Shown: in pieces, positions 1 through 64,000 of the stretch
Position numbering within the stretch: position 1 is the stretch's first letter
Layout: each line of letters opens with the position of its first letter
Assembly: GCF_000975115.1 (NCBI RefSeq)
Contig: NZ_BBRE01000001.1
Location: 1,021,322-1,085,321, forward strand
DNA: 64,000 nucleotides
Direction: 5' to 3'
Source: Demequina oxidasica
Lineage (GTDB): Bacteria > Actinomycetota > Actinomycetes > Actinomycetales > Demequinaceae
Made by a program: the position numbers and the translations under genes
The notes under the pieces: model-generated
Database searches by the model: none
Seen by the model: only the letters and a program-made list of their open reading frames with translations
What the model was told of the DNA's origin: nothing

Positions 1-1079
<1,079 letters not shown>

Positions 1080-1152
1080 ATGGACGCATGGCCAGACATC
1101 GTGTCTGGCGACCTTAGATCTTCAACGGGGGCTCCTGGAGCTCGGGGACTTT

Positions 1153-1168
1153 CCAGAATCAATTCTGG
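1153..1168. promoter_or_regulatory. CCAGAAT-2-ATTCTGG dyad in a divergent promoter region
   Basis: A perfect 7+2+7 inverted repeat (CCAGAAT, CA, ATTCTGG) sits between the divergent ABC-F and antiporter genes. Its size and symmetry fit a dimeric repressor site; no regulator in this window can be assigned to it. Confidence 0.35.
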
Positions 1169-1197
1169 ATCAACCGCTGCAAAAGCACAAGACCCCC

Positions 1198-1281
1198 TAC
1201 GTCCGCTCCCTAAATTGGCCGGCTGTGAGAGTGCTTCAGCACAAACCGCGATCAACAGTGCCGATTTAGGGTGCGGACGTA
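1198..1281. repeat. Long imperfect inverted repeat with ACGTCCGC-CCCTAAAT arms
   Basis: The left arm at 1198-1215 and the right arm at 1264-1281 are reverse complements at 17 of 18 positions (TACGTCCGC, then T or A, then CCCTAAAT), with partial further pairing inward. The same core (ACGTCCGCACCCT and its complement) occurs again at 57741-57846. The recurrence and the hairpin shape suggest a small dispersed palindromic repeat. It could also act as an attenuator or terminator ahead of the antiporter gene. Confidence 0.5.
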
Positions 1282-1318
1282 GCGCGCCGTTCGGGTCGCC
1301 ACTGCCTAGACTCACCTC

Positions 1319-3160
1319 ATGAACTACATCGCCCTTCTCGTCTTTGTGCTCGCCCTGGGCATGATGAGCCAGCTCGTCGCGAATCGCTTCAAGATCCCGG
1401 CGATCGTGGTGTTGATCGCGGTTGGGCTCACCGTGGGACCCTTTACCGGTCTCGTCACCATCCCCTCCGACTCTGAGCAGATCTCGGAGTTCATCGGGCT
1501 CGGTGTGGCCGTAATTCTGTTCGAGGGGGCGCTAGACCTCCGGATCGGCGAGTTCCGTCGCGTAGGTCATGGCGTGGGTCGCCTCGTGATCTTCGGGCCA
1601 CCCATCGCGCTCGCGCTCGGTGCCACGTTTGCTCACTACGTCGCCGGTTTCAGTTGGCCCGTCGCGATCGTCACCGGAGCAATCCTGGTGGTTACCGGAC
1701 CTACGGTGATTGTCCCGCTGCTGCGCCAAGCGCGCATGAACAAGGACACCGCCTCCCTGCTCAAGTGGGAGGGCATCGTCAACGACCCGGTGGGCGTGCT
1801 ACTCGCCGTCCTCGCATTCCAGTACTTCACGCTATTCCAGGACAGGGGTTTTGGGGCCGTCGTGGTCGCATTCCTGGTGGTCGCCGCGACCGCGCTCGGT
1901 ATAGGTGGCCTGGGTGGCTGGCTGATCGGCAAGCTCTTCCGCAGCGGCGTCGTTCCCGCGCACCTTAAGTCGCCGTTGCTCCTGGTCGCGGTGCTCCTGG
2001 GCTACGTGCTGGGAAACCTCATCGAGGAGGACGCCGGGCTGCTAGTCGTCACCGCGATGGGACTTGTCATCGGCAACATGAACCTGCCCGACCGCGAGCA
2101 GCTCGTGTCCTTTAAGGAGAGCCTGACGGTGCTACTGCTGTCGACTCTCTTCATCATCATTCCGGCGCAGCTGTCCATGGCCGAGCTGCAGCTGATCGAC
2201 TGGCGTATTGTCGCCTTCGTACTGGTGCTCATGGTCGTGGTGAGGCCCGCGACCGTTCTGATATCTACGGCGTGGGCGCCGATGCGGCGCGAGGACAAGA
2301 CACTGCTCGCCTGGATTGCGCCGCGTGGAATCGTGGCCGCCGCTACCGCAGGTGTCTTTGGCCCCGCCCTCGTCGAGGCGGGCTACGCCGACGCGGACCA
2401 GCTGCTCCCCACCGTGTTCCTGGTGATCATTGTCACCGTGCTCGCGCACGGGCTCACTCTGGGCCCGCTAGCGCGGAAGCTCGGACTCGCCGCCGCGCGT
2501 TCTAACGGGCTACTCATTGTTGGCGCGTCAGACTTCACCCGCGACCTCGCGTCCGTACTTCACCGCAACGACGTTGACGTGCTTGTGGCCGACGCCTCGT
2601 ATCGGAACCTGCAGCCCATCCGCATGGACGAAGTTCCCGTATTCAACGGCGAGGTGCTCTCAGAACACGCCGAGGACTCGCTCGACATCCCCAACCTCAG
2701 CTATGTCCTTTGCGCATCAAGCAATGACTATTACAACGCCTTGGTCAGCCGCGCGATGGGCGGCGAGTTTGGCTTCCACCGCACCTTCCAGCTCACTACC
2801 CACGAGGAGTCGTTGCACGAAGCCAAGCGGCTCACGCTGCAACAGCGCGGCTCGTTTGCGTTTGACGGTAAGTCGGATTCCGCCATCCTGCAGGAACGTA
2901 TGGATGCTGGGTGGAGCATCCACACCACCAAAATCACCAAGGACTACGCATGGGCCGATGCCCGTTCCCGTTTGGAAGCGGACACGGATGGGGACGGGTG
3001 GATGCTGGTGGCCGGGTGCTCCGGCGACGGGACGTTCCGCCTCGAGTCCCTCGAACACCCGCTCAAGCCAGAGGCGGGATGGCGTGTGTTCTACTTCGCG
3101 CGTAACAAGGTCTCGCCGCGCCCTGCGGTCATCGCAGACGCTGAACAGCCGAACGAGTAG
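1319..3160 (+). CDS. CPA1/NhaP-type cation:proton antiporter with C-terminal RCK-like domain
   Basis: Membrane antiporter exchanging Na+ or K+ for protons, used in pH and ion homeostasis. The 613-aa product has about twelve hydrophobic segments in residues 1-395. The sequence EGIVNDPVGVL near residue 150 carries the Asn-Asp pair typical of CPA1/NhaP ion sites. Residues about 400-590 form a soluble domain starting NGLLIVGASDF, which resembles a TrkA-N/RCK nucleotide-binding fold, though its glycine motif is incomplete. The ATG at 1319 fits the start of the first membrane helix. It is monocistronic and divergent from the ABC-F gene. The transported ion cannot be assigned from sequence. Confidence 0.88.
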   Translation: MNYIALLVFVLALGMMSQLVANRFKIPAIVVLIAVGLTVGPFTGLVTIPSDSEQISEFIGLGVAVILFEGALDLRIGEFRRVGHGVGRLVIFGPPIALALGATFAHYVAGFSWPVAIVTGAILVVTGPTVIVPLLRQARMNKDTASLLKWEGIVNDPVGVLLAVLAFQYFTLFQDRGFGAVVVAFLVVAATALGIGGLGGWLIGKLFRSGVVPAHLKSPLLLVAVLLGYVLGNLIEEDAGLLVVTAMGLVIGNMNLPDREQLVSFKESLTVLLLSTLFIIIPAQLSMAELQLIDWRIVAFVLVLMVVVRPATVLISTAWAPMRREDKTLLAWIAPRGIVAAATAGVFGPALVEAGYADADQLLPTVFLVIIVTVLAHGLTLGPLARKLGLAAARSNGLLIVGASDFTRDLASVLHRNDVDVLVADASYRNLQPIRMDEVPVFNGEVLSEHAEDSLDIPNLSYVLCASSNDYYNALVSRAMGGEFGFHRTFQLTTHEESLHEAKRLTLQQRGSFAFDGKSDSAILQERMDAGWSIHTTKITKDYAWADARSRLEADTDGDGWMLVAGCSGDGTFRLESLEHPLKPEAGWRVFYFARNKVSPRPAVIADAEQPNE

Positions 3161-3222
3161 CCGCAACTGGCGGTGCGGGGCTGCGGTCGGGGTGACGAAG
3201 CCGGGTCTGGCGAGGCGGCCAC

Positions 3223-3498
3223 CTAACGCCCTAGTTTGGCCCTCACGTACGCGACGACCGCATTCGCGTGGCCGTGGCCCATGCCGTGCTCGGCCTTGAG
3301 CCAGGCCACGGTCTCCGAGTGCTTCTCCTCGGTGGGGCGAGACGCAACCACGTCGAGCCAATCCTGGATGGGCTTGCCGTAATTCTTCTCGATCGACGGG
3401 AAATATGAAGCGGGACCCTGCACCGGACCCCCCGACAGGTTGGGGGCGGGAACCCGACAGTCGGCGCCGCCGCCAGCCACGGCATCGGCGGTGGTCAT
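3223..3498 (-). CDS. DUF4287-like small protein
   Basis: A 91-aa protein whose C-terminal 60 residues (pattern SYFPSIEKNYGKP, a Trp, and a GMGHGHANA-type segment) look like the DUF4287 family, a small soluble domain often found beside SRPBCC/AHSA1 proteins. The ATG overlaps the stop of the upstream SRPBCC gene (ATGA), so the two are translationally coupled and belong to the ArsR-controlled operon. No catalytic residues are known for the family. The first 28 residues are low-complexity and may be a non-conserved extension. Confidence 0.75.
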   Translation of the reverse strand: MTTADAVAGGGADCRVPAPNLSGGPVQGPASYFPSIEKNYGKPIQDWLDVVASRPTEEKHSETVAWLKAEHGMGHGHANAVVAYVRAKLGR

Positions 3499-4472
3499 GA
3501 TCCAGTCACCACGGACTCGAGACGTGCGTAGCTGGTCTCCATCCCATCCGTCATGCCGGTCGCGAGGACCATGTCGCGGACCTCGGCGCTCGGATAGGTG
3601 ATGACCAGGCTGAGCAGCGTGCCACCCTCAATGGTTGTAAGGGTCATCTCGTTGAGCGTGCTCGGGTAGTCGGTATCGATCATGTGCTCAGTGGTGACCG
3701 AGCGGTGCGGGGCGTTGGACTCGAGCAGCTCACCGTCGAACCCGAACGCGCCCTCGCCGCCACCCTCGGGCTCCCACTCGTAGCGGTATGTATCGCCCAC
3801 ATTCTGGGCGATCTGGCACACCGGCATGATCCAGCCGTCTGGGCCTAGGAGCCACTGCTGCATGAGCTCGGCGTTATTGTGCGCCTCCCAGACCTGTTCC
3901 TTGGAGCCACGGATGATGCGCGAGACGCGGACCTGAGTGTCAGACAGGATGTCGGCGTTGGTACCGCCGCCGGCGGCGAACGATGCGAGGTCCGCGAGGA
4001 CGTCGTCGATCTGTCCCATCGCCTGAGTCATGCCCTCCTCCATGCCCATGGCTAGCAACTGCTCGAGCTGGTCTGCGGATCCGAAGTGAGTGACGGTCGT
4101 CAGCCGCGAGCCGCCGTCGGTGGCCTCGAATTCGAACGTCATGCGCATCGACGGCATGTCGGTGTTGTTGGTGCCGTCCTCGTTGGAGAAGCCATCCTGC
4201 ACCTCAAAGCTGTGCGGCGCGTCTACGCGCAAGAAATCCCAGTGGCCCGGCGACTTCTCGCCGTTGGGACCGGTCATGACGTAATCGGTGCGCCCGCCCG
4301 CCACCATGTCGTGGCGCGTGAACTTGGCCGGGTAGGTGGGCGGCCCCCAGAATTGCTCGATCTGGCGCGGGTCGGCGTAGGCGTCCCACAGGCGCTGCAA
4401 CGGCGCGGCGAAGTCGGCGATCACCGTCATGGTGAGGGCTTCTGGATCCTTGGTGACTGACGTGATGGGCAT
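3495..4472 (-). CDS. Tandem SRPBCC (AHSA1/START-like) domain protein
   Basis: A 325-aa cytosolic protein made of two consecutive AHSA1-type SRPBCC domains, about residues 10-150 and 175-325. Each begins with a strand/helix carrying a W-A or W-E-A motif (LWDAYADPRQIEQFWGP and VWEAHNNAELMQQWLLGP) and ends with a long helix containing a TxGMTDGMETS-type motif. Such domains bind hydrophobic ligands in a deep pocket; the ligand is unknown. It lies directly downstream (2-nt gap) of the ArsR gene and overlaps the DUF4287-like gene by 4 nt. This regulator/SRPBCC pairing is common in actinobacteria. Confidence 0.88.
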   Translation of the reverse strand: MPITSVTKDPEALTMTVIADFAAPLQRLWDAYADPRQIEQFWGPPTYPAKFTRHDMVAGGRTDYVMTGPNGEKSPGHWDFLRVDAPHSFEVQDGFSNEDGTNNTDMPSMRMTFEFEATDGGSRLTTVTHFGSADQLEQLLAMGMEEGMTQAMGQIDDVLADLASFAAGGGTNADILSDTQVRVSRIIRGSKEQVWEAHNNAELMQQWLLGPDGWIMPVCQIAQNVGDTYRYEWEPEGGGEGAFGFDGELLESNAPHRSVTTEHMIDTDYPSTLNEMTLTTIEGGTLLSLVITYPSAEVRDMVLATGMTDGMETSYARLESVVTGS

Positions 4473-4474
4473 GA

Positions 4475-4840
4475 CTACTCCTTTGGTGCTGCGTTGATGG
4501 GGTGGGGATCTTGAGCGAGCAGGTCGTCCAGGCGGCCGATGCGGGCGCGCCAGATTTGCTCGTATTGGTCCAGCAGGTTTTGGGCCCGGCGGATGGCGTC
4601 GGGGTTGCCGCGAATCATGCGCTCGCGGCCGCGCGGGTGTTTTGTCACGAGTCCCGCTCCTTCCAGGACTGCCACGTGCTTTTGCACGGCGGCGAAGGAC
4701 ATGTCGTAGTCCGCCGCCAGTTCACTGACGGAGGACTCGGCGGTGAGCGTGCGCCACACGATGTCACGGCGCGTCGCATCGGCCAGAGCGTGGAAGATGC
4801 GGTCCACGTCTGCGTCGGAGAACTCAGTATCTACAACCAT
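4475..4840 (-). CDS. ArsR-family winged-helix repressor
   Basis: Metal-independent ArsR/SmtB-type regulator of the SRPBCC class, 121 aa. It begins with the family hallmark ALADATRRDIVWRTL, followed by a recognition helix region (SFAAVQKHVAVLEGAGLV) and the basic wing (RGRERMIRG). It heads the operon with the SRPBCC and DUF4287-like genes. The start is placed at the ATG at 4840: a TGTAAT -10-like element lies at 4853-4858, so transcription would begin almost at this codon and the mRNA would be leaderless. An in-frame ATG at 4852 lies too close to the -10. A perfect dyad covers the start codon, so the protein probably represses its own operon. Confidence 0.88.
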   Translation of the reverse strand: MVVDTEFSDADVDRIFHALADATRRDIVWRTLTAESSVSELAADYDMSFAAVQKHVAVLEGAGLVTKHPRGRERMIRGNPDAIRRAQNLLDQYEQIWRARIGRLDDLLAQDPHPINAAPKE

Positions 4841-4849
4841 TTGGTTGTA
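4832..4849 (-). promoter_or_regulatory. ArsR operator overlapping the start codon
   Basis: A perfect 8+2+8 inverted repeat, TACAACCA-2-TGGTTGTA, spans the proposed ATG at 4840 and abuts a -10-like TGTAAT at 4853-4858. Position and symmetry make it the likely operator for the ArsR protein encoded immediately downstream. Confidence 0.65.
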
Positions 4850-4964
4850 CATTACACCCGACGCGGCGAGCGCGCAAGAGATTGCGGCCATGCCCGGCTT
4901 CAACCCAAATCGCCGCACAATATCGCCAACTGCGGTGTGTCACATTTCTTGGCACAACCACCGA

Positions 4965-4999
4965 ACGTGTAAAAAAATCGCGACTTTCTTTACATGTTT
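4965..4999 (+). promoter_or_regulatory. Inverted repeat upstream of the Fic gene
   Basis: AACGTGTAAA (4965-4974) and TTTACATGTT (4990-4999) are complementary at 9 of 10 positions with a 15-nt spacer. They lie just before the Fic start at 5024. The Fic protein has a C-terminal HTH-like domain, so self-regulation through this site is plausible but unproven. Confidence 0.35.
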
Positions 5000-5023
5000 C
5001 AACTACTGTGCAAGAGTTTTGAC

Positions 5024-6103
5024 ATGACCTCTTGGGATGCGAACGAGCCGTACAACACCCTTCCGCCACCGCCGCCAGCTACCGACCTAGAGACTCCAGC
5101 AGTGCTCAAGGCAGCCATAGGCGCAAACGCTTCATTGGCGCGCCTCGACCAGGCAGCATCCTCGATGCCGAACCCCACCGTACTCATCAATACGATCCCG
5201 CTCCTCGAAGCACAGGCGAGCTCCGAGATTGAGAACATTGTCACGACCACTGACGCCTTGTTCCAGCACGCCGAACACGACGCAGGTGCAGACCCAGCGA
5301 CGTGCGAAACCTTGCGGTATCGCACGGCGTTACGTATCGGCTCTGAGCTCACCGAACAGCGTGGCGTGACAACTAATACCGCAACAGCAATCTGTAGCGC
5401 GATCAAGGGCGTCGACATGCGGGTGCGCACTCTTCCAGGCACCCGCATTGGAAATCATCAGTCCGGGAAGATCGTCTACAGCCCACCAGAGGGACAAAGT
5501 GTGCTCAACGAGAAGCTCTCCGAGTGGGAGCGGTTCATCCACACTGAAGACGACCTCGACCCTCTCATCCGAATGGCTGCAGCTCACTATCAGTTCGAAG
5601 CCATCCATCCCTTCAGCGACGGTAACGGTAGAACTGGGCGCATCCTTAACGTCTTGTTGCTCGTCGAGGCTGGCCTCCTCCAGTACCCACTGCTCTACCT
5701 ATCGCGGTACATCATCGACACTAAGGATGAGTACTACGCACGTCTGCTTGGCGTCACCGCCGAAGGCGCCTGGGAAGCGTGGCTCACTTACCTGTTGACG
5801 GGCATCGACCAGACCTCGAGAGCGACGGTGGCCAAGATCGGCGCAATCGTGGAACTTCAGAATGTATTCATGCACGATGCTCGCGCGGCTTTAGGCGGTC
5901 CCGTTGACGTGGAATTTCTAGCGGTGCTCTTCGAGCAGCCCTACGCTCGCATTGGGACGGTTATTGAGCGGTGTTCCGTATCCCGACCCACAGCCACAAA
6001 GTGGCTCAATGCACTCGTTGACGCCGACATGCTTGTCAGCGCAAAGATTGGCCGCGAGAGACTGTTCATCAACTTCCGGTTCCTCCGCCTGCTGAGAGGC
6101 TGA
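5024..6103 (+). CDS. Fic-domain protein (class II, auto-inhibited) with C-terminal HTH
   Basis: Fic enzymes transfer AMP (sometimes another nucleotide moiety) to protein hydroxyls. The 359-aa product has a Fic_N region (residues ~10-100), a Fic core with the intact catalytic motif HPFSDGNGR near residue 198, and a C-terminal winged-helix-like segment (about 300-359, SVSRPTATKWLNALVDADML). The N-terminal helix carries SSEIEN, matching the (S/T)xxxE(G/N) inhibitory motif of class II Fic proteins, so no separate antitoxin is needed. The ATG at 5024 is preferred over 4994 because the Fic_N region starts after it and the 4994 start would fall inside the inverted repeat. It is divergent from the ArsR gene. 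The target is unknown. Confidence 0.88.
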   Translation: MTSWDANEPYNTLPPPPPATDLETPAVLKAAIGANASLARLDQAASSMPNPTVLINTIPLLEAQASSEIENIVTTTDALFQHAEHDAGADPATCETLRYRTALRIGSELTEQRGVTTNTATAICSAIKGVDMRVRTLPGTRIGNHQSGKIVYSPPEGQSVLNEKLSEWERFIHTEDDLDPLIRMAAAHYQFEAIHPFSDGNGRTGRILNVLLLVEAGLLQYPLLYLSRYIIDTKDEYYARLLGVTAEGAWEAWLTYLLTGIDQTSRATVAKIGAIVELQNVFMHDARAALGGPVDVEFLAVLFEQPYARIGTVIERCSVSRPTATKWLNALVDADMLVSAKIGRERLFINFRFLRLLRG

Positions 6104-6123
6104 CTTCCTGCCACCCAGGTCGA

Positions 6124-8181
6124 CTATTGGGAGAGCTCGCGGACCAGATCATCGGCGATGCGCATGGCATTGGCCAAGATGGTCAACACGGGATTGACCC
6201 CGCCGTTGGTCACGTGGGTGGAGCCGTCGATCACACGAAGGTTGTCGTGACCCCAGACTCGCCCGTGAGGATCGGTCGCCGACCGAGACGGGTCCGTGCC
6301 CATCCGCGCGGTGCCCGCCTGGTGCTGGCCGCCGCTGGGCCCGGCGTTCGCTGGACGCGGCTCCCACGGGACCACTGTGGTGGCACCCGAGGCCCGCAGC
6401 CACTCGCCGGCGCGGTCGTTGAGGAAGCGCTGCGTGCTGATGTCCAGGGCGTGGACGCCCCCACTGAGCCTGGCGACAGGCATGCCCAAGGCGTCCTTCA
6501 CCGATGGATCAAGGGTGACGCGGGACGATGCCACGGTGAGTTCGTGAACTGGCCCGACCACGCGCTGCATCCGTGGCGACAGCCTGGCCAGGTCGCTCAT
6601 CATCTCCTCTCCATGCCAGCTCGCCAGGCCCGCATCCTGCAGGTAGGACAGCGTGCTCGCGGGAGTGGGGACGAACTCGTTGGCCAGCATGCCGCCGCCG
6701 ACGATTCCCTCGTTGCCGTGCCTGAAATCGTTGGTCGCGATGGCGGGCCCGGGACCCACGAAGTCGTTGACGTCCTCGTCGAAGATCCCCAGCGCGCCCC
6801 CGTAGACATGACCTTGGAGGTGGCGGCCCACCTGGTCGTGGCCGTTGCCAATTCCACTTGGTTCACGCGCGGACCGGCTTGCCAGCAACAGGCGCGCGCT
6901 CTCGATGGCCCCCGCCGCCAACACCACCTGGTCGGCGCGCACCACCGTTTCCCACGGGCTGTCGGTCCCTGCCTCCGCGCCCGCAGCGCACAGGCGCACG
7001 CCCACCACGCGACCGTCACCGTCGGTGACGAGCTCCGTCGCCTGAGTGTCGATCACGATGCTGAGACGACCCGTAGCGGCGGCACCCGCGAGGGTCGTGT
7101 TCTGCGAGCCCGACTTGGCGCTCACCGGGCAGGCAAAGCCGGGGCACTGTGCGCAGGCCACGCACGCCGCCCGGCCAGCTCGCTCAACCGAATTAATGAG
7201 CAAGGGAGGGGGCAGCGTCGCCCACCCCAACCGGGCAGCACCGTCGCGTAGAAGCTCAGCCGGCCGCGTCATCGGCAGCGGGGGCATGGGAAAGGGCCGC
7301 GAGCGCGGACCCTCGGTATGCGCGGAACCAGGCGCACCGCTCACTCCCAGCTCGTACTCAGCCCGGGTGTAGTACGGCTCCATGTCGTCGTACGTCACGG
7401 GCCAGTCCGCGAGCGCGCTGCCGTCCGGCACCCCGTAGGTGCTGGCCATGGCGAAATCCTGCGGCGTGAACCGCCATGCCTGCGCCCCGTACACGCGGGT
7501 CCCTCCGCCCAGGGTCATGGCGTTGTTGTTCCAGCGCGGGTCGGTGGCGTCGACGGTCGCCGCCTGGGCGTTGAGTGCCACCCGCGAGTTGCTGGCAATG
7601 GGCGGTCCGGTGAGGACTTCGAGTCCCGAGTCCGACCGCGGATTGCGCAGATGGTCGCTCGCAAGGTCTGCGGTGGGCGGTGCCGATCCGCGCTCGACGA
7701 CCAGAACCTGCAGCCCCGCCTCAGTCAGTGCCCGCGCGGCGACGCCGCCGCCCGCTCCGGAGCCGATGACGATCGCGTCGTAGTTGCTCGCGACCGCGCC
7801 GCGGGGGACGATGCTGTCGCGGACCTCGGCGGGCACGTCGCCACTCGGCGTGAAGTCGAGGGGATACGGCCGCCAGCCGACTGACTCCCACGAGGAAGGT
7901 CGCGCGAGGTGACCGTGTGCGACGAGGCGGGCGAGGCGACGGAAGCCAGCATCGGCCGTGAGGGAGTCGAGCGCGGCGGTGCGGGCAGCATCGGACGCGG
8001 CGGCGAATCCGCCCGTGCGGCGGTCCAGGTCGCTGAGAACTCTCGCGAAGTCAGGAGCCCACTCGGGGTGGTCACGGGTCAGCGCCTCGGCGACGATCGC
8101 GCCTGGGTGCGTCGCGGCGGGGACGATGGCGCGGGCCACGGCGCCCAACAAGGCGTCGTCGAGCAGTGCGTCGTCAGTCAC
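6124..8181 (-). CDS. GMC-family FAD oxidoreductase with extended N-terminus
   Basis: Flavin-dependent alcohol or sugar oxidoreductase, 685 aa. The FAD-binding Rossmann motif (AIVIGSGAGGGVAA) begins only near residue 136. The first 110 residues form a helical domain reminiscent of gluconate 2-dehydrogenase subunit 3. A cysteine-rich stretch (CVACAQCPGFACPV) follows in the middle. The C-terminal GMC_oxred_C domain has the usual QHQAGTARMG and NPVLTILANA motifs with the catalytic His and Asn. There is no signal peptide, so it is probably cytosolic. It is monocistronic; the upstream gene on the same strand is separated by a small hairpin at 8222-8238. The substrate is unassigned. Confidence 0.88.
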   Translation of the reverse strand: MTDDALLDDALLGAVARAIVPAATHPGAIVAEALTRDHPEWAPDFARVLSDLDRRTGGFAAASDAARTAALDSLTADAGFRRLARLVAHGHLARPSSWESVGWRPYPLDFTPSGDVPAEVRDSIVPRGAVASNYDAIVIGSGAGGGVAARALTEAGLQVLVVERGSAPPTADLASDHLRNPRSDSGLEVLTGPPIASNSRVALNAQAATVDATDPRWNNNAMTLGGGTRVYGAQAWRFTPQDFAMASTYGVPDGSALADWPVTYDDMEPYYTRAEYELGVSGAPGSAHTEGPRSRPFPMPPLPMTRPAELLRDGAARLGWATLPPPLLINSVERAGRAACVACAQCPGFACPVSAKSGSQNTTLAGAAATGRLSIVIDTQATELVTDGDGRVVGVRLCAAGAEAGTDSPWETVVRADQVVLAAGAIESARLLLASRSAREPSGIGNGHDQVGRHLQGHVYGGALGIFDEDVNDFVGPGPAIATNDFRHGNEGIVGGGMLANEFVPTPASTLSYLQDAGLASWHGEEMMSDLARLSPRMQRVVGPVHELTVASSRVTLDPSVKDALGMPVARLSGGVHALDISTQRFLNDRAGEWLRASGATTVVPWEPRPANAGPSGGQHQAGTARMGTDPSRSATDPHGRVWGHDNLRVIDGSTHVTNGGVNPVLTILANAMRIADDLVRELSQ

Positions 8182-8221
8182 GGTCTCATCGTATGACGCA
8201 GTCGTCGGACGAAGCCGACAT

Positions 8222-8238
8222 GGTGAGGAGGCCTCACC
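8222..8238 (-). terminator. Short hairpin between two minus-strand genes
   Basis: GGTGAGG and CCTCACC pair perfectly across a 3-nt loop, 16 nt after the stop of the triple-HTH gene. There is no U-tract, so termination is only suggested. Confidence 0.35.
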
Positions 8239-8253
8239 TAAGAAGCAGCGCGG

Positions 8254-8820
8254 CTAGGAGGCACCTGCGATGGGCCCGCCGTAAAACGCGTACGACTGTC
8301 CGCGCACAATCTGGCTAACGGCCTGCTGCTGGGTGTCGAACTGCTGGGCGAGGTCACTCTGCGAGGCTCCCTGACTGAAGAGGGTGCGCATGCGAATCAC
8401 GTCGTGCTCGCTGAACTTGCGCCCGGGCTCCTCGGAACGACCCTTGCGGCGTCCGCTCATGATCGAGTGCACGGTGTGGATCGAGACGCCGAGCTCGACT
8501 GCGACGGCGGCACGGGACTCGCCGCCTGCAACCCGGGCGCGGATCTCGTTGACCTGCTCGGTGGACATGGGCGGCTTGCGAGGGTGCACTTTGGAAGGCG
8601 GGGTCTTCATGGTGTCCGTCGAGGACTTCCGACTTGCGGGGACCTTGATGGGACCACCGGCCGCCACCCGCGTACGTCCCAGTACGAGGGCCGAGACAGT
8701 GTTCTGGCTCACGCCGAACTCCTCCGCAAGCTCAACCTGTCGCGCGCCGGCTGCATACCGCTCGCGCAGGTCCACCACCTCGGCATCGGAGAGCCGCACT
8801 CCGCCTGCTGATCGCGCCAT
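8254..8820 (-). CDS. Protein with three tandem helix-turn-helix repeats
   Basis: A 188-aa basic protein made of three copies of a ~40-residue HTH unit. Their cores are ELAEEFGVSQNTVSALVLG (residues ~28-46), AAVAVELGVSIHTVHSIMSG (~90-109) and DLAQQFDTQQQAVSQIVRG (~155-173). Each unit ends with G followed by basic residues, as in the HTH of resolvases or homing-endonuclease-like (NUMOD/AP2-type) DNA readers. No other domain is visible. The start at 8820 has a good RBS (AAGGGG, 5-nt spacing); the frame is open further upstream only by overlap with the divergent gene. Three linked HTH units suggest recognition of an extended or repeated DNA site. Function unknown. Confidence 0.75.
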   Translation of the reverse strand: MARSAGGVRLSDAEVVDLRERYAAGARQVELAEEFGVSQNTVSALVLGRTRVAAGGPIKVPASRKSSTDTMKTPPSKVHPRKPPMSTEQVNEIRARVAGGESRAAVAVELGVSIHTVHSIMSGRRKGRSEEPGRKFSEHDVIRMRTLFSQGASQSDLAQQFDTQQQAVSQIVRGQSYAFYGGPIAGAS

Positions 8821-8900
8821 AAGAACCCCTTGCCCGGTGCGTCCGTGTCCAACGCCTCCCCTCACAGTAGTGAAGCACGAGACGAACAGAGCGCGCCTCG

Positions 8901-8966
8901 ATGTAAAGAACTCTTGACATTGAGCCCAAGGGGTCCTACCTTGGCAATGTAAAGAAGTCTTGACAT
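8901..8966 (+). promoter_or_regulatory. Promoter with twin operators for the DUF2178-like/HTH operon
   Basis: Two near-identical 20-bp imperfect palindromes (ATGTAAAGAA, C or G, TCTTGACAT pattern) lie at 8901-8920 and 8947-8966. The first contains a consensus -35 (TTGACA, 8914-8919); a -10-like TACCTT follows at 17-bp spacing (8937-8942), placing the start of transcription inside the second. The likely ligand is the XRE-type regulator encoded at the end of the same operon (9950). Confidence 0.6.
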
Positions 8967-8976
8967 CGGAGGAATC

Positions 8977-9405
8977 ATGTCGTTCGAGCATCGCCAGCAG
9001 GTCATCGGCCTCATCCTCGGCTCGCTCCTGTTCATTGCCTATTGGGCAGTCATCGTGGTGCGCGCCGCTAGCGACGACTTCCCCTTTGCCCAGGTTGATT
9101 GGCAGGGGCCGATGCTCTGGGCGCTGATCATCGGGGGCGCGACCTTCGCGGTCACTTACGGAGTCTCGCGCTTTCGCGCACGGGGCACACCCATCTCCGA
9201 CGAGCGCGACACTGTCATTCTGATGCACGGCGAGGCTGCCGGATCCGGCATCGTGGGCATGACAGTGCTGGCCACGCTGATCATGCTTGCCTTGGACGCG
9301 GACACCTTCTGGGTCGCCAACGTTCTCTTCGTGGGCACTTTCCTGGGATCACTTGCCACCTCCGGTGTCACCATCGCGGGATACCGGAACGGAGAGCCAG
9401 CATGA
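8977..9405 (+). CDS. DUF2178-like four-TM membrane protein
   Basis: A 142-aa integral membrane protein with four hydrophobic segments (about 8-30, 46-64, 90-108, 112-134) and a cytosolic loop containing ISDERD between the second and third, as in the DUF2178 family. The start has a strong RBS (GGAGGA, 4 nt before the ATG). It is the first gene of a three-gene operon; its stop overlaps the next start (ATGA). The pair plus a small HTH regulator is a recurring actinobacterial/firmicute arrangement of unknown purpose, possibly envelope stress sensing. Confidence 0.75.
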   Translation: MSFEHRQQVIGLILGSLLFIAYWAVIVVRAASDDFPFAQVDWQGPMLWALIIGGATFAVTYGVSRFRARGTPISDERDTVILMHGEAAGSGIVGMTVLATLIMLALDADTFWVANVLFVGTFLGSLATSGVTIAGYRNGEPA

Positions 9406-9947
9406 CCGACCAGCAACGTTTCGCGAAAGACGGCGCCAGCGAGTTGTCAGAACCCCGGGCTGCCATGCCTTACAGCGAGCGCAACGTCTGGGCGTCCGCA
9501 ATCGCGACAACGGTTGCCACCGCTGCCTACTTGATTGTGGTGATCCCGCGCGTCATTGCAGGTCCGATCGACGAGGTCTCCTGGGAGATGCCGATGCTGT
9601 GGGCCATAGGCGGCGCAATCATCGGCACCATCGTGTTTTCAATACTCGGCGCAATCGGCAGCGAGGTCAGCGGTCAGGTGGGCGCTGTCGTGTGGTCAGC
9701 AATGACCGGTCGCTCCGTCGGTTTCGAGGCGCCCCTGCACCAGGAGGACATCCGCGACCGCGAGATTAGTCAACTCGGAGAGCGCACCACCATGTCCATC
9801 ATGGCGTCCAGTCTGTTCATGATATTGATGCTGGCGATGCTCGATACGGATAGCTTCTGGATCGGTAATACGGCGCTCTTCGTTGGCACGATCGGTACGC
9901 TGGCGGGCGCAGGGGTCAAGATCCGCGCCTACCGCCGAGGCTTCTGA
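9402..9947 (+). CDS. Second DUF2178-like membrane protein
   Basis: A 181-aa paralogue of the preceding gene with the same four-segment layout. It has an RDREISQLGER loop in place of ISDERD and a conserved D-D/S-FW-N motif before the last helix (LDADTFWVAN in the first, LDTDSFWIGN here). The start is the ATG overlapping the upstream stop; the frame is open further upstream, but that part is antisense-free overlap with gene one. The two products probably form a heterodimer. Two bases separate it from the regulator gene. Confidence 0.75.
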   Translation: MTDQQRFAKDGASELSEPRAAMPYSERNVWASAIATTVATAAYLIVVIPRVIAGPIDEVSWEMPMLWAIGGAIIGTIVFSILGAIGSEVSGQVGAVVWSAMTGRSVGFEAPLHQEDIRDREISQLGERTTMSIMASSLFMILMLAMLDTDSFWIGNTALFVGTIGTLAGAGVKIRAYRRGF

Positions 9948-9949
9948 GC

Positions 9950-10183
9950 ATGGGAGGCAAGGCCACCACCCGGGTCACCAACAACATCCGAGCGCTTCGT
10001 GCTCAGCATGGGGACATGACGCAGGCGGGACTCGCGGCCAGCATCGGCGTCACGCGCCAGACGGTCATCGCGATCGAGCAGGGCAAGTATTCGCCGTCCC
10101 TCGAGATGGCGTTCCAAATTGCACGGGCATTCGAAGTCCCGCTTGACGAGGTCTTCGCCTACCCCGTACCCGAGGGGGCCTAG
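9950..10183 (+). CDS. Small XRE/Cro-type HTH regulator
   Basis: A 77-aa single-domain DNA-binding protein: NNIRALRAQHGDMTQAGLA, then a recognition helix in GVTRQTVIAIEQGKYSPSL and a C-terminal VPLDEVFAYP. This is the compact YozG-like class of autoregulators found beside small membrane proteins. It is the third gene of the DUF2178-like operon (2-nt gap) and the best candidate ligand for the twin palindromes at 8901-8966. Confidence 0.85.
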   Translation: MGGKATTRVTNNIRALRAQHGDMTQAGLAASIGVTRQTVIAIEQGKYSPSLEMAFQIARAFEVPLDEVFAYPVPEGA

Positions 10184-10282
10184 CCATCTCAACGGTCCCC
10201 GCCCGCGCTCGCTAAGAGCCCCCCTCCTCCAATCCTTCGCCACACCACCTCTGCTTTGCTCACCCAAAAACAGGAGACAGTC

Positions 10283-10984
10283 ATGCCCCACCTCAAGCGC
10301 ACCGCCCGAATCACCGGCCTGCTCTACCTCGGCCTCGCCCTTACTGGAATGCTCGATTTTCTGGTCATTCGCGGCTTGCTCTTCGCACCGGACGACGCGG
10401 CCGCCACACTCGCGAACCTCGTCAACGACCCGACACTCGCACGGCTTGGCATCGCCGCCGAACTCGGAGTGGTTCTCACCCAGTCGCTGACGGCCGTGTG
10501 GTTCTACAAGCTGTTCAGGACCGCGAACAGCGTTGCCGCCGGCGCCACGGCCGCCTTTGGTCTGGTCAACGCCGCGGCAATTCTTGGTAGCGCGGCCTTC
10601 CTTGCGAGCGCACTGGCGGTCGCCGGCGATCCGAGCCTCGCACCAGGGGGAGATTCCGCGGCAACAGTGCAGCTGATGTACACGATCTCCGGCTACTTCT
10701 GGGCCGCCGGTGCGCTGTTCTTTGGGCTGTGGTTGATTCCCATGGGGTTCGTTGCCGCACGTTCTGGTTGGATGCCGCGAGCGCTCGGCTTGGTGCTCAT
10801 GGTCGGCGGAGCCGGCTACGTCGCCAGCGCCTTCACCGCCGCCCTGCTGCCTTACGCCACCACCCTGACTGACGCCCTCACCGTACCGGCCAGCATCGGC
10901 GAGTTCTGGATGATTGGCTACCTGCTGTTTGTAGGGGTGCGCTCGATCGCCGGTGTCACGCCTACGGATAGGGTCGTCTCATGA
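10283..10984 (+). CDS. DUF4386-like membrane protein
   Basis: A 233-aa membrane protein with about six hydrophobic segments beginning RITGLLYLGLALTGM, as in the DUF4386 family. The ATG at 10283 has a clear RBS (AGGAG, 6-nt spacing); the frame is open to 10256 but without an RBS. Its stop overlaps the start of the MDR oxidoreductase (ATGA), so the two are coupled. A C-terminal FWMIGYLLFVGVR segment is typical of the family. Function unknown. Confidence 0.8.
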   Translation: MPHLKRTARITGLLYLGLALTGMLDFLVIRGLLFAPDDAAATLANLVNDPTLARLGIAAELGVVLTQSLTAVWFYKLFRTANSVAAGATAAFGLVNAAAILGSAAFLASALAVAGDPSLAPGGDSAATVQLMYTISGYFWAAGALFFGLWLIPMGFVAARSGWMPRALGLVLMVGGAGYVASAFTAALLPYATTLTDALTVPASIGEFWMIGYLLFVGVRSIAGVTPTDRVVS

Positions 10985-12000
10985 GCAGCGAGGCTTCCCC
11001 CGCAGCATCCGCCCCAACGATGCGCGCGATGCAGTTTTTGGAGTACGGCGCGCCCGCCGACGTCATCCACGAGGCGCGGGTGCCCATTCCAGAACCTCGC
11101 CCGGACGACATCCTGGTGGAGGTCAAGGCCGCCGGCGTGAATCCCTACGATTGGCACTTCTACCGCGGCGACCCCTACATGATTCGAGCCACCAGTGGCC
11201 TTCGGCGCCTGCGCCATCCTCGCATCGCCGGGGCCGACTTTGCCGGCGTCGTCGCCAAGGTGGGCGAGAACGTCACCAACTTCAGCATCGGCGATCGAGT
11301 TTTTGGCGAACGGGGCGAGGGAGGTGCCTTGGCCGAGTTCGTCGCAGTGCCGGCGGAGAACACGGCGACGATGCCGCTAACCGCATCTTTCGAGGAGGCG
11401 GCCGCCGTGCCCATGGTCGCGCTCACCGCCTCCTCCGCGCTGCGCGACGTGGGCAAGCTCTCACCTGGCCAGTCTGTGCTGGTCAACGGCGCATCGGGCG
11501 GAGTGGGCGTCTTCGCCGTGCAACTCGCCAAGGCATGGGGCGCCTCCCGCGTGGTGGGCGTGTGCAGTGGTCGCAACAAGGAGTTGGTCCTCTCCCTGGG
11601 CGCCGATGCCGTGGTCGACTACACGAGGGAGAACTACTGGGAGGGCGGCGAGGAGTACGACCTGCTGGTCGACGTCCAGAACTCGCAACCTCTGCGACGC
11701 TCCCTCAAGGCAGTCAAGCAGGACGGCACCTACGTGATTGTGGGCGGTGGCGGCGGCAAGTTGATGGGCCCCGGTGGACCCGTGATGCGCGCCATGGCAC
11801 AGGGTCTCTTCAAGCGCCAGCGCGTGGCCGCGGTCTTCGCGCAGTCGCGCGGAGAAGACCTGGCGCGCGTCGCATCGTTGATCGATGATGGCAAGGTCAC
11901 TGTGCCATTGGAGAAGGTTTACGACTGGGCCGACACCACAACGGCGATGGAGCGGCTGGAGTCCAACCGCGTGAGCGGAAAGCTCGTGGTCCGCATCTAA
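10981..12000 (+). CDS. MDR-family NAD(P)-dependent oxidoreductase (quinone reductase-like)
   Basis: A 339-aa medium-chain dehydrogenase/reductase. The N-terminal GroES-like half (MQFLEYGAPADVI, GVNPYDWHFYRG, GADFAGVV) lacks the zinc ligands of alcohol dehydrogenases, pointing to a zeta-crystallin/quinone oxidoreductase type. The nucleotide-binding Rossmann motif NGASGGVGVFAVQLAK is near residue 165, and the C-terminus ends with the standard SNRVSGKLVVRI. It is coupled to the upstream DUF4386-like gene by a 4-nt overlap. The likely reaction is NADPH-dependent reduction of a quinone or enone; the exact substrate is unknown. Confidence 0.87.
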   Translation: MSSEASPAASAPTMRAMQFLEYGAPADVIHEARVPIPEPRPDDILVEVKAAGVNPYDWHFYRGDPYMIRATSGLRRLRHPRIAGADFAGVVAKVGENVTNFSIGDRVFGERGEGGALAEFVAVPAENTATMPLTASFEEAAAVPMVALTASSALRDVGKLSPGQSVLVNGASGGVGVFAVQLAKAWGASRVVGVCSGRNKELVLSLGADAVVDYTRENYWEGGEEYDLLVDVQNSQPLRRSLKAVKQDGTYVIVGGGGGKLMGPGGPVMRAMAQGLFKRQRVAAVFAQSRGEDLARVASLIDDGKVTVPLEKVYDWADTTTAMERLESNRVSGKLVVRI

Positions 12001-12078
12001 CAACCGGCGTCCCCCCAGGCGGGCGTAACGTAGAGGCATGCCCCAAACGCCCTCACACTCGCACCGCGGGTGGGGCGC

Positions 12079-13437
12079 ATGAGCCGCACCTTCGCGTCCC
12101 TCAGCATCTACAACTACCGACTGTGGTTCGCCGGCGCGATCGTCTCCAACGTGGGTACCTGGATGCAGCGCGTCGCCCAAGACTGGCTGGTACTGACCGT
12201 CCTCAGCCAGGACTCGGGCGTCGCAGTCGGTATCGTCACCGCATTGCAGTTCTTGCCATTCCTGCTGCTGACCGCCTGGGCGGGAGTCCTGGCGGACCGG
12301 GTGGACCAACGCAAACTGCTGCTGTTCACCCAAAGTGCGTCGGCTGCGCTTGGAATCGGGCTAGGGGCGCTGGTCCTACTCGGCCACGTCCAGCTCTGGC
12401 ACGTCTACTTGTTCGCCCTGGCGCTCGGCATCGTGTCCGCGATCGACGCCCCCGCGCGCCAGACGTTCGTCGCCGAACTCGTCCCCACCGAGAACCTGCC
12501 GAACGCCGTGGGCCTCAACAGCGCATCGTTCAATGCGGCCCGCCTGGTGGGGCCGGCAGTCGCAGGCCTCGTGATCGCGTGGCTGGGCATTGGCTGGGTG
12601 TTCATCGTCAACGGCTTCACCTTCATCGCGACCATCATGGCGCTACTGGCCATGCGCTCCTCGGAGCTTGCCGGGGCTGAACGTGCGCCGCGTAAGAAGG
12701 GGCAGATCCGGGAAGGCTTCCGCTACGTGCGGCGGCGGCCAGACATCATGGTGGTGCTCATCATCGTCTCCATCGTCGGCATGCTCGGACTCAACTTCCA
12801 GCTCACCAGTGCACTCATGGCGCGCACTGAGTTCGGCATGGGCCCCAGCCAATACGGAATCTTGGGGTCAGTGTTGGCGATCGGCTCGTTGGCTGGCGCG
12901 CTGCTTGCCGCCCGGCGCTCACGGGTACGGGTACGGCTTGTCATCGGCGCGGCGTTCGGGTTCGGCATCGCCACGGCCGTCAACGCAACCATGCCCTCCT
13001 TCACCCTGTACGCGATCACTTGTATCCCCGTGGGCTTCGCCGCTCTCACCATGATCACCTCGGCCAACGCTATGGTTCAGACCACTACGTCGCCGGCCAT
13101 GCGTGGTCGCGTGATGTCTCTGTACATGATGCTGTTCGTGGGCACTACGCCCATCGGCTCACCTATCGTCGGTTGGATTGGCGAGGAGTTTGGTGCACGG
13201 TGGGCGATCGGCGTGGGGTCCATCGCCGCCCTGCTGGTCTCCATTGGCGCCGCGGTCTGGGCCGTGCGCTACTGGAAACTTGACGTCAGCTACCACTTGC
13301 ACAAGCCGCGCCTCAGGATCACCTACCCACCCACGGATGCAGCGAGGGACGCCGCCGATGCCGACCGCCGAGCGCGCGAGGACGCCAGCAGCAAAATTCG
13401 CAGTCAGCAAATCGAGGACAAGCGCTCCCAGGCTTGA
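12079..13437 (+). CDS. MFS transporter, EntS/DHA3-like exporter
   Basis: A 452-aa major facilitator protein with twelve predicted helices. It starts SIYNYRLWFAGAIVSNVGTWMQRVAQDWLVL and has the motif A-like loop WAGVLADRVDQRKLL between helices 2 and 3. This layout matches the enterobactin exporter/DHA3 drug-efflux group common in actinobacteria. The ATG at 12079 follows a GGGTGGGG stretch; a GTG nine bases upstream is an alternative. The long charged C-terminus (residues ~410-452) is cytosolic. The substrate is unknown. Confidence 0.87.
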   Translation: MSRTFASLSIYNYRLWFAGAIVSNVGTWMQRVAQDWLVLTVLSQDSGVAVGIVTALQFLPFLLLTAWAGVLADRVDQRKLLLFTQSASAALGIGLGALVLLGHVQLWHVYLFALALGIVSAIDAPARQTFVAELVPTENLPNAVGLNSASFNAARLVGPAVAGLVIAWLGIGWVFIVNGFTFIATIMALLAMRSSELAGAERAPRKKGQIREGFRYVRRRPDIMVVLIIVSIVGMLGLNFQLTSALMARTEFGMGPSQYGILGSVLAIGSLAGALLAARRSRVRVRLVIGAAFGFGIATAVNATMPSFTLYAITCIPVGFAALTMITSANAMVQTTTSPAMRGRVMSLYMMLFVGTTPIGSPIVGWIGEEFGARWAIGVGSIAALLVSIGAAVWAVRYWKLDVSYHLHKPRLRITYPPTDAARDAADADRRAREDASSKIRSQQIEDKRSQA

Positions 13438-13465
13438 TTCTCCGCGCGGGACCACTCGTCGCCAA

Positions 13466-13816
13466 TCAAGCCATCACAGGGTGGCGATGCGCGAGCTTCT
13501 CAGCCTTGAGCGCCAAGTCCTCCGCGCGCTCGGCATGGGCGGCGACATACGCGGTAGCCGCTGCATGTCCGGCGGCCCGGGCGGCAGCGCGCGCGGACTT
13601 GGTCCGGGCATCGGCCGCAGCTGAATTCGCCGAGAACGCGGCAGCGCGTGCCTCGCTTACGGAAATCCCCCCATGGGCCCAGGCACGGATCGCCGCGATG
13701 GCGTCGCGGGGCCGATGGTCGCTCGAGTCGTCGAGCTCAAAGAGGTACAGGACGCGACCGGCTGCGTTGGCGGCTTCAATCGCCAACGTGCGGTGCTCGT
13801 CGTCGTGGACGCTCAT
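13466..13816 (-). CDS. Imm-5-like putative immunity protein
   Basis: A 116-aa alanine-rich helical protein with DSSDHRPRDAIAAIRAW, then a repetitive A-rich stretch (AARAAGHAAATAYVAAHAERAEDLALKA). This pattern matches the family annotated as 'putative immunity protein' (Imm-5-like), small proteins proposed to neutralise polymorphic toxins. The start is set at MSVHDD (13816); the frame is open upstream, but that extension is Arg/Gly-rich and looks non-coding. No toxin gene is nearby, so it would be an orphan. The immunity role is inherited from family annotation only. Confidence 0.6.
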   Translation of the reverse strand: MSVHDDEHRTLAIEAANAAGRVLYLFELDDSSDHRPRDAIAAIRAWAHGGISVSEARAAAFSANSAAADARTKSARAAARAAGHAAATAYVAAHAERAEDLALKAEKLAHRHPVMA

Positions 13817-13914
13817 GTTTCTCACCGTACGCCTGAACGTCGCATCACGCTGAGTGAGAATGCCGCCGCCCCGCCGCACTGGGCGACGGGGCGGCAACGA
13901 GGTCGCAGCGACCT

Positions 13915-14145
13915 CTAGTTCTCGATGTTGTTCTGGTGCGTGTCAACGTGCTTTTCAACGCGCTCGGTGTGCACCGTGTTGCTGCGCTGAGAGCTGACGA
14001 TGAGCGAGATGATGATCGCCAGGACACCCGCACCCATGCAGATGTAACCAATCATCACGAAGTCGACCGAGTCGACGTTGTCCTTGACCGCAAACGCCAT
14101 AATCGCGCCTACTACCAGCAGAAAAATGCCTGAACCGAGTGCCAT
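13915..14145 (-). CDS. DUF6458-like two-TM protein
   Basis: A 76-aa membrane protein: helix 1 (MALGSGIFLLVVGAIMAFAV), a short loop (KDNVDSVDF), helix 2 (VMIGYICMGAGVLAIIISLIV), then a basic His-rich tail. This is the actinobacterial DUF6458 arrangement. AAGGAG lies 6 nt before the ATG at 14145, which is chosen over the ATG at 14151 because that one sits immediately after the RBS. Function unknown. Confidence 0.8.
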   Translation of the reverse strand: MALGSGIFLLVVGAIMAFAVKDNVDSVDFVMIGYICMGAGVLAIIISLIVSSQRSNTVHTERVEKHVDTHQNNIEN

Positions 14146-14307
14146 GCGCATCTCCTTTGAACTCGCGCCATCGGGCGGAGACGTGCGCCGCGGTGACGCC
14201 CGTCGTAACTCCGCCGACGGAATCTAGCATGACGCTAACAACGCCGTTTTGCCGGGTGATATTCCAGATTCCTCAGACTAGGAGCGAGATATCAGGCACG
14301 ATGCTGG

Positions 14308-14880
14308 CTAGCGCATCTGCGCCGGGTTGTAGGTGGCGTACTCCGGCACCGGCTGGTCGGCGTTCGCTGCGGCCTTTGCCACGATGGCCGGGAGCTCGTC
14401 GGACTTCTTAGTAAAGCCGCGCCACTTCACCAGGAACGGTGCCAGCAGGAAGCCGTAGACCACGTGAACTACGGCCTCGAACGGCTGGTTCGCGATCTCA
14501 AAGACCGGGTAGAACAGCGGCACCAGCAGCAGGAAGTTGAACATGTAGATGACTAGGCCGTAAAAGCCCGCGAGTGCCACACGAGAGGCGTTTGACTTGA
14601 ACTCCGCGGCGAGCAGTCCGAGCAGGGCGCCATAGGTGACGGACAGGCCGACGTGGACTGCCCACCCCACGGCGAGCGACGTGGTGCCGGCGGCGAAGTA
14701 CTCGTCAGGCTGCACGATGGTCGCGATCATGTGGATGATCGTGTCCGCTGGCACCCCTGCGTCGGCAAGGAACCACATTTGGAAGAGCCCAAAGATGACT
14801 CCGGCGACGAGGCCGCCGATGGCACCTCGCAGCATCATGTATAGGTGACCGTCCCATTTGGACGTAGGTGCCTCAGACAT
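14308..14880 (-). CDS. Uncharacterised four- to five-TM membrane protein
   Basis: A 190-aa protein with hydrophobic segments at about residues 14-36, 60-85, 95-120 and 128-150, followed by a basic soluble tail ending NPAQMR. The start at 14880 has a GAGGGG RBS 8 nt upstream; longer in-frame starts exist but precede the RBS. No family is recognised. The conserved-looking P-x-F-Y-P-V-F-E between helices is periplasmic. It lies between a DUF6458-like gene and a septum-type gene on the same strand, each with its own RBS. Confidence 0.7.
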   Translation of the reverse strand: MSEAPTSKWDGHLYMMLRGAIGGLVAGVIFGLFQMWFLADAGVPADTIIHMIATIVQPDEYFAAGTTSLAVGWAVHVGLSVTYGALLGLLAAEFKSNASRVALAGFYGLVIYMFNFLLLVPLFYPVFEIANQPFEAVVHVVYGFLLAPFLVKWRGFTKKSDELPAIVAKAAANADQPVPEYATYNPAQMR

Positions 14881-14994
14881 TTTCTTACCCCTCGAGCGAT
14901 GTGGTGGCGCGCCTGCCGCGCTAACAGTACTTCGGTCTGAGGAGGCAGGCGGATTGGTTGGCGCTCGGATGGGCACAGCGAACCGAGCCACGGG

Positions 14995-15918
14995 CTAGTA
15001 CCTCAGCACCAGACTTTCGGACACCTGTCCTTGAACTGGTCCTACCGCGCACTGGTATTGGCGCACACCCTCCGCCCACACCTCGGCACTCGGCACGTAG
15101 CGAATAGTGGTGAGCTCCAACCCGCTTTCGCTGTCGATGGCGGCGACGAGGGAATCCGCGTGACAAAGCGTGTCCGTCACTTCCCACAGTGCCTGCTCCC
15201 CTGGGTAGGGCTCATCCGTGAGAAGGCCCACGTGAAACGCCTGCGCGATGTGGGGCTCGGTACAATCCACGATTGCAAACCCGTAGACGGTGGCCTCGTC
15301 TAACCCGCTCGAGTCCGACTCGTTGAAGCACTCGCCAACGGCGACCGAGTCGACGACATTCGGTCCCTTCAACAGCGACAGTGCCGGGAGCAGAAAGGCG
15401 GCGCCAAGAATCAGGCCGAGTGCCATACTCACACCGCCGATGGCGATTCCAGCCATCGACAAGCCACGATTGGTGGCATCACCCGCCTTGGCGGAACGCA
15501 AGCCGGCCCATCCAAACAGGACCCCCAGGAGGCTCAGTCCTAGCAAGCTGGTGACGAGGGAAGCGATGCCCTGCCAGTTCTTGGACGAGTTGGTGCGCAC
15601 TCCCCACGACCCGCCCTGAGCACTCGACCAGTCGAACTCCTGCGCTCCCGCTGCTCCCAGGCCCACACCAATGCCGGCGCCTGACCCGTATGCGGTGCTA
15701 ATTCCGTTGCCCACGCTGGGGCCGCCAAATCGCGGGTCGCCGCCGTAAGAGGGCTGCTGACTGATGGGGGCACCCATCTGAGGTGCGTAGGCCGGCGTCG
15801 AGTCGGGATTCGGGACCGACTCTGCCGATTCGAGCGACCGGTACTCGCCTGCCAGTTCAGGCGGCAACTCTTGCGGCTCAAATACCACTGGCTCGCGGCT
15901 CTCGTCGTCCTGCACCAT
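14995..15918 (-). CDS. DUF4190-like/septum-formation domain membrane protein
   Basis: A 307-aa protein: a disordered Pro/Gly/Ser-rich cytosolic region (1-125), two closely spaced TM helices flanking a Gly-rich turn (GWAGLRSAKAGDATNRGLSMAGIAIGG) as in DUF4190, and an extracellular C-terminal domain with four cysteines (GECF, DCTEPH, DTLCH, QYQCAVG). That pattern fits the 'septum formation' family. The ATG at 15918 has a GAGGGGGG RBS; an upstream in-frame ATG lacks one. The disulfide-bonded outer domain suggests an envelope role. The family link to septation is by name only. Confidence 0.78.
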   Translation of the reverse strand: MVQDDESREPVVFEPQELPPELAGEYRSLESAESVPNPDSTPAYAPQMGAPISQQPSYGGDPRFGGPSVGNGISTAYGSGAGIGVGLGAAGAQEFDWSSAQGGSWGVRTNSSKNWQGIASLVTSLLGLSLLGVLFGWAGLRSAKAGDATNRGLSMAGIAIGGVSMALGLILGAAFLLPALSLLKGPNVVDSVAVGECFNESDSSGLDEATVYGFAIVDCTEPHIAQAFHVGLLTDEPYPGEQALWEVTDTLCHADSLVAAIDSESGLELTTIRYVPSAEVWAEGVRQYQCAVGPVQGQVSESLVLRY

Positions 15919-16025
15919 TGCGCCCCCCTCAGGCTTCTCGAGCGACACTCTATCGTTGCTTCGCCACGCATTCTAGAGATCAGAGGGTCCATTCTCGAGG
16001 TGCCACCGTGCGCTACCGTCGCAGT

Positions 16026-16961
16026 ATGAGCACCTCCCCTACTGTCATCACCATCGAGAACGACCACTGGCGCGTGGGCTTGGTGCCCGCCACCGGAGGT
16101 TCCGTTGCGTTTGGCCAGGTTCGCATCGATGGCGACTGGGTAGACGTGTTGCGCCCCACCGCCGAGGAGGATCGCGGCAATCGTTCGGCGTGCGCGTCGT
16201 TCCCACTGGTGCCGTGGTCCAACCGCATCCGCGAGGGGAAGTTGCTGTGGCAGGGACGCACGTATCAACTGCGCACCAATCCGGGTGACGGCACCGCGCG
16301 TCACGGAGCCGCCATCGAGTACCCGTGGGCGGTGGTCGCGCAGTCGGCCAACTCTGTGACCCTGGAATTCACCTCACGCGACGTCTACGGCGTGAACTTC
16401 CCGTGGACCTTCACCGCGCGCTTCGAGTACACGCTCGAAGGCGACCGCTTCACATGGGGACTATCCGTGACCAACACCGACCACGAAACCTTCCCTGCGG
16501 GCCTGGGCCATCACCCGTACTTCCAGCGCCACCTCGCACTGCCCGACGGCACCGAGTCGGCGGCCCCTCACCTGCAGATCAACTGCGACCAGAGCTACCA
16601 GCTGATCGACGCGCTCCCTGAGGCCGCTGCCGTCCCCATCGCGCCGCGAGCCGATTTCCAAACCAGCCGCGAGCTGGGCACCGGCGTAGTGGACGACTGC
16701 CTCACCGGCCGCACCTCACCCACCGTCGCCGTCATCGAGTACCCGGGCAAGCTGGCAGTCACGATGCGGGCGGGCGAACTGCTGTCCCACGTGATCGCCT
16801 TCGCACCGGAAGGCAAGCCCTTCTTCGCGGTCGAGCCTGTCACCAACGTCAACGACGCCTTCACGCTGGACGCGCAGGGAGTCAAGGGCACCGGACTGTT
16901 CCTAGTCCAGCCCGGGGAGACGCGGCACACGGAGTTTTCTCTGACCGCGTCGAACGTCTAA
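16026..16961 (+). CDS. galM: Aldose 1-epimerase
   Basis: Cytosolic mutarotase interconverting alpha and beta anomers of hexoses, 311 aa. It shows SFPLVPWSNRIREG, the first catalytic His in TARHGAAIEYPW (~residue 82), the second in GLGHHPYFQRH (~161), and the C-terminal catalytic Glu in FFAVEPVTNVNDAF. All three expected active-site residues are present. The ATG at 16026 gives the canonical N-terminus; the longer open frame upstream reads through the antisense of the preceding gene. The phosphatase-superfamily gene follows after 10 nt. Confidence 0.9.
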   Translation: MSTSPTVITIENDHWRVGLVPATGGSVAFGQVRIDGDWVDVLRPTAEEDRGNRSACASFPLVPWSNRIREGKLLWQGRTYQLRTNPGDGTARHGAAIEYPWAVVAQSANSVTLEFTSRDVYGVNFPWTFTARFEYTLEGDRFTWGLSVTNTDHETFPAGLGHHPYFQRHLALPDGTESAAPHLQINCDQSYQLIDALPEAAAVPIAPRADFQTSRELGTGVVDDCLTGRTSPTVAVIEYPGKLAVTMRAGELLSHVIAFAPEGKPFFAVEPVTNVNDAFTLDAQGVKGTGLFLVQPGETRHTEFSLTASNV

Positions 16962-16971
16962 GCGCACCCGG

Positions 16972-19197
16972 ATGAGCAAGAACGCCGGCGGCTCCGCGGC
17001 CCCCACGAGCACAGCGCGTACGGCACAATCCGTCGCCGATGCCATGGTTGCCTCAGGCGTCGGGCACGAGCGGTACTCGCGCGGCAGGGGCGCGGCCGAT
17101 GTACTGATCCGCGCTGTTGCGATGGGACTGACCGTCTGGATCTCCCCCGGCATCACGCAAACGTCGTGGTGGTCGCTGCCCCTTGCGGTAGCGGCCATCG
17201 TGGCTGCCAGTTGGGCGCTCCGTCCACTGCTGGTGCGCATCGCGGGGCTGTTCGGCTGGATTGGCGCACTCGCGCTCGCCCTGTTCGCCAACGCGGTGTT
17301 CGTGGGCGCGGGGCTATGGCTAACGCCCGGCATCGAGACGTCGAGCGTCACCGCGGCAGTCGTCGCCTCCTGGGTCTACGCCTTGCTTCTCACCGTGATT
17401 GCCTGGTGCTTCTCCGTCAGCACCCAGGTCTACCTCATGGTCCATGCACTGAGGATGAGCTCCAAACGGCAGGGCTCCGCGCGCGGCAAGGACGATGCCG
17501 CGCAATCGGGACGGTCGCGCATCGAGGATCCCGATGTCACTGGCGTGCTGTTTGTTCAACTAGACGGCGTGCCCGCCCCCGTGCTCCGCGGCGAGATTCG
17601 CGCGGGCAACCTGCCGACGCTCAGCCGCTGGATCCGGTCCGGTTCGCACAAGCTGGTCGAGTGGCGTGCCGAAGTGCCGTCCACCACCCCCGTCAGCCAG
17701 GCCGGCATCCTGCACGGCAACAACGACAACATCCCGGCCTTTAGGTGGTGGGATCGGTCGCTGGGTCGCCTGGTAGTCGCCAACGTACCGGCCGATGCCG
17801 CGCTGATCGAGGAACGTGTGAGCAACGGCCGCGGACTGCTCGCCGACGACGGGGTGTCAATCTCCAACCTGTTCTCCGGCGACGCGGCCGTGGCTCAGGT
17901 GACGGTCAGCGGACTGCGCAACAAGACCGAGGGGCTGGGACCAAGCGAGTCCTACGCGTCGTTCTTCACGCACCCGGCCGGCTTCCTGCGTGCTGTCATC
18001 TTGTCCATCGGCGAGGCATTCAAGGAACTGTTTCAGGCCCGCCGCCAGGAGCGACGCGACGTGCGACCCCGGATCAAACGGGCCGGCAACTACGTCGCAT
18101 TACGCGCCATTACCAACGTGTTCCTGCGCGACCTCAATGTGGCGCTGATCGTCGAAGCCATGATGGCTGGACGCAAATCCATCTACGTGGACTTCGTGGA
18201 CTACGACGAGGTCGCCCACCACGCCGGCGTGACCCGCCCCGAGTCGCTCGCGTCGCTCTACGGCCTGGACGACGTGATGCGCGGCCTCGAGGCACTGGCC
18301 GACTCCGGCGCGACTCCAAGGCCCTACAAGATCGTGGCCGTGTCTGACCACGGCCAGAGTCAGGGTTCGACGTTCCTGCAGCGCTACGGGATGAGCCTCG
18401 AAGAGTTCGTCACCGCCCACATCGACAATCCCGATGCGCCCAAGCAAGCTCCGGTGTCCGGCCACCACGTCGAGGCCAGCACTGCCCGCCACGAATCCGA
18501 GCAGTGGGGCCTGGCGAATGAACTAGCCACCGAGTTGGGCGGCCAGTCGAGCGTGACGGGCCGGCTGACCCACCGTGCACTCGCGAAGGACGCGGCCGCG
18601 CCGGCCGCGCCGACCGAGGGCTTGGACCGTCCGCGCATCGCCGTGGTTGGCTCGGGAAACTTGGGCGGCATCTGGTTCGCGCAGCACACCAAGCGCCTCA
18701 CCCTCTCGGCCATCGAACGCGGCTACCCCGGACTGGTGGAGGCGTTAGCGACTCATCCCGGCATCGGCTTCCTGGTAGTGGCGACGCCCCACGGGCCCGT
18801 CGCGATCGGCGCTGCCGGTGTCGTGAACTTGACCACGGGAGTCGTCACGGGCACCGACCCGCTGGCCGCCTTTGGGGACGATGCGCGGGCTGACTTCGCG
18901 CGCGTCGCCGAGTTCACGGACGCCCCAGATATCTACGTGAACTCGCTCTACGACGCGGACCTTGACGAGGTCGCAGCGTTCGAGGAACTCGTGGGCTCGC
19001 ACGGCGGGGTGGGGGGCTGGCAAACCCGACCCCTGCTCGTCTACCCGAGCGAGTGGAAAATCTACGGTGCGCTACTGGACGACCGCGGCCGCCTGAGCGG
19101 TGCGGAGACTGTGCATCGGCAACTCGTCGAATGGCTCGAGCAGCTCGGCCACCGGCAGACCTTGTCGCAGGCGGCTGAGGAGCGCGACGCGCCGTAG
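16972..19197 (+). CDS. Membrane-anchored alkaline-phosphatase-superfamily protein
   Basis: A 741-aa protein. Residues 35-160 hold four membrane helices of the phage-holin-like type often fused to this family. From about residue 185 a phosphodiesterase/phosphatase-superfamily domain begins (VLFVQLDGVPAPVL), with a nucleophile region STTPVSQAGILHG and metal-ligand motifs YDEVAHHAG (~407) and VSDHGQSQG (~450). The C-terminus (550-741) adds a second soluble part with another THPGIGFLVV-type strand. It probably cleaves or transfers a phosphate ester at the membrane. It is 10 nt downstream of galM, so likely cotranscribed. Confidence 0.75.
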   Translation: MSKNAGGSAAPTSTARTAQSVADAMVASGVGHERYSRGRGAADVLIRAVAMGLTVWISPGITQTSWWSLPLAVAAIVAASWALRPLLVRIAGLFGWIGALALALFANAVFVGAGLWLTPGIETSSVTAAVVASWVYALLLTVIAWCFSVSTQVYLMVHALRMSSKRQGSARGKDDAAQSGRSRIEDPDVTGVLFVQLDGVPAPVLRGEIRAGNLPTLSRWIRSGSHKLVEWRAEVPSTTPVSQAGILHGNNDNIPAFRWWDRSLGRLVVANVPADAALIEERVSNGRGLLADDGVSISNLFSGDAAVAQVTVSGLRNKTEGLGPSESYASFFTHPAGFLRAVILSIGEAFKELFQARRQERRDVRPRIKRAGNYVALRAITNVFLRDLNVALIVEAMMAGRKSIYVDFVDYDEVAHHAGVTRPESLASLYGLDDVMRGLEALADSGATPRPYKIVAVSDHGQSQGSTFLQRYGMSLEEFVTAHIDNPDAPKQAPVSGHHVEASTARHESEQWGLANELATELGGQSSVTGRLTHRALAKDAAAPAAPTEGLDRPRIAVVGSGNLGGIWFAQHTKRLTLSAIERGYPGLVEALATHPGIGFLVVATPHGPVAIGAAGVVNLTTGVVTGTDPLAAFGDDARADFARVAEFTDAPDIYVNSLYDADLDEVAAFEELVGSHGGVGGWQTRPLLVYPSEWKIYGALLDDRGRLSGAETVHRQLVEWLEQLGHRQTLSQAAEERDAP

Positions 19198-19284
19198 CGA
19201 CATCTGAGGGCCCGTGACCGCACTTGCCCGCCCCAATCTCCTTAGAATGGGTTCGCATTACTCAACTTCTATTAGGGAGTTCAC

Positions 19285-19440
19285 ATGATTATTCTGGGAG
19301 TCATCCTCCTCCTCATCGGCTTACTTCTGCCGGTGCCCTTTCTCGCGACCATCGGTGGAATCCTCATCGTCGTCGGACTCATTCTGTGGATCCTTGGTGC
19401 GACGGGCCGCGCCGTGGGTGGGCGCAAGCACTTCTGGTGA
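19285..19440 (+). CDS. DUF6131-like two-TM peptide
   Basis: A 51-aa peptide too short for usual gene cut-offs: two hydrophobic helices (IILGVILLLIGLLLPVPF and IGGILIVVGLILWILGA) and a conserved tail TGRAVGGRKHFW. The same tail ends the actinobacterial DUF6131 family. AGGGAG sits 5 nt before the ATG. Function unknown. Confidence 0.85.
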   Translation: MIILGVILLLIGLLLPVPFLATIGGILIVVGLILWILGATGRAVGGRKHFW

Positions 19441-19488
19441 ACCACCGATGCTTCACCGCGACTCGGTAGCTCTCTGCTGAGTCGAACG

Positions 19489-19522
19489 GCGTACCGGTCC
19501 GGGGACCCTCGGATCGGTACGC
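19489..19522 (+). terminator. Hairpin downstream of the DUF6131-like gene
   Basis: GCGTACCGGTCCG and CGGATCGGTACGC pair at 12 of 13 positions around an 8-nt loop, about 50 nt after the stop. It probably ends the transcript before the lipid kinase gene; no U-tract is present. Confidence 0.45.
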
Positions 19523-19547
19523 CCCCCTCGCCGATTGGAGAATCCCT

Positions 19548-20429
19548 GTGACCACCATTGCTGTCATCGCTCATTCAAAGAAAACGTTTGGCGGGGGCCT
19601 TGGAGAACTACGCCGCGTGCTCCACGACGCAGGTCACCCCGAGCCACTTTGGTACGAGGTCGCCAAGAGCCGCCAGGTACCGAAGTGCGCAAAACAAGCG
19701 ATGGCGGATGGCGCGGATCTCATCTTTGTGTGGGGAGGTGACGGCACCGTTCAGCGGTGTATCAACACAGTCGCGGACACCGACGCAGTCATCGCCATCT
19801 TGCCCGCGGGCACGGCAAACCTACTCGCTACGAACCTCGGCGTGCCTCAGGATGTCGCCGAGGCAGTGACCATTGGGTTGCACGGCGATCGCAGGACCTT
19901 GGACCTCGCGACGGCCAATGGTGAACACTTCGCGGTGATGGCCGGCGCTGGGCTCGACGCGCTCATGATTGACGGGGCCGATGCGGGATTGAAAGACCGC
20001 ATGGGACGCGCAGCCTATCTGTGGACCGGTGCGCGCAACCTCAAGACCAGTCCCGTGAACGCCAAGGTCGAGGTGGACGGCCGCACCTTCCACAAGGGCG
20101 AGGTGACGTGCGTGCTGATGGGCAACGTCAAGGACGTCTTTGGCGACATCGAGGTGTTTGACGGCGCGCGCCCCGACGACGGTCTGCTGGAGATCGGGAT
20201 CGTCACCGCACAGAGCCAAGGGGAGTGGATCCGTACCCTCGGCACCGTGGTGATGGGCAAGACTGAGAATTCCCCATTCGTGATCACGGCGCGCGGATCC
20301 AAGTTCAAGATGAAGTTCGACGCTCCCACTCCGTACGAGATTGACGGTGGCGTGCGCAAGAAGGTCAAAAAACTGAAGGTCAAGGTGCGACCCAAGGCGA
20401 TCACCATCTGCGTTCCGAACGCCTCCTGA
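19548..20429 (+). CDS. Diacylglycerol/sphingosine kinase-family lipid kinase
   Basis: A 293-aa cytosolic kinase that phosphorylates a lipid or polyprenyl alcohol with ATP. It carries the nucleotide-binding motif WGGDGTVQRCIN (~residue 63) and the LPAGTANLLATNLG loop (~86-99), both diagnostic of the DAGK catalytic domain. The C-terminal beta-rich half ends with the family's pattern of PYEIDGG. The GTG at 19548 has a GGAGA RBS 7 nt upstream. Exact lipid unknown; a YegS/BmrU- or DgkB-like role is possible. Confidence 0.87.
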   Translation: MTTIAVIAHSKKTFGGGLGELRRVLHDAGHPEPLWYEVAKSRQVPKCAKQAMADGADLIFVWGGDGTVQRCINTVADTDAVIAILPAGTANLLATNLGVPQDVAEAVTIGLHGDRRTLDLATANGEHFAVMAGAGLDALMIDGADAGLKDRMGRAAYLWTGARNLKTSPVNAKVEVDGRTFHKGEVTCVLMGNVKDVFGDIEVFDGARPDDGLLEIGIVTAQSQGEWIRTLGTVVMGKTENSPFVITARGSKFKMKFDAPTPYEIDGGVRKKVKKLKVKVRPKAITICVPNAS

Positions 20430-20494
20430 CCGCGAGCGGCAAAGGCTTCCGCGTCGGCGGCTAGTATGGTGAATCCATCGAGGCAACTCGATGC

Positions 20495-20568
20495 GCGGGT
20501 GTAGTTCAATGGTAGAACTTCAGCTTCCCAAGCTGATAGCGCGGGTTCGATTCCCGTCACCCGCTCCA
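20495..20568 (+). tRNA. tRNA-Gly (anticodon CCC)
   Basis: The cloverleaf folds fully: acceptor GCGGGTG/CACCCGC, anticodon stem TCAGC/GCTGA around loop TTCCCAA (anticodon CCC), T-arm GGGTTCGATTCCC and an encoded CCA end. It is a lone tRNA, with the SulP gene starting within 40 nt. Confidence 0.97.
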
Positions 20569-20607
20569 GGCTCGTAGGTAGAGGCAGTGAGGGAAGGGAT
20601 CACCTCT

Positions 20608-22326
20608 GTGACGGAACGTTCCTCGAAGCCTTCCGCAGCATCGGCCGCCAATGCCAGCAAGAAAAGGCGCGGCAAGTTTGGACGCCCCACCCCCAAAGAT
20701 GCCGTCTCCGGCCTCGTGACCGGGCTCTTCTCGATTCCCGAGGGCATGGCGTACGCGACCATCGGCGGGTTCTCGGCGCCCATGGGCCTGTGGTCCGGGA
20801 TCGTGCCCACCATCGTTGGCTCGATGTTCGCGCGCACCGTGCTGATGATCACCACCTTGACCAGCGCCATCGCGCTGTCGGCCAAATCGATCCTGTCGGA
20901 CGCGGGGCTCGACCCGGGCGACCTGGGGGCGGTCGCGATGCTGACCGTTCTGGTGGGCCTCGCGATGCTCGCGCTCGGGCTGCTCAAGATGGGCTCCGTC
21001 ATGGCCTTCGTGTCCACGGCAGTGATGACAGGGTTCACCGCGGGGATCGCGGTGCAGATTGTCGCGGGCGTGATGAAGGACGCGACAGGGTACGACTCGG
21101 ACAAGTCCAATACCGTCGCCACGCTGGTGGACTCAGTGGCGAACGTGCAGCAGTGGGACGGGTGGTCGGTGGCGGTCGCGCTCGGCACCATTGCCGTCTG
21201 GGCAGGGTTCCGGGTATTCCCCAAGCTGCGCTCCATGGCGACGCTGATCGCCCTCGTGGTGGTGACCGCCGTGGTGGCAATCGCGAAGATCGACGTCGAA
21301 CTCGTGTCCGACATCGCCGAGGTCCCACGCTCGCTCCCGCCACTGACCCTGCCCGACCTGTCGACCATTCCCTCCTTGGCCGTCGGGGCCGTGGCGATCG
21401 CCCTCGTAGCGCTCGCCCAAGCCGCCGGAATCGGAGCCTCCGTCCCCAACCCGGACGGCACCCGGCCCGATGCCTCCAAGGACTTCACCGCGCAGGGCCT
21501 CGCCAACATCGGCGGCGGGTTCTTCGCAGCCCTGCCCACCGGAGGTTCGCTGTCCCGCACTGGAATAGCCACCAGCAGCGGTGCGATGACGCGCTGGGCG
21601 GGCATCTTTGCGGGGCTGTGGCTGCTCATCATTGTGCTCACCGTTGGACCCGTCGCGGGACTGATCCCCATGCCGGTGATCGGCGGACTACTGCTGGTCA
21701 TTGGCGCCGAACTCGTCATGGGTCGCATCCCCGACATGAAGCTGGTGTGGCGCACGTCGGTGATGTCTAGCGCGGCGATGGTGCTGACCTTTGTTGCCAC
21801 CACCGGGCTGCCGCTCCAGGTGGCGATTTTCTTTGGAGCGGGGGTGTCGATCCTGCTCTACGCCGCGCAGGCCTCCAAGCAGGGTCGAATAGTACGGCTG
21901 GTGCGCTCGGAGACGGGAGACTGGTCGATTGCCGACCTACCCACCTCCTTCCCGGAGGACCAAACCACGGTGCTGCACTACGCAGGCAGTGGCTTCTTTG
22001 CCGAGGTGAACCGCCTCGAGAGCGAGTGGCCGGCCGCCACGGCGGGACACCGGGCCGCCGTGGTCCTGTCACTGCGCGAGGGCGCGGGCATCCCGTCCGC
22101 GACCTTCCTAAAGTCCCTGGACGCGAGGCTCGAGGCCTGGCACAACGACGGTATCGAGGTGGTGCTCTGCGGCGTGTCCGACACCCTGCGGGATCACCTC
22201 GCCAAGGACGGCACGGTGGAGCGGCTCGCCGACGCCATCATCCCAACCACGCCATCCATCATCGGCAACCTGGACGCGGCATACGAGTTGGCCGAGGCAC
22301 GCCGCTTGAGTGCGGACGCATCCTAA
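20608..22326 (+). CDS. SulP-family anion transporter with STAS domain
   Basis: A 572-aa inner-membrane transporter of the SLC26/SulP family, moving sulfate, bicarbonate or another small anion. Hydrophobic helices fill residues ~30-430, beginning with a family-like VSGLVTGLFSIPEGMAYATIGG and a conserved ALPTGGSLSRTGI segment. A C-terminal STAS domain follows (~445-560: HRAAVVLSLREGAGIPSATF). The GTG at 20608 is favoured by a GGGAAGGGA RBS; a GTG at 20587 in frame is also possible. Divergence from classical SulP (no QxxxF-type motif checked) leaves the substrate open. Confidence 0.88.
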   Translation: MTERSSKPSAASAANASKKRRGKFGRPTPKDAVSGLVTGLFSIPEGMAYATIGGFSAPMGLWSGIVPTIVGSMFARTVLMITTLTSAIALSAKSILSDAGLDPGDLGAVAMLTVLVGLAMLALGLLKMGSVMAFVSTAVMTGFTAGIAVQIVAGVMKDATGYDSDKSNTVATLVDSVANVQQWDGWSVAVALGTIAVWAGFRVFPKLRSMATLIALVVVTAVVAIAKIDVELVSDIAEVPRSLPPLTLPDLSTIPSLAVGAVAIALVALAQAAGIGASVPNPDGTRPDASKDFTAQGLANIGGGFFAALPTGGSLSRTGIATSSGAMTRWAGIFAGLWLLIIVLTVGPVAGLIPMPVIGGLLLVIGAELVMGRIPDMKLVWRTSVMSSAAMVLTFVATTGLPLQVAIFFGAGVSILLYAAQASKQGRIVRLVRSETGDWSIADLPTSFPEDQTTVLHYAGSGFFAEVNRLESEWPAATAGHRAAVVLSLREGAGIPSATFLKSLDARLEAWHNDGIEVVLCGVSDTLRDHLAKDGTVERLADAIIPTTPSIIGNLDAAYELAEARRLSADAS

Positions 22327-22356
22327 TCTGCGCCACTACGGTCGCCCTTTTGCGTG

Positions 22357-22388
22357 CCCCCCATTTGGTTGCCCCCACAAATGGGGGC
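22357..22388 (+). terminator. Hairpin after the SulP gene
   Basis: CCCCCATTTG and CAAATGGGGG form a perfect 10-bp stem with a 10-nt loop, 31 nt after the stop, followed by CTT. It separates the SulP gene from the secreted-protein cassette. Confidence 0.6.
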
Positions 22389-22479
22389 TTGCGACATTAG
22401 TCGAGTCCCGACATTCTTGCTCCGTCGCACCACTCGGGTGGCGACCCGCAAAGATGCGGATCTCAGTACGGAGGAACCC

Positions 22480-22935
22480 ATGAAGTTCCGAAAGACAGCG
22501 GTGGCACTTGCTGCCATCGCGCTGGCGGGTGCAGGCGTCGCCGGCCCTGCGAGCGCAAGTAGCGACAGTGACAGCCGGAGCTATGGAGGCACCACCATGT
22601 CTACCTATGTCTATATAGATTCATGGTCCGGGTGGGATGGCTGTGGTTATTTCAAGACCTACGCCAAGACCAACAAGAAGGTGAGCGCACTTAAGCACTC
22701 TGTGGAATGGGACCCGATTGGCGTGGGAGCGAGTGCCAGCGTAAAGGGCGTCGGAATCAGCGTGTCGGGTAACAATGGCGGCTCTCCCACAGCCTCGTTC
22801 ACGAACTACAACTCTTCGTATGCGGGCCTTACGGGAACCGCTTGTGCGTCCTGGTCCACCATCTATCTGGGCGTGTTCTCGACTGGCTCGACCAAGGTCG
22901 GCGGGGTCTATTTGACGTCCACTTCCCACGTCTAA
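22480..22935 (+). CDS. Secreted 151-aa protein of unknown family
   Basis: A Sec signal peptide (basic MKFRK, then an Ala/Gly-rich core ending PASA, cleavage near residue 26) leads a mature protein of about 125 residues rich in Gly, Ser, Thr and aromatics. It has only two cysteines (Cys55, Cys122), suited to a single disulfide. No known domain is recognised; a lactococcin-972-type bacteriocin was considered because of the neighbouring ABC genes, but the sequence does not match. GGAGG sits 5 nt before the ATG. It is the first gene of a four-gene cassette with a lipoprotein, an ABC ATPase and an FtsX-type permease, so it may be the exported or regulated product. Confidence 0.75.
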   Translation: MKFRKTAVALAAIALAGAGVAGPASASSDSDSRSYGGTTMSTYVYIDSWSGWDGCGYFKTYAKTNKKVSALKHSVEWDPIGVGASASVKGVGISVSGNNGGSPTASFTNYNSSYAGLTGTACASWSTIYLGVFSTGSTKVGGVYLTSTSHV

Positions 22936-24579
22936 ATGCCAGCGACTATCGCAGTGGTAGCCCGGACCATGGTCCGGGCTACCACCGTTGCTCTTGCGCT
23001 CATTACAACGATGTCAATTTCCGGATGCGCCCCTCACGTGAAGGAACCCGAGTCGGCGACCCAAGAACGAGCGCGTTCGTACCTCGCCGAAGATCTTGCG
23101 AACCTCATGGACTCGAATGGCCTTGTGATTAATCCAGGCGACGGATCGCCTCGCCCTATCGATACCTATTCCTCCGCATGGCTCCTTACCATGATGGATG
23201 ACCTGGGCGAAAAGCCTGCGCTGAGTGCCGCCTCTCTGAGCGAGGATGAGGCGGCTCGCATGCGCTCTCTGGCTGCAGAACTTCCACCGACCTGGCGAGC
23301 CTGGTCGTGGCTAGTCATGGCGAACCATGGATTCCCCACTTCCACAGATGCCTCGAATGCCCTCACTGGCGAGGCTTGGGAGAAGATTGTCGACGAGGAC
23401 GATCGTGCGTTACGCCTGTGGGTTGAGGACTTAGCCTCACAACAAGGTGTCGCAACGATGGACGCACACGAAATTGATGCGGCGGTGCCAGACGCTTCAG
23501 CCAATTCTGAGTTAGGAGCGCCAGCAGCATGGCGACTTCACCGGGTTTGCGATCACCGTAACCTCAAATGCAAAGCGCCGGCCCTCCCGTCGGCACCGTC
23601 AAAGATCCCGGATATTGCGTCTGTGCTTGAACTCTCCGCCAGCGCTGAACTCGTACATTCTGGCGTTGAAGTCAATGGATACGATGGCCCCACCGCGGTC
23701 GAGCTCGCGGTTGCCTCCCTCAAGATGCTGCCCGACGGTAATGACATCGCTGCAGCACGACTCACCCGGATCCTTGTACTTGAAAATGCCGACACCTCGA
23801 CTGCCAAGTCGTATCTGGCGCGCGCAAGCGACCGGCGCGACCCCGTCACCGGCCTATATCGACAGCACGTGGATTATCAGGGGACCGTAGCTGCGACATA
23901 TGCCGCCCGAACAGCGCTGGGGCCTCGATTCGACGACCTGGTCTCGACAAGTACTAGGGACACCGTCGCAGACCTATTGGCTGCGACCGATGTGGCGCCA
24001 TCTACGCGACTTCAGGCCATTGCCGTCATCACTCCATTCGGCGAATCCTCTAACCCGGCTCATCGAGCGGAGATTCGTGACGTAGCAAGGAGTCTGACAG
24101 GTCTAGACGTCCCACCAGACCGAGCTAGTTCGGTGACGGAACTGCTATTGCTGTTGCAGGACTTGGGCGAACAGCCCACCGGAGTGCACTTTTTACCCAT
24201 TCCCGTCACTGATGAAACCGAAGAGACGGTCGCGCGCATTTTGCTGTGCGCGCTTTCAGGACTCATCGACAACGCGGAGGAAATCCTGGAATACTACGCG
24301 GATTACCTCCATGAATTGCCGGAAAGACTCGACTCCAATGAGCCCAGTTCCTCTACATTTATCGCAGAATTAACCTTGCTCGACTTTCTCGAAATAGGTG
24401 ACAATCCTGACTTGCACTCCAGACTGCTGAATCGAGTCGAATCCCGCATCGGCTGCCCAGAGACACCACACCTCGCATCGCGTGGCATCTCGGGAGCTCA
24501 AGGCTACGACGTACTGCTTACCGCACAACTCGTGAACACACAGATCGGAATGGAGGCAATCGGTGACCACACTGATTGA
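22936..24579 (+). CDS. Large lipoprotein of the ABC cassette
   Basis: A 547-aa protein with a type II signal peptide and lipobox SISGC (Cys31 if translated from 22936, Cys20 from the ATG at 22969). The rest is acidic, helical and soluble, with repeating helical segments (SSAWLLTMMDDLG, TVAATYAARTALG, AELTLLDFLEIGD) that recall alpha/alpha-toroid repeats; this fold is a guess. The ATG at 22936 directly follows the stop of the secreted protein (TAA-ATG), while the ATG at 22969 lies at the centre of a 32-bp perfect palindrome. It overlaps the ABC ATPase gene by 17 nt. Anchored outside the membrane, it could bind the secreted protein or the permease. Confidence 0.75.
   Translation: MPATIAVVARTMVRATTVALALITTMSISGCAPHVKEPESATQERARSYLAEDLANLMDSNGLVINPGDGSPRPIDTYSSAWLLTMMDDLGEKPALSAASLSEDEAARMRSLAAELPPTWRAWSWLVMANHGFPTSTDASNALTGEAWEKIVDEDDRALRLWVEDLASQQGVATMDAHEIDAAVPDASANSELGAPAAWRLHRVCDHRNLKCKAPALPSAPSKIPDIASVLELSASAELVHSGVEVNGYDGPTAVELAVASLKMLPDGNDIAAARLTRILVLENADTSTAKSYLARASDRRDPVTGLYRQHVDYQGTVAATYAARTALGPRFDDLVSTSTRDTVADLLAATDVAPSTRLQAIAVITPFGESSNPAHRAEIRDVARSLTGLDVPPDRASSVTELLLLLQDLGEQPTGVHFLPIPVTDETEETVARILLCALSGLIDNAEEILEYYADYLHELPERLDSNEPSSSTFIAELTLLDFLEIGDNPDLHSRLLNRVESRIGCPETPHLASRGISGAQGYDVLLTAQLVNTQIGMEAIGDHTD
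22954..22985 (+). promoter_or_regulatory. 32-bp perfect palindrome between secreted-protein and lipoprotein genes
   Basis: The half-site GTGGTAGCCCGGACCA is followed directly by its exact reverse complement, with an in-frame ATG (22969) at the centre. In RNA it would form a stem of 14 bp with a CATG loop. It may attenuate expression of the downstream genes relative to the secreted protein, or bind a protein on DNA. Confidence 0.7.
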
Positions 24580-25213
24580 GCTGGAGCGGATCACAAAGAC
24601 CTACTCCAGCGAGAAGTCGACTACTCAAGCGCTTGGAGAAATAAGCCTTCGCGTAGCAACGTCCGAGGTAGTAGTGCTTATGGGACCCTCTGGGGCAGGG
24701 AAGAGCACTCTGCTGGGAATTGCGTCGCTCATGATTCGCCCCACCTCCGGCAAAGTGACCATTCTGGGCCGCGACGTAGCCCAGCTCGGTGAGTCAGGTC
24801 GCGATCGTGTTCGAGGTGAATCGTTCGGCTTGATTCCGCAGTCACCGCGATTATTCGCGGATCTCACTGCGGTTCAAAATGTCGAGGTGGCTTCCCTCAA
24901 CGTGTCACGAGCAAATGCACGCGAGGCAGTGGAGCGCGTGGGTCTTGAACATCGAGTAGATCACCGAGCCGGTTTACTCTCAGGTGGAGAACAGCAACGC
25001 CTGTCGCTCGCGCGCGCACTCGTAAACCGCCCATCAGTCATTGTTGCCGACGAGCCGACCTCCGGTCTCGATGACCACAACGCAGTTCAACTTTGCACCC
25101 TGCTACGCGAACTCGCCGACGACGGCGCAGCGGTCGTCATTGCCACTCACGACGCACGAGTGCTTCCATACGTCACGCGTCAAATCGACATCATCTCTGC
25201 AGGTGCCCGTTGA
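24563..25213 (+). CDS. MacB/LolD-type ABC transporter ATPase
   Basis: A 216-aa ATPase that energises the adjacent FtsX-type permease. It has Walker A GPSGAGKST (~residue 41), Q-loop GLIPQSPRLF, signature LSGGEQQRLSLARAL (~139), Walker B VIVADEPTSGLD and H-loop IATHDARV. All catalytic residues are intact. The GTG start lies 17 nt inside the lipoprotein gene and its stop overlaps the permease TTG start by 3 nt, so the cassette is tightly coupled. This subfamily exports lipoproteins or peptides, or transmits force, rather than importing nutrients. Confidence 0.92.
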   Translation: MTTLIELERITKTYSSEKSTTQALGEISLRVATSEVVVLMGPSGAGKSTLLGIASLMIRPTSGKVTILGRDVAQLGESGRDRVRGESFGLIPQSPRLFADLTAVQNVEVASLNVSRANAREAVERVGLEHRVDHRAGLLSGGEQQRLSLARALVNRPSVIVADEPTSGLDDHNAVQLCTLLRELADDGAAVVIATHDARVLPYVTRQIDIISAGAR

Positions 25214-26439
25214 GATCACTTACTCTTGCCCGCTACCTCACCCGCCCTCATCTCAGGCGGTATCGAACGGCGCTCGCCATCACGGCAATCACTCTCGGTT
25301 TAGTCGCGTACGCGCTAGTAGCCATCGCCGACCAATCCGCGAACGCAGCAAACCGTGCAGACGGCCTCGCGTCTCCCGCGCTTAGAACAATCGAGATCGA
25401 GAGTTTCGGCGCAAACGATGACCCTCGTCCACTCACCATCTCAGAGGTCGAGTCCCTCTCGCACAAGGAGGGCGTCACCGGGTCCGCCGTATTCGACGTG
25501 GTTCAGGTGGCTCCGATATCCCCCAACCCCGAGGGTGTGTTCGACACGATTGTTGTTGGCGTGGCACCCCGATACCTCCCGATTCAACCTCCGCTTAAGT
25601 CGGGCAAGGAACCAGCCGGGCCGCAGGAAGTTGTGCTCCCCGTCGCTCTCGCGGAGAGTGCGGGGCTCGGGGTGGGAGACACGCTCACGGTGGAGCACAT
25701 TGTCGTGTCAGACTCGGGGGATCGAGAAGGAGTCGATCTAGAGTTGGCCGTCGTAGGGCTCTTTGACGACCAGGTCAAGGGTTTGGATGATGCCCTCACC
25801 ATCTACTCAACGACCGACACCGTAGTGGGGCTCCTTGCTGACGAATCGGGAAAGCCAGCCTCCTGGGTCGAGGAACGCCATGTATTTCCTCGCGCCTTCC
25901 TTACCGTCGAAGAACTCAAGGACGTGGATGGCACTGTTGGCGCATTGCGCACGGAAGGATTTGGTGCGACGAGCGTCACGACTTTGCTTGCTGGCGCTTC
26001 ACCTACGTTGCGATTCCTTGACGCACTCGCTCCAGTGGTGTGGGTGATTGCGGGGGCAATGACCGTCGCCCTTGCCTGGTCCATCGCAACCTCGATCATG
26101 ACTTCGCGTCGCCCTGAGGTAGGGGCCCTGCGCGCCATCGGGTGGCGCCGGGCTGAAGTGCGCTCCTCATTTGCAATGCAAATGGCAACGTTGGGGTTAA
26201 TGGTGGGAGTGACGGCCGCGGCGCTTTTCTTGGTACTCGCGGCTGTGCTTGCCGTACTCTCCGGGATTCAGGAAGGAGGTCTTCTCGCATGGGCGCCAGG
26301 CCCATCGGCCGCTTGGGCAATCTCCGCGCTATCCCTACCGCTGCTCGCCAGTGTGGCCTTCGCGCTAGCCTCCCTGCCTATCGTCGAACGCCTCGCGAGA
26401 ATGCCCGCAGACGCCGTCCTGCGGGACACACGCGAATAG
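25210..26439 (+). CDS. FtsX/MacB-like ABC permease
   Basis: A 409-aa permease: one TM helix near the N-terminus (TALAITAITLGLVAYALVAI, ~20-40), a large extracytoplasmic domain (~45-280), and three C-terminal helices (~285-400) with the FtsX cytosolic loop SRRPEVGALRAIGWRRAEV. The start is the TTG at 25210, overlapping the ATPase stop, with AGGTG 4 nt upstream; the longer open frame is antisense-like Arg-rich sequence. It pairs with the upstream ATPase as a type VII (mechanotransmission) ABC system. Confidence 0.88.
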   Translation: MRSLTLARYLTRPHLRRYRTALAITAITLGLVAYALVAIADQSANAANRADGLASPALRTIEIESFGANDDPRPLTISEVESLSHKEGVTGSAVFDVVQVAPISPNPEGVFDTIVVGVAPRYLPIQPPLKSGKEPAGPQEVVLPVALAESAGLGVGDTLTVEHIVVSDSGDREGVDLELAVVGLFDDQVKGLDDALTIYSTTDTVVGLLADESGKPASWVEERHVFPRAFLTVEELKDVDGTVGALRTEGFGATSVTTLLAGASPTLRFLDALAPVVWVIAGAMTVALAWSIATSIMTSRRPEVGALRAIGWRRAEVRSSFAMQMATLGLMVGVTAAALFLVLAAVLAVLSGIQEGGLLAWAPGPSAAWAISALSLPLLASVAFALASLPIVERLARMPADAVLRDTRE

Positions 26440-26591
26440 GGACTTTTCGCTACGGATCCCGGGTGTGGCGCGAGAGCTAAGGCACCTCGCTCGCGCCCTC
26501 CGCGCAGCGATTGCGCGGTGACGGTGTCGTAGGCTGGCACCGTCGCGCCTTCGCGTCCCCACCCGTAGTCAATCTTTTGGAGAGCGCCGCC

Positions 26592-27425
26592 GTGAGCGAC
26601 ACCACCCCAGACATTCGCCTGATCGCCGTCGACATGGACGGCACCTTCCTGGACGCCGACCACAACCTGCCCCACAATTTTGATGCGTTCCTGGACGCAC
26701 TGGGCGAGCGTGGCATTACTTTCTGCCCTGCGAGCGGACGCCAGTACTACTCGCTCTTTGAGCAGATGGGCGAGCGTGCCGGCGGTCTCGACTTCATTGC
26801 GGAGAACGGCGCCTACGTTCTGCAGGGCACCGAAGAGGTCAGTTCCACACTGATGAACGATGCGCTGGTCAAGCGCGTCGTGACCCGCCTAAGGGAGTAC
26901 TCATCAGGCGGCGGGGACATCGGCGTGGTGGTGTGCGGCAAGAAGTCCGCTTACGTCGAGCGCACCGATCAGGCGTTCCTCACAGAGACCTCGCGTTACT
27001 ACGCCAGCCTCGCGACCATCGACAACCTGCTCGACTGGCCCACTGACGGCATCCTGAAGATCGCGGTCTACGACTTCAACGGCTCCGAGCACGGCGTCGC
27101 GCCCGTGCTGGCGGAGTTCGAGGACGCGGGCGAGGGCCGAGTGGCCGTGTCCGGCAAGCACTGGGTGGACCTGATGGGGCTCACCACCAACAAGGGCGGG
27201 GCGCTACGCGCGCTCCAGGATGCCCTCGGCGTCACTGCGGCCCAGACTATGGCGTTCGGCGACTATCTCAACGACCTCGAACTCCTCGATGCCGCCGAGT
27301 GGTCCTACGCGATGGCGAACGCACACCCGCAAGTCAAGGAGCGAGCCCGCTTCTCAGCGCCGTCCAACACCGAGAACGGCGTGGTCACCACCGTGTCACG
27401 CGTCCTGGGGCTCGGCCTTCACTAG
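26592..27425 (+). CDS. Cof-type HAD hydrolase
   Basis: A 277-aa cytosolic phosphatase of the HAD superfamily (Cof/IIB). Motif I is DMDGTFLDADH (nucleophile Asp near residue 13), motif II is the Ser in CPASGRQY, and the C-terminal acidic motif is FGDYLNDLELLD. A Lys of motif III lies in LTTNKGGALRAL. The GTG start has a GGAGAG RBS. It probably dephosphorylates sugar phosphates or FMN-like molecules; the substrate is not predictable. A strong hairpin follows 128 nt downstream. Confidence 0.9.
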   Translation: MSDTTPDIRLIAVDMDGTFLDADHNLPHNFDAFLDALGERGITFCPASGRQYYSLFEQMGERAGGLDFIAENGAYVLQGTEEVSSTLMNDALVKRVVTRLREYSSGGGDIGVVVCGKKSAYVERTDQAFLTETSRYYASLATIDNLLDWPTDGILKIAVYDFNGSEHGVAPVLAEFEDAGEGRVAVSGKHWVDLMGLTTNKGGALRALQDALGVTAAQTMAFGDYLNDLELLDAAEWSYAMANAHPQVKERARFSAPSNTENGVVTTVSRVLGLGLH

Positions 27426-27553
27426 CCTTCGCGGGCCCCGACGCCAGGATTGTTTGGGCGTGTCCTGACCGGATTCGCTGTGGGCAGCAATTACCGTATT
27501 GCCAGCGGACGATGCGGGCTGAGACTCCCGTCTGCGTCGCCGCTGGCAAGGCG

Positions 27554-27586
27554 AAGGCCCCCCGAAGTAAGCGTTCGGGGGGCCTT
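27554..27586. terminator. Strong bidirectional-type hairpin
   Basis: AAGGCCCCCCGAA and TTCGGGGGGCCTT form a perfect 13-bp stem around a 7-nt loop (GTAAGCG). A flanking TGGCAAGG/CCTTGCCA pair allows an alternative fold. It is the likely transcription end for the HAD gene. Confidence 0.75.
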
Positions 27587-27994
27587 GCCATGACCTCAAG
27601 TTCTCGGGGGGACACGGCGTACCGCGTGCCTCCCGACGGCCGCGATTGACGATGCGGCGACACGTCTCTAAGGACGTGACCTCTCGGTCGACTCTCCGGG
27701 CCGCCAGTCCCTGCGCCGTCACGCACAGTTCTCAGTAGCGCCGAGTTGCAGTTGCAACCCGGGCCCCTTGACGTGGACTGTCGTTGTCCGAAGTGTCCGG
27801 AACTAGCCTCGACTGCGAACCCTGATCCTGAGGCCGGGCCTCCAGCTTCCTGGGGATCCGGCAGTGATACTTGGGCCATCTGAGCCGGTTTCCCGGTTCA
27901 ACTCGAGCGGTCTAAGCGCCTTCCGATGCCCCTATTCGTACTCGCCTGTGGCGCCTCGCGCAAGGTGAATGCGCCACTATTTTTCCTCCACCTT

Positions 27995-28072
27995 TTACCC
28001 ACACGGTTTTCCACACCTGGGGAGCGCGTGTCACTGGTTGTTCACAGTCCTGTGGATGAAATCTGTGGATAA
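27995..28072. other. Cluster of five DnaA-box-like 9-mers
   Basis: Three forward sequences (TTACCCACA 27995, TTTTCCACA 28007, TTGTTCACA 28038) and two inverse ones (complements of TCATCCACA at 28051 and of the exact consensus TTATCCACA at 28064) occur within 78 bp. No dnaA, dnaN or rpmH is nearby, so this is probably not oriC. A DnaA-titration or reactivation site (datA/DARS-like) is one possibility. Confidence 0.55.
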
Positions 28073-28100
28073 CCCGTGCGACCCGCGCAGGGAAACTCGG

Positions 28101-29969
28101 CTACTCGCCGCGCTGCCCGTCCTGGTCCGCGACCTGGGCCAGCATGGCGTTGTACTTCTTGAGCTCCGCGTCGTCGTCGCGGTCAGCCTGACGGTCCTTG
28201 CGCTTGCCTTCGCGGGCGTCTGCCGCCCGCCACGCGACCACCACCCCGATCGCCAGGAGCACAGTCGGTAACTCGCCGATTCCCCACGCGAGCTGGCCGC
28301 CGTACTGCTGGTCGGTAATCGCGTCGGGCCCCCATGCGCGGCCCATCAGACCAAACCACGTGGGCGCGAGCAGCACCTGCGAGGCCATGAGGGTCACACC
28401 AAAGAACGCGTGAAAGCCCATCGTGGCAAATAGCAGGACAATTCGCAGTGGATAACGCGGGCGCTTGGGTCCGGGATCGATGCCCACCAGCGCGTTGGCA
28501 AACAGGTATCCCACCAGCGTGAAGTGGAGCACCATCCACAGGTGACCGGCATGGTTGCGCAGCGCGAACTCGAACACCGGAGAGTAGTAGAACGCGATGA
28601 GTGACCCGGCGAAATTGATTGCAGCCACGATGGGGTTCGCGAAGAACTTCATGATGCGCGACTCGACGATGACCCGGATCCACTCGCGTGGTCCCCGTGA
28701 CCTGTCAGCCCGCGGCGGGAGCGCCCGCAGCGCAAGCGTCACCGGGGCGCCGAGCGCGAGGGGAATCGGCGCCGCCATGACGAGCATCATGTGCTGCACC
28801 ATGTGACCGCTGAAGGTCACCGCGCCGTAGATCGCGGGACCGCTCTGCGTGATCCAGATCATGGCGACGATCCCGAAGATGAACGAGAAGCTGCGGTACC
28901 AGGGCCAACTGTCGCCACGGCGATGCAGGCGGCGGGCCCAGATTAGGTAGACCACGCCGAGCGCAACAAGTACGTAAGCACTGATGATCTCGAATCGCCA
29001 CTGCGCGAACCAGGTGAGGAAGGTGGGGGCAGGCGGCAGGTCGTACCCGGTAAGGAAGTACGCGGGGGTGGGGGCGTCGATCGGCGTCAGGTCCGCTGGA
29101 GGGGCGGTGCCGGACAGCACGGCGGCAACCGTCACCACGCCCACGAGCGCCCATACGTCCACTGCCATGACCCTCCAAAAGCGGCGCTGGACGTGGTCGT
29201 TGCTCAACCGCGGCATTGTCCGCCTTCTGTGCCACGCCGCGAGCGCTACGACCACGGCCATCAGCGCGAGCTTCAGCAGCAGGATGCGACCGTAGTTGGA
29301 TGCGAACAGGTCCATCGGGTCGTTGAACCGGAGCCACGCGTTACCCACGCCGGACACCGTGACCAGAATCGCTGCCCACAACGCAATACGTGACATGCGA
29401 AAGACTGCGTCCTTGGTGGAGGCGCCGAGTTGGCGACGGCCAAGAACGACCGCAGTGATGACGCCGATCCAGACCGCGGATCCCGCAATGTGCAGGAACA
29501 TCGAACTCACGGCTAGGTGGTGGTCCACTGCACCCGCCGCGTGGCCGGTCTGCGCCTGCCAGCCGAGCGCCCACACCACGGGCACCAAAGCCCAGGCGGC
29601 TGCGGACGGTGTGCGTACGAATCCCACCACAATGGAGGCCACGATGGCCGCGAGCGCCATCTGCAGGAACGCCTTGCCGAGGTCGATGGTGGTCGAGAAG
29701 GACCACACCTCTTGAATGAACCCGGCGCCATACGAGGCGGTCTGTCCCGTGCCGGTACGCGGCACAATCTGGGCGTACGAGGCCACGAGATACGTGACCG
29801 CGCTCACGGCCCAGATCGCAGAGGCGACTCGCGCCACGAGCCCCATCCGATCCACGGCACGGTGGCCGCGCGGCAGTAGAGCCATGATCACGAGCAGGGC
29901 TCCCACGGTGACACCCAAAGAAATGTCCCGAATACCCGCCGATGCGAAGACGAGGGTACTGATCGACAT
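28101..29969 (-). CDS. CopD-CtaG fusion membrane protein
   Basis: A 622-aa integral membrane protein joining two copper-handling modules. The N-terminal ~310 residues form a CopD-like domain with about eight helices and conserved His residues (QTGHAAGAVDHHLA). The C-terminal ~270 residues are a CtaG/caa3-type assembly domain (SGHMVQHMMLVMAAPIPLALGAP, NHAGHLWMVLHFTLVGYLF). This fusion is common in actinobacteria and is thought to deliver copper for cytochrome c oxidase assembly. The ATG at 29969 opens directly into a hydrophobic helix; the RBS is weak. A soluble Lys/Asp-rich tail follows the last helix. Confidence 0.9.
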   Translation of the reverse strand: MSISTLVFASAGIRDISLGVTVGALLVIMALLPRGHRAVDRMGLVARVASAIWAVSAVTYLVASYAQIVPRTGTGQTASYGAGFIQEVWSFSTTIDLGKAFLQMALAAIVASIVVGFVRTPSAAAWALVPVVWALGWQAQTGHAAGAVDHHLAVSSMFLHIAGSAVWIGVITAVVLGRRQLGASTKDAVFRMSRIALWAAILVTVSGVGNAWLRFNDPMDLFASNYGRILLLKLALMAVVVALAAWHRRRTMPRLSNDHVQRRFWRVMAVDVWALVGVVTVAAVLSGTAPPADLTPIDAPTPAYFLTGYDLPPAPTFLTWFAQWRFEIISAYVLVALGVVYLIWARRLHRRGDSWPWYRSFSFIFGIVAMIWITQSGPAIYGAVTFSGHMVQHMMLVMAAPIPLALGAPVTLALRALPPRADRSRGPREWIRVIVESRIMKFFANPIVAAINFAGSLIAFYYSPVFEFALRNHAGHLWMVLHFTLVGYLFANALVGIDPGPKRPRYPLRIVLLFATMGFHAFFGVTLMASQVLLAPTWFGLMGRAWGPDAITDQQYGGQLAWGIGELPTVLLAIGVVVAWRAADAREGKRKDRQADRDDDAELKKYNAMLAQVADQDGQRGE

Positions 29970-30075
29970 GGGCTAAGCCTACGTCCGCGGAGGGGGCTTC
30001 CTGAGCAGTGCTTCCTCGCCCTGGGCTGGCGCCTCGCACCGGGTGGGAGTCGGCCCGGGTCGCTAGGTTGGAGGG

Positions 30076-31209
30076 ATGACTCTCGCCTCCAACCAGGTGC
30101 TCGCGGCTCGCATGCGCGCACTACTGCTCGACGGCATCGGCAAGGCCGCCGATGCCGCAACCGGGCCCGAGCGCACCGTCGCCGGGATAGTCGAATGGTT
30201 TGGTGCGATGCAGGCTCAAGACTTGGCGAGCGGGCTGTGGTCCTTTGGGATGCGGATTCCAGGAGCAACCGAGTCAGACATCACCGACGCACTCGAGCGC
30301 AAGGAGGCGCTACGGACGTGGCCCATGCGCGGCACGGTGCACTTTGTGCCGTCCCGCGACGCGAAGTGGATGGTGAAGTTGATGGGCGCGAAGCCGCTCG
30401 CGGGCGCGGCCAAGCGTCGCGAGTACCTAGGAATTACTGAGGACACAGTGGAGCGCGCCGTCGACACCCTGCGGGATGCGCTCGCCGGCGGCAAGCGGCT
30501 GACGCGGGCCGAGTGCATCCAGGCGCTGAACGAGGCTGGCATCTCTAGCGCTGGCCAGGCCGGCTACCACCTGCTCTGGTATGTGAGTCAGGTGGGGGTG
30601 ACCTGCATCGCGCCGCACGTGGGCAAGGAGCAGACCTTTGTGCTGCTGGACGAGTTTGTGCCGGATCCGCACACTCCGGAGCGCGACGAGGCGCTTGGCA
30701 TCGTGGCGTTGCGCTACGTGCGCAGCCACGGCCCGGTCACGGTCAGGGAAATGGCACGGTGGACTGGCATGGGAGTGCGAGACTGCCGCACGGCGGTGGC
30801 AGCGGCCGGTGACGCAATCGTGGAGGTGGAGACTGAGGACGGGCCGATGCTCGCCACCCCCGAGGCGCTTGACGCCCCCTGCTACACGGCGAAGGGGTTC
30901 CTCACCCCGCCCGGTTTCGACGAATACATGCTGGGCTATGGCGACCGCTCGGCCATGTTGGATCCCGAAGGGGCCCAGGAGGTCGTGCCCGGAAATAACG
31001 GTGTCTTCCGCGCGACGCTGGTGCGCGGCGGGCGGGTGGTGGGTACCTGGAAGCGGACAATGCGCGCCAAGTCCTGCGTGGTCGAAGCGGCCCCTCTTGG
31101 GACCGCTGAAGGAAAGGGGCTCACCAAGCAGGACCGGGCAAAGTTCGAGGGGGCCTTCGCGCCCTATGGGACTTTCGTCGGCATGCCCATCGAGGTCCGG
31201 TGGGTGTGA
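30076..31209 (+). CDS. Winged-helix DNA-binding domain protein (HTH_42/AlkZ-related)
   Basis: A 377-aa protein of the HTH_42 family, related to the AlkZ/YcaQ glycosylases that unhook DNA crosslinks. Visible family features are VEWFGAMQAQDLASGLWSFGMR, TWPMRGTVHFVPSRD (near residue 77), a central winged-helix part with TVREMARWTG, and a C-terminal LGYGDRSAML and PGNNGVFRATLVRGGRVVGTW. The catalytic QxQ of AlkZ corresponds to MQAQD here. Glycosylase activity is not certain. It converges on the E2 gene with an 8-nt gap. Confidence 0.82.
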   Translation: MTLASNQVLAARMRALLLDGIGKAADAATGPERTVAGIVEWFGAMQAQDLASGLWSFGMRIPGATESDITDALERKEALRTWPMRGTVHFVPSRDAKWMVKLMGAKPLAGAAKRREYLGITEDTVERAVDTLRDALAGGKRLTRAECIQALNEAGISSAGQAGYHLLWYVSQVGVTCIAPHVGKEQTFVLLDEFVPDPHTPERDEALGIVALRYVRSHGPVTVREMARWTGMGVRDCRTAVAAAGDAIVEVETEDGPMLATPEALDAPCYTAKGFLTPPGFDEYMLGYGDRSAMLDPEGAQEVVPGNNGVFRATLVRGGRVVGTWKRTMRAKSCVVEAAPLGTAEGKGLTKQDRAKFEGAFAPYGTFVGMPIEVRWV

Positions 31210-31216
31210 CCTCGTC

Positions 31217-32665
31217 CTAAGACCAGACGAGTCCCTGCGACGGGTCGTTCATCACTCGGCCCACGTCGTACAGCAGCCGCGCACCGAGTTCACCGTCCAC
31301 CAGGCGGTGGTCAAAACTAAGCGCGAGCTGCGTAACCCAGCGAATCTGAATCTCGCCGTCGTGGACCCATGGCTGTTGACGGACCGCGCCAAAGGCGAGG
31401 ATCGCGGCCTCGCCAGGATTCAGGATGGGAGTTCCGGTGTCGATGCCGAGCGCACCCACGTTGGTGATGGTGATGGTGCCGTCCGCCATCGCGGCTGGCT
31501 GCACGCGGCCAGCGCGTGCCTCCGCCGTGAGGTCCTGTAGTTCAACGGCGAGATCATGAAGCGACAGGCGGTGCGCGTCCTTGATGTTGGGCACCACCAG
31601 GCCTCGCGGAGTCGACGCCGCGATGCCGAGGTTCACATAGTGCTTGTAGACAATCTCCTGGGCGGCCTCGTCCCACGAGGCGTTGACCTCAGGGTGGCGG
31701 CGGACCGCGAGCAGCAAGGCCTTGACGACCAGCAACAGTGGGGTGACCCGCACGTCTTCAAAGTCTTTGTCCTTCTTAAGCTTCGCCACCAGATTCATGG
31801 TCTCGGTCACATCGACCGTGAGGAACTCGGTGACGTGGGGGGCGGTGAAGGCGGAGACAACCATTGCCTCTGCAGTGCGCTTGCGCACCGACTTCACCGG
31901 CACCCGAGTAGTGCGGCCGTTGGGAGACACCTTGCCGGACTCGAGCCACGGCTGGTCGTCACCCGGGTACGTCGCGAGCGACTTGGCGGAACGAGCCTTG
32001 GACTGCTGCTCGACGTCGCCGCGGGTCACGATGCCGCCGGGACCCGAGGGGGTGATGGTGGTGATGTCGATGCCGAGTTCGCGGGCGAGCTTGCGCACCG
32101 GAGGCTTGGCCTTCACGGGGTAATCACCCTCGCCCTCGCCGCCAATGGGTTCGAGGGAGCCCTCCTTGCGGGGGCGGCGGGTCGCGGAACCGGCCTTGAC
32201 GCCGTAGCCCACGAGCACCGCGCCGGACTCACCTTCCTGAGTCTCGGGCGCCGCCGCCTGGGCGGGGGCGGACTCAGCCACAGCATCGTCCGCCTGTCCC
32301 GTAGTGAGGGATGATTCGTCGCTTTCTCCTTCAGGAGCGGACTGTTCCGCCGATGCGGGGGCGCCCGGGTCGGCAGAGGTCGCGGAGGATTCGGTTGCCT
32401 GGGGCGCGGGCTCGCCGCTAGGGTCAACGTCGATCTCGACAATCGCCACGCCCACTTCGACCGTGTCGCCCTCGGAGGCGAGCAACTTGGTGACCACGCC
32501 ATCGAATGGGCAGGGGAGTTCCACGAGGGACTTCGCGGTCTCGATCTCGACGAGCGGCTGATTGATCTCGACGGTGTCTCCGACGGCGACGCGCCACGTG
32601 ACGATGTCGGCCTCGGTCAGGCCTTCGCCAGCATCGGGCATTTTGAATTGCTCAAAGGTAGGCAT
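31217..32665 (-). CDS. 2-oxoacid dehydrogenase E2 (dihydrolipoamide acyltransferase)
   Basis: Acyltransferase core of a branched-chain 2-oxoacid or pyruvate dehydrogenase complex, 482 aa. It has one lipoyl domain (2-78; lipoylated Lys in IETAKSLVE), an Ala/Glu-rich linker (80-165), a peripheral-subunit-binding domain (~178-215, VRKLARELGIDITTI) and a catalytic domain (~255-482) with the active-site LSFDHRLVDG. An AGGAG RBS precedes the ATG. It is the third gene of the E1alpha-E1beta-E2 operon, 10 nt after E1beta. No E3 gene is in the operon; a flavin disulfide reductase lies at 56338 but is of a different type. Confidence 0.9.
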   Translation of the reverse strand: MPTFEQFKMPDAGEGLTEADIVTWRVAVGDTVEINQPLVEIETAKSLVELPCPFDGVVTKLLASEGDTVEVGVAIVEIDVDPSGEPAPQATESSATSADPGAPASAEQSAPEGESDESSLTTGQADDAVAESAPAQAAAPETQEGESGAVLVGYGVKAGSATRRPRKEGSLEPIGGEGEGDYPVKAKPPVRKLARELGIDITTITPSGPGGIVTRGDVEQQSKARSAKSLATYPGDDQPWLESGKVSPNGRTTRVPVKSVRKRTAEAMVVSAFTAPHVTEFLTVDVTETMNLVAKLKKDKDFEDVRVTPLLLVVKALLLAVRRHPEVNASWDEAAQEIVYKHYVNLGIAASTPRGLVVPNIKDAHRLSLHDLAVELQDLTAEARAGRVQPAAMADGTITITNVGALGIDTGTPILNPGEAAILAFGAVRQQPWVHDGEIQIRWVTQLALSFDHRLVDGELGARLLYDVGRVMNDPSQGLVWS

Positions 32666-32675
32666 CCGTGTCTCC

Positions 32676-33707
32676 TTAGTGCTTCATCACGCGGTCAACA
32701 GCGTCGAGCACGCGGTCGAGGTTCGGCAGGTACTCGTGCTCGAACGTAGCCCCAGGGTAGGGGGTGTGGAAGCCTCCCACGCGGAGGACGGGGGCGTGGA
32801 GGTGGAAGAAAGCCTGCTCGGTGACACGCGCGGAGACCTCGGCGGCCACTCCAAAGGTGGTCACAGCCTCGTGAGTCACGACCACGCGACCGGTCTTCTT
32901 GGCGGACTTGACGACCGCGTCGGAGTCGAGCGGGGAGATCGAGCGCAGGTCGATGACCTCGACACTGGTGCCCGCCTGGGCGGCGAGCTCGGCAGACTGC
33001 AGCGCGAGCCGGACGGTGGGGCCATAAGCGACGAGTGTCACGTCAGTACCCTCGCGGGCCACCCGGGAACCGCTGATGCCAATGGTGGCCGCGGCATCGG
33101 ACAGCCGGGTTTCGACTGTCCCGGTGTTGACCTCACCCTTGTCCCAGTAGCGGGCCTTGGGTTCGAAGAACATGACGGGGTCCGGGGCGGCGATGGCCTG
33201 CTGGATGCCGTCGTAGGCGTCCTGCGGGGTGGCCGGGGAGAAGATGCGCAGGCCCGGAGTGTGCGCAAACAGCGCCTCGGGGCTCTCGCTGTGATGCTCG
33301 ATCGCGCCGATGCCGCCCGCGTATGGCACACGGATGACAAGGGGCAGCGTGATGTTGCCCTGCGAGCGGTAATGCATCTTGGCGAGCTGCGTGGTGATCT
33401 GGTTGTACGCGGGGAAGATGAAGCCCTCGAATTGGATTTCACACACCGAGCGGTAGCCGCGCATGCCGAGGCCGATGGCTGTGCCGACGATGCCCGACTC
33501 GGCCAGCGGGGTGTCGATGACGCGATCGTCGCCAAAGTCCTTGTGCAGACCGTCGGTCACGCGGAATACGCCTCCGAGCGCGCCTATGTCTTCGCCCATC
33601 AGCAGCACCTTGGGGTCGCGCTCCATTGCCGCGCGCAGGCCGGCGTTGATGGCGCCGGCCATGGTCATGGTGGTGGTGCCCGTTGCGTTGATTAATGCGT
33701 CGCTCAT
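32676..33707 (-). CDS. 2-oxoacid dehydrogenase E1 beta subunit
   Basis: A 343-aa transketolase-like subunit that forms the ThDP-dependent E1 with the upstream alpha subunit and decarboxylates a 2-oxoacid. Typical blocks are LLMGEDIGALGGVFRVT (~35), DTPLAESGIVGTAIGLGMRG (~64), VIRVPYAGGIGAIEHHSES (~124) and the C-terminal VEVIDLRSISPLD. Start and E1alpha stop overlap as TGATG, so translation is coupled. Substrate (branched-chain or pyruvate) is not resolved by sequence alone. Confidence 0.92.
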   Translation of the reverse strand: MSDALINATGTTTMTMAGAINAGLRAAMERDPKVLLMGEDIGALGGVFRVTDGLHKDFGDDRVIDTPLAESGIVGTAIGLGMRGYRSVCEIQFEGFIFPAYNQITTQLAKMHYRSQGNITLPLVIRVPYAGGIGAIEHHSESPEALFAHTPGLRIFSPATPQDAYDGIQQAIAAPDPVMFFEPKARYWDKGEVNTGTVETRLSDAAATIGISGSRVAREGTDVTLVAYGPTVRLALQSAELAAQAGTSVEVIDLRSISPLDSDAVVKSAKKTGRVVVTHEAVTTFGVAAEVSARVTEQAFFHLHAPVLRVGGFHTPYPGATFEHEYLPNLDRVLDAVDRVMKH

Positions 33708-34837
33708 CAGTTACTCGCCTCCACGTCCGCAAAGGACTGCTCATAACGTTCGAACCAGGCTCGTTCTGCTTGGACCGTCGAGTGTGGCTCCGCGTAGACG
33801 TGGTCGAACATCTCGAGCGTGGCGGGCTTTGACCAGCCGCGCACACTCTCGCGGGTGCGGGCGCCGAGCGCCTTTCCTTCCGCCGCGACAGCCTCGCGGA
33901 ACTCGTCGGGCAGTTCGTCGGCGCCTTCCAGGTACGTGGTGAGGCGGTCGATTGGGTCCCGCTCGCTCCAGTACTCCTCGTCGGCCTTGGTCCGGTAACG
34001 AGTGGGGTCATCCGAGGTGGTGTGGGCACCCATGCGGTAGGTCAGCGCCTCGATAAACACAGGGCCATTGCCACTGCGCGCGTGCTCGAGCGCCCACTGG
34101 GTGACGGCGTGACAAGCAATGACGTCGTTGCCGTCCACGCGGATTGAAGGCATGCCCCAGCCTTTAGCGCGGTCCGCCAGCGGGATGTTGGTCTGGCGCG
34201 TCACTGACTCGGAAATCGCAAACTGGTTGTTCTGGCAGAAGAAGACGACGGGCGCCTTGTTCACCGACGCGAAGGTCATCGACTCAGCAATGTCGCCCTG
34301 CGAGGTGGCGCCGTCTCCGAAGTAGCAGACCACGGCACCGTCCTTGTCCGCGTCGCCACTCGCGACCAGACCGTCGCGGTCCATGCCCATGGCGTAGCCC
34401 GTGGCGTGGAGCGCGTGGGCGCCGATCACCAGCGTGTAGAGGTGGAAGCCGTGCTCCGCGGGGACCCACGAGCCGTGCTCGAGGCCGCGGAAGATGCGCA
34501 GGATGCTGGGTAAGTCCACACCACGGGTCATGGCTACGCCGTGCTCGCGGTAGCTGGGGAAGACAAAGTCGGGATCACGCAACGCGTGGCCAGAGCCAAT
34601 CTGCGCGGCCTCCTGCCCATAGGACTGCACCCATAAACCGAGCTCCCCTTGGCGCTGGAGGCTCATGGCCTCCATGTCCCACGCACGCAGCACGGACATG
34701 TCGTGCCAGAACTCGCGCAGCTTCTCAGGCGTGAGGTGCGCCGCATAGGGCGAGAATGTCTGGTCTTGGAGTACCTCGCCCTGGTGGTTCAACAGGCGGA
34801 CGAGGCCGTCTTCGGAAAGCGGGCCTAGATTCTCCAC
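33707..34837 (-). CDS. pdhA: 2-oxoacid dehydrogenase E1 alpha subunit
   Basis: A 376-aa ThDP-binding subunit. The cofactor motif starts GDGATSQGDIAE (~residue 172) and ends with the NNQF part about 30 residues later. YRMGAHTTSDDPTRYR (~270) is the phosphorylation-loop region of the alpha family. It starts at GTG with GGGAG upstream and is first in the E1alpha-E1beta-E2 operon. Two tandem dyads overlap the likely promoter (34911-34938). The symbol follows the usual database name; the true substrate may be branched-chain 2-oxoacids. Confidence 0.9.
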   Translation of the reverse strand: MENLGPLSEDGLVRLLNHQGEVLQDQTFSPYAAHLTPEKLREFWHDMSVLRAWDMEAMSLQRQGELGLWVQSYGQEAAQIGSGHALRDPDFVFPSYREHGVAMTRGVDLPSILRIFRGLEHGSWVPAEHGFHLYTLVIGAHALHATGYAMGMDRDGLVASGDADKDGAVVCYFGDGATSQGDIAESMTFASVNKAPVVFFCQNNQFAISESVTRQTNIPLADRAKGWGMPSIRVDGNDVIACHAVTQWALEHARSGNGPVFIEALTYRMGAHTTSDDPTRYRTKADEEYWSERDPIDRLTTYLEGADELPDEFREAVAAEGKALGARTRESVRGWSKPATLEMFDHVYAEPHSTVQAERAWFERYEQSFADVEASN

Positions 34838-34910
34838 TTATTTCTCCCTTGCGCGCCGTGCGGTGCATTTGTCCGGCGGGAGGCAGCGTTTGTGCCCGGT
34901 CCCGCTAACT

Positions 34911-34946
34911 TACGCAAGCGTAGGCTACGGAACCGTAGGTTGGCAA
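34911..34946 (-). promoter_or_regulatory. Promoter with two tandem dyads for the 2-oxoacid dehydrogenase operon
   Basis: Reading the minus strand, TTGCCA (34946-34941), an 18-nt spacer and TACGCT (34922-34917) form a plausible promoter. Two palindromes of the TACG-N4-CGTA type overlap it: CTACGG-AA-CCGTAG (34925-34938) and TACGC-AA-GCGTA (34911-34922), centres 15 bp apart. This resembles TetR-type operators. Confidence 0.55.
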
Positions 34947-34949
34947 GAG

Positions 34950-36188
34950 TTACGCGCCTCGGTCGCCCTCAGCTGACCGCTTGGCCATGCGCCTCGACAC
35001 CAGGCGCACCGCACGGCGACGCCATTTGAGTGCCGCCGCGGCAAAGGCCATCGATAGGCGGACGGGCTTAGAGTCTGCGCTTCCGAGGGCAACAGCACGT
35101 TGCCGCAACCGCGCCGTGCGGGTGTAGCTCGGAATGCTCGCGCCTTCGAGAATGGTGCGGCGACTGGATGCCGCGCGCTCGCGCACCACGTCGAACCAGT
35201 CGTTGTCCACCTCAGGATGGAAGTAGTTATCCGCGGACCACTCTGGGTGGGGGAGGCGAAACTCAAGCCGCGCGAGGTTGTCCAATGTCCCGGTCATGCC
35301 ACTGTCAGCGAATACTTCATTGATATTCGCCGCATCCACGCCAAAATCGGTCAGCATCAAGGCCGGGACACCGACCGCGACCGCTTCAATGGCGCCAGTA
35401 GAGCTCACCGTGAGAAACCCGCGGCACGATGAAAGGTGGGTCGCGAGCGAGCCGCGCTCGAAGGACACGTTGGGAGGCAGTTCAACCGGGGTGGTTTGAG
35501 CGAGGTCTTGGAACGCATTCACTTCAGCGTGTGTCTGCGCCTCACCAAGATTCCCGCGTAGCTTGATGACGAAAGAAACTGACGGGTGGCTTCTCGCGGC
35601 GAGTGCGATGCCCCGAAGTAGTTCGACGCGCTCGACCTTGGTGCGCGGGACGAGTGCCTGCGGAGCAAAGATCACCGAACCCTCCGGGTCCGCTCCATGC
35701 ACCTCAAGTGGTCGATCCAGTGACGCGAGCCCCACATCAATTCCCGCTCCGGGTCCGACCAAGTCCTTCAGCGCAGCGCGTTCGCGCTTGCTGTGAACTA
35801 CATAGACATCCGCGTGGGCGCGCCACTGCACTCCGAGTTGCGTGGGTGGGTACCAGATACCCGGGATCCCAACCACAATGACGGGCGGTTTGACGAGCCC
35901 CTCAAGTGCACGTCGGCACAGCAGATCAATCAACGGGCCGCGGCAAGCGAGCAATACTGCGTCGTATTTGCCTGCCCTCATCTGTCTGACCACGTGCCGT
36001 GCTGAAACGGAAGGAGGCGTGGGCCAACGCCCATTCACGGCTTCCTTTACCTGGAGCTCGCTGGGAGTCACGGCGTTCTCTACAACCACCACGCGGGCGT
36101 CGACGTCTCGCGGCAAGTCAACGGCGCGGGAGACAGCCCACTTCAAGTAGGAATCAGAGTCGGCGACTATGAGGAGGCGCAGGGGCAT
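34950..36188 (-). CDS. DUF6716-like putative glycosyltransferase
   Basis: A 412-aa cytosolic protein with a GT-B-like layout: an N-terminal Rossmann start (LRLLIVADSDSYLKWA), a mid-protein PGIWYPPTQLGVQWRAHADVYVVHS, and a C-terminal donor-half pattern (GFLTVSSTGAIEAVAVGVPALMLTDFG, ~275-300) like capsule or sialic-acid-type transferases. This matches the actinobacterial DUF6716 family, which travels with nonulosonate/capsule loci. The ATG has AAAGGA upstream. It is divergent from the plus-strand operon that starts at 36312, so the two probably share a promoter region. Acceptor and donor unknown. Confidence 0.78.
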   Translation of the reverse strand: MPLRLLIVADSDSYLKWAVSRAVDLPRDVDARVVVVENAVTPSELQVKEAVNGRWPTPPSVSARHVVRQMRAGKYDAVLLACRGPLIDLLCRRALEGLVKPPVIVVGIPGIWYPPTQLGVQWRAHADVYVVHSKRERAALKDLVGPGAGIDVGLASLDRPLEVHGADPEGSVIFAPQALVPRTKVERVELLRGIALAARSHPSVSFVIKLRGNLGEAQTHAEVNAFQDLAQTTPVELPPNVSFERGSLATHLSSCRGFLTVSSTGAIEAVAVGVPALMLTDFGVDAANINEVFADSGMTGTLDNLARLEFRLPHPEWSADNYFHPEVDNDWFDVVRERAASSRRTILEGASIPSYTRTARLRQRAVALGSADSKPVRLSMAFAAAALKWRRRAVRLVSRRMAKRSAEGDRGA

Positions 36189-36311
36189 TGTGATCCTTTA
36201 GGTTCTTAGCAAAGTCGCATGATGCGGTCACGTCGGGGAGTCAATGTGGTCACGTACACGCATGAAGCCACGTGCTAGCCTAGCGAAACCGAACCGCCTA
36301 GGAGCCCGGCC

Positions 36312-36998
36312 GTGCAACACGCAAACACCGTCCTTGAGGGTGTTGCCGACCTCGTACATCACGCACTCCCTGAGATAGAGCGCCGTCGCTACTCAGTCCA
36401 TCTGAAGGCCGACAACACTCCGGTCACAGAGGCTGACGTCTACCTCGAAACGCGCATCGAGGATTTCCTTCGCGCGCAACTGGGCGAGGTGGATTTTGTG
36501 GGCGAGGAGTCGTACCGAGAGCGTCGTCAGGACGACTCGGGGTGGCGTGCGGTACTGGATCCGATTGACGGCACCGAGAACTTTACTTCGGGTCTCAAAG
36601 AGTGGGGCGTGTCGCTCACACTGTGGCGCGACGGCGCACACGAGGCAAGCATGCTGCTGCTGCCGGAGCTGGGCGAACGCCTCATCACCGGCGACAGCAT
36701 TGAGAAGAAGAACTCCCGTATCGTGGGGTTTTCCTCGGGCATGGGCGACGCACTTGTACGCCGATTGTCCGAAGCGGGGCAAGCCCGCATTACGGGGTGC
36801 GCCGTATACAATCTTTTTAACGTAATCACAGGCTCTTTCGCGCAATTTATCAACCCGATTGGCGCCTACTCATGGGATTTACTGGCCGGCTTGTCGCTGG
36901 CACTCGAACACGGATGTGAGGTCTCACTCGATGGACAGCCCTATCACGGCGAATATCTCGAACCTGGTCGCAAGTACTGCATCAGCGTACGAAACTGA
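36312..36998 (+). CDS. Inositol-monophosphatase-family phosphatase
   Basis: A 228-aa Mg-dependent sugar phosphatase of the IMPase/FIG superfamily. Metal ligands are visible in FVGEESY (~residue 62) and DPIDGTENF (~80-88), with a shortened C-terminal part (AYSWDLLAG, ~191) carrying the third Asp. The GTG start follows a CTAGGAG RBS. It heads the plus-strand nonulosonate operon and overlaps the next gene by 68 nt. It may dephosphorylate a sugar or ulosonate phosphate intermediate; that is inference from context. Confidence 0.85.
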   Translation: MQHANTVLEGVADLVHHALPEIERRRYSVHLKADNTPVTEADVYLETRIEDFLRAQLGEVDFVGEESYRERRQDDSGWRAVLDPIDGTENFTSGLKEWGVSLTLWRDGAHEASMLLLPELGERLITGDSIEKKNSRIVGFSSGMGDALVRRLSEAGQARITGCAVYNLFNVITGSFAQFINPIGAYSWDLLAGLSLALEHGCEVSLDGQPYHGEYLEPGRKYCISVRN

Positions 36999-38484
36999 CC
37001 GGATTGTAGTCCTGGGCAAGGGGCCCTCCGCTGACAAAGTGGATCACGCCATCTTCGATGGGGCAGTCGTCATTGGCATTAATGACGCGGAACGTATCAC
37101 GCCGGCCGATATCACCCTCTTCCACGAGGAATGGGTAGGGGAGTCTGTTGCTGAGGCGGGTCTCCGGTCAAAGGCATACATCACGTCAACCAACTTTGAA
37201 GCCCCCGGGCATACTGTTTTGCATCTCCCATACGAGCCCCTGTCCAATGACACAGCGGACATCATGATGGCTCGATTCCAGGATCGCGACAACCTCGCCA
37301 TCGAGGAGGTCATGCTGCTGACCGCTCTCGAGATCGCGCGCTTGATCGCCGATGAGCGTGGGCGGGAGCAGAAGGTCTACATGGTCGGTTTCGACTTTGC
37401 GCCTGATCTTGGCTACTCGCGTGCCGCCGCAACCGGACACAGCCCCGACCTCAGCAACAACCGGAAGCTTGGCGTAGAGATCCAAGCTGACGTCCTGCGA
37501 AACGCCCTCTACACACTGCGGGACACCAATCTCTCGATTGTTCACGTAGGTGAGCACGAACTCTCACAGGCAACGCCCGATGAAGTCAATATCAAGTTTG
37601 CTCCGCAGGCGGCCTCGCCGGTAGCGGAGAGCCCCGAGGTTCCGGTGGTGGAGATCACAGCGGAGATCACCACCAACCACTTCGGCGACCGCGAACGGCT
37701 AGAGAAGCTGGTCCGCGCCGCTCACGAAGCCGGAGCCGACTGGGTCAAGGTTCAGAAGCGTGATGTGAACTCCTTCTACTCCGCGAAGCAGCTCGCAGCT
37801 CCCTATGTCTCCCCCTTCGGCACCACGTTCGGCGAGTACCGCCACGCACTCGAGTTGGATCGCGACGACTTCGCCTACATGGATGATCTTTGCAGTTCGC
37901 TCGGCATAAGGTGGTTCGCTTCGGTGCTGGATCAGCCGTCGTTCGAGTTCATGGTCGAGATGGGCGCGCCATTGCTCAAGCTCCCCAGCACTATCTCCGA
38001 ACACAAGGACTACCTGCGCCACGTCGCGGAGACCTACAGCGGCCCGCTCGTGCTGTCCACCGGCATGACAGACCAGGCTTACGAGGATTGGGTATTAGAG
38101 ACCTTCGGGAATCAGGAGAAGCTCTACCTCCTACACTGCAACTCGGCATACCCGACGCCAGACGAGCACTGCAACATCGGGGTGGTGCGTCACTACAGCG
38201 AACTCGCCAAGCGGCACCCAAACATCGTGCCGGGATACTCAAGTCACGACCACGGCTGGATGGCCTCGGCCCTCGCGGTCGGTGCGGGCGCCGGAATGGT
38301 AGAGAAGCACGTGAAGCTCGGAAACACGGAGTGGGCGCACTTTGACGCCGTCGCTGTTGACCTCACGACGCCAGCTTTCAAGGACTACGTTGACCACGTA
38401 CGGGCCGCGCAGGTCTTTGTTGGTTCGTCCACCAAGCGGGTCACCGCGAGCGAGCACCACAAGTACACAGTCAAGGCCTCGTAA
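36931..38484 (+). CDS. NeuB-type nonulosonate synthase with N-terminal GT42/MptE-like domain
   Basis: A 517-aa two-domain protein. Residues ~20-195 begin VVLGKGPSADKVD and end with VYMVGFDFAP, the GxGPS...GxDF pattern shared by GT42 sialyltransferases and DUF115/MptE proteins. Residues ~230-515 form a NeuB aldolase barrel condensing a sugar with phosphoenolpyruvate: TAEITTNHFGD, WVKVQKRD, LSTGMT, LLHCNSAYPTPDEHCN, GYSSHDHG and VEKHVKLG. The SAF (antifreeze-like) domain usual after NeuB is absent. The ATG at 36931 lies inside the IMPase gene; no start exists after that gene ends. A second NeuB is at 46327. The fusion order is unusual. Confidence 0.8.
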   Translation: MDSPITANISNLVASTASAYETDRIVVLGKGPSADKVDHAIFDGAVVIGINDAERITPADITLFHEEWVGESVAEAGLRSKAYITSTNFEAPGHTVLHLPYEPLSNDTADIMMARFQDRDNLAIEEVMLLTALEIARLIADERGREQKVYMVGFDFAPDLGYSRAAATGHSPDLSNNRKLGVEIQADVLRNALYTLRDTNLSIVHVGEHELSQATPDEVNIKFAPQAASPVAESPEVPVVEITAEITTNHFGDRERLEKLVRAAHEAGADWVKVQKRDVNSFYSAKQLAAPYVSPFGTTFGEYRHALELDRDDFAYMDDLCSSLGIRWFASVLDQPSFEFMVEMGAPLLKLPSTISEHKDYLRHVAETYSGPLVLSTGMTDQAYEDWVLETFGNQEKLYLLHCNSAYPTPDEHCNIGVVRHYSELAKRHPNIVPGYSSHDHGWMASALAVGAGAGMVEKHVKLGNTEWAHFDAVAVDLTTPAFKDYVDHVRAAQVFVGSSTKRVTASEHHKYTVKAS

Positions 38485-38486
38485 AC

Positions 38487-39599
38487 ATGGGCGCGGAAGC
38501 CGACGACCTCGTAGTGGCGGACGAGTCTGGCACTCACAGGAGTTTCTCTGAGGCCTTTGTCGCAAATCGTCGCGCATTTCAAGCCGACCCCTCGGACGCC
38601 TCGCTCGCGTTCCGTGCGGGAATCAACGCGGAGCGCGCCCACAACTACATGGGTGCCGCTCTCGCATATGAGGAGGCACTGGCAGTACCCGGTGCACCAC
38701 CAAAGTACTGGTACTTTCTAGGGCGAGCACGAGAACAATTGAATGACCCGTATCGCGCTGGATCTGCGTATCGCAAGTACGCGAACCTTGCTGCTCGCAA
38801 AGGTCGGCCCTACTTTCAACATGACGGTGGACTATTACATTACGAGAAGGCCTTGCGATTCGGCGCAGGGGCCTATCCAGCGTATGGACATGTCGTTCTC
38901 CACGCCGCACTTCTCGCAGCCAAGTTGGGGCACCCAAAGATCAGGGTCGCGGAGCTCGGCGTAGCAAACGGCAGAGGCCTCATCGCGCTTGAAAAACACG
39001 CTCGCGCCGCTAAGGAACTTACGGGTGTTGATGTGGCCGTTTTTGGTTTCGACACCGGTGAAGGACTTCCGCCATCGGAGAATCCTCGCGACATCCCGTA
39101 TTACTTTGCCTCCGGTGACTATGGCATGGACGAGGATGCGCTTCGAGAGCGCATGACAACCGCTCAACTGATCCTAGGTGACGCCGCCGACACCTTTGGC
39201 GAATGGGCCGCTGCCGACGCCTCGCCCGTCGGTGCTATTCTTTTTGACATGGATCTGTACACATCCACGGCAGCAGTATTGCGCCTGATGGGTGATGTAT
39301 TGGACGACTCTCAGATATTGCCCCGGGTCGCAATGTATTTTGATGATCTCGTTCCTAAGAAAGACACTGAACGACTCAAGGACTATACGGAGTTTGCGGG
39401 AGAATCCCTCGCAATCAACGAGTTCAACGCTGCGAACAGCGATATCAAAATTGGTCGTGACACCTTTTTCTCGTCTATCCCCGATGGACAGCCGTGGCAC
39501 GAATGCATGTTTATGATGCATCGCTTCAATCACCCTCAATATAAAGGGCCCGTCCGCGAGCCCCAGCCCGCTGTGCGGCAACTAAGCCCAAATCGCTAG
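38487..39599 (+). CDS. TPR-linked TylF-like methyltransferase
   Basis: A 370-aa protein. Residues ~25-110 form TPR-like helical pairs (AGINAERAHNYMGAALAYEEAL, YWYFLGRAREQLNDPYRAGSAYRKY). The rest is a class I SAM-dependent methyltransferase of the TylF/MycF type: VAELGVANGRGLIALEKHA (SAM site, ~153), FDMDLYTSTAAVL (metal-binding DxD, ~253) and YFDDL. TylF enzymes O-methylate sugars, so this one may methylate the polymer or a nonulosonate. It starts 3 nt after the NeuB fusion. Codons are noticeably less GC-biased than in the flanking core genes. Confidence 0.78.
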   Translation: MGAEADDLVVADESGTHRSFSEAFVANRRAFQADPSDASLAFRAGINAERAHNYMGAALAYEEALAVPGAPPKYWYFLGRAREQLNDPYRAGSAYRKYANLAARKGRPYFQHDGGLLHYEKALRFGAGAYPAYGHVVLHAALLAAKLGHPKIRVAELGVANGRGLIALEKHARAAKELTGVDVAVFGFDTGEGLPPSENPRDIPYYFASGDYGMDEDALRERMTTAQLILGDAADTFGEWAAADASPVGAILFDMDLYTSTAAVLRLMGDVLDDSQILPRVAMYFDDLVPKKDTERLKDYTEFAGESLAINEFNAANSDIKIGRDTFFSSIPDGQPWHECMFMMHRFNHPQYKGPVREPQPAVRQLSPNR

Positions 39600-39642
39600 C
39601 GGAGTTACCCACCGCCGAGCGCCCCACGTCTGGAGAGATGCT

Positions 39643-40398
39643 TTGACTGAGTACGACGAACTAGTCGTGATTCCTGCCCGCTACCGTTCAACTCGTTTGC
39701 CGGGCAAACCTCTGGTAGATATTGCCGGCAAGCCAATGATCGTTCGCACCGCCGAACAGTGCTTGAAGGTGATGCCTCGGGAACAGGTTGTCGTCGCCAC
39801 TGACGATGAACGCATTGCTGAAGTGTGCGAGAAGAGCCGCCTACGAGTCGAAATGACGAACCCGGACCATCCAACCGGGGGTGACCGCGTTGCAGAGGTT
39901 GCCTCAAGAATTTCAGCGAAGACGTACATCAACGTTCAAGGCGACGAACCTATTTTCAATCCGCAAGACATTGTGGATATTGCGAACGCGTCCCGAGCGG
40001 ACCGAACCAAGACGATCATCGGTTATTGCGATATGACTGAAGAACAGTGGTTGGATTCCAAGTACCTAAAGCTGATCTTTGGTCTGAATAACCAGCTGAT
40101 CTACATTGGGCGAGCACCAGTACCCGGTTCTCATTCAGGGAAGTTTACAGTGGGGTTTAGGCAGGTTTGCGTGTACGCGTATCCCGGTAGTGCGCTCGCC
40201 GAATTCACTGCGACGGGAAAGCGCACTCCGCTGGAGAGTATCGAGGACCATGAGGTCATGCGCTTTCTTGAACTCGGGATGCCAGTCCACGTACTTCGGT
40301 TGTCCGATGACTCGCAGCCTGTGGACAGGCCGGACGACGTCCTCATCGTGGAACGCCGACTTAGAGAGTTAGAAGAAGCCGGCCTCACGGAGAAGTGA
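39643..40398 (+). CDS. kdsB: KdsB-type CMP-ulosonate cytidylyltransferase
   Basis: A 251-aa enzyme that activates a 3-deoxy-ulosonic acid with CTP. It matches the KdsB pattern: VVIPARYRSTRLPGKPL (~9-25), VVATDDERI, NPDHPTGGDRVAEV, NVQGDEPIF, then GIYAY-type (VCVYAYPG) and ESIEDHEVMRFLELG. KdsB normally charges Kdo for lipopolysaccharide, so its presence in a Gram-positive suggests a wall-polymer sugar (Kdo, Kdn or a derivative). The TTG start at 39643 has GGAGAGA upstream. It is coupled to the next gene (GTGA overlap). A second, NeuA-type enzyme is at 47195. Confidence 0.87.
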   Translation: MTEYDELVVIPARYRSTRLPGKPLVDIAGKPMIVRTAEQCLKVMPREQVVVATDDERIAEVCEKSRLRVEMTNPDHPTGGDRVAEVASRISAKTYINVQGDEPIFNPQDIVDIANASRADRTKTIIGYCDMTEEQWLDSKYLKLIFGLNNQLIYIGRAPVPGSHSGKFTVGFRQVCVYAYPGSALAEFTATGKRTPLESIEDHEVMRFLELGMPVHVLRLSDDSQPVDRPDDVLIVERRLRELEEAGLTEK

Positions 40399-42470
40399 CC
40401 ACAGCACACGTAAATATCATGACCAACTTAGATGAGGGCAACATCGAATCTCCCAAACGGAAACCTCACGCGATCGAGCGGGGACCCCGTGGCAAGCGAC
40501 TCAAGGCGGCGGCTAGGGGATTCTTAAAATCAAGTGCGACGTTGGCGTTCGCACTTCCGATGGTGGACGAATGCGTTGCTCTTCTTGCGCCTAGAGTTGG
40601 CTCCGTCGGCGTAACCCGAGCACAACGCGACATGGCGTTTCCGGCCAAATTCAGACCTAAGTTGCGCGACCGAATGGCGCGGGCGATGATCGGCCTCAAT
40701 CCTGGCGGTAAAGAGATGCTGCTCCAGCGGGCGCAACAGGACCGCGTCAAGAACGCTTCAGTGCTTGAACTTGCCGCCGCTCGCGAAGACACCAAAGGTA
40801 ACCGGCAAGCCGCGATATCGTATCGTCGCAAGGCCGTCGAAATGGATCCTGGCGCGGCACACAGATACGTCGCACTAGCTGCGGCCTTGCGGAAGTCAGA
40901 AACCACGGAGATTCAGCAGGACGGCATTCTCGGCTTGGTCTCAACACGCGTCGGTGACCGACGTGAGGCAATTGAGATGCTCGAGACTGCTCTCCGCGTT
41001 TCTGGAGGAAATTCTTATGTTTCCCATTCTCTTGGTATGGCACTTTTTGCCGATGGGCGGATGTTCGAAGCAATCCCCCATCTTGAAGCGGCAGTAGCGG
41101 TAGACGCCAAAGCACAGTGGGAGTACGAACTAGGAAGGGCCTACGCTCGTCCTCAAGTGCTCGACTTCGAACGCGCAAAGGCTGCGTACTTACGTGCCCT
41201 AGAGCTCAATCCGAAACACTCGATGGCGATGTCGCAGTTCATTATGGCTGCGTGTCGATCGAACCTGGATTGGCCCGTGATGTGGGAAATGGGGTGCCGA
41301 CTTCAAGACTTGCGCGCCTCCAGGATTAGCACTGACCAAAAGGACGCACTTGCGGTGATGCTTGAGTCAATCAAGCCGCTTTTCGTGGACCCCGATTTTG
41401 AGGCTTCGCGGGGCATGCCGATCGCGGCACTCAATAGGGCGCAAGCGCAAGGACTTCCGCTCCACAGTGTGCTGTTGAATCTGATCGCTGTCCGGCTGCA
41501 GTTCCTGGGCTATATCCGCGAAGGATTTGAAGTCAAAGAACTCATGGCTCGTCGCTACATTCGAGACTTCAGTACAGGGCGACGCGAGATTCCTCGTCTT
41601 CGGGCACGGTTGCAGGCGTACGCGTATCTCAACCGAATTGATGAGGCACTGGAACTACTAGACCCGCCGCTGTGGCCCTCCCCCGACCCCAAACAGCGCG
41701 CAAAGTTCGCCAAGCTTGCAGCCGATTTTCATCTACTATCCGGCAATGCCTCACCACTCGCTGAATATTCTCAGAAGCAGCGCGGCGTTGATCCCTTGCC
41801 CGGAGACGATGCGATGAACCGATTGATCGCGGGAAAGCGGGTCGCCATAGTTGGGCCTGCCGCGACTTCGGACAAGTTTGGCTCAATGATCGATGGTTAT
41901 GACACAATTATCCGGCCACGCTTCCAGAAAGAGTTCGTTGACGAGCACCGCGAACAGGGGGGAAGCAGAACGGACATCGCCTACTACTCAGGTCGTGATT
42001 TCGGCCCGTTGTATGAAGAGGTCGAAGCAGCCATCAATTGTGGCGACCTTCAACTCGCCACAATTCGCCCGTTGCTCTACGCGGAATATGGTTCCTCGGC
42101 TCCTGAGTGGCTCCGCTTCTATAGGCAAGAGATGTCTCTCTATATGAAGAGCTTCTCTTTGGGTATTCCCCGGATTGCGTATGATGTCCTGCAGTTTTCC
42201 CCTAGTGAGGTCACCATCTTCAACGCCGATCTCTACGCTGGTACTACGGCCTTCGCCGACGGCTACCGGCCCACGCACGACACCGCGATCGCGCCGGGTT
42301 CGGTCATGAACGATGTACTCGTTGCACACGATCTTGCCTTTGACTTCAGGTACCTAAAGGGCATGTACGACCATGGGATCATCGGCGCTGAGGGAATTTC
42401 AAAGCAAGTGCTAGAGATGACACAAGACGAGTACCTCGACCGAGTCGCGAGTGGTGGTGCGCTCCGCTAG
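40395..42470 (+). CDS. TPR protein with degenerate sialyltransferase-like C-terminal domain
   Basis: A 691-aa protein. Residues ~110-300 carry TPR-type repeats (AAISYRRKAVEMDPGAAHRYVALAAAL, AIEMLETALRVSGG, AKAAYLRALELNPKHSM) and more helical repeats follow to ~460. The C-terminal 210 residues start RVAIVGPAATSDKFGSMIDGYDTIIRP, resembling the nucleotide-binding motif of GT29/GT42 enzymes and of the gene at 44804, but with PAAT in place of GNS. GTG start overlaps the KdsB stop. It ends the plus operon, 15 nt from the convergent minus operon. It may be a transferase or a scaffold for one. Confidence 0.7.
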   Translation: MTTAHVNIMTNLDEGNIESPKRKPHAIERGPRGKRLKAAARGFLKSSATLAFALPMVDECVALLAPRVGSVGVTRAQRDMAFPAKFRPKLRDRMARAMIGLNPGGKEMLLQRAQQDRVKNASVLELAAAREDTKGNRQAAISYRRKAVEMDPGAAHRYVALAAALRKSETTEIQQDGILGLVSTRVGDRREAIEMLETALRVSGGNSYVSHSLGMALFADGRMFEAIPHLEAAVAVDAKAQWEYELGRAYARPQVLDFERAKAAYLRALELNPKHSMAMSQFIMAACRSNLDWPVMWEMGCRLQDLRASRISTDQKDALAVMLESIKPLFVDPDFEASRGMPIAALNRAQAQGLPLHSVLLNLIAVRLQFLGYIREGFEVKELMARRYIRDFSTGRREIPRLRARLQAYAYLNRIDEALELLDPPLWPSPDPKQRAKFAKLAADFHLLSGNASPLAEYSQKQRGVDPLPGDDAMNRLIAGKRVAIVGPAATSDKFGSMIDGYDTIIRPRFQKEFVDEHREQGGSRTDIAYYSGRDFGPLYEEVEAAINCGDLQLATIRPLLYAEYGSSAPEWLRFYRQEMSLYMKSFSLGIPRIAYDVLQFSPSEVTIFNADLYAGTTAFADGYRPTHDTAIAPGSVMNDVLVAHDLAFDFRYLKGMYDHGIIGAEGISKQVLEMTQDEYLDRVASGGALR

Positions 42471-42485
42471 CGGCCGGCGGGGGCG

Positions 42486-44807
42486 CTAGTTTCGCGCGCC
42501 ACCCACCACGTCCGCGATTCTTTGGTTCGCGTCCTGCACCACCATCAAGAGCTCGCGTTGCACGGTTGCAACCTCTGATCTGTAGACCTCTTGATTCACC
42601 ACAATGTCAGTGACCAACGCAGTGACTTTGGCCCTCAGCAGTGGATCGTGCGCGTCAACGCCCCATTCAGGTCGGCCGATGTCCTCGAGGAAATAGCGCA
42701 GCTTGTCATGCGAAATCAGTGAGACTATCGGCACCCCGAGCCCGAGCGGAATCATCCCGGCGTGACCCCGCATGCCGACAACGGCTGCGGCACCTTCAAT
42801 GGTCGCCAATGCCTCGTCAACCTTCATTGCATAAAGGGGTGCGGACTCGATGGTGATGCCGTGGACGCGGCGCAGATCGCGCACGAACCGCTCGTCCGTC
42901 TTGGTGTGCGCAAGTGATCTAACCTCGGCTACTCCTTTGAGGTCCTCCACTATCCCCGCCAATGCCTCCAGGAAATCCTGATAGCCATCACCAAACCTGA
43001 GTTGCTGGCGGTCGAAGGCAACATTCAGATATACCACTGGGGTGCCTTGCGCGAGCGAAGGGGGGCGGTTCGTCAGAGCACCAAACACGGTAGTGACGCA
43101 TGGGAGGTACTCGAGGATTGAAGCTCGTTCCTCACCGAGTATCTCGGTGACACGTCGAACTGACCCGTTGTTACGCAAGCCCACAAATGCCGCACCTCCG
43201 ACTAGCTGTGCGACCGAGTCCTCGAAGCGACGTCCGTGCAACACCTGGCCCCGGAAAAGATTGAACCCGACGGTGTAGACGATCACTGGAATCTCCAGGA
43301 GCCTCAGAGCAGCGTCGGTGACGTTCCATTGCCACCCGCTGTTGCCGTTCGCAGAGGTATCTGGAAGAAAGAGCCCACCGCCACCAATGACGATCGCGTC
43401 AAGATTCTCATTTGCCCATTGCGCCTCGGAAACGTCAAAGATCTGGTGGGCATGGATAGACGTCCAGCGCGGATCTGGAACCGTCGTCGCGATGCTCGTT
43501 CGCACCGCGAGAGGCAGCATCACGTCACCAAAGTTTCCTTCGCTGTCAACGTAAAAGGCCACATGACCAATTCGCTTCCCAGTGCCTGGCGGTACGTCAA
43601 GGCTGCTGAATCCGGCCTTCAGCCGCCCGAGCATCAAGCGCGGCTTGCGCATCACCGGGTTCACCTGCAAGGCCAACACCGCATGTTCGTGCGCCAAGTC
43701 ATCGTCGCGATACACCCAAGCGAGTTCGGACAAGGCAACGTGAGCACGAACCTCGAAATCGGGGAAGCCCGCTGCCATCAAGAGCGCCGCACGGGCGGCC
43801 TCCGGCTGCGAGGCGCCGCGCAGCAGTTGACCCCACCTGAACCACTGGTCCGCACTGAGAATGCGATTGTCGAGCGCAAGCGCTTCAAGAGCCAGCAACG
43901 CACGCTCATTGTCGCCTGCGCGCTCGTACTCGATCGAGGCCCGCTGGAGGTTGTCGAGATCCTGGTCCGACAAGTCGTCAAAGGGCGCAGCCAATCTTGC
44001 CAACTCGCTGTGGACGGGAGTTCCGGCGCTGCAACGCCGCCAGTACTTCACCGTGGCCCCGCCAAACGCGTGCCACGCACGTTCAAGTTGCTCGTACCCG
44101 CGTTCGCCACCGTTCCAGGGCTTGTACTTACCCGTGTAGTGAATGATGCGGGTGTCCTCTGGCGCGTCCCCGCCAAACCGTACTGCACGCTTTACGAGGT
44201 TGTACTTCACGTCCAGCGGCTGGTACGCGCCGTTGAGTGCGGCAGTAAGAACTCCCTGATCGTGACGCTCAAGTTCATAATCACCACTGCGGCCAATGGC
44301 GTCGAGAAGCGAGGCGAAGCCAGCCGTCAAATAGGCATCGCCGACGGACATCACGCCGCTATTGAGCTTCCTACCCCCGTCACTGTCAAAGTACTGGGGT
44401 GCTGCAGTGAACTCAGCATCGGTCTCCACGAGGTGCCTGATGTCGCCCACGACGACCATGTCCACATCGAGCGTGACTACTCGTTCGTAGCCGATGGGCT
44501 TGAACACATCGAGGATGTAGTACGCCTTCTCGACCAGGTAATTGGAACCGTCGCCCTTGCGGTAAGTAGTAAAACGCCCGGTATCGACCTTTCGGAAGGT
44601 GAAGTGCGGGTAGAGGGGAGCAAGTCGCGCAAAGTCTGGCGCTTCTAGGTCGCTATAGAGCACCACATAGTCGAGGTCGAGCCACGGGTTAGAAAGTACG
44701 AGGCTTCGGACGAGCACCTCGAAGCCCTCGATATAGTTGCGATCCACGTAGGAGGCCAGGGCGACCTTGGTCCGCGGGGGTGCAAAGCTCTCGATGGCCG
44801 TACTCAT
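42486..44807 (-). CDS. GT8 - TPR - polysaccharide pyruvyl transferase fusion
   Basis: A 773-aa, three-part protein. Residues ~13-280 are a GT8-type glycosyltransferase with the DVD metal motif (114-116), a NSGVM loop and HYTGKYKPW, which closes GT8 active sites. Residues ~295-410 hold TPR-like helices. Residues ~430-740 match the polysaccharide pyruvyl-transferase family: YVDSEGNFGDVMLPLAV, IVIGGGGLFLPD, VYTVGFNLFRG and GMRGHAGMIPLGLGVPIVSL. The predicted activities are sugar transfer and ketal-pyruvate addition to the polymer. ATG overlaps the stop of the preceding gene (ATGA). It is last in the minus operon. Confidence 0.85.
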   Translation of the reverse strand: MSTAIESFAPPRTKVALASYVDRNYIEGFEVLVRSLVLSNPWLDLDYVVLYSDLEAPDFARLAPLYPHFTFRKVDTGRFTTYRKGDGSNYLVEKAYYILDVFKPIGYERVVTLDVDMVVVGDIRHLVETDAEFTAAPQYFDSDGGRKLNSGVMSVGDAYLTAGFASLLDAIGRSGDYELERHDQGVLTAALNGAYQPLDVKYNLVKRAVRFGGDAPEDTRIIHYTGKYKPWNGGERGYEQLERAWHAFGGATVKYWRRCSAGTPVHSELARLAAPFDDLSDQDLDNLQRASIEYERAGDNERALLALEALALDNRILSADQWFRWGQLLRGASQPEAARAALLMAAGFPDFEVRAHVALSELAWVYRDDDLAHEHAVLALQVNPVMRKPRLMLGRLKAGFSSLDVPPGTGKRIGHVAFYVDSEGNFGDVMLPLAVRTSIATTVPDPRWTSIHAHQIFDVSEAQWANENLDAIVIGGGGLFLPDTSANGNSGWQWNVTDAALRLLEIPVIVYTVGFNLFRGQVLHGRRFEDSVAQLVGGAAFVGLRNNGSVRRVTEILGEERASILEYLPCVTTVFGALTNRPPSLAQGTPVVYLNVAFDRQQLRFGDGYQDFLEALAGIVEDLKGVAEVRSLAHTKTDERFVRDLRRVHGITIESAPLYAMKVDEALATIEGAAAVVGMRGHAGMIPLGLGVPIVSLISHDKLRYFLEDIGRPEWGVDAHDPLLRAKVTALVTDIVVNQEVYRSEVATVQRELLMVVQDANQRIADVVGGARN

Positions 44808-46252
44808 AGTTCTCCTCTGAGCGAGGTAATGATCCCACTCACTCGCGTGGTGTGTTGGGCAACCCATTCGCGCTCGGCCTCATAGTTGTGCGCCGTGGCG
44901 ATCTGCAATGATTGGGCTGACTTGAGTCGGTAGGCCCCCGACCTGTAGAAGTCGAAGCCCACCAGATCTATCACCGGAGATACATCCAAAAAGTCAAGCA
45001 ATCGCAGCATGTTAAACCCCGACGTAGGGACCCCGATATGGGAATCATCTGCGACGACTTCCTTACTACGCACGGGCCAACGCAGACTCTCGTCTCCTAG
45101 ATAGCTCTGTGCCTGCGGGCGAAGATGTTTGACGAGCGATGTACGCCACGCGACGGGGTTGCCCCCAAAGACAATCCGAACATCGACAGGAACGTCCCAG
45201 TTGAAGTCGTGCATGTGGATCATCGCGTGAATCGTTGTCTTGGATCCAGTGTTTCCCGGATCGATGATGAAGGAGTTGAAGCGGATCACCTCATCGTACG
45301 AGTCGATCACCGACCCCAGACCACTCTTGGCGATCGCTTGTGAGTTCGCGATCACGGCAACGGAACGTCCGCGCAAGCGGTTCGCCAAACCCGCAACGTC
45401 AATCGTGTCGAACTCGGTCACAGCATCGGGCGGAAGCTTCACAGTCGCGCCCAATCGGTCCATCGCCACGGTTCGCGTCGCGAGCTCAACTGTGCGCAAG
45501 CTAGATCCGTGCAGCACCTCTTGCTGGACAAGATGGCGGGCCGCCCTGTCGGCGACGTCAAAGGGAAGCGCGGTGGTTACCGAGGCGATCGCGCTCCTGC
45601 GCTCCTCGATTCTCTCTGGCATGTCTGAGGGCGACGACAGAGCGAGTTCGGTGAGCCCATATACTGCATGGGCCGCGCTCTCGGGATCTGGCGCCGCAGA
45701 AGTTGGCAACCGAATCAGTTCCTCAAGCGCACTCCGATTTTGCTCATCGTTCGGAGCCACTAGCGAGTCAAGATCACCGGTGAGTGTGTGCAGAGCCCTG
45801 AATGCAGCCTTTGCTCCGGTACGGTCCCCCGTCACCTGGTACGCATTCAAGAGGATTCGCTGAGCCGCCGGTGATCCTGGATCCGCCGTCGCCACGAGTT
45901 CCGCCAATGAGATCGCGAGTGTGGGCTCTGCGACGCGCAGCGCGGCCGTAGCGGCATCCAGTGCGCTCCGCTTGACCTTGGACTGTCCGCGCTCCGCAAT
46001 GGGGGCCGCTCCAAGGGCAAGCTTCAAGGCGTGCGAACGTTGCCGCAGCGCCACCTCGAGCGTGAGAAGTCCAATGGCTCGCACAAACTCTTGGTGAGGT
46101 TTGCTGGCGGCCACTGCCTTGTCACGCGACGCCACCTGCGCTTCTGCGATCACTCGCCACCACGCGGCGTTGGTCTTGCGGAACGCCCCCCGAGAACGCA
46201 CGACGTCGCGGACAAGTTTCACCGCTCGACGCGCCCTTGAACTAATCTTCAT
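44804..46252 (-). CDS. GT29-like sialyltransferase with helical N-terminus
   Basis: A 482-aa protein. The N-terminal ~270 residues are Ala-rich helices with TPR-like spacing (AAQRILLNAYQVTGDRTGAKAAFRAL). From ~285 it carries a clear GT29 L-motif: SVAVIANSQAIAKSGLG, then SYDEVIRFNSF and GSKTTIHAMIH, followed by FDFYRSGAYRLKS near the C-terminus. GT29 enzymes use CMP-sialic or CMP-Kdn-type donors. The start is uncertain: ATG at 46252 is used here, and a TTG at 46291 is in frame. It lies 74 nt after neuB and overlaps the GT8 fusion. Confidence 0.72.
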   Translation of the reverse strand: MKISSRARRAVKLVRDVVRSRGAFRKTNAAWWRVIAEAQVASRDKAVAASKPHQEFVRAIGLLTLEVALRQRSHALKLALGAAPIAERGQSKVKRSALDAATAALRVAEPTLAISLAELVATADPGSPAAQRILLNAYQVTGDRTGAKAAFRALHTLTGDLDSLVAPNDEQNRSALEELIRLPTSAAPDPESAAHAVYGLTELALSSPSDMPERIEERRSAIASVTTALPFDVADRAARHLVQQEVLHGSSLRTVELATRTVAMDRLGATVKLPPDAVTEFDTIDVAGLANRLRGRSVAVIANSQAIAKSGLGSVIDSYDEVIRFNSFIIDPGNTGSKTTIHAMIHMHDFNWDVPVDVRIVFGGNPVAWRTSLVKHLRPQAQSYLGDESLRWPVRSKEVVADDSHIGVPTSGFNMLRLLDFLDVSPVIDLVGFDFYRSGAYRLKSAQSLQIATAHNYEAEREWVAQHTTRVSGIITSLRGEL

Positions 46253-46326
46253 CCTCAGCCCAAGCCAGAAGTGTTGAGAGTCGACTCGCAAGTAGTCGTA
46301 CAGAAAGTGCGGTCTTCACAGCGCCG

Positions 46327-47202
46327 CTAGGAGGCGACGCGACGGAGCTTGCTCAGCGGAGCCAATTCGCCAGGAAAAACACGCTTTACGCCATCGCCCA
46401 GACCGGTCTCGATGATGCGGATGTCGCGCACCAAGTGGTCGAGCCCCTGCGGCTCAAGCGAGGCGGCGTGGTCGCTGCCCCACATCGTGCGGTCAAGGGT
46501 GATGTGGCGCTCGACGACGCAGGCGCCCAACGCGACCGCGGCTAGCGAAATCTGCAAGCCGGGCTCGTGGCCCGAGTAACCCGTGGGGACGCCGTAGCGC
46601 TCCATGAGGGTCGGAATCATGCGCAGGTTCGCCTCCTCGGGGGGAAGCGGGTAGGTCGAGGTCGCGTGCAGAATGATCAAGTTGTCGAGGCCGAGGGTCT
46701 CGACGGCGGCATCGATCTGCTCAATAGTGGACATGCCAGTGGACAGGATGACGGGCTTGCCGGTCTCACGGATCTTCGCGAGCATCGACAGGTCGGTGAC
46801 AGAGGCCGAGGCAATCTTGTACGCCATCGCGTCGCGGTCCTCGAGGAAGTCCACGGAGGGCTCGTCCCACGGGGAGGCGAACCAGTCCATGCCCTTCGTG
46901 TGGCAGTATGCGGCGATCTGGTCGTACTCGTCCTTCTCGAACTCCACCTTGTAGCGGTAGTCGAGGTACGTCATGGTGCCCCACGGAGTCTCGCGTGGGG
47001 TGTCCTTCATGTGCTCCGGCGTGGAGATCGCGGGAGTACGCTTCTGGAACTTCACTGCCTGGCAGCCCGCATTCGCCGCGACGTCGATGAGTTGGAGGGC
47101 GGTCTCGACGCTGCCGTTGTGGTTGAGGCCAATCTCGGCGATCACATAAACGGGACGGCCGGGGCCGATCTGGTTGGAACCGATGGTGACAACTTCAGAC
47201 AT
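46327..47202 (-). CDS. neuB: NeuB-type N-acetylneuraminate/nonulosonate synthase, no SAF domain
   Basis: A 291-aa synthase that condenses phosphoenolpyruvate with N-acetylmannosamine, mannose or its phosphate. Hallmarks are IAEIGLNHNGSV, CQAVKFQKR, WFASPWDEPSVDFL, LSTGMSTIEQID, LHATSTYPLPPEEANL, TGYSGHEPG and VVERHITLDRTMWGSDH. The C-terminal SAF domain (about 60 residues) is absent, as in the NeuB fusion at 36931. It overlaps the NeuA-KdsC gene by 8 nt. The exact sugar is unknown; the linked KdsC-like phosphatase hints at a 9-phosphate route (Kdn-9-P or Neu5Ac-9-P). Confidence 0.9.
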   Translation of the reverse strand: MSEVVTIGSNQIGPGRPVYVIAEIGLNHNGSVETALQLIDVAANAGCQAVKFQKRTPAISTPEHMKDTPRETPWGTMTYLDYRYKVEFEKDEYDQIAAYCHTKGMDWFASPWDEPSVDFLEDRDAMAYKIASASVTDLSMLAKIRETGKPVILSTGMSTIEQIDAAVETLGLDNLIILHATSTYPLPPEEANLRMIPTLMERYGVPTGYSGHEPGLQISLAAVALGACVVERHITLDRTMWGSDHAASLEPQGLDHLVRDIRIIETGLGDGVKRVFPGELAPLSKLRRVAS

Positions 47203-48370
47203 TTTGGGGACTCCTTCCGGCGAGGATCATCTCCGCGAGTTCGCGAAGCGCTCCGCGCCCGCCGTTCCGGGTCAGGGTGATCCGGGCGGCCCTTTGGGCT
47301 AATGGGTGGGCATCTGGGACTACGACTGGCCACCCCACAACCTCGAGGCAACTAACGTCGTTCACATCATTACCGACGTAAATCACACTCGAGAGCGGGA
47401 TTTGCCGTTGTTCACACCACTGCCGCAAAACGTTCACCTTCTCGTCAACGCCGTACACCGTTTCGACACCTAATTTGCGTCCGCGGGCTTCGACCACGGG
47501 GTTTCGTTCCTTGGACAGAATCAACATCGGCAACCCCGCATCACGCAGCATTCCCAGACCCATTCCGTCCGACCTGCTCACGGTCACGGACTCCGTTCCA
47601 TCCTCGGAGACCTCGACACGGTCGTCGGTGTGGACGCCGTCAAAATCCATCACAAGAGCGCTGGCGTCGATTGCCCGCGGCTTGTCTAGGACGGGGGCGA
47701 GCGCGCGGGCCATGTCTAGCTCCGCTGGTTCATCAATCTCTAGGCCCGATGCCGCGGTCACCTCCTGGATTCCCACGCGGCCAAAGAAGCGGAACCGGTG
47801 ACGCTCGAAGCCGGCGGCGTCCATGACGTAGAACGCACCGGTTTCCTGGAAGTGGGGCTCGCGGTCCTGGCGGCGAGGGCGGAATGAGTGGTCGTGGTTG
47901 ACGCCCTGTGCGCCCGCGGCGCTGGGCTTCCACAGGAACGCGTACGTCTCAAACGCGGCGAACACCACGTCCTCGTCGCCGTCCTCGACCCGCGCTACTG
48001 CGTCGTCCAGCGCATCGGCATCGATAAAGGGCGAGGTGGCCTGCATGAAGACCACAGTGCTAGGCGAGGCGCCGCCTGCGCGAATGGCCGCGAGCGCGTG
48101 CAGCACCGCGTCCTCCGAGGACGCTTGGTCGCCAGCGATGTCCGCGGGCCGGCGGACAATGCTGGCACCAGCCTCGCTCGCGGCGGCGGCTATCGCGTCG
48201 TCATCAGTGGAGACGTACACCGCGCCGATGCGCGGGGCGGCGAGTGCGGTGCGCACCGCCCGGGCGACCAGTGGTACTCCCCCAACTCTCGCCACGTTCT
48301 TGCCCGGAACTCCCTTGGAGCCCCCGCGAGCGGGAATGATGGCGACGGCCGTGGGGTCAGACACGAGCAT
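47195..48370 (-). CDS. neuA: CMP-nonulosonate synthetase fused to KdsC-like phosphatase
   Basis: A 391-aa bifunctional enzyme. Residues ~7-225 are NeuA-type: AIIPARGGSKGVPGKN, VSTDDDAIA, SSEDAVLHAL, FMQATSPF and ETGAFYVMD. Residues ~235-385 are a KdsC-type HAD with an intact motif I (DFDGVHTDD), motif II LSKERN, and GNDVNDVSCL. Unlike some eukaryotic homologues, the catalytic Asp pair is present, so phosphatase activity is likely. The ATG at 48370 has GAGGAG upstream and overlaps the GT52-like gene by 14 nt. Product: CMP-activated sugar for the neighbouring transferases. Confidence 0.9.
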   Translation of the reverse strand: MLVSDPTAVAIIPARGGSKGVPGKNVARVGGVPLVARAVRTALAAPRIGAVYVSTDDDAIAAAASEAGASIVRRPADIAGDQASSEDAVLHALAAIRAGGASPSTVVFMQATSPFIDADALDDAVARVEDGDEDVVFAAFETYAFLWKPSAAGAQGVNHDHSFRPRRQDREPHFQETGAFYVMDAAGFERHRFRFFGRVGIQEVTAASGLEIDEPAELDMARALAPVLDKPRAIDASALVMDFDGVHTDDRVEVSEDGTESVTVSRSDGMGLGMLRDAGLPMLILSKERNPVVEARGRKLGVETVYGVDEKVNVLRQWCEQRQIPLSSVIYVGNDVNDVSCLEVVGWPVVVPDAHPLAQRAARITLTRNGGRGALRELAEMILAGRSPQNV

Positions 48371-49337
48371 CGGCTCCTCTTGGCTTGGCGATGCGGCGCA
48401 GCGTGGTGCGTAGTGCCTCGTCCGCACGTTTGGTGAGCCACTCCTCGGGCACCGGGCACACGCTGAGCTCGACGTTCTCCGGCAGGATGTTGCGTAGCGT
48501 GGCGACCACGCTCGAGGGCAGGGTCACTACGGTAGTGAGTTCGCGCGATGAGGCGAGCACTATCTCTATCGGCAGCACCGCCTTGCGCACCTTGAGGCCC
48601 TCGATCTCCTTGAGTCGTTTGAGGCTCTTGGTCTTCTCGCGCCGATGCGGGAAATAGACCCGTGCGCCAGCCGCCACCTGGGCCTCGACCCATGCGCGGT
48701 ATGGCGCCCCCTTGACGTAGCCGTCATCGAACAGAGCGCTGCCGAGGATCACGTTCTGCATCGCGCCGTCATCCTTGACGAACTTGGTCCTGCGCACCCA
48801 GCGGTACTTGTTGTGGCTCACCCGGCCTCCTGCGTGCGCGAGAGACAGCAGCTCGTCGTCGCGGGAGTAGGCAGTGAATGCACGCAAGCCGCCTGTGGTC
48901 AGCGTGTGGTGCAGCCGCCTCCCCGCAAGCGTCCCCAAGCGGCGGGCCAACCACGATTCGGTGCGACCGTGCCGCGCAAGCGGACGGTTCTCGCGCACCT
49001 GGTCAGCGAAACCCAGCATCGCGCTGCCGTCGTCCACCGCGACCAAGTCCCGGACTCCAGTGAGCGCCACCGCAAGTCTGAACTGACCCGAATACGGATC
49101 GCCGGTGAGTCGCTCGCGCGCCACGATGAAGGGCGACAGAAAGGCGAAGTTCCACACGCCGGCGATATGCACATCCTCCGGTAGGTGGGGTGCGAGCACG
49201 TCGGCCGTGTACTGGAGCTGCTTTGAGTTGGCTCGCATGCAGATACGCAGCGGCTCGCCGGTAGCCGCGGCGTACTCCACCGCGTTGACCAGTTGTAGGG
49301 GCGACTCCACCCAAGCGACTCTCGTCATAGGCGCCAT
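48357..49337 (-). CDS. GT52/polysialyltransferase-like protein
   Basis: A 326-aa protein beginning TRVAWVESPLQLVNAVEYA, the N-terminal signature of GT52 and polysialyltransferase-type (alpha-2,8) families, in which a nucleotide-sugar domain follows a first GT-B half. A C-terminal block ELTTVVTLPSSVVATLRNIL carries a Ser-Ser pair that corresponds to their CMP-sugar site. It would add or extend a nonulosonic acid chain. Start and stop are tightly packed with the NeuA gene (overlap), and 87 nt separate it from the exporter gene upstream. The match is by motif only. Confidence 0.65.
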   Translation of the reverse strand: MAPMTRVAWVESPLQLVNAVEYAAATGEPLRICMRANSKQLQYTADVLAPHLPEDVHIAGVWNFAFLSPFIVARERLTGDPYSGQFRLAVALTGVRDLVAVDDGSAMLGFADQVRENRPLARHGRTESWLARRLGTLAGRRLHHTLTTGGLRAFTAYSRDDELLSLAHAGGRVSHNKYRWVRRTKFVKDDGAMQNVILGSALFDDGYVKGAPYRAWVEAQVAAGARVYFPHRREKTKSLKRLKEIEGLKVRKAVLPIEIVLASSRELTTVVTLPSSVVATLRNILPENVELSVCPVPEEWLTKRADEALRTTLRRIAKPRGADARV

Positions 49338-49424
49338 CGCACCACACGGACCTGAACGCGCGGTTAAAGAAAGATGGCCACCAGACGACGGTTGCCTGAG
49401 CCCCGCCGGCCGCTCCGACGCGCG

Positions 49425-50186
49425 CTACTTCTTAGCGGAGGCTTGGTAGGCCTTCACGACCTTCTTAGGGTCGCCATCCATCTTGAGATTTCCGTGGTCA
49501 ATCCACAGCACGCGGGTACAGGTGTCCAGGATGGACCGCATCGAGTGGCTCACCAGGAACACGGTTCCAGCCTGCTCGCGCAGGTCACGGATCCGCTGCT
49601 CCGACTTGTCCCGGAAGGCCTTGTCGCCCACGGCCAACGCCTCGTCGACCAACAGGATCTGGTGGTCTCGCGAGACCGCAATGGAGAACCGCAAGCGTGC
49701 CTGCATGCCGGACGAGTACGTCTTCATGGGCAGGTCGATGAACTCCGAAAGCCCGGAGAACTCCACAATGTCCTCGTACTGCTCCTCGGCCGCGGCCTTG
49801 GAGTGGCCCATCGCGAGCGCACCGAGCAGCACATTCTTCTCCCCGGACAGGTCGGGAATGAGGGCGGCGTTGACGCCCAGCAGGGCGGGGCGGCTCGACG
49901 CGTACACGGCACCCTGCGTCGCGGTGGTCAGTCCCGCAATGGTGCGCATGAGCGTGGACTTACCGGAACCGTTGTGGCCGATAACGCCGATCGACTCGCC
50001 CTCACGAACCTCGAACGAGACTCCCTTGAGGGCGTGGACGACGCGGATGCCCTTCTGCCTCTTGAAGAGCGATCCGCCGTTGGCGAGGGCCTTGCCGGAC
50101 GCATGCGTGCGGTACTCGACATGGACATCGTTGGCGACGACGATAGGGGCGCCCAACTTCGGGGGCGCGGTGGGAGCCTCAGTCAC
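49425..50186 (-). CDS. Wzt/TagH-type polysaccharide exporter ATPase
   Basis: A 253-aa ABC ATPase that powers export of an undecaprenyl-linked glycopolymer. It has the N-terminal IVVANDVHVEYR and a long insert, Walker A GHNGSGKST (~88), the TagH-like PDLSGEKNVLLG region, signature TYSSGMQARLRFSIA (~160), Walker B LLVDEALAVGD and VSHSM. Compared with long TagH/Wzt proteins it lacks the C-terminal carbohydrate-binding domain. GTG start with AGGAAAGG; it overlaps the permease gene by 8 nt. It belongs with the nonulosonate locus. Confidence 0.9.
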   Translation of the reverse strand: MTEAPTAPPKLGAPIVVANDVHVEYRTHASGKALANGGSLFKRQKGIRVVHALKGVSFEVREGESIGVIGHNGSGKSTLMRTIAGLTTATQGAVYASSRPALLGVNAALIPDLSGEKNVLLGALAMGHSKAAAEEQYEDIVEFSGLSEFIDLPMKTYSSGMQARLRFSIAVSRDHQILLVDEALAVGDKAFRDKSEQRIRDLREQAGTVFLVSHSMRSILDTCTRVLWIDHGNLKMDGDPKKVVKAYQASAKK

Positions 50187-51039
50187 GACCGTACCTTTCC
50201 TCGGCACGCCAGAAGAAGATGACACCAATAATCAGCATCGAGAGTGACGACCCAATGACAACCCACCACATCAGTGGAGATGCCTCATTGCCGGTCACCA
50301 TCTGGGCGCGGACCAGGGTGATGAAGTCGTGGATCGGGTTGAGCTCGACGAGCTTAAGCAACCATGGTGGCTTGTCTTTAAGCACCTGTTCGAGCGAGTA
50401 AAAGATTCCCGACGAGTAAAAGAGGATGCGCGTCAGTAGCGGGATGATCTGGGTCACGTCACGCAGGTGCACGGTAAGACGCGCGGAAATGAGCGCGATG
50501 CCGAGGTTGAACATCGTCATAAGCGCCAGGATTACCGGCACAAGGAGCCAAGCCCAAGTGATGGGCTCCCCGAATCCAACGATGATCAGGGTCATCACGG
50601 CGATGATCGGGACCAGCTCAAACACCTGCTGGATGACGGCTGCGATGGGCAGCAACATGCGAGGAAAGTTCAGGCTCCTCACCAGGGAAGCATTCGACGT
50701 GATCGACTTGGCACCAGCACTGAAAGACTTCGAGAAGAACTCGAAGATGAACACACCAACGACGAGGAACGGCACAAAGTTATCGGGGCGCGACTCGCTC
50801 GACATGATCACGCCAAAGATGGTGCCGAAGATGATCGCCGTGAAGATGGGCCGGATCACAATCCACCCAAGGCCAAGGCGGTTCTCGCTCATGGTGGCCT
50901 GGATGCGGAACCGCGCCAGGGTGTACGCGAAGTGCCGACGTTCCCACAGTTCCTTGAGGTACGCACCAAGCGGGGCGCGCGCGCCAACGCGCTCAAGCCC
51001 AGCGTCCGTGGCCAACTTCTCGTAGTCGGTATCCGTCAC
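50179..51039 (-). CDS. Wzm/TagG-type polysaccharide exporter permease
   Basis: A 286-aa ABC-2 permease with six membrane helices and a cytosolic N-terminal amphipathic part (ELWERRHFAYTLARFRIQA), then RLGLGWIVIRPIFTAIIFGTIFGVI. It matches TagG/Wzm/RfbD exporters of teichoic and O-antigen-like polymers. The GTG at 51039 follows a GGGGGG stretch; a longer in-frame start exists at 51081. It pairs with the overlapping ATPase and should export the polymer made by this locus. Confidence 0.9.
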   Translation of the reverse strand: MTDTDYEKLATDAGLERVGARAPLGAYLKELWERRHFAYTLARFRIQATMSENRLGLGWIVIRPIFTAIIFGTIFGVIMSSESRPDNFVPFLVVGVFIFEFFSKSFSAGAKSITSNASLVRSLNFPRMLLPIAAVIQQVFELVPIIAVMTLIIVGFGEPITWAWLLVPVILALMTMFNLGIALISARLTVHLRDVTQIIPLLTRILFYSSGIFYSLEQVLKDKPPWLLKLVELNPIHDFITLVRAQMVTGNEASPLMWWVVIGSSLSMLIIGVIFFWRAEERYGRD

Positions 51040-51247
51040 GCGTCGCCCCCCGCGATAGCGCGCGCGGGCGCGCAGACGCATCGCGTCATCTGAATCATGT
51101 GGGGCACAGGTGTCCTCATTCGGGGTCCGTGGAGCGCGACCATTTGGGTGCCGCGTGGTGGCTAGTCTGCCAAGATTCTAGTTCACGCGCCACAATCGCC
51201 CGCATTCCGGGCAACTCGCGTCGCACCCCGAACCAACGTGTGGCCGC

Positions 51248-52351
51248 CTATCTTTGCTCCCGGAATGAGGCCAAGCCACCCAGCAAGGCGTCGTTTTCCG
51301 CCGCGGTTCCGATGGTGACGCGGACGCCATCACCGGCGAACGGACGTACCAGGACGGACGGCTCGAGCGCTCCCAACCCCTGTGCCAGACGCACCGCGTC
51401 GTCACCTACAGGAAGCCAGAAGAAGTTGCCATCGGCATCGGGGACGGCGAAGCCGAGTTCACGCACCGCCGGCACCACGCGCTCGCGCTCCGCGACCACC
51501 TGGGCGACTCGCTCGAGCAGTTCGTCGGTCGCGTCCAGCGAGGCGACCGCCGCGATTTGCGCAATAGAAGACACCGAGAACGTCGTCACGCACGCGCGCA
51601 CGGGTGCGATCAGTTCCTCGGGGCCCACGGCGTAGCCGATGCGCAGGCCGGCCAGGCCGTACGCCTTGGAGAAGGTGCGCACCAAGATGAGGTTGGGGTG
51701 GCGTTCAAGGGCCCGTGGCCCATTGACGGTTTCCGAGTTGCGCACAAACTCGACGTACGCCTCGTCCAACACCACCAGCACGCGACGAGGTACGGCGGCC
51801 ATGAAGGTCTCGAACTCGTCGTGCCGGATGCTTGGGCCGGTGGGGTTGTTTGGCGAGCACAGGATGACGACCTTGGTGCGGTCCGTGACCGCCGCGGCCA
51901 TGGCAACCAGGTCGTGGCGACCATCGGGCGCGTTCGGGACCTGCACCGACTCGACGCCGCTGATCGCGGAGATGATGGGATACGCCTCGAAGCTGCGCCA
52001 GGCGTAGATCACCTGATCGCCCGCGTCGCAGTAGGCCTGGAGAACGTGAGCGAGCACGGCGACCGACCCACCTCCAGTTGCCACGTTCGCGTCGGACACG
52101 CCCACGTGAGCGGCTAGTCGAGCATGGAGCTCAACGGACGCGGCATCCGGGTATCGGTTGACCGCCCCGCCAGCCCGCGTGATCGCCTCGGCAACCGACG
52201 GCAGCGGCCCGAACGGGACCTCGTTGGACGACAACTTAATGGGCGGCGCGGCATCCAACGCGCCGCGCGCACCTGGTACGTAGCGAGGCATGGCGCCGAT
52301 CACGCTGCGGGGCGTCGGTGCGGAGTTTTCTGCGGATGGTGGAGTGGACAT
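51248..52351 (-). CDS. hisC: Histidinol-phosphate/aromatic aminotransferase
   Basis: A 367-aa PLP-dependent class I/II aminotransferase. Landmarks are IKLSSNEVPFGPLP, the PLP phosphate-binding GGGSVAVLAH (~95), CSPNNPTGP (~167), the VLDEAYVEF stretch (~195), TFSKAYGLAGLRIGYA with the Schiff-base Lys (~228) and a C-terminal VRPFAGDGVRVTIG. The start is the ATG at 52351. It acts on histidinol phosphate or aromatic 2-oxoacids; the two cannot be separated here, as actinobacteria carry both (HisC and Pat). Confidence 0.85.
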   Translation of the reverse strand: MSTPPSAENSAPTPRSVIGAMPRYVPGARGALDAAPPIKLSSNEVPFGPLPSVAEAITRAGGAVNRYPDAASVELHARLAAHVGVSDANVATGGGSVAVLAHVLQAYCDAGDQVIYAWRSFEAYPIISAISGVESVQVPNAPDGRHDLVAMAAAVTDRTKVVILCSPNNPTGPSIRHDEFETFMAAVPRRVLVVLDEAYVEFVRNSETVNGPRALERHPNLILVRTFSKAYGLAGLRIGYAVGPEELIAPVRACVTTFSVSSIAQIAAVASLDATDELLERVAQVVAERERVVPAVRELGFAVPDADGNFFWLPVGDDAVRLAQGLGALEPSVLVRPFAGDGVRVTIGTAAENDALLGGLASFREQR

Positions 52352-52388
52352 GGCTCTAGCATCCCACCCACGTGCCACAATTCACTTC

Positions 52389-52781
52389 ATGAGATTTCTT
52401 CTGAATTCGATCATCATGGCCGTCGCGGTGTGGTTCGTGACCATCCTCCCGTTTGATGTCTCGGTTGAGGGCGGAGACAATTCGACCTGGGCGCGGCTAT
52501 TCGTCTTCTTGTTGGTGGGCGCGGTGATGGCGGCGGCGAACGCGATCATCTACCCGATCGTCAAGGTGCTCGCCTTCCCCATCATGATCCTTACGCTGGG
52601 ACTCTTCTCGCTGGTGATCGCATGGTTCATGCTGTGGCTGACTGCCTGGCTCACCACGCTGGTTCCCTGGGCCGATCTCACCATTGGCGGGTTCTGGGAC
52701 ACGCTATGGGCCGCTGTGGTGATCGCGATCACGAGCGGAATTCTGGGCGCGATCATTCCGGGTGCGGGCAAAAACGACTAG
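52389..52781 (+). CDS. Four-TM protein of the phage-holin-4-like family
   Basis: A 130-aa membrane protein with four hydrophobic helices and the family pattern FVFLLVGAVMAAANAIIYPIVKVLAFPIMILTLGLFSLVI followed by a Trp-rich third/fourth helix and a C-terminal GAIIPG motif. Despite the Pfam name (Phage_holin_4_2), these are chromosomal proteins of unknown function. It is divergent from hisC by 37 nt and its stop overlaps that of the convergent hydrolase gene. Confidence 0.85.
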   Translation: MRFLLNSIIMAVAVWFVTILPFDVSVEGGDNSTWARLFVFLLVGAVMAAANAIIYPIVKVLAFPIMILTLGLFSLVIAWFMLWLTAWLTTLVPWADLTIGGFWDTLWAAVVIAITSGILGAIIPGAGKND

Positions 52782-54265
52782 TTGTTTGTCGTCGGCCCGG
52801 AGGCGAAGGCTGGCAGAGCGACCGGCTGGGGCTGAGGGATCACGTCAACTGGCTCGTGTCCAGTGGACGGCGGCACCACAGGTACGTATTCGGTGAGCGT
52901 GCTGGTCTCGCCGGTGAAGAAGGTCGAGGCCGAGTCGCGCCACGCGCTCGCTGAGGCACCTGCGGCGCCGGCGTCCACCATGCCCGCGGTGGTCGCGTAT
53001 GCCGGAAGGCTGTGCGCATCGGGAATAGTGTCACCGAAAGCGCGCGTCTGGGGGTCGGCCGAATATCGGAGGTCGCGCTCCACCGTGGTGCGCGTGGGAG
53101 TGTCCGGGTTCGGCACTGCATCCAGACCGCTCACCAGGTCCTCGTTGTGCTCCAGTTGCAACACGTTGACCGAGGACGGCAGGGCTATCCGCCCCACTGG
53201 GCTGCCCGCCGTCACTACGTGCGTCACGTTGAACTCGTCGAGGAACTCCGGGCGCGAAGCAAGCGCGACGGCGTTGATCCCGCCTTGACTGTGTCCGGCC
53301 AGCATCACTTCTTCGCCCGGCTTGATGCCGGCCGCTCGCATGGCGTCCACCACCGCCATCTGAGCATCGGTCGACTGCTCCACCATTGCCGCTAAGTTGG
53401 CCTGAGCGTCGTGCGGATTATCGCCCTTGGCGCCCCAATCCTCTGTCCCGGGAATTGTGACCAGGTAAGAGTGAGTACCGTCCGCGTGCGTAATCGTCTC
53501 GATTGACACCGAGCCGTCCATGCGGTTTTCCTCCTCCTGAAGGCCGTTCATCACGTCCGCCACCCCCGTCGGCTGTCGGGCCGCGTAGCTGGTCTCGCGC
53601 TCGTTAACGGTGGTCGCATGTCCCTCGCCAAAGAGCCCCTCAAGCGAGGCCAACATTGCAGCAAGTGCGTAGACCGCGGCCGGGAACCCCACAGCCGACG
53701 AGTCCAGCTTGGAGACCATCCACTGCACGGTGTCCTTGTTGAGGTAGCCAGTGGTGGGAGGCAGTCCATCCGGAAGGATTGCCCCGGCGACTTTCTGGGG
53801 CGCACCCGTCATGAGTAGTGGCGCCGTGCTGGCCAACACCCCGGCAGCCCACACGTGGCGCATCGCCCAGAGTCCCGTCCCCCACATCGAGGTGAGGGCG
53901 CCTCCCGCGCGGGTGACCGCGCTCACGTGACTCATGGCCGCCCTTTCCGCTTCGGTGAAGCGGTTGGCCACCTCCATCAGGCGTTCACCAATGCCATAGG
54001 CGCTGAATCCGACGGGGCTGGTGCCATGGCTGCCCACTTGGGCATCCGCCAGTGCATTTTTGGCGCGTTCCGCAGCGTGGCGAGTGGGATCGCTGCCACG
54101 TTCAAACGCCTCAACCGCACGGCGCTCCGCTGCACTGAGGCTCATGCCCGCGTCTTCCAGCAGATCCCTCACGGATCGAATGATCCGGGCTGCCCGCTCG
54201 AGGTCTTCAGTGACCGCCACCTCGCCACCCGCGCCTCCATAGCTCCGCACCGAGTCGGCCATCAT
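52778..54265 (-). CDS. Alpha/beta-hydrolase-like protein with WXG100-type N-terminus
   Basis: A 495-aa protein. The N-terminal ~130 residues are helical and lack a signal peptide. Two hydrophobic stretches follow (~135-155, WAAGVLASTAPLLM, and ~195-210). The C-terminal half carries a serine-hydrolase core: VTIPGTEDW, the nucleophile elbow AGHSQGGINAVALAS, and a likely Asp/His region in AVPNPD and DAHSLPAYA. A Pro-rich tail ends it. The start overlaps the small 54262 gene (ATGA), so the pair is coupled, as expected of ESX/WXG100-secreted partners. Substrate unknown (a lipase or phospholipase is possible). Confidence 0.78.
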   Translation of the reverse strand: MMADSVRSYGGAGGEVAVTEDLERAARIIRSVRDLLEDAGMSLSAAERRAVEAFERGSDPTRHAAERAKNALADAQVGSHGTSPVGFSAYGIGERLMEVANRFTEAERAAMSHVSAVTRAGGALTSMWGTGLWAMRHVWAAGVLASTAPLLMTGAPQKVAGAILPDGLPPTTGYLNKDTVQWMVSKLDSSAVGFPAAVYALAAMLASLEGLFGEGHATTVNERETSYAARQPTGVADVMNGLQEEENRMDGSVSIETITHADGTHSYLVTIPGTEDWGAKGDNPHDAQANLAAMVEQSTDAQMAVVDAMRAAGIKPGEEVMLAGHSQGGINAVALASRPEFLDEFNVTHVVTAGSPVGRIALPSSVNVLQLEHNEDLVSGLDAVPNPDTPTRTTVERDLRYSADPQTRAFGDTIPDAHSLPAYATTAGMVDAGAAGASASAWRDSASTFFTGETSTLTEYVPVVPPSTGHEPVDVIPQPQPVALPAFASGPTTNN

Positions 54266-54561
54266 TCTCCGTTCATGTCGGCAACAAAGCGTAGGTGCCT
54301 ATAGAGGCGGTCTGCTTCGTCGGCCCGGTTGCGCAGCACGGTCATATCCCTGGTGAGGTCGTCGAGCTCGCCGCGGTAGGTGTCAGCAAGAACGGAACGC
54401 CAGCCCGTGACGCTCGCCGTCTGAATATCGCGCAAAGCTGTATCAATCGAGTCGAGCGCCGCGATCAGCGAGTGCAGCGGCAGGTACAGCGGCGCCTTGG
54501 GAAAATAGTTGGACGCGGCGTTCGCGTCCACTAATACGTAGCCATCGTCAATGTCGCTCAT
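54262..54561 (-). CDS. Small WXG100-like partner protein
   Basis: A 99-aa helical protein with a central GWRS (WxG-like turn) between two amphipathic helices (LIAALDSIDTALRDIQTA and LRNRADEADRLYRHLRF), the hairpin layout of WXG100/ESAT-6-like proteins. It overlaps the hydrolase start by 4 nt and probably binds its N-terminal helical domain. No type VII secretion genes are in the window. The family call is by layout only. Confidence 0.6.
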   Translation of the reverse strand: MSDIDDGYVLVDANAASNYFPKAPLYLPLHSLIAALDSIDTALRDIQTASVTGWRSVLADTYRGELDDLTRDMTVLRNRADEADRLYRHLRFVADMNGE

Positions 54562-54678
54562 GCTTCGACGCTAGGCAAAGCCCCGGCGCTGCGCGTCCAA
54601 TCACGATGATCTGTGGATAAACACCTTCGCCTTACGTGGGGCGCAGGGACCACGGTGGAAAAGTGGAAGAATGGGCGC

Positions 54679-56112
54679 GTGACTTCCTGGACTGCACTCG
54701 CTGACATCACTCCCGCCATCGCCCTCGGGCCACTCGACGGTCGCTACCGCGGCGCCGTGGCCCCGCTGGTCGACCACCTGTCGGAGGCCGCGCTCAACCG
54801 CGCCCGCGTCCACGTGGAGGTTGAGTGGGTCATCCACCTGACTGACCAGGGCGCCGTGCCCGGCACGTCCCCTCTCACCGAGGCGGAGAAGAGCTACCTC
54901 CGCAATGTCGTCGAGTCGTTTGGCGCGGACGAGATCTCCGAACTCGCAGAAACCGAGCGGGTGACTGTCCACGACGTGAAGGCAGTCGAGTACTTCCTCA
55001 AGAAGCGCCTCGAGCAGGCCCCCGCCTCGCTCGGCGCTGACACCCAGCTGCCCGCCCTCAGCGAGCTCGTGCACTTCGCATGCACCTCCGAGGACATCAA
55101 CAACCTGTCCTACTCCGTCATGGTGCGCGGCGCCGTCGCGGACGTCTGGCTGCCCGCCGCACAGGCCCTAGTCGACCAGATCGGCGACATGGCCAAGGCA
55201 AACGCCGCGCAGCCGATGCTGTCGCGCACCCACGGCCAGACGGCCACCCCCACCACGCTCGGTAAGGAACTGGCAGTGCTCGCGCACCGCCTGGGCCGCC
55301 AGCTCATGCGGGTACGCAACCAGGAGTTCCTCGGCAAGATCAACGGCGCCACTGGAACCTACGGCGCGCACGTCGCGGCCGTCCCCGGCACCGACTGGGT
55401 CGCCGTCTCCAAGTCGTTCGTCGAGCACCTCGGCCTTACGTGGAATCCGCTGACCACTCAGATCGAGAGCCACGACTGGCAGGCCGAGCTGTACGCGGAC
55501 ATGGCGCGTTTCAACCGCATCCTGCACAATCTCGCGACCGACGTATGGACCTACATCTCGCTGGGTTACTTCGCGCAGGTGCGCGGCCAGGGCACCGTGG
55601 GCTCCTCGACCATGCCTCACAAGGTCAACCCCATCCGCTTCGAGAACGCCGAGGCCAACCTCGAGATCAGCTGCGCGCTGCTCGACACCCTGGGCGCCAC
55701 CCTCGTCACCAGCCGCATGCAACGTGACCTCACCGACTCGACCAGCCAGCGCAACATTGGCCCCGCGTTCGGACACTCGCTACTCGCTATCGCGAACGTC
55801 GCCAAGGGCCTGGACGGCTTGGACGTGAACCCCACCCGCCTGGACGAGGACCTCGACTCAAACTGGGAGGTGCTCGGCGAGCCTATCCAGTCCGCGATGC
55901 GCGCGGCCGGCATTGCAGGCACGCCCGGCATGGAGAACCCCTACGAGCGTCTCAAGGACCTCACGCGAGGTCGTCGCATCGGCGCCGACGACGTGACCGC
56001 CTTTATCAAAACACTCGGGCTGCCCGCGGACGTCGAAGAGCGTCTCGTCAAGCTAACGCCGGCCAGCTACACCGGTCTGGCCGAGGACTTGGTTGGCTAC
56101 CTAGGCAAATAG
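54679..56112 (+). CDS. purB: Adenylosuccinate lyase
   Basis: A 477-aa purine-biosynthesis lyase releasing fumarate from SAICAR and adenylosuccinate. It carries the family signature GSSTMPHKVNPI (~residue 316) and HFACTSEDINNLSY (~132), TRHGQ-like SRTHGQTATPTTLGKE (~180). The GTG at 54679 gives an N-terminus (TALADITPAIALGPLDGRYR) that matches the family; the longer open frame upstream is unlikely. A TGTGGATAA DnaA-box-like 9-mer lies just upstream at 54612. Confidence 0.93.
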   Translation: MTSWTALADITPAIALGPLDGRYRGAVAPLVDHLSEAALNRARVHVEVEWVIHLTDQGAVPGTSPLTEAEKSYLRNVVESFGADEISELAETERVTVHDVKAVEYFLKKRLEQAPASLGADTQLPALSELVHFACTSEDINNLSYSVMVRGAVADVWLPAAQALVDQIGDMAKANAAQPMLSRTHGQTATPTTLGKELAVLAHRLGRQLMRVRNQEFLGKINGATGTYGAHVAAVPGTDWVAVSKSFVEHLGLTWNPLTTQIESHDWQAELYADMARFNRILHNLATDVWTYISLGYFAQVRGQGTVGSSTMPHKVNPIRFENAEANLEISCALLDTLGATLVTSRMQRDLTDSTSQRNIGPAFGHSLLAIANVAKGLDGLDVNPTRLDEDLDSNWEVLGEPIQSAMRAAGIAGTPGMENPYERLKDLTRGRRIGADDVTAFIKTLGLPADVEERLVKLTPASYTGLAEDLVGYLGK

Positions 56113-56155
56113 CCAGGTTGCAACCTTAACTAACCGCGCGCCCCCCGCCGCCGCC

Positions 56156-56328
56156 CTAGCGGTCCCTCAATGTACGTCTTGCGCATCCTGATTTTTCTAG
56201 CGGTCCCAAAGTGATCAAAGGGGGATCTGCCTGCCCGCGCATGCACCACAGCATGAACTTGCGCGAACGTACACCTGCGGACCGCCAGGTTTTCTTGCGT
56301 GCGCACAACGCACGTTTTGGGACCGCTA
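56156..56328. repeat. MITE-like element with TAGCGGTCCC repeats
   Basis: Copies of TAGCGGTCCC lie at 56157 and 56198 in direct orientation, and an inverted TTTGGGACCGCTA at 56316-56328 pairs perfectly with TAGCGGTCCCAAA (56198-56210). Inside, TGTACGT near 56170 faces ACGTACA near 56268. The element lies in a convergent gap between purB and the flavin reductase, where no promoter is expected. Confidence 0.45.
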
Positions 56329-56337
56329 TGTGGTTCC

Positions 56338-57723
56338 TTACTCCGGCTTGGCGAGTCCCGCGTAAAAGGTCGGCAGGAACTCCGCCGACGTCGGGTGGAT
56401 GGGCAGCCATGTCGCGAGCGCGGATGCTGGCGCGTCCACGTGCATGAGCACCGATACTGCCTGCACGGCCTCGTCCCCGTAGAGCCCAAAGAATGATGCG
56501 CCCACGACGCGGTCCTTGTCCTTGTCGACCACTAGTTTCCACAGGCCCTCGGTCTCGCCGTCCAGAGCGGCCTTAGTTACACCGTCTCCGGGAGTGATCG
56601 CGACTTCCACATTCAGCCCCGCGTCCTGGGCCTGCGTGAGTGTCATGCCGACGCGACCCAATGGCGGGTCGGTGAAAAGACCGTAGGTAGGGATGCGTCC
56701 CGCGACCGTCATGTCGCCCCCGGCCAGGTGGTCGGCCAGAATTGTGCCGTCCTGGTAGCTCGTGTGGGTAAAGGCCCCACGCCCGTTGACGTCACCGACC
56801 GCGTAGACGCCGTCGACATTGGTGGCGAAGTGCTCGTCGGTGGAGATGTAACCGCGCTCGTCCGTCTCGACTCCCACGGTCTCAAGCCCCAGGTCGTCAC
56901 TGTTGGGAATGCGACCGGCCGCGACCAGCACGTGGCTGGCATCGAGGTTGTCGCCACCGTTGAGGTGGAGGCGCGCCCCGCTTTCAGTGACATCGATCCG
57001 GGAGACTCCAACGCCCTCGCGCACGTCAAGTCCCTCGCGGCGCAGCATCGAGCCAATGGCCTCGGAGATATCCGGGTCCTCGCGGCCGATGATGCGGTCG
57101 GCCATCTCCACGATCGTCACCTTCGAGCCAAATCGGGCGAACATTTGCCCGAACTCGAGGCCGATGTAACTGCCACCTAGGACCACAAGGTGGTCGGGAG
57201 TCTCCGTTAGCTCAAGGATGCGGTGGTGGTCGAGCCAGTCGATGCCATCAAGTCCCGGCACGGGCGGCGGGACCGAACGCGCACCAGAGTTAACGATGAT
57301 GCGCTTGGCCGTCACAGCTCCGCCGTCATGCTCAACGGTGAAGAGGTCGCCGTCGCGGCCAGTGAGGCGCGCGGTGGACACCACGTAACTGATGGTCTCG
57401 TGATTCTCGTAGTAGTCGCTGCCACCTTCGCGCCACGCGTCGATGAGTTCGTCCTTACGGGCGACGGTCTCCGCGAGGTCGACGGTCACGTCGCCGGTGT
57501 GGACGCCATGCTTGGCCGCTGTGCGTGCCAGGTGCGCCACGCGCGCCGATGCCCGCATCGCCTTGGTGGGCCGGCATCCATCATTCAGGCAGGTGCCGCC
57601 AAAGGCTCGCTGCTCGAAGAGGGCGACCTTCTCGCCACGGCCGTCGAGCGCCGATGCGAGGCCAGGGCCGGCTTGGCCCGCGCCGATGATGATGGTGTCA
57701 AAGGACTGATGATGGAGTGCCAT
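56338..57723 (-). CDS. FAD-dependent pyridine-nucleotide disulfide oxidoreductase (mercuric reductase/mycothione reductase-like)
   Basis: A 461-aa flavoprotein of the class I disulfide reductase family. It has FAD motif IIIGAGQAGPGLASAL (~9), redox motif GGTCLNDGCRPTKAM (~39-53, CxxxxC with Asn-Asp between), NAD(P) site VVLGGSYIGLEFGQMFARFG (~170) and a C-terminal HPTSAEFLP with the catalytic His. CLNDGC differs from the CLNVGC of lipoamide dehydrogenase, so a role as E3 for the 2-oxoacid complex is doubtful; mercuric- or thiol-type reductases fit better. The start is the ATG at 57723. Confidence 0.82.
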   Translation of the reverse strand: MALHHQSFDTIIIGAGQAGPGLASALDGRGEKVALFEQRAFGGTCLNDGCRPTKAMRASARVAHLARTAAKHGVHTGDVTVDLAETVARKDELIDAWREGGSDYYENHETISYVVSTARLTGRDGDLFTVEHDGGAVTAKRIIVNSGARSVPPPVPGLDGIDWLDHHRILELTETPDHLVVLGGSYIGLEFGQMFARFGSKVTIVEMADRIIGREDPDISEAIGSMLRREGLDVREGVGVSRIDVTESGARLHLNGGDNLDASHVLVAAGRIPNSDDLGLETVGVETDERGYISTDEHFATNVDGVYAVGDVNGRGAFTHTSYQDGTILADHLAGGDMTVAGRIPTYGLFTDPPLGRVGMTLTQAQDAGLNVEVAITPGDGVTKAALDGETEGLWKLVVDKDKDRVVGASFFGLYGDEAVQAVSVLMHVDAPASALATWLPIHPTSAEFLPTFYAGLAKPE

Positions 57724-57740
57724 CTCTTCAGTATGCGCCA

Positions 57741-57846
57741 ACGTCCGCACACGTCAACCAGGCTACGTCCGCACCCTCATTCAGGCGTTATCGGATGACC
57801 GCGTGCGAAGCAACGCGGGTGAGGGGTCGATTTAGGGTGCGGACGT
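57741..57846. repeat. ACGTCCGCACCCT inverted-repeat element, second locus
   Basis: ACGTCCGCAC occurs at 57741, ACGTCCGCACCCT at 57765-57777, and its exact inverse AGGGTGCGGACGT at 57834-57846, partly inside the last codons of the MOSC gene. The arms match those at 1198-1281, pointing to a dispersed repeat. Confidence 0.55.
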
Positions 57847-58530
57847 GACCGGGGAACGGACAGGGTCGCCAATGCGGATTGTCCCGGGAGCGACGACGTC
57901 ACAGTAGATGGCCACGCAGGCGTCGCGGGTGTCGCCCAAAGCCTTGAGCCACCTCGTAGTTTGCTCGACTCCGTCTTGCACCAGATCAATGGTGCGGCAT
58001 CGCCCCAACCGGCCGACGGGCCTCAGTATCGCCCCGCCCACGACCACGTCGCCGCTCCACGTCTCCTCCTCGAACGGCTCCGAGGTTTCGACTACCATGT
58101 TCACTCGCAGCCGGCGCGGATCTGCATCGACGCCCAGTTCGCGAGCGCACCACTCAAGCGTGGCCGAGCCTACGACCGAGACCGGTCCCTCGTCGAAGTG
58201 CGAAACTGTCTGCTCCGCGCTGACCCGCACCTCTGCCTTAAGCGCCTCGGTCAACCGTGCGTCCAAAGCCGTATCGCCCACGGACCACTCGGCCCTTCCG
58301 TCGGAGACCCGCACCGCAGACTCTGCCGTACGGGCGGAGAACCCAAAGACCCCGTCACGCCGCACCATGCGCCGCGTGTTCTTGCCCGAGGCCAAGCGGC
58401 CGTCACTGTCGCTGACCGCGAACGCGCGGTCGCCGGAGAAGCCGCGAACCTCGACCTCAACCGACTCGAGCGACTCCCCGCCCATCGACTTCACCGGGTA
58501 CCTGCGCAGGCTCACCACCGTCTTGTCCAT
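57832..58530 (-). CDS. MOSC-domain protein
   Basis: A 232-aa cytosolic protein with a MOSC N-terminal beta-barrel (VSLRRYPVKSMGGESLESVEV) and a MOSC core in which the conserved Cys sits in LGRCRTIDLVQDG (~185). MOSC domains bind molybdenum cofactor or act in sulfur transfer and detoxification of N-hydroxylated compounds. The product ends with TSAP, encoded by the repeat element described at 57741-57846. Monocistronic, minus strand. Confidence 0.85.
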   Translation of the reverse strand: MDKTVVSLRRYPVKSMGGESLESVEVEVRGFSGDRAFAVSDSDGRLASGKNTRRMVRRDGVFGFSARTAESAVRVSDGRAEWSVGDTALDARLTEALKAEVRVSAEQTVSHFDEGPVSVVGSATLEWCARELGVDADPRRLRVNMVVETSEPFEEETWSGDVVVGGAILRPVGRLGRCRTIDLVQDGVEQTTRWLKALGDTRDACVAIYCDVVAPGTIRIGDPVRSPVTSAP

Positions 58531-58602
58531 GAGCCCAGCCTAGGCTCGCTCGAGTGCCGCGGGAGCCGCATGCCCCAGTCGCTCGTTAGAGTGAGCGTGA
58601 CC

Positions 58603-59400
58603 ATGGACGAATCACGCGCTGAGGGCGCCCTCACCCTGCCATCTCGCGGCCGGCTGCGCGCCGAGGTCGTCATCGTCCTGGGGCTGTCGCTCGGCCAGGC
58701 CGCGATCTACGCCGCCATCCGCCTGATCGAGCGCTACCTCGCTCCGGCGCCCATCGGGAGTCAGACCTCGACCCTGAACCCTAGCCAGTCGGCTATCAAC
58801 TACGTCGACCTGCTCATTCAGGTACTGCGCATCGGGTTCTCCCTCATGCCCGTGGCCCTCGCCCTCTATCTCCTCTCTGCGAACGGCACCGGCGCACTCA
58901 AGAGGCTGGGGCTCACCGGCCGTGGACGCGTGTGGTGGTCGGACATCGGCTGGGGCTTTGGGCTCGCCGCGGCCATCGGCATTCCCGGGCTCGGCCTCTA
59001 TGCGGTGGGTCGCGCACTAGGCCAAAGCGTCAAGCTCAACACTTCGGGCCTTCCCGACCAGTGGTGGGCGGCCGCAATCTTGCTGCTCTCAGCAGCCGCC
59101 GCGGCGATTCTCGAAGAGGTCATCGTGGTGGGCTTCCTGGTGACGCGGCTGCGCGACCTGCGCTGGTCGGTTCCCGCCGTCATCATCGCATCGGCGCTGC
59201 TGCGCGGTTGCTACCACCTGTACCAGGGCTGGCCGATGGCGCTGGGAAACGTTGTCATGGGGCTGGTGTTCGCGTACGTCTATGTCCGGCGCGGGCGCCT
59301 CGCGCCGCTGATCGTCGCGCACATGCTGTTGGACGCCGTAGCGTTCATCGGCCCGGAAGTCATTCCGGCACACGTGCTGGAAGGCCTCGGCATCACCTAG
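58603..59400 (+). CDS. CPBP-family intramembrane metalloprotease-like protein
   Basis: A 265-aa integral membrane protein of the CPBP (CAAX-protease/bacteriocin-processing) family, with about seven helices. Motif 1 is ILEEVIVVGFL (~169), where the usual EExxxR has Val in place of Arg; motif 2 is GCYHLYQGW (~202) and motif 3 HMLLDAVAF (~243). The proteolytic glutamates and histidines are kept. The start may be ATG 58603 or in-frame GTG 58597 or 58591; the longer frame upstream runs antisense to the MOSC gene and is rejected. Substrate unknown. Confidence 0.8.
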   Translation: MDESRAEGALTLPSRGRLRAEVVIVLGLSLGQAAIYAAIRLIERYLAPAPIGSQTSTLNPSQSAINYVDLLIQVLRIGFSLMPVALALYLLSANGTGALKRLGLTGRGRVWWSDIGWGFGLAAAIGIPGLGLYAVGRALGQSVKLNTSGLPDQWWAAAILLLSAAAAAILEEVIVVGFLVTRLRDLRWSVPAVIIASALLRGCYHLYQGWPMALGNVVMGLVFAYVYVRRGRLAPLIVAHMLLDAVAFIGPEVIPAHVLEGLGIT

Positions 59401-59429
59401 TTTTGTCAGTTACCTCATAGAATCGACCA

Positions 59430-61979
59430 ATGGCTTCCGACCCCTCGACGCAAGACGCCGCGCCTGAGCGTGCGTCCGCGGCGGAGGGGCTAGTCACAGC
59501 GACCGCGGTTGGCAGCCCGACCGAGGACGGGGTCGACGCACCCTCGGTGCAGATCATCGACACCCCCGAGGTGCGCGTCCACCGATTCTCGGACCTCATC
59601 GCGTCCCTTGCGGCCGTGCTTGGCGTAGTGCTCGTCTTACTCATCGGCGCCTTCGCACACGAGACAACGGTAGGCCTCAGCCAGGACATCAGCGGCTTCT
59701 CCGCGTTCCTGCAGCGATTGCTTGTGGCTCCCGTCAACGTCTTCTCCGGAATCGTCACGCTGGTGGTGCCGGCCCTCGTCCTTGGCGAGCTCGCACTGCG
59801 CAAGGAACCGCGCCGCATGCTCGAAGTGCTTGGCGCCGCGGTACTCGCTTTCATTGCGACAGTGATCGCCACGGCTACGACCGAGCACTGGGGCGGCACC
59901 GAGCTCCTCGACAGCCTGTCCGTGCCCGGTGCAGGTGGCGTGATGGAGGTGCAGCTGCCCGCATACATCTCCGCCGTCGCAGCCATGCTCACGGCAGCAG
60001 GGCGGCGCACCGACCGCAAGATGTTGTCCGCCTCGTGGAACATCCTGTGGATTGCGCTCGCCGTTGCCGCCATCTCTGGCATCGTGACCGTGCCAGCGGC
60101 CGTGGTGACCGTGCTGATCGGACGCGCAGCAGGGCTGCTGTGGCGGTACGCGCTCGGCTCAACCGCGGACCGCGCTTATGGCGACTCTCTCGCCGACGGA
60201 ATCCGCCGCGCTGGCTACGACCCTAAGCGCTTGGTCCGCGCCGATGGCAGCGATGGTGTGGCGTCCGCCGCATCCATCGACCGGGTCTCTACCGCCATGG
60301 GCCGTACCCGCCAGGGGCGCGTCTACGAACTCACCACCGTGCAGGGTCATCAGCTCCTGGTGATCGCCCTCGATGGAGACCGTCAGGCCGCAGGATTCTT
60401 CGCCAAGTGGTGGAAGTCCATCCGGCTACGCGGGATCAACGCACGCGCCGATGTGGGCCTGCGACACACCGCCGAGGCCACCGCGCTCGTCTCGCATGCC
60501 GCACGAACCGCGGGTGTTCGCACCGCCCGCGTGCTGGGCATGAGCCACGTCCGCGACACCATGCTGCTGATCTACCAACGCCCGCTCGGCGTGCAGCCGC
60601 TCGCCGACCTCCCCGCCGAGGACGTCAGTGATGAGTTGCTCGACGCGATGTGGAAGGAAGTCGAGATTGCACACCACGCGGGCATCTCACACCGCTCACT
60701 GAGCTCGGACACGATGCTGGTCGGCACGGATGATGCCACCGGTGATCCCGTTGTATGGCTCACCAGCTGGGAGCTGGGCGAGGTTGCCTCTTCCACACTT
60801 GCGTGGCGCATCGATCGCGCACAAATACTCGCCATGACCGCGGTGAAAGTTGGCGCCGAGCGCGCCGTCGACGCGGCCTTCCGCAACCTGTCCACCGAGG
60901 AGCTCGAGCAGTCGGGCCCGCTCCTGCAGTCCATCGCGCTGCCCAGCACCACCCGCCACGAGATCAAGCAGGAACGCGACATCAAGGTGCTGCAGTCCGT
61001 ACGTGAGGCGATCGTGGAGCGCCTTCCTGATGCTGACGTGGAGCAGGTGAACATCGCCAGGTTCGGCGTCCGCCAGGTGGTCATGATCAGCGCCGGCGTC
61101 GTGGCGGCCTACTTGGTGCTGGCCGGGTTTAACACCGAGCAGATTCTGACGGCGCTCCGCGGCGCCAACTTCATGTGGCTGGTTGCGGCCTTCCTACTCG
61201 CGCTGCTGACATTCGTCGGTGCAGCTCTGGCGATGGCCGCCTTCTCGCCGGTGAAGTTGCCATGGACCCGGGTACTCCTAGCTCAGGTCGCCGCCGCCTA
61301 TGTCGCCCTGGTGGCCCCCGCGGGCGTTGGCCCGGCCGCGCTCAACTTGCGCCTGCTGACCAAGCGCAAGGTTGCTACTCCACTGGCGGTTGCGACGGTT
61401 GCGTTGGTCCAGGTGTCCGCTGTGGTGGTCACGGTAGGCGGCCTCATCGTCCTCACGCTGGCCTCGGGCTCCCAGGGCACATTGACGGCACTTCCTAGCA
61501 CCTCGGTGCTCATCGGCGTCGGTGCCGTCGTGGCCGTCATCGCCCTCGCCCTCTTGGTTCCCAAGGTGCGTGCGTGGGTTTCCAAAAAGGTCATGCCCAC
61601 GCTGCGTCAGACGTGGCCGCGTCTGGTCCAGATTCTGGGTCAACCGTGGCGCCTCGCGGTCGGCCTCGGCGGCAACCTCTTGATGACCATTGCCTATGTG
61701 GCGGCCTTCCAAGCAACTCTGCTGGCTTTCAATCAGCACGTCGCCATCGTCGACGTGGCTGTGGTCTACCTGTTAGGAAACGCTGCGGGTGCCCTCGTCC
61801 CAACTCCCGGCGGTATCGGCACCATCGACGCCGCCCTCGCGGCTGGACTGACGACGGCCGGTCTTGACGCCGCCACTGCACTTTCAGTGGCGCTCATCTT
61901 CCGCGTCTTGACCTATTGGGCCCGCATCCCGCTTGGCTTCTTCGCCATGAGGTGGATGGAGAAGAAGGGCGAGCTGTAA
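59430..61979 (+). CDS. Large flippase-like membrane protein with internal kinase-like domain
   Basis: An 849-aa membrane protein. Helices at the N-terminus (~55-235), a long soluble middle (~240-530) with protein-kinase-like traits (AAGFFAKWWKSIRLRG, LAWRIDRAQILAMTAVKVG), and a C-terminal 300-residue part with about eight helices (VAPAGVGPAALNLRLLTKRK, VPTPGGIGTIDAALAAGL) matching UPF0104/lysylphosphatidylglycerol synthase-like flippase domains. The middle domain lacks a plain HxD/DFG pair, so it is probably a pseudokinase. It likely flips a lipid or glycolipid across the membrane. Confidence 0.8.
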   Translation: MASDPSTQDAAPERASAAEGLVTATAVGSPTEDGVDAPSVQIIDTPEVRVHRFSDLIASLAAVLGVVLVLLIGAFAHETTVGLSQDISGFSAFLQRLLVAPVNVFSGIVTLVVPALVLGELALRKEPRRMLEVLGAAVLAFIATVIATATTEHWGGTELLDSLSVPGAGGVMEVQLPAYISAVAAMLTAAGRRTDRKMLSASWNILWIALAVAAISGIVTVPAAVVTVLIGRAAGLLWRYALGSTADRAYGDSLADGIRRAGYDPKRLVRADGSDGVASAASIDRVSTAMGRTRQGRVYELTTVQGHQLLVIALDGDRQAAGFFAKWWKSIRLRGINARADVGLRHTAEATALVSHAARTAGVRTARVLGMSHVRDTMLLIYQRPLGVQPLADLPAEDVSDELLDAMWKEVEIAHHAGISHRSLSSDTMLVGTDDATGDPVVWLTSWELGEVASSTLAWRIDRAQILAMTAVKVGAERAVDAAFRNLSTEELEQSGPLLQSIALPSTTRHEIKQERDIKVLQSVREAIVERLPDADVEQVNIARFGVRQVVMISAGVVAAYLVLAGFNTEQILTALRGANFMWLVAAFLLALLTFVGAALAMAAFSPVKLPWTRVLLAQVAAAYVALVAPAGVGPAALNLRLLTKRKVATPLAVATVALVQVSAVVVTVGGLIVLTLASGSQGTLTALPSTSVLIGVGAVVAVIALALLVPKVRAWVSKKVMPTLRQTWPRLVQILGQPWRLAVGLGGNLLMTIAYVAAFQATLLAFNQHVAIVDVAVVYLLGNAAGALVPTPGGIGTIDAALAAGLTTAGLDAATALSVALIFRVLTYWARIPLGFFAMRWMEKKGEL

Positions 61980-62022
61980 CTCTCAGCACATCGCGCGTAT
62001 GGGCACTACTTCAGTCCCACAC

Positions 62023-62349
62023 TCAGCCAAATTCAGAGTTCCGACGCACCACTCGGCCAGTTTCTGGGTCGAGCCTCATTGAGGACACTGCGGTTGCCTC
62101 GCCACAAGAGGCACACTCCTTGAATCGAAGATCCAATGCCGGACCGAACTCGCGAGTTGTCTGTTCGATCAATGCCTTCGTGTTTGCACGACGCTCTGGA
62201 TCATCCTTGATGTGCTCCGAGAACTCAGCCAGGGTGAACCAACGGACGTCCGATCCGCACTCCCCGCAGGAATCATTAAAGGGGCTCGAAAGAGCGTCCT
62301 TCTGTGCGCTAGTTTCATCACTCTGAGTTTGCGAGTCATGCGTGTTCAT
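62023..62349 (-). CDS. Small zinc-ribbon-like CxxC protein
   Basis: A 108-aa soluble protein with two CxxC pairs, CGEC (residues ~28-31) and CASC (~79-82), spaced to form one zinc ribbon, with acidic, helical sequence between. GAGGAG lies 6 nt before the ATG, so it is a real gene although no family is recognised. It converges on the flippase-like gene. It could be a nucleic-acid- or protein-binding adaptor. Confidence 0.6.
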   Translation of the reverse strand: MNTHDSQTQSDETSAQKDALSSPFNDSCGECGSDVRWFTLAEFSEHIKDDPERRANTKALIEQTTREFGPALDLRFKECASCGEATAVSSMRLDPETGRVVRRNSEFG

Positions 62350-62576
62350 GCTGTGCTCCTCGTTGCACTGGAAGGGGTCACTCTGGCGTCCGATATCTCG
62401 TTTTGAAGCGTCTCACGTCCTCGGTGGTTCGACAAGTCGGTGGAGATTGTCGTTGAGCGAGCGCCAACTATCTGACCGTCCTGACCCAAACCCATCGCAC
62501 CACACGATCACTCCGAATACCATTGGGGTGCTTCACACTGACGCACGCCCACCAGGACTTCGACTAGGGGATCACC

Positions 62577-63605
62577 ATGCTCGACGGAACCGCGGCGGCG
62601 TACGCGCTGCTCCTAGGGGTGGTGGCCGCCTTCAATCCCTGTGGCTTCGCCCTCTTACCCGCCTACATCACCGTACTGGTGACCGGTAGCGCCGAGGAGG
62701 GCGTCACCCGGCCGATGGCGGTGCGGCGTGCGCTGTTGTTTGGACTTGCCATGACGCTGGGTTTCATGGCGGTCTTCACCGGTTTCGGCCTGCTCTTTGG
62801 CGGCGTCAACGCGGGCCTGCAGGGATCGATCCTTCCGTACCTCTCCTACGTGACGGCCGCCATGGGCGTCATCCTGATCTGGCTCGGGATTGTCCTCGCG
62901 AAGGGCGGCGAACTCAAGGGCCCCGGACTGCGCCTCAACTCGAACGCACCCGGCAAGTCCTTCTGGTCACAGACCGCCTACGGCGCCTCGTTCGCCGTCG
63001 CGTCCCTCAGCTGCACCATCGGCCTATTTCTCGCAATCGTCACGCAGGCGCTGGCCGCGACCAACCCGCTCGGCGCCGTGGCACCATTCATTATCTATGG
63101 CCTCGGCATGGGCACGTCGATCCTGATCGTCTCACTCATCGCCGCGCTGGCTGGCTCGGGCGTGGCCAGCGCGCTGCGCTCCAAAACGCCGGCCATCATG
63201 CGCGCCGGTGGAGTCCTGATGATTCTGGCCGGTATCTACGTGCTGCTGTTCGGCCTCTCGGAGATCCTGCCCAAGTTCGGCATTCACACGCTCGACCCGG
63301 TACTCACCACCACCGCCAAGTGGCAGGGCTCAGTGACGTCAGCGATTCAGTCGTGGGGGACGCCGGTGCTGATCGGCTTGGTCGTCCTGACGACGCTTAT
63401 AGTGCTGTGGGTCTTCGTCGCCGGTAGGAACAAGAAGGGCGCCGATGCCGTGGCGACTACCACTCCGACGTCACCCCCGGCGGAGAGTGGCGACTCGGTT
63501 GCGCTCAACGGCACGACCGAGTCCACGCCCTCAGCTTCGAAGTCCGGCCCGCGCATTGCGGACGCCTCCACGCTCGACGCCATCCGCGGCTCTATCAAGA
63601 AGTAA
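62577..63605 (+). CDS. ccdA: CcdA-type cytochrome c biogenesis/thiol transport protein
   Basis: A 342-aa membrane protein of the CcdA/DsbD-beta family with seven to eight helices that passes electrons from cytosolic thioredoxin to the outside. The two redox cysteines are in NPCGFALLPAYI (~residue 22) and SLSCTIGLFL (~145). A 70-residue Ser/Thr/Pro-rich cytosolic tail follows. A GGGG RBS precedes the ATG. It converges on the thioredoxin-like gene; together they fit a thiol-disulfide relay for cytochrome c or envelope proteins. Confidence 0.9.
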   Translation: MLDGTAAAYALLLGVVAAFNPCGFALLPAYITVLVTGSAEEGVTRPMAVRRALLFGLAMTLGFMAVFTGFGLLFGGVNAGLQGSILPYLSYVTAAMGVILIWLGIVLAKGGELKGPGLRLNSNAPGKSFWSQTAYGASFAVASLSCTIGLFLAIVTQALAATNPLGAVAPFIIYGLGMGTSILIVSLIAALAGSGVASALRSKTPAIMRAGGVLMILAGIYVLLFGLSEILPKFGIHTLDPVLTTTAKWQGSVTSAIQSWGTPVLIGLVVLTTLIVLWVFVAGRNKKGADAVATTTPTSPPAESGDSVALNGTTESTPSASKSGPRIADASTLDAIRGSIKK

Positions 63606-63630
63606 CGCGGGCTACCCACTGTAGAAAGCA

Positions 63631-63666
63631 CTCAGCCGCAAGCACCGTGAGGTGCTTGCGGCTGAG
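63631..63666. terminator. Perfect 16-bp hairpin between convergent genes
   Basis: CTCAGCCGCAAGCACC and GGTGCTTGCGGCTGAG pair without mismatch around a GTGA loop. It lies between the stops of ccdA (+) and the thioredoxin-like gene (-), so it probably terminates both. Confidence 0.75.
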
Positions 63667-63681
63667 GTAAGCGGTGTCGAA

Positions 63682-64000
63682 CTAGTTCGCGGCCAGTTCG
63701 TTGGCGGCGTCGATGACGCCCTGCGCGCTGAGCGAGCCAGGCAGAGTCTCGACCGTGCCGTCGTCATTGATAAAGGCGAACGCCGGCTGGTAGGCCACGT
63801 TGAATCCCGACCATAGCGATCCGTCCTCGTCCACGAGGTGATCGAAGTCCTCGAGGCCGTACTTCGCGGTGAACTCCTTCATCGCGCCAACGTCCGACCG
63901 TCCCGGAACACCGACGATGCTCACGCCCTCGGGAAGGTTGGCCGCGGCGGCCGCGATCTCGCTCGCCTCGGCCTGGCAAGTGGGGCACCAGGGCGCCCAG
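63682..64000 (-). CDS. TlpA-like thioredoxin-fold protein, cut by the right window edge
   Basis: Only the C-terminal 105 residues are present. The active-site WCPTC lies at the very edge, followed by the TlpA/AhpC-type fold (VSIVGVPGRSDVGAMKEF, YGLEDFDHLVDEDGSLW, cis-Pro region QPAFAFINDDG). Since the N-terminus is missing, a signal peptide cannot be checked. It is convergent with ccdA and is a likely redox partner. Confidence 0.9.
   Translation of the reverse strand, partial: WAPWCPTCQAEASEIAAAAANLPEGVSIVGVPGRSDVGAMKEFTAKYGLEDFDHLVDEDGSLWSGFNVAYQPAFAFINDDGTVETLPGSLSAQGVIDAANELAAN

Follow-up and report, generated by a model that had tools for sequence, protein, structure and literature searches.

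Two gene sets for putative CMP-ulosonate synthesis in a predicted wall glycopolymer locus of Demequina oxidasica

Whether a putative wall-polymer locus with two NeuB-type synthases makes one sugar acid or two is the question raised by positions 34950-51039 of a 64,000-nt stretch of Demequina oxidasica DNA (GCF_000975115.1, contig NZ_BBRE01000001.1, 1,021,322-1,085,321, forward strand; the whole stretch is called the window, and all positions follow its numbering). An initial annotation had proposed two convergent operons for a wall polymer bearing two different ulosonic acids with pyruvyl and O-methyl groups. Our preferred reading, held with modest confidence, is that an acidic, teichulosonic-acid-type wall glycopolymer is made and exported by the products of this locus, fed by two separate amine-free CMP-ulosonate pathways that are both encoded here; the substrates, products, order of steps and wall location given below for both pathways are those that we infer.

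A genus core and a rare insert

The two operons converge at about 42.48 kb (stops at 42470 on the plus strand and 42486 on the minus strand), as had been proposed, and the locus comprises the following features.

34950..36188, minus: DUF6716 putative glycosyltransferase (PF20471, E 9e-102)
36312..36998, plus: IMPase/HisN/CysQ-family phosphatase, proposed ulosonate phosphate phosphatase (PF00459, E 5e-20)
36931..38484, plus: fusion of a Maf/GT42/MptE-like Rossmann domain (residues ~1-225; fold searches) and a NeuB barrel (~237-500; PF03102)
38487..39599, plus: TPR protein whose C-terminal half may be class I SAM-methyltransferase-like (TPR-type matches only)
39643..40398, plus: KdsB-like cytidylyltransferase, proposed CMP-ulosonate synthetase (NF009905, NF003952)
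40395..42470, plus: TPR and GT29-like transferase candidate (TPR matches; homologues adjoining the fusion elsewhere)
42486..44867, minus: two-domain protein, N-terminal GT8 and polysaccharide pyruvyltransferase (PF01501, PF04230)
44804..46291, minus: longer protein with a GT29 sialyltransferase-like domain at its C-terminal end (PF00777, E 7e-7)
46327..47202, minus: free-standing short NeuB, 291 aa, proposed Kdn-9-P synthase (PF03102, E 3e-82)
47195..48427, minus: NeuA/PseF-like cytidylyltransferase fused to a KDN-9-phosphatase/KdsC-type HAD (TIGR03584 and NF058599, both below cutoffs)
48357..49337, minus: conserved core protein, glycosyltransferase candidate (present in 12/12 genus core loci)
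49425..50228, minus: TagH/Wzt-like export ATPase (PF00005; teichoic-acid and galactan export models below cutoffs)
50179..51081, minus: TagG/Wzm-like ABC-2 export permease (PF01061; NF050109 below cutoff)

Database searches agreed with the initial annotation on the two NeuB synthases (46327-47202 and the fused 36859-38484, an open frame whose start, ATG 36931, was inferred from the gene overlap and relatives; both proteins exceed the Pfam PF03102 cutoff), the two types of cytidylyltransferase, the pyruvyltransferase and the TagGH-type exporter. Among its sialyltransferase-like domains, the GT42/MptE-like one was recovered in predicted structure and the GT29 one passed the Pfam cutoff over 53 residues, but a "GT52-like" domain found no match. 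The methyltransferase proposed at 38487-39599, which has a 48% homologue in D. pelophila, gave TPR-type matches only, and its methyltransferase-like half is possible from the letters alone. An exported nonulosonate-containing wall-type polymer fits the genes and their neighbors; O-methylation drew no database match. Overlooked had been the IMPase-family gene overlapping the fused NeuB, the HAD domain that the NeuA protein carries, the DUF6716 identity of 34950-36188, and the lack of SAF matches in either NeuB protein.

The two operons were not inherited as a single unit, since the minus operon (TagG, TagH, a glycosyltransferase, the cytidylyltransferase fused to a KDN-9-P-phosphatase-like domain, and the short NeuB) together with DUF6716 is a Demequina core, found in all 12 of the relatives' loci fetched, whereas the plus operon has the distribution of a rare insert: only 3 of the 44 genus genomes have its fused gene, and the operon is absent from one near relative. 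The heart of the plus operon consists of genes for an IMPase-family phosphatase, for a NeuB fused to an unnamed sialyltransferase-like domain, and for a CMP-sugar synthetase. This Demequina seems to hold, side by side, the usual sialic-acid-like wall-sugar genes of the genus and a rare cassette, spread horizontally and also present in some E. coli capsule clusters, through which an activated sugar acid may be made in another way.

The core operon and its probable precursor

The minus operon and DUF6716 read as a Kdn-type teichulosonate locus, teichulosonic acids being wall polymers that contain an ulosonic acid and are free of phosphate. The short NeuB, conserved across the genus and order (PDB 6ncs, E 2e-44), would condense mannose-6-phosphate and PEP to Kdn-9-P, the HAD half of the NeuA protein (PDB 3mmz, E 4e-48; PDB 3e81, E 3e-18) would take off the phosphate, and the NeuA half would form CMP-Kdn. 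The KDN-9-P phosphatase model NF058599 reached the HAD half at E 5e-26 (91.6 of 180 bits), with KdsC models scoring alike. The chain would be assembled by DUF6716, the candidate at 48357-49337 and the GT29-like protein, decorated by the GT8-pyruvyltransferase and exported by TagGH. DUF6716, of which a single copy was found in the genome, is just 46% identical to its copy in near relative G036. Two of the 12 core loci encode homologues of the GT8-pyruvyltransferase (L039, 45%; L041, 54%), and L041 also has a 56% homologue of the C-terminal part of 44804-46291; in this protein PF00777 scored 29.3 bits (cutoff 23) and mammalian GT29 chains reached only E 0.14-0.36. The protein at 48357-49337 matched no Pfam or NCBIfam model, GT52 and polysialyltransferase models included, and its one PDB match was at chance level.

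Searches of the genome (99% complete) bear on the precursor. ManA is present, whereas the hydrolysing UDP-GlcNAc 2-epimerase of the NeuC family (PF02350), which the initial annotation had not seen either, gave no match in the genome (the same search was positive in 11 of 14 controls) and neither did KdsA (TIGR01362), which points to mannose-6-phosphate; PseB (TIGR03589) gave one match in the genome, of 19 bits against a cutoff of 408. Classical NeuB-type synthases carry a C-terminal SAF (antifreeze-like) domain. Both NeuB proteins in the locus, the only PF03102 genes found in the genome and as such counted in favor of two pathways, end just past the barrel with no SAF match, and both could yield Kdn. 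They are ~31% identical and each has its own phosphatase and cytidylyltransferase; two different ulosonic acids in this strain are also possible.

The accessory cassette and competing readings

Among the products of the plus operon, the fusion would use its NeuB half to make a second ulosonate phosphate, an IMPase-family protein rather than a HAD enzyme would dephosphorylate it, the KdsB-like enzyme (NF009905, E 2e-69, below its cutoff; NF003952, above its cutoff) would activate it with CMP, and the TPR/GT29-like protein would attach it. The phosphatases show a complementary pattern: IMPase occurred in 48/60 fusion loci and HAD phosphatase within 6 kb in 0/60, while HAD occurred in 16/18 free-standing NeuB loci and IMPase in 0/18, as judged with a HAD profile whose source was these same core loci, so that more distant HADs might escape it. 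The IMPase and fused NeuB genes overlap, and of the 48 loci having IMPase 44 show a near-constant offset between the two; the E-E, D-P-[IV]-D-G-T and W-D motifs are kept in 19 relatives from several phyla, one I/V site varying; we take E-E, D-P-I-D-G-T and W-D to be the metal-binding motifs of the IMPase/FIG phosphatase superfamily. Counted against two pathways were the Nesterenkonia locus L061, where a HAD lies ~8 kb from the fusion with a second, core-type NeuB, and 15/60 fusion loci lacking a cytidylyltransferase within 6 kb. Among 11 Nesterenkonia genomes searched, six combine the fusion with none but generic IMPases (33-39%, part of the protein), suggesting that the specific IMPase is dispensable or differs in role.

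The cassette can stand alone, as 20 of the 24 genomes searched yielded no NeuB other than the fusion. The three-gene set was found in Actinomycetota, Pseudomonadota, Cyanobacteriota, Bacteroidota, Verrucomicrobiota and Planctomycetota, and in E. coli/Enterobacter capsule clusters, including an E. coli O4:H5 strain (E. coli fusions 42-44% and IMPases 38-40% identical to those of the window); in relatives, NeuA-like enzymes replace the KdsB-like partner. In Sphingobacterium the fusion is followed by a GT29-like and a pyruvyltransferase gene, and one Nesterenkonia has a pyruvyltransferase nearby. The protein at 40395-42470, present in 2/44 genus genomes, matches a GT29-matching protein adjoining the Sphingobacterium fusion (C-terminal part, 39% over 56 residues) and a protein adjoining the fusion in Nesterenkonia (37% over 617 residues). 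We propose only tentatively that these genes constitute a CMP-ulosonate route spread horizontally across bacterial phyla, with an IMPase-family ulosonate-phosphate phosphatase, a NeuB whose Maf/GT42-like domain binds CMP-sugars as a sensor or transferase, and a synthetase that can be of either NeuA or KdsB type, that was inserted into the Demequina Kdn locus to give two different ulosonic acids and also feeds some E. coli group 3 capsules; that such a route, if real, was previously unnamed is equally tentative.

The predicted structure of the fused N-terminal domain, which no Pfam model reaches, supports a Rossmann-type sialyltransferase/Maf fold (GT42/Maf/MptE), matching Maf 5mu5 (Z 11.2, rmsd 4.1, 177 aligned), CstII 1ro7 (Z 10.1, rmsd 3.9, 175 aligned) and MptE-type HPPK 8sd5 (Z 9.6, rmsd 3.6, 149 aligned), then thiamin pyrophosphokinases and SteA (Z 7-9), with remaining rows at Z ≤ 4.5. 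There is an appreciable but smaller chance that the domain is a working Maf/GT42-like transferase for the module's own sugar, the TPR/GT29-like proteins acting otherwise, as its top predicted fold matches and the (nearly) invariant G-K-G, N-D, G-F-D-F and H-V-G motifs in 40 relatives would suggest. However, no conserved His was seen by eye (20 of 40 fusion rows, no residue superposition) in the segment that precedes the last long helix, the region of the catalytic His188 in CstII, GT29-like or polysialyltransferase-like genes adjoin the fusion in some loci, and the fold group includes the non-transferases MptE and thiamin pyrophosphokinase. A CMP-sugar-binding domain for feedback or channelling, rather than the main transferase, appears more likely. 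The NeuB half (predicted model) gave Z 30-32 to NeuB and PseI, and E245, H250, K273, K350, S437, S438, H439, E458 and H460 are invariant in 40 fusions.

A minority case can be made that both modules make Kdn, the insert being a redundant or flux-boosting pathway that arrived with new glycosyltransferases and left one ulosonic acid in the polymer. The missing SAF matches, the mannose-6-phosphate that the genome searches leave as the obvious precursor for both modules, and the distribution of cassette genes (in 48, 37 and 35 of 61 loci, with the next protein cluster in only 16, although an epimerase/dehydratase-like cluster, identified from letters only, is in 10) would all suit it; the divergence of the two NeuB types, with distinct conserved motifs, the two GT29-type proteins and the retention of both systems in L061 count against it. 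A non-nonulosonic ulosonic acid, of other chain length or configuration and derived from a different aldose or aldehyde phosphate, seems unlikely as the product of the fused module: relatives swap KdsB-like for NeuA-like partners, and the modeled NeuB half is closer to sialic/pseudaminic synthases (Z ~30) than to KDO8P synthases (Z ~20), although activation in Demequina is KdsB-like and the NeuB domain is remote from named synthases (139 bits, cutoff 400). Condensation with PEP should yield a 3-deoxy, not a 4-deoxy, acid. E. coli K3 is reported to contain a 4-deoxy-2-hexulosonic acid (a title among the references of PMC10433991), which may bear on the cassette of the O4:H5 strain. Equally improbable is a role for the IMPase elsewhere, with PAP left by sulfation, an inositol phosphate (for an inositol building block) or the aldose phosphate used by NeuB as its substrate. 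Its named-model matches (HisN, CysQ, IMPase) all fall below cutoff and inositol is among E. coli group 3 precursors (PMC10433991, section 5), but IMPase accompanies the fusion across phyla and is missing from the mostly HAD-bearing free-standing NeuB loci.

Comparison with known systems

If two pathways do operate here, genes annotated as N-acetylneuraminate synthase and inositol monophosphatase would form one sugar-acid pathway, correcting a misreading, and this pathway would reach from actinobacteria to those E. coli capsules whose structures are unsolved. IMPase would be a second enzyme family for ulosonate phosphates, a CMP-sugar-binding domain on the first enzyme might be a feedback design, and a Demequina wall polymer with two ulosonic acids is a directly testable prediction.

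The closest polymers are the Kdn teichulosonic acids of Promicromonospora citrea, with 7,9-pyruvyl groups (PMC6801904), and Streptomyces coelicolor, which is methylated (PMC7831098) and for which the region SCO4873-4882 is named. The Demequina locus, judged from its genes, would have in common with these an actinobacterial wall polymer containing Kdn, and a second NeuB module as in Demequina goes unmentioned in the sections of their descriptions considered here. GT29 is described as a family transferring ulosonic acids (PMC13171606, section 10). The core resembles the Bacteroides thetaiotaomicron CMP-Kdn pathway (Kdn-9-P synthase, phosphatase and CMP-Kdn synthetase), which uses mannose-6-phosphate chemistry (PMC6200933), in its short NeuB, KDN-9-phosphatase-like HAD and cytidylyltransferase, but has the latter two fused; in the accessory module an IMPase-family protein stands in for the HAD, and NeuB bears an extra domain. 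This domain is predicted to share the fold of the Maf/GT42 (CstII)/MptE Rossmann superfamily, but unlike those proteins is fused to a sugar-acid synthase, lies beyond Pfam models and shows by eye no conserved catalytic His. E. coli group 3-type capsule clusters carry the same three genes (cytidylyltransferase, IMPase and "N-acetylneuraminate synthase family"); precursors listed for new group 3 clusters also include CMP-sialic acid and CMP-Neu5Ac, and K3 appears as a group 3 capsule without an assigned cluster (both in the parts of PMC10433991 cited). These clusters differ from the Demequina locus in serving a Gram-negative capsule, with kps-type export, rfbBDAC and a cytidylyltransferase that is distantly NeuA-like.

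Core and accessory modules in Demequina

The window lies in a Demequina genome of 2.62 Mb that is 99% complete. Its nonulosonate genes form two operons, in both of which neighboring genes overlap or are separated by gaps of no more than about 90 bases.

Features of the window
36312-42470, plus strand: plus operon, in the order IMPase-family gene, fused NeuB, TPR protein, KdsB-like cytidylyltransferase, TPR/GT29-like protein
51081-42486, minus strand: minus operon, with TagG first and a GT8-pyruvyltransferase last
20495-20568: tRNA-Gly (CCC), the sole RNA gene found in the window, where no other RNA element was found

G+C content was 0.56-0.59 over 36-46 kb of the window and mostly 0.61-0.67 in the remainder, with 24-26 kb also falling to 0.58. 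Twelve core loci (L032, L034-L043 and L045) were fetched from the 20 genus relatives with a match to a free-standing NeuB, and all 12 held TagG, TagH, the unassigned glycosyltransferase candidate, the fused NeuA-HAD protein, NeuB and DUF6716; in six of them this set was flanked, as in the window, by genes for pyruvate dehydrogenase (PDH, E1) and adenylosuccinate lyase. Of 44 genus genomes, three carried the fusion and two the TPR/GT29-like protein; across the order, 3 of 297 sampled genomes had the N-terminal domain of the fusion (“fused domain”). This distribution of core and insert rules out that the two operons were inherited as a single unit. The initial annotation had described a convergent two-operon locus for one wall polymer bearing two different ulosonic acids; what it observed is largely sound, and its interpretation is half right.

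In the near relative G036, core proteins were 91-98% identical to those of the window, and the stretch from after NeuB to DUF6716 differed, DUF6716 itself being 46% identical. A protein of 920 residues, with GT4 matches and weak ones to polysialyltransferase (L043:10381-13143), occupies the position of the insert there, so this slot appears to be one at which polymer genes are exchanged. Since the pyruvyltransferase of the minus operon has relatives in core loci L041 and L039, and its GT29-like protein in L041 and, weakly, L039, both proteins belong to the variable part of the core. Transposase-like reading frames, read from the nucleotide letters only, adjoin accessory genes in one relative (near L033 10360-10977) and the core NeuB in another (near L032 3795-4505), in keeping with mobility. 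The accessory operon of D. pelophila holds two tandem KdsB-like genes (L031:15778-17242), 43% and 57% identical to that of the window.

NeuB proteins, fused domain and candidate sugars

Both NeuB proteins of the window matched PF03102 strongly, fell under the cut-offs of the Neu5Ac and pseudaminic equivalog models, and gave no match to a SAF domain. The closest PDB entry to the minus-strand NeuB was 6ncs, a short Leptospira synthetase. Paired with it is a NeuA/PseF-like cytidylyltransferase that carries a fused HAD domain, for which the best named models were KdsC and KDN-9-phosphatase (both below cut-off) and the top PDB match was 3mmz. The plus-strand NeuB makes up the C-terminal half of its protein, which has 517 residues. 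A PDB profile search with the glycosyltransferase candidate at 48357-49337 (minus strand), earlier labeled “GT52-like”, yielded no meaningful match.

No Pfam family matched the fused domain (MptE-like came up in 3 of 40 relatives, with E 0.17 as its best value), and a PDB sequence-profile search with it was unproductive. Because the NeuB barrel filled the match list of a fold search with the whole fusion, the fused domain was modeled alone from 40 sequences (mean pLDDT 88). The model matched the Maf glycosyltransferase 5mu5 (Z 11.2, rmsd 4.1, 177 aligned), CstII 1ro7 (Z 10.1, rmsd 3.9, 175 aligned) and the MptE-type kinase 8sd5 (Z 9.6, rmsd 3.6, 149 aligned), followed by thiamin pyrophosphokinases (up to Z 9.3), SteA (Z 8.8), mammalian GT29 enzymes (Z about 8) and one bacterial sialyltransferase (Z 7.4), all else being at Z ≤ 4.5. 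Plain Foldseek ranked a GT29 enzyme first (E 8e-4) amid many weak Rossmann matches. The GT42/MptE label of the initial annotation is thus correct at the level of the fold. No conserved histidine was seen at the position of the catalytic base of CstII among 20 of the 40 aligned fused domains, which makes a predicted binding or feedback role at least as likely as transfer. Flagellin glycosylation, prompted by the Maf-like fold, was set aside since Demequinaceae are described as non-motile in the consulted part of PMC6113628.

As to the sugar, Neu5Ac or legionaminic acid made through a NeuC-type epimerase was set aside because no PF02350 epimerase was found in the genome; Kdo was set aside for want of KdsA, and pseudaminic acid because no PseB in the genome exceeded the cut-off. 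One ManA is encoded. Conversion of mannose-6-phosphate to Kdn-9-phosphate would be the simplest chemistry for two SAF-less NeuB proteins. Such a route is described in the portion of PMC6200933 consulted, where the alga is likewise without a recognizable Kdn-9-phosphate phosphatase. Other actinobacteria have wall polymers that contain Kdn, among them Promicromonospora citrea (7,9-pyruvylated Kdn; PMC6801904) and S. coelicolor (with methyl; PMC7831098). The product of the accessory module may be Kdn again, or another acid.

The IMPase-fusion cassette across bacteria

A contig scan recovered 61 loci that encode relatives, which is a lower bound because two short peptide patterns were used. The tree and the model were built on 37 of these 61, picked by hand, with the window, L002 and L033 added. 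Actinomycetota fusions formed one clade (100/99), within which the window and D. pelophila were sister to Nesterenkonia (99/97); a D. lutea MAG fell outside this group, so the Demequina fusions do not form one branch.

With L108 left out of the profile counts for lack of an N-terminal domain match, 60 fusion loci remained. Profile searches placed an IMPase gene within about 4 kb in 48 of the 60, although several loci (e.g., L060 and L061) lie close to a contig end, so that an absent IMPase there proves nothing. In 44 of the 48 its offset ahead of the fused domain was 589-625 bases. Within 6 kb, 45 of the 60 loci had a cytidylyltransferase and none, by profile search, a HAD domain. Among 18 free-standing NeuB loci (L032 and L034-L050), HAD was detected in 16, with a profile partly built from these same loci, and IMPase in none. 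Because the cytidylyltransferase of the cassette is NeuA-like in most loci and KdsB-like in a few, the KdsB-like enzyme of the window need not imply Kdo.

Nesterenkonia counts against a strict association of fusion and IMPase: six of the 11 genomes searched (of 12, L055 being left out) had no specific IMPase. The remaining five (one with a fragment) carried it adjacent to the fusion in one case, about 4 kb off in another and on another contig in three. For 24 of the 61 loci the whole genome was searched; the fusion was the sole NeuB found in 20 of these genomes, and a second, free-standing NeuB occurred in four. Searching plasmids with the core NeuB contributed little. Locus L061, from a Nesterenkonia MAG, is a second case, in a second lineage, of the convergent two-module arrangement (about 415-10300), in which a core-type NeuB and NeuA-HAD lie about 8 kb on from the fusion, on the opposite strand and facing it. 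In Nesterenkonia sedimenti, two cytidylyltransferase stretches occur in a single protein of 505 residues (L052:5382-6896), whose gene lies downstream of both the fusion and a TPR/GT29-like gene. Directly after the fusion in Sphingobacterium (L098:11572-13246) come a GT29-like protein of small size and a pyruvyltransferase, two functions that are likewise paired in the window.

Capsule clusters and known systems

The cassette also occurs in capsule clusters: among 5,426 complete E. coli genomes, one type was found on the chromosome of 11 and a second in four, three of them on plasmids, two of which were equal in length; a third type lay on an Enterobacter plasmid. Capsule-cluster carriers, chromosomal and plasmid-borne, were L144 and L147 (E. 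coli KE47 and CU532-9), L145, L148 and L146. Proteins cut out from E. coli and other carriers scored 685-691 bits against the fusion profile and 275-285 bits against the IMPase profile, and none of these proteins matched the HAD profile. The clusters also hold kps-like export genes, capsule polysaccharide genes and rfbBDAC; no NeuC-type gene was named among their annotated products, several of which are hypothetical.

Among open-licence PMC papers, as far as their accessible text goes, none was found in which the IMPase and the NeuB fusion are treated as parts of a single pathway; PMC10433991 comes closest. By our own assignment, the E. coli and Enterobacter clusters resemble the group 3 clusters in the available part of that paper, where precursors of new group 3 clusters include CMP-sialic acid, inositol and CMP-Neu5Ac and structural data are said to be lacking; we infer from the same part that the IMPase of the cassette was read there as an inositol gene. 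One E. coli cassette carrier is O4:H5. K3 (O4:K3:H4) is without an assigned cluster in the part of PMC10433991 consulted, and its published structure contains 4-deoxy-2-hexulosonic acid; a link between K3 and the cluster of L144 and L147 would be possible. What is new is the separable cassette and the swap of phosphatase, and the system is thus a variant of nonulosonate biosynthesis, not a new kind of system.
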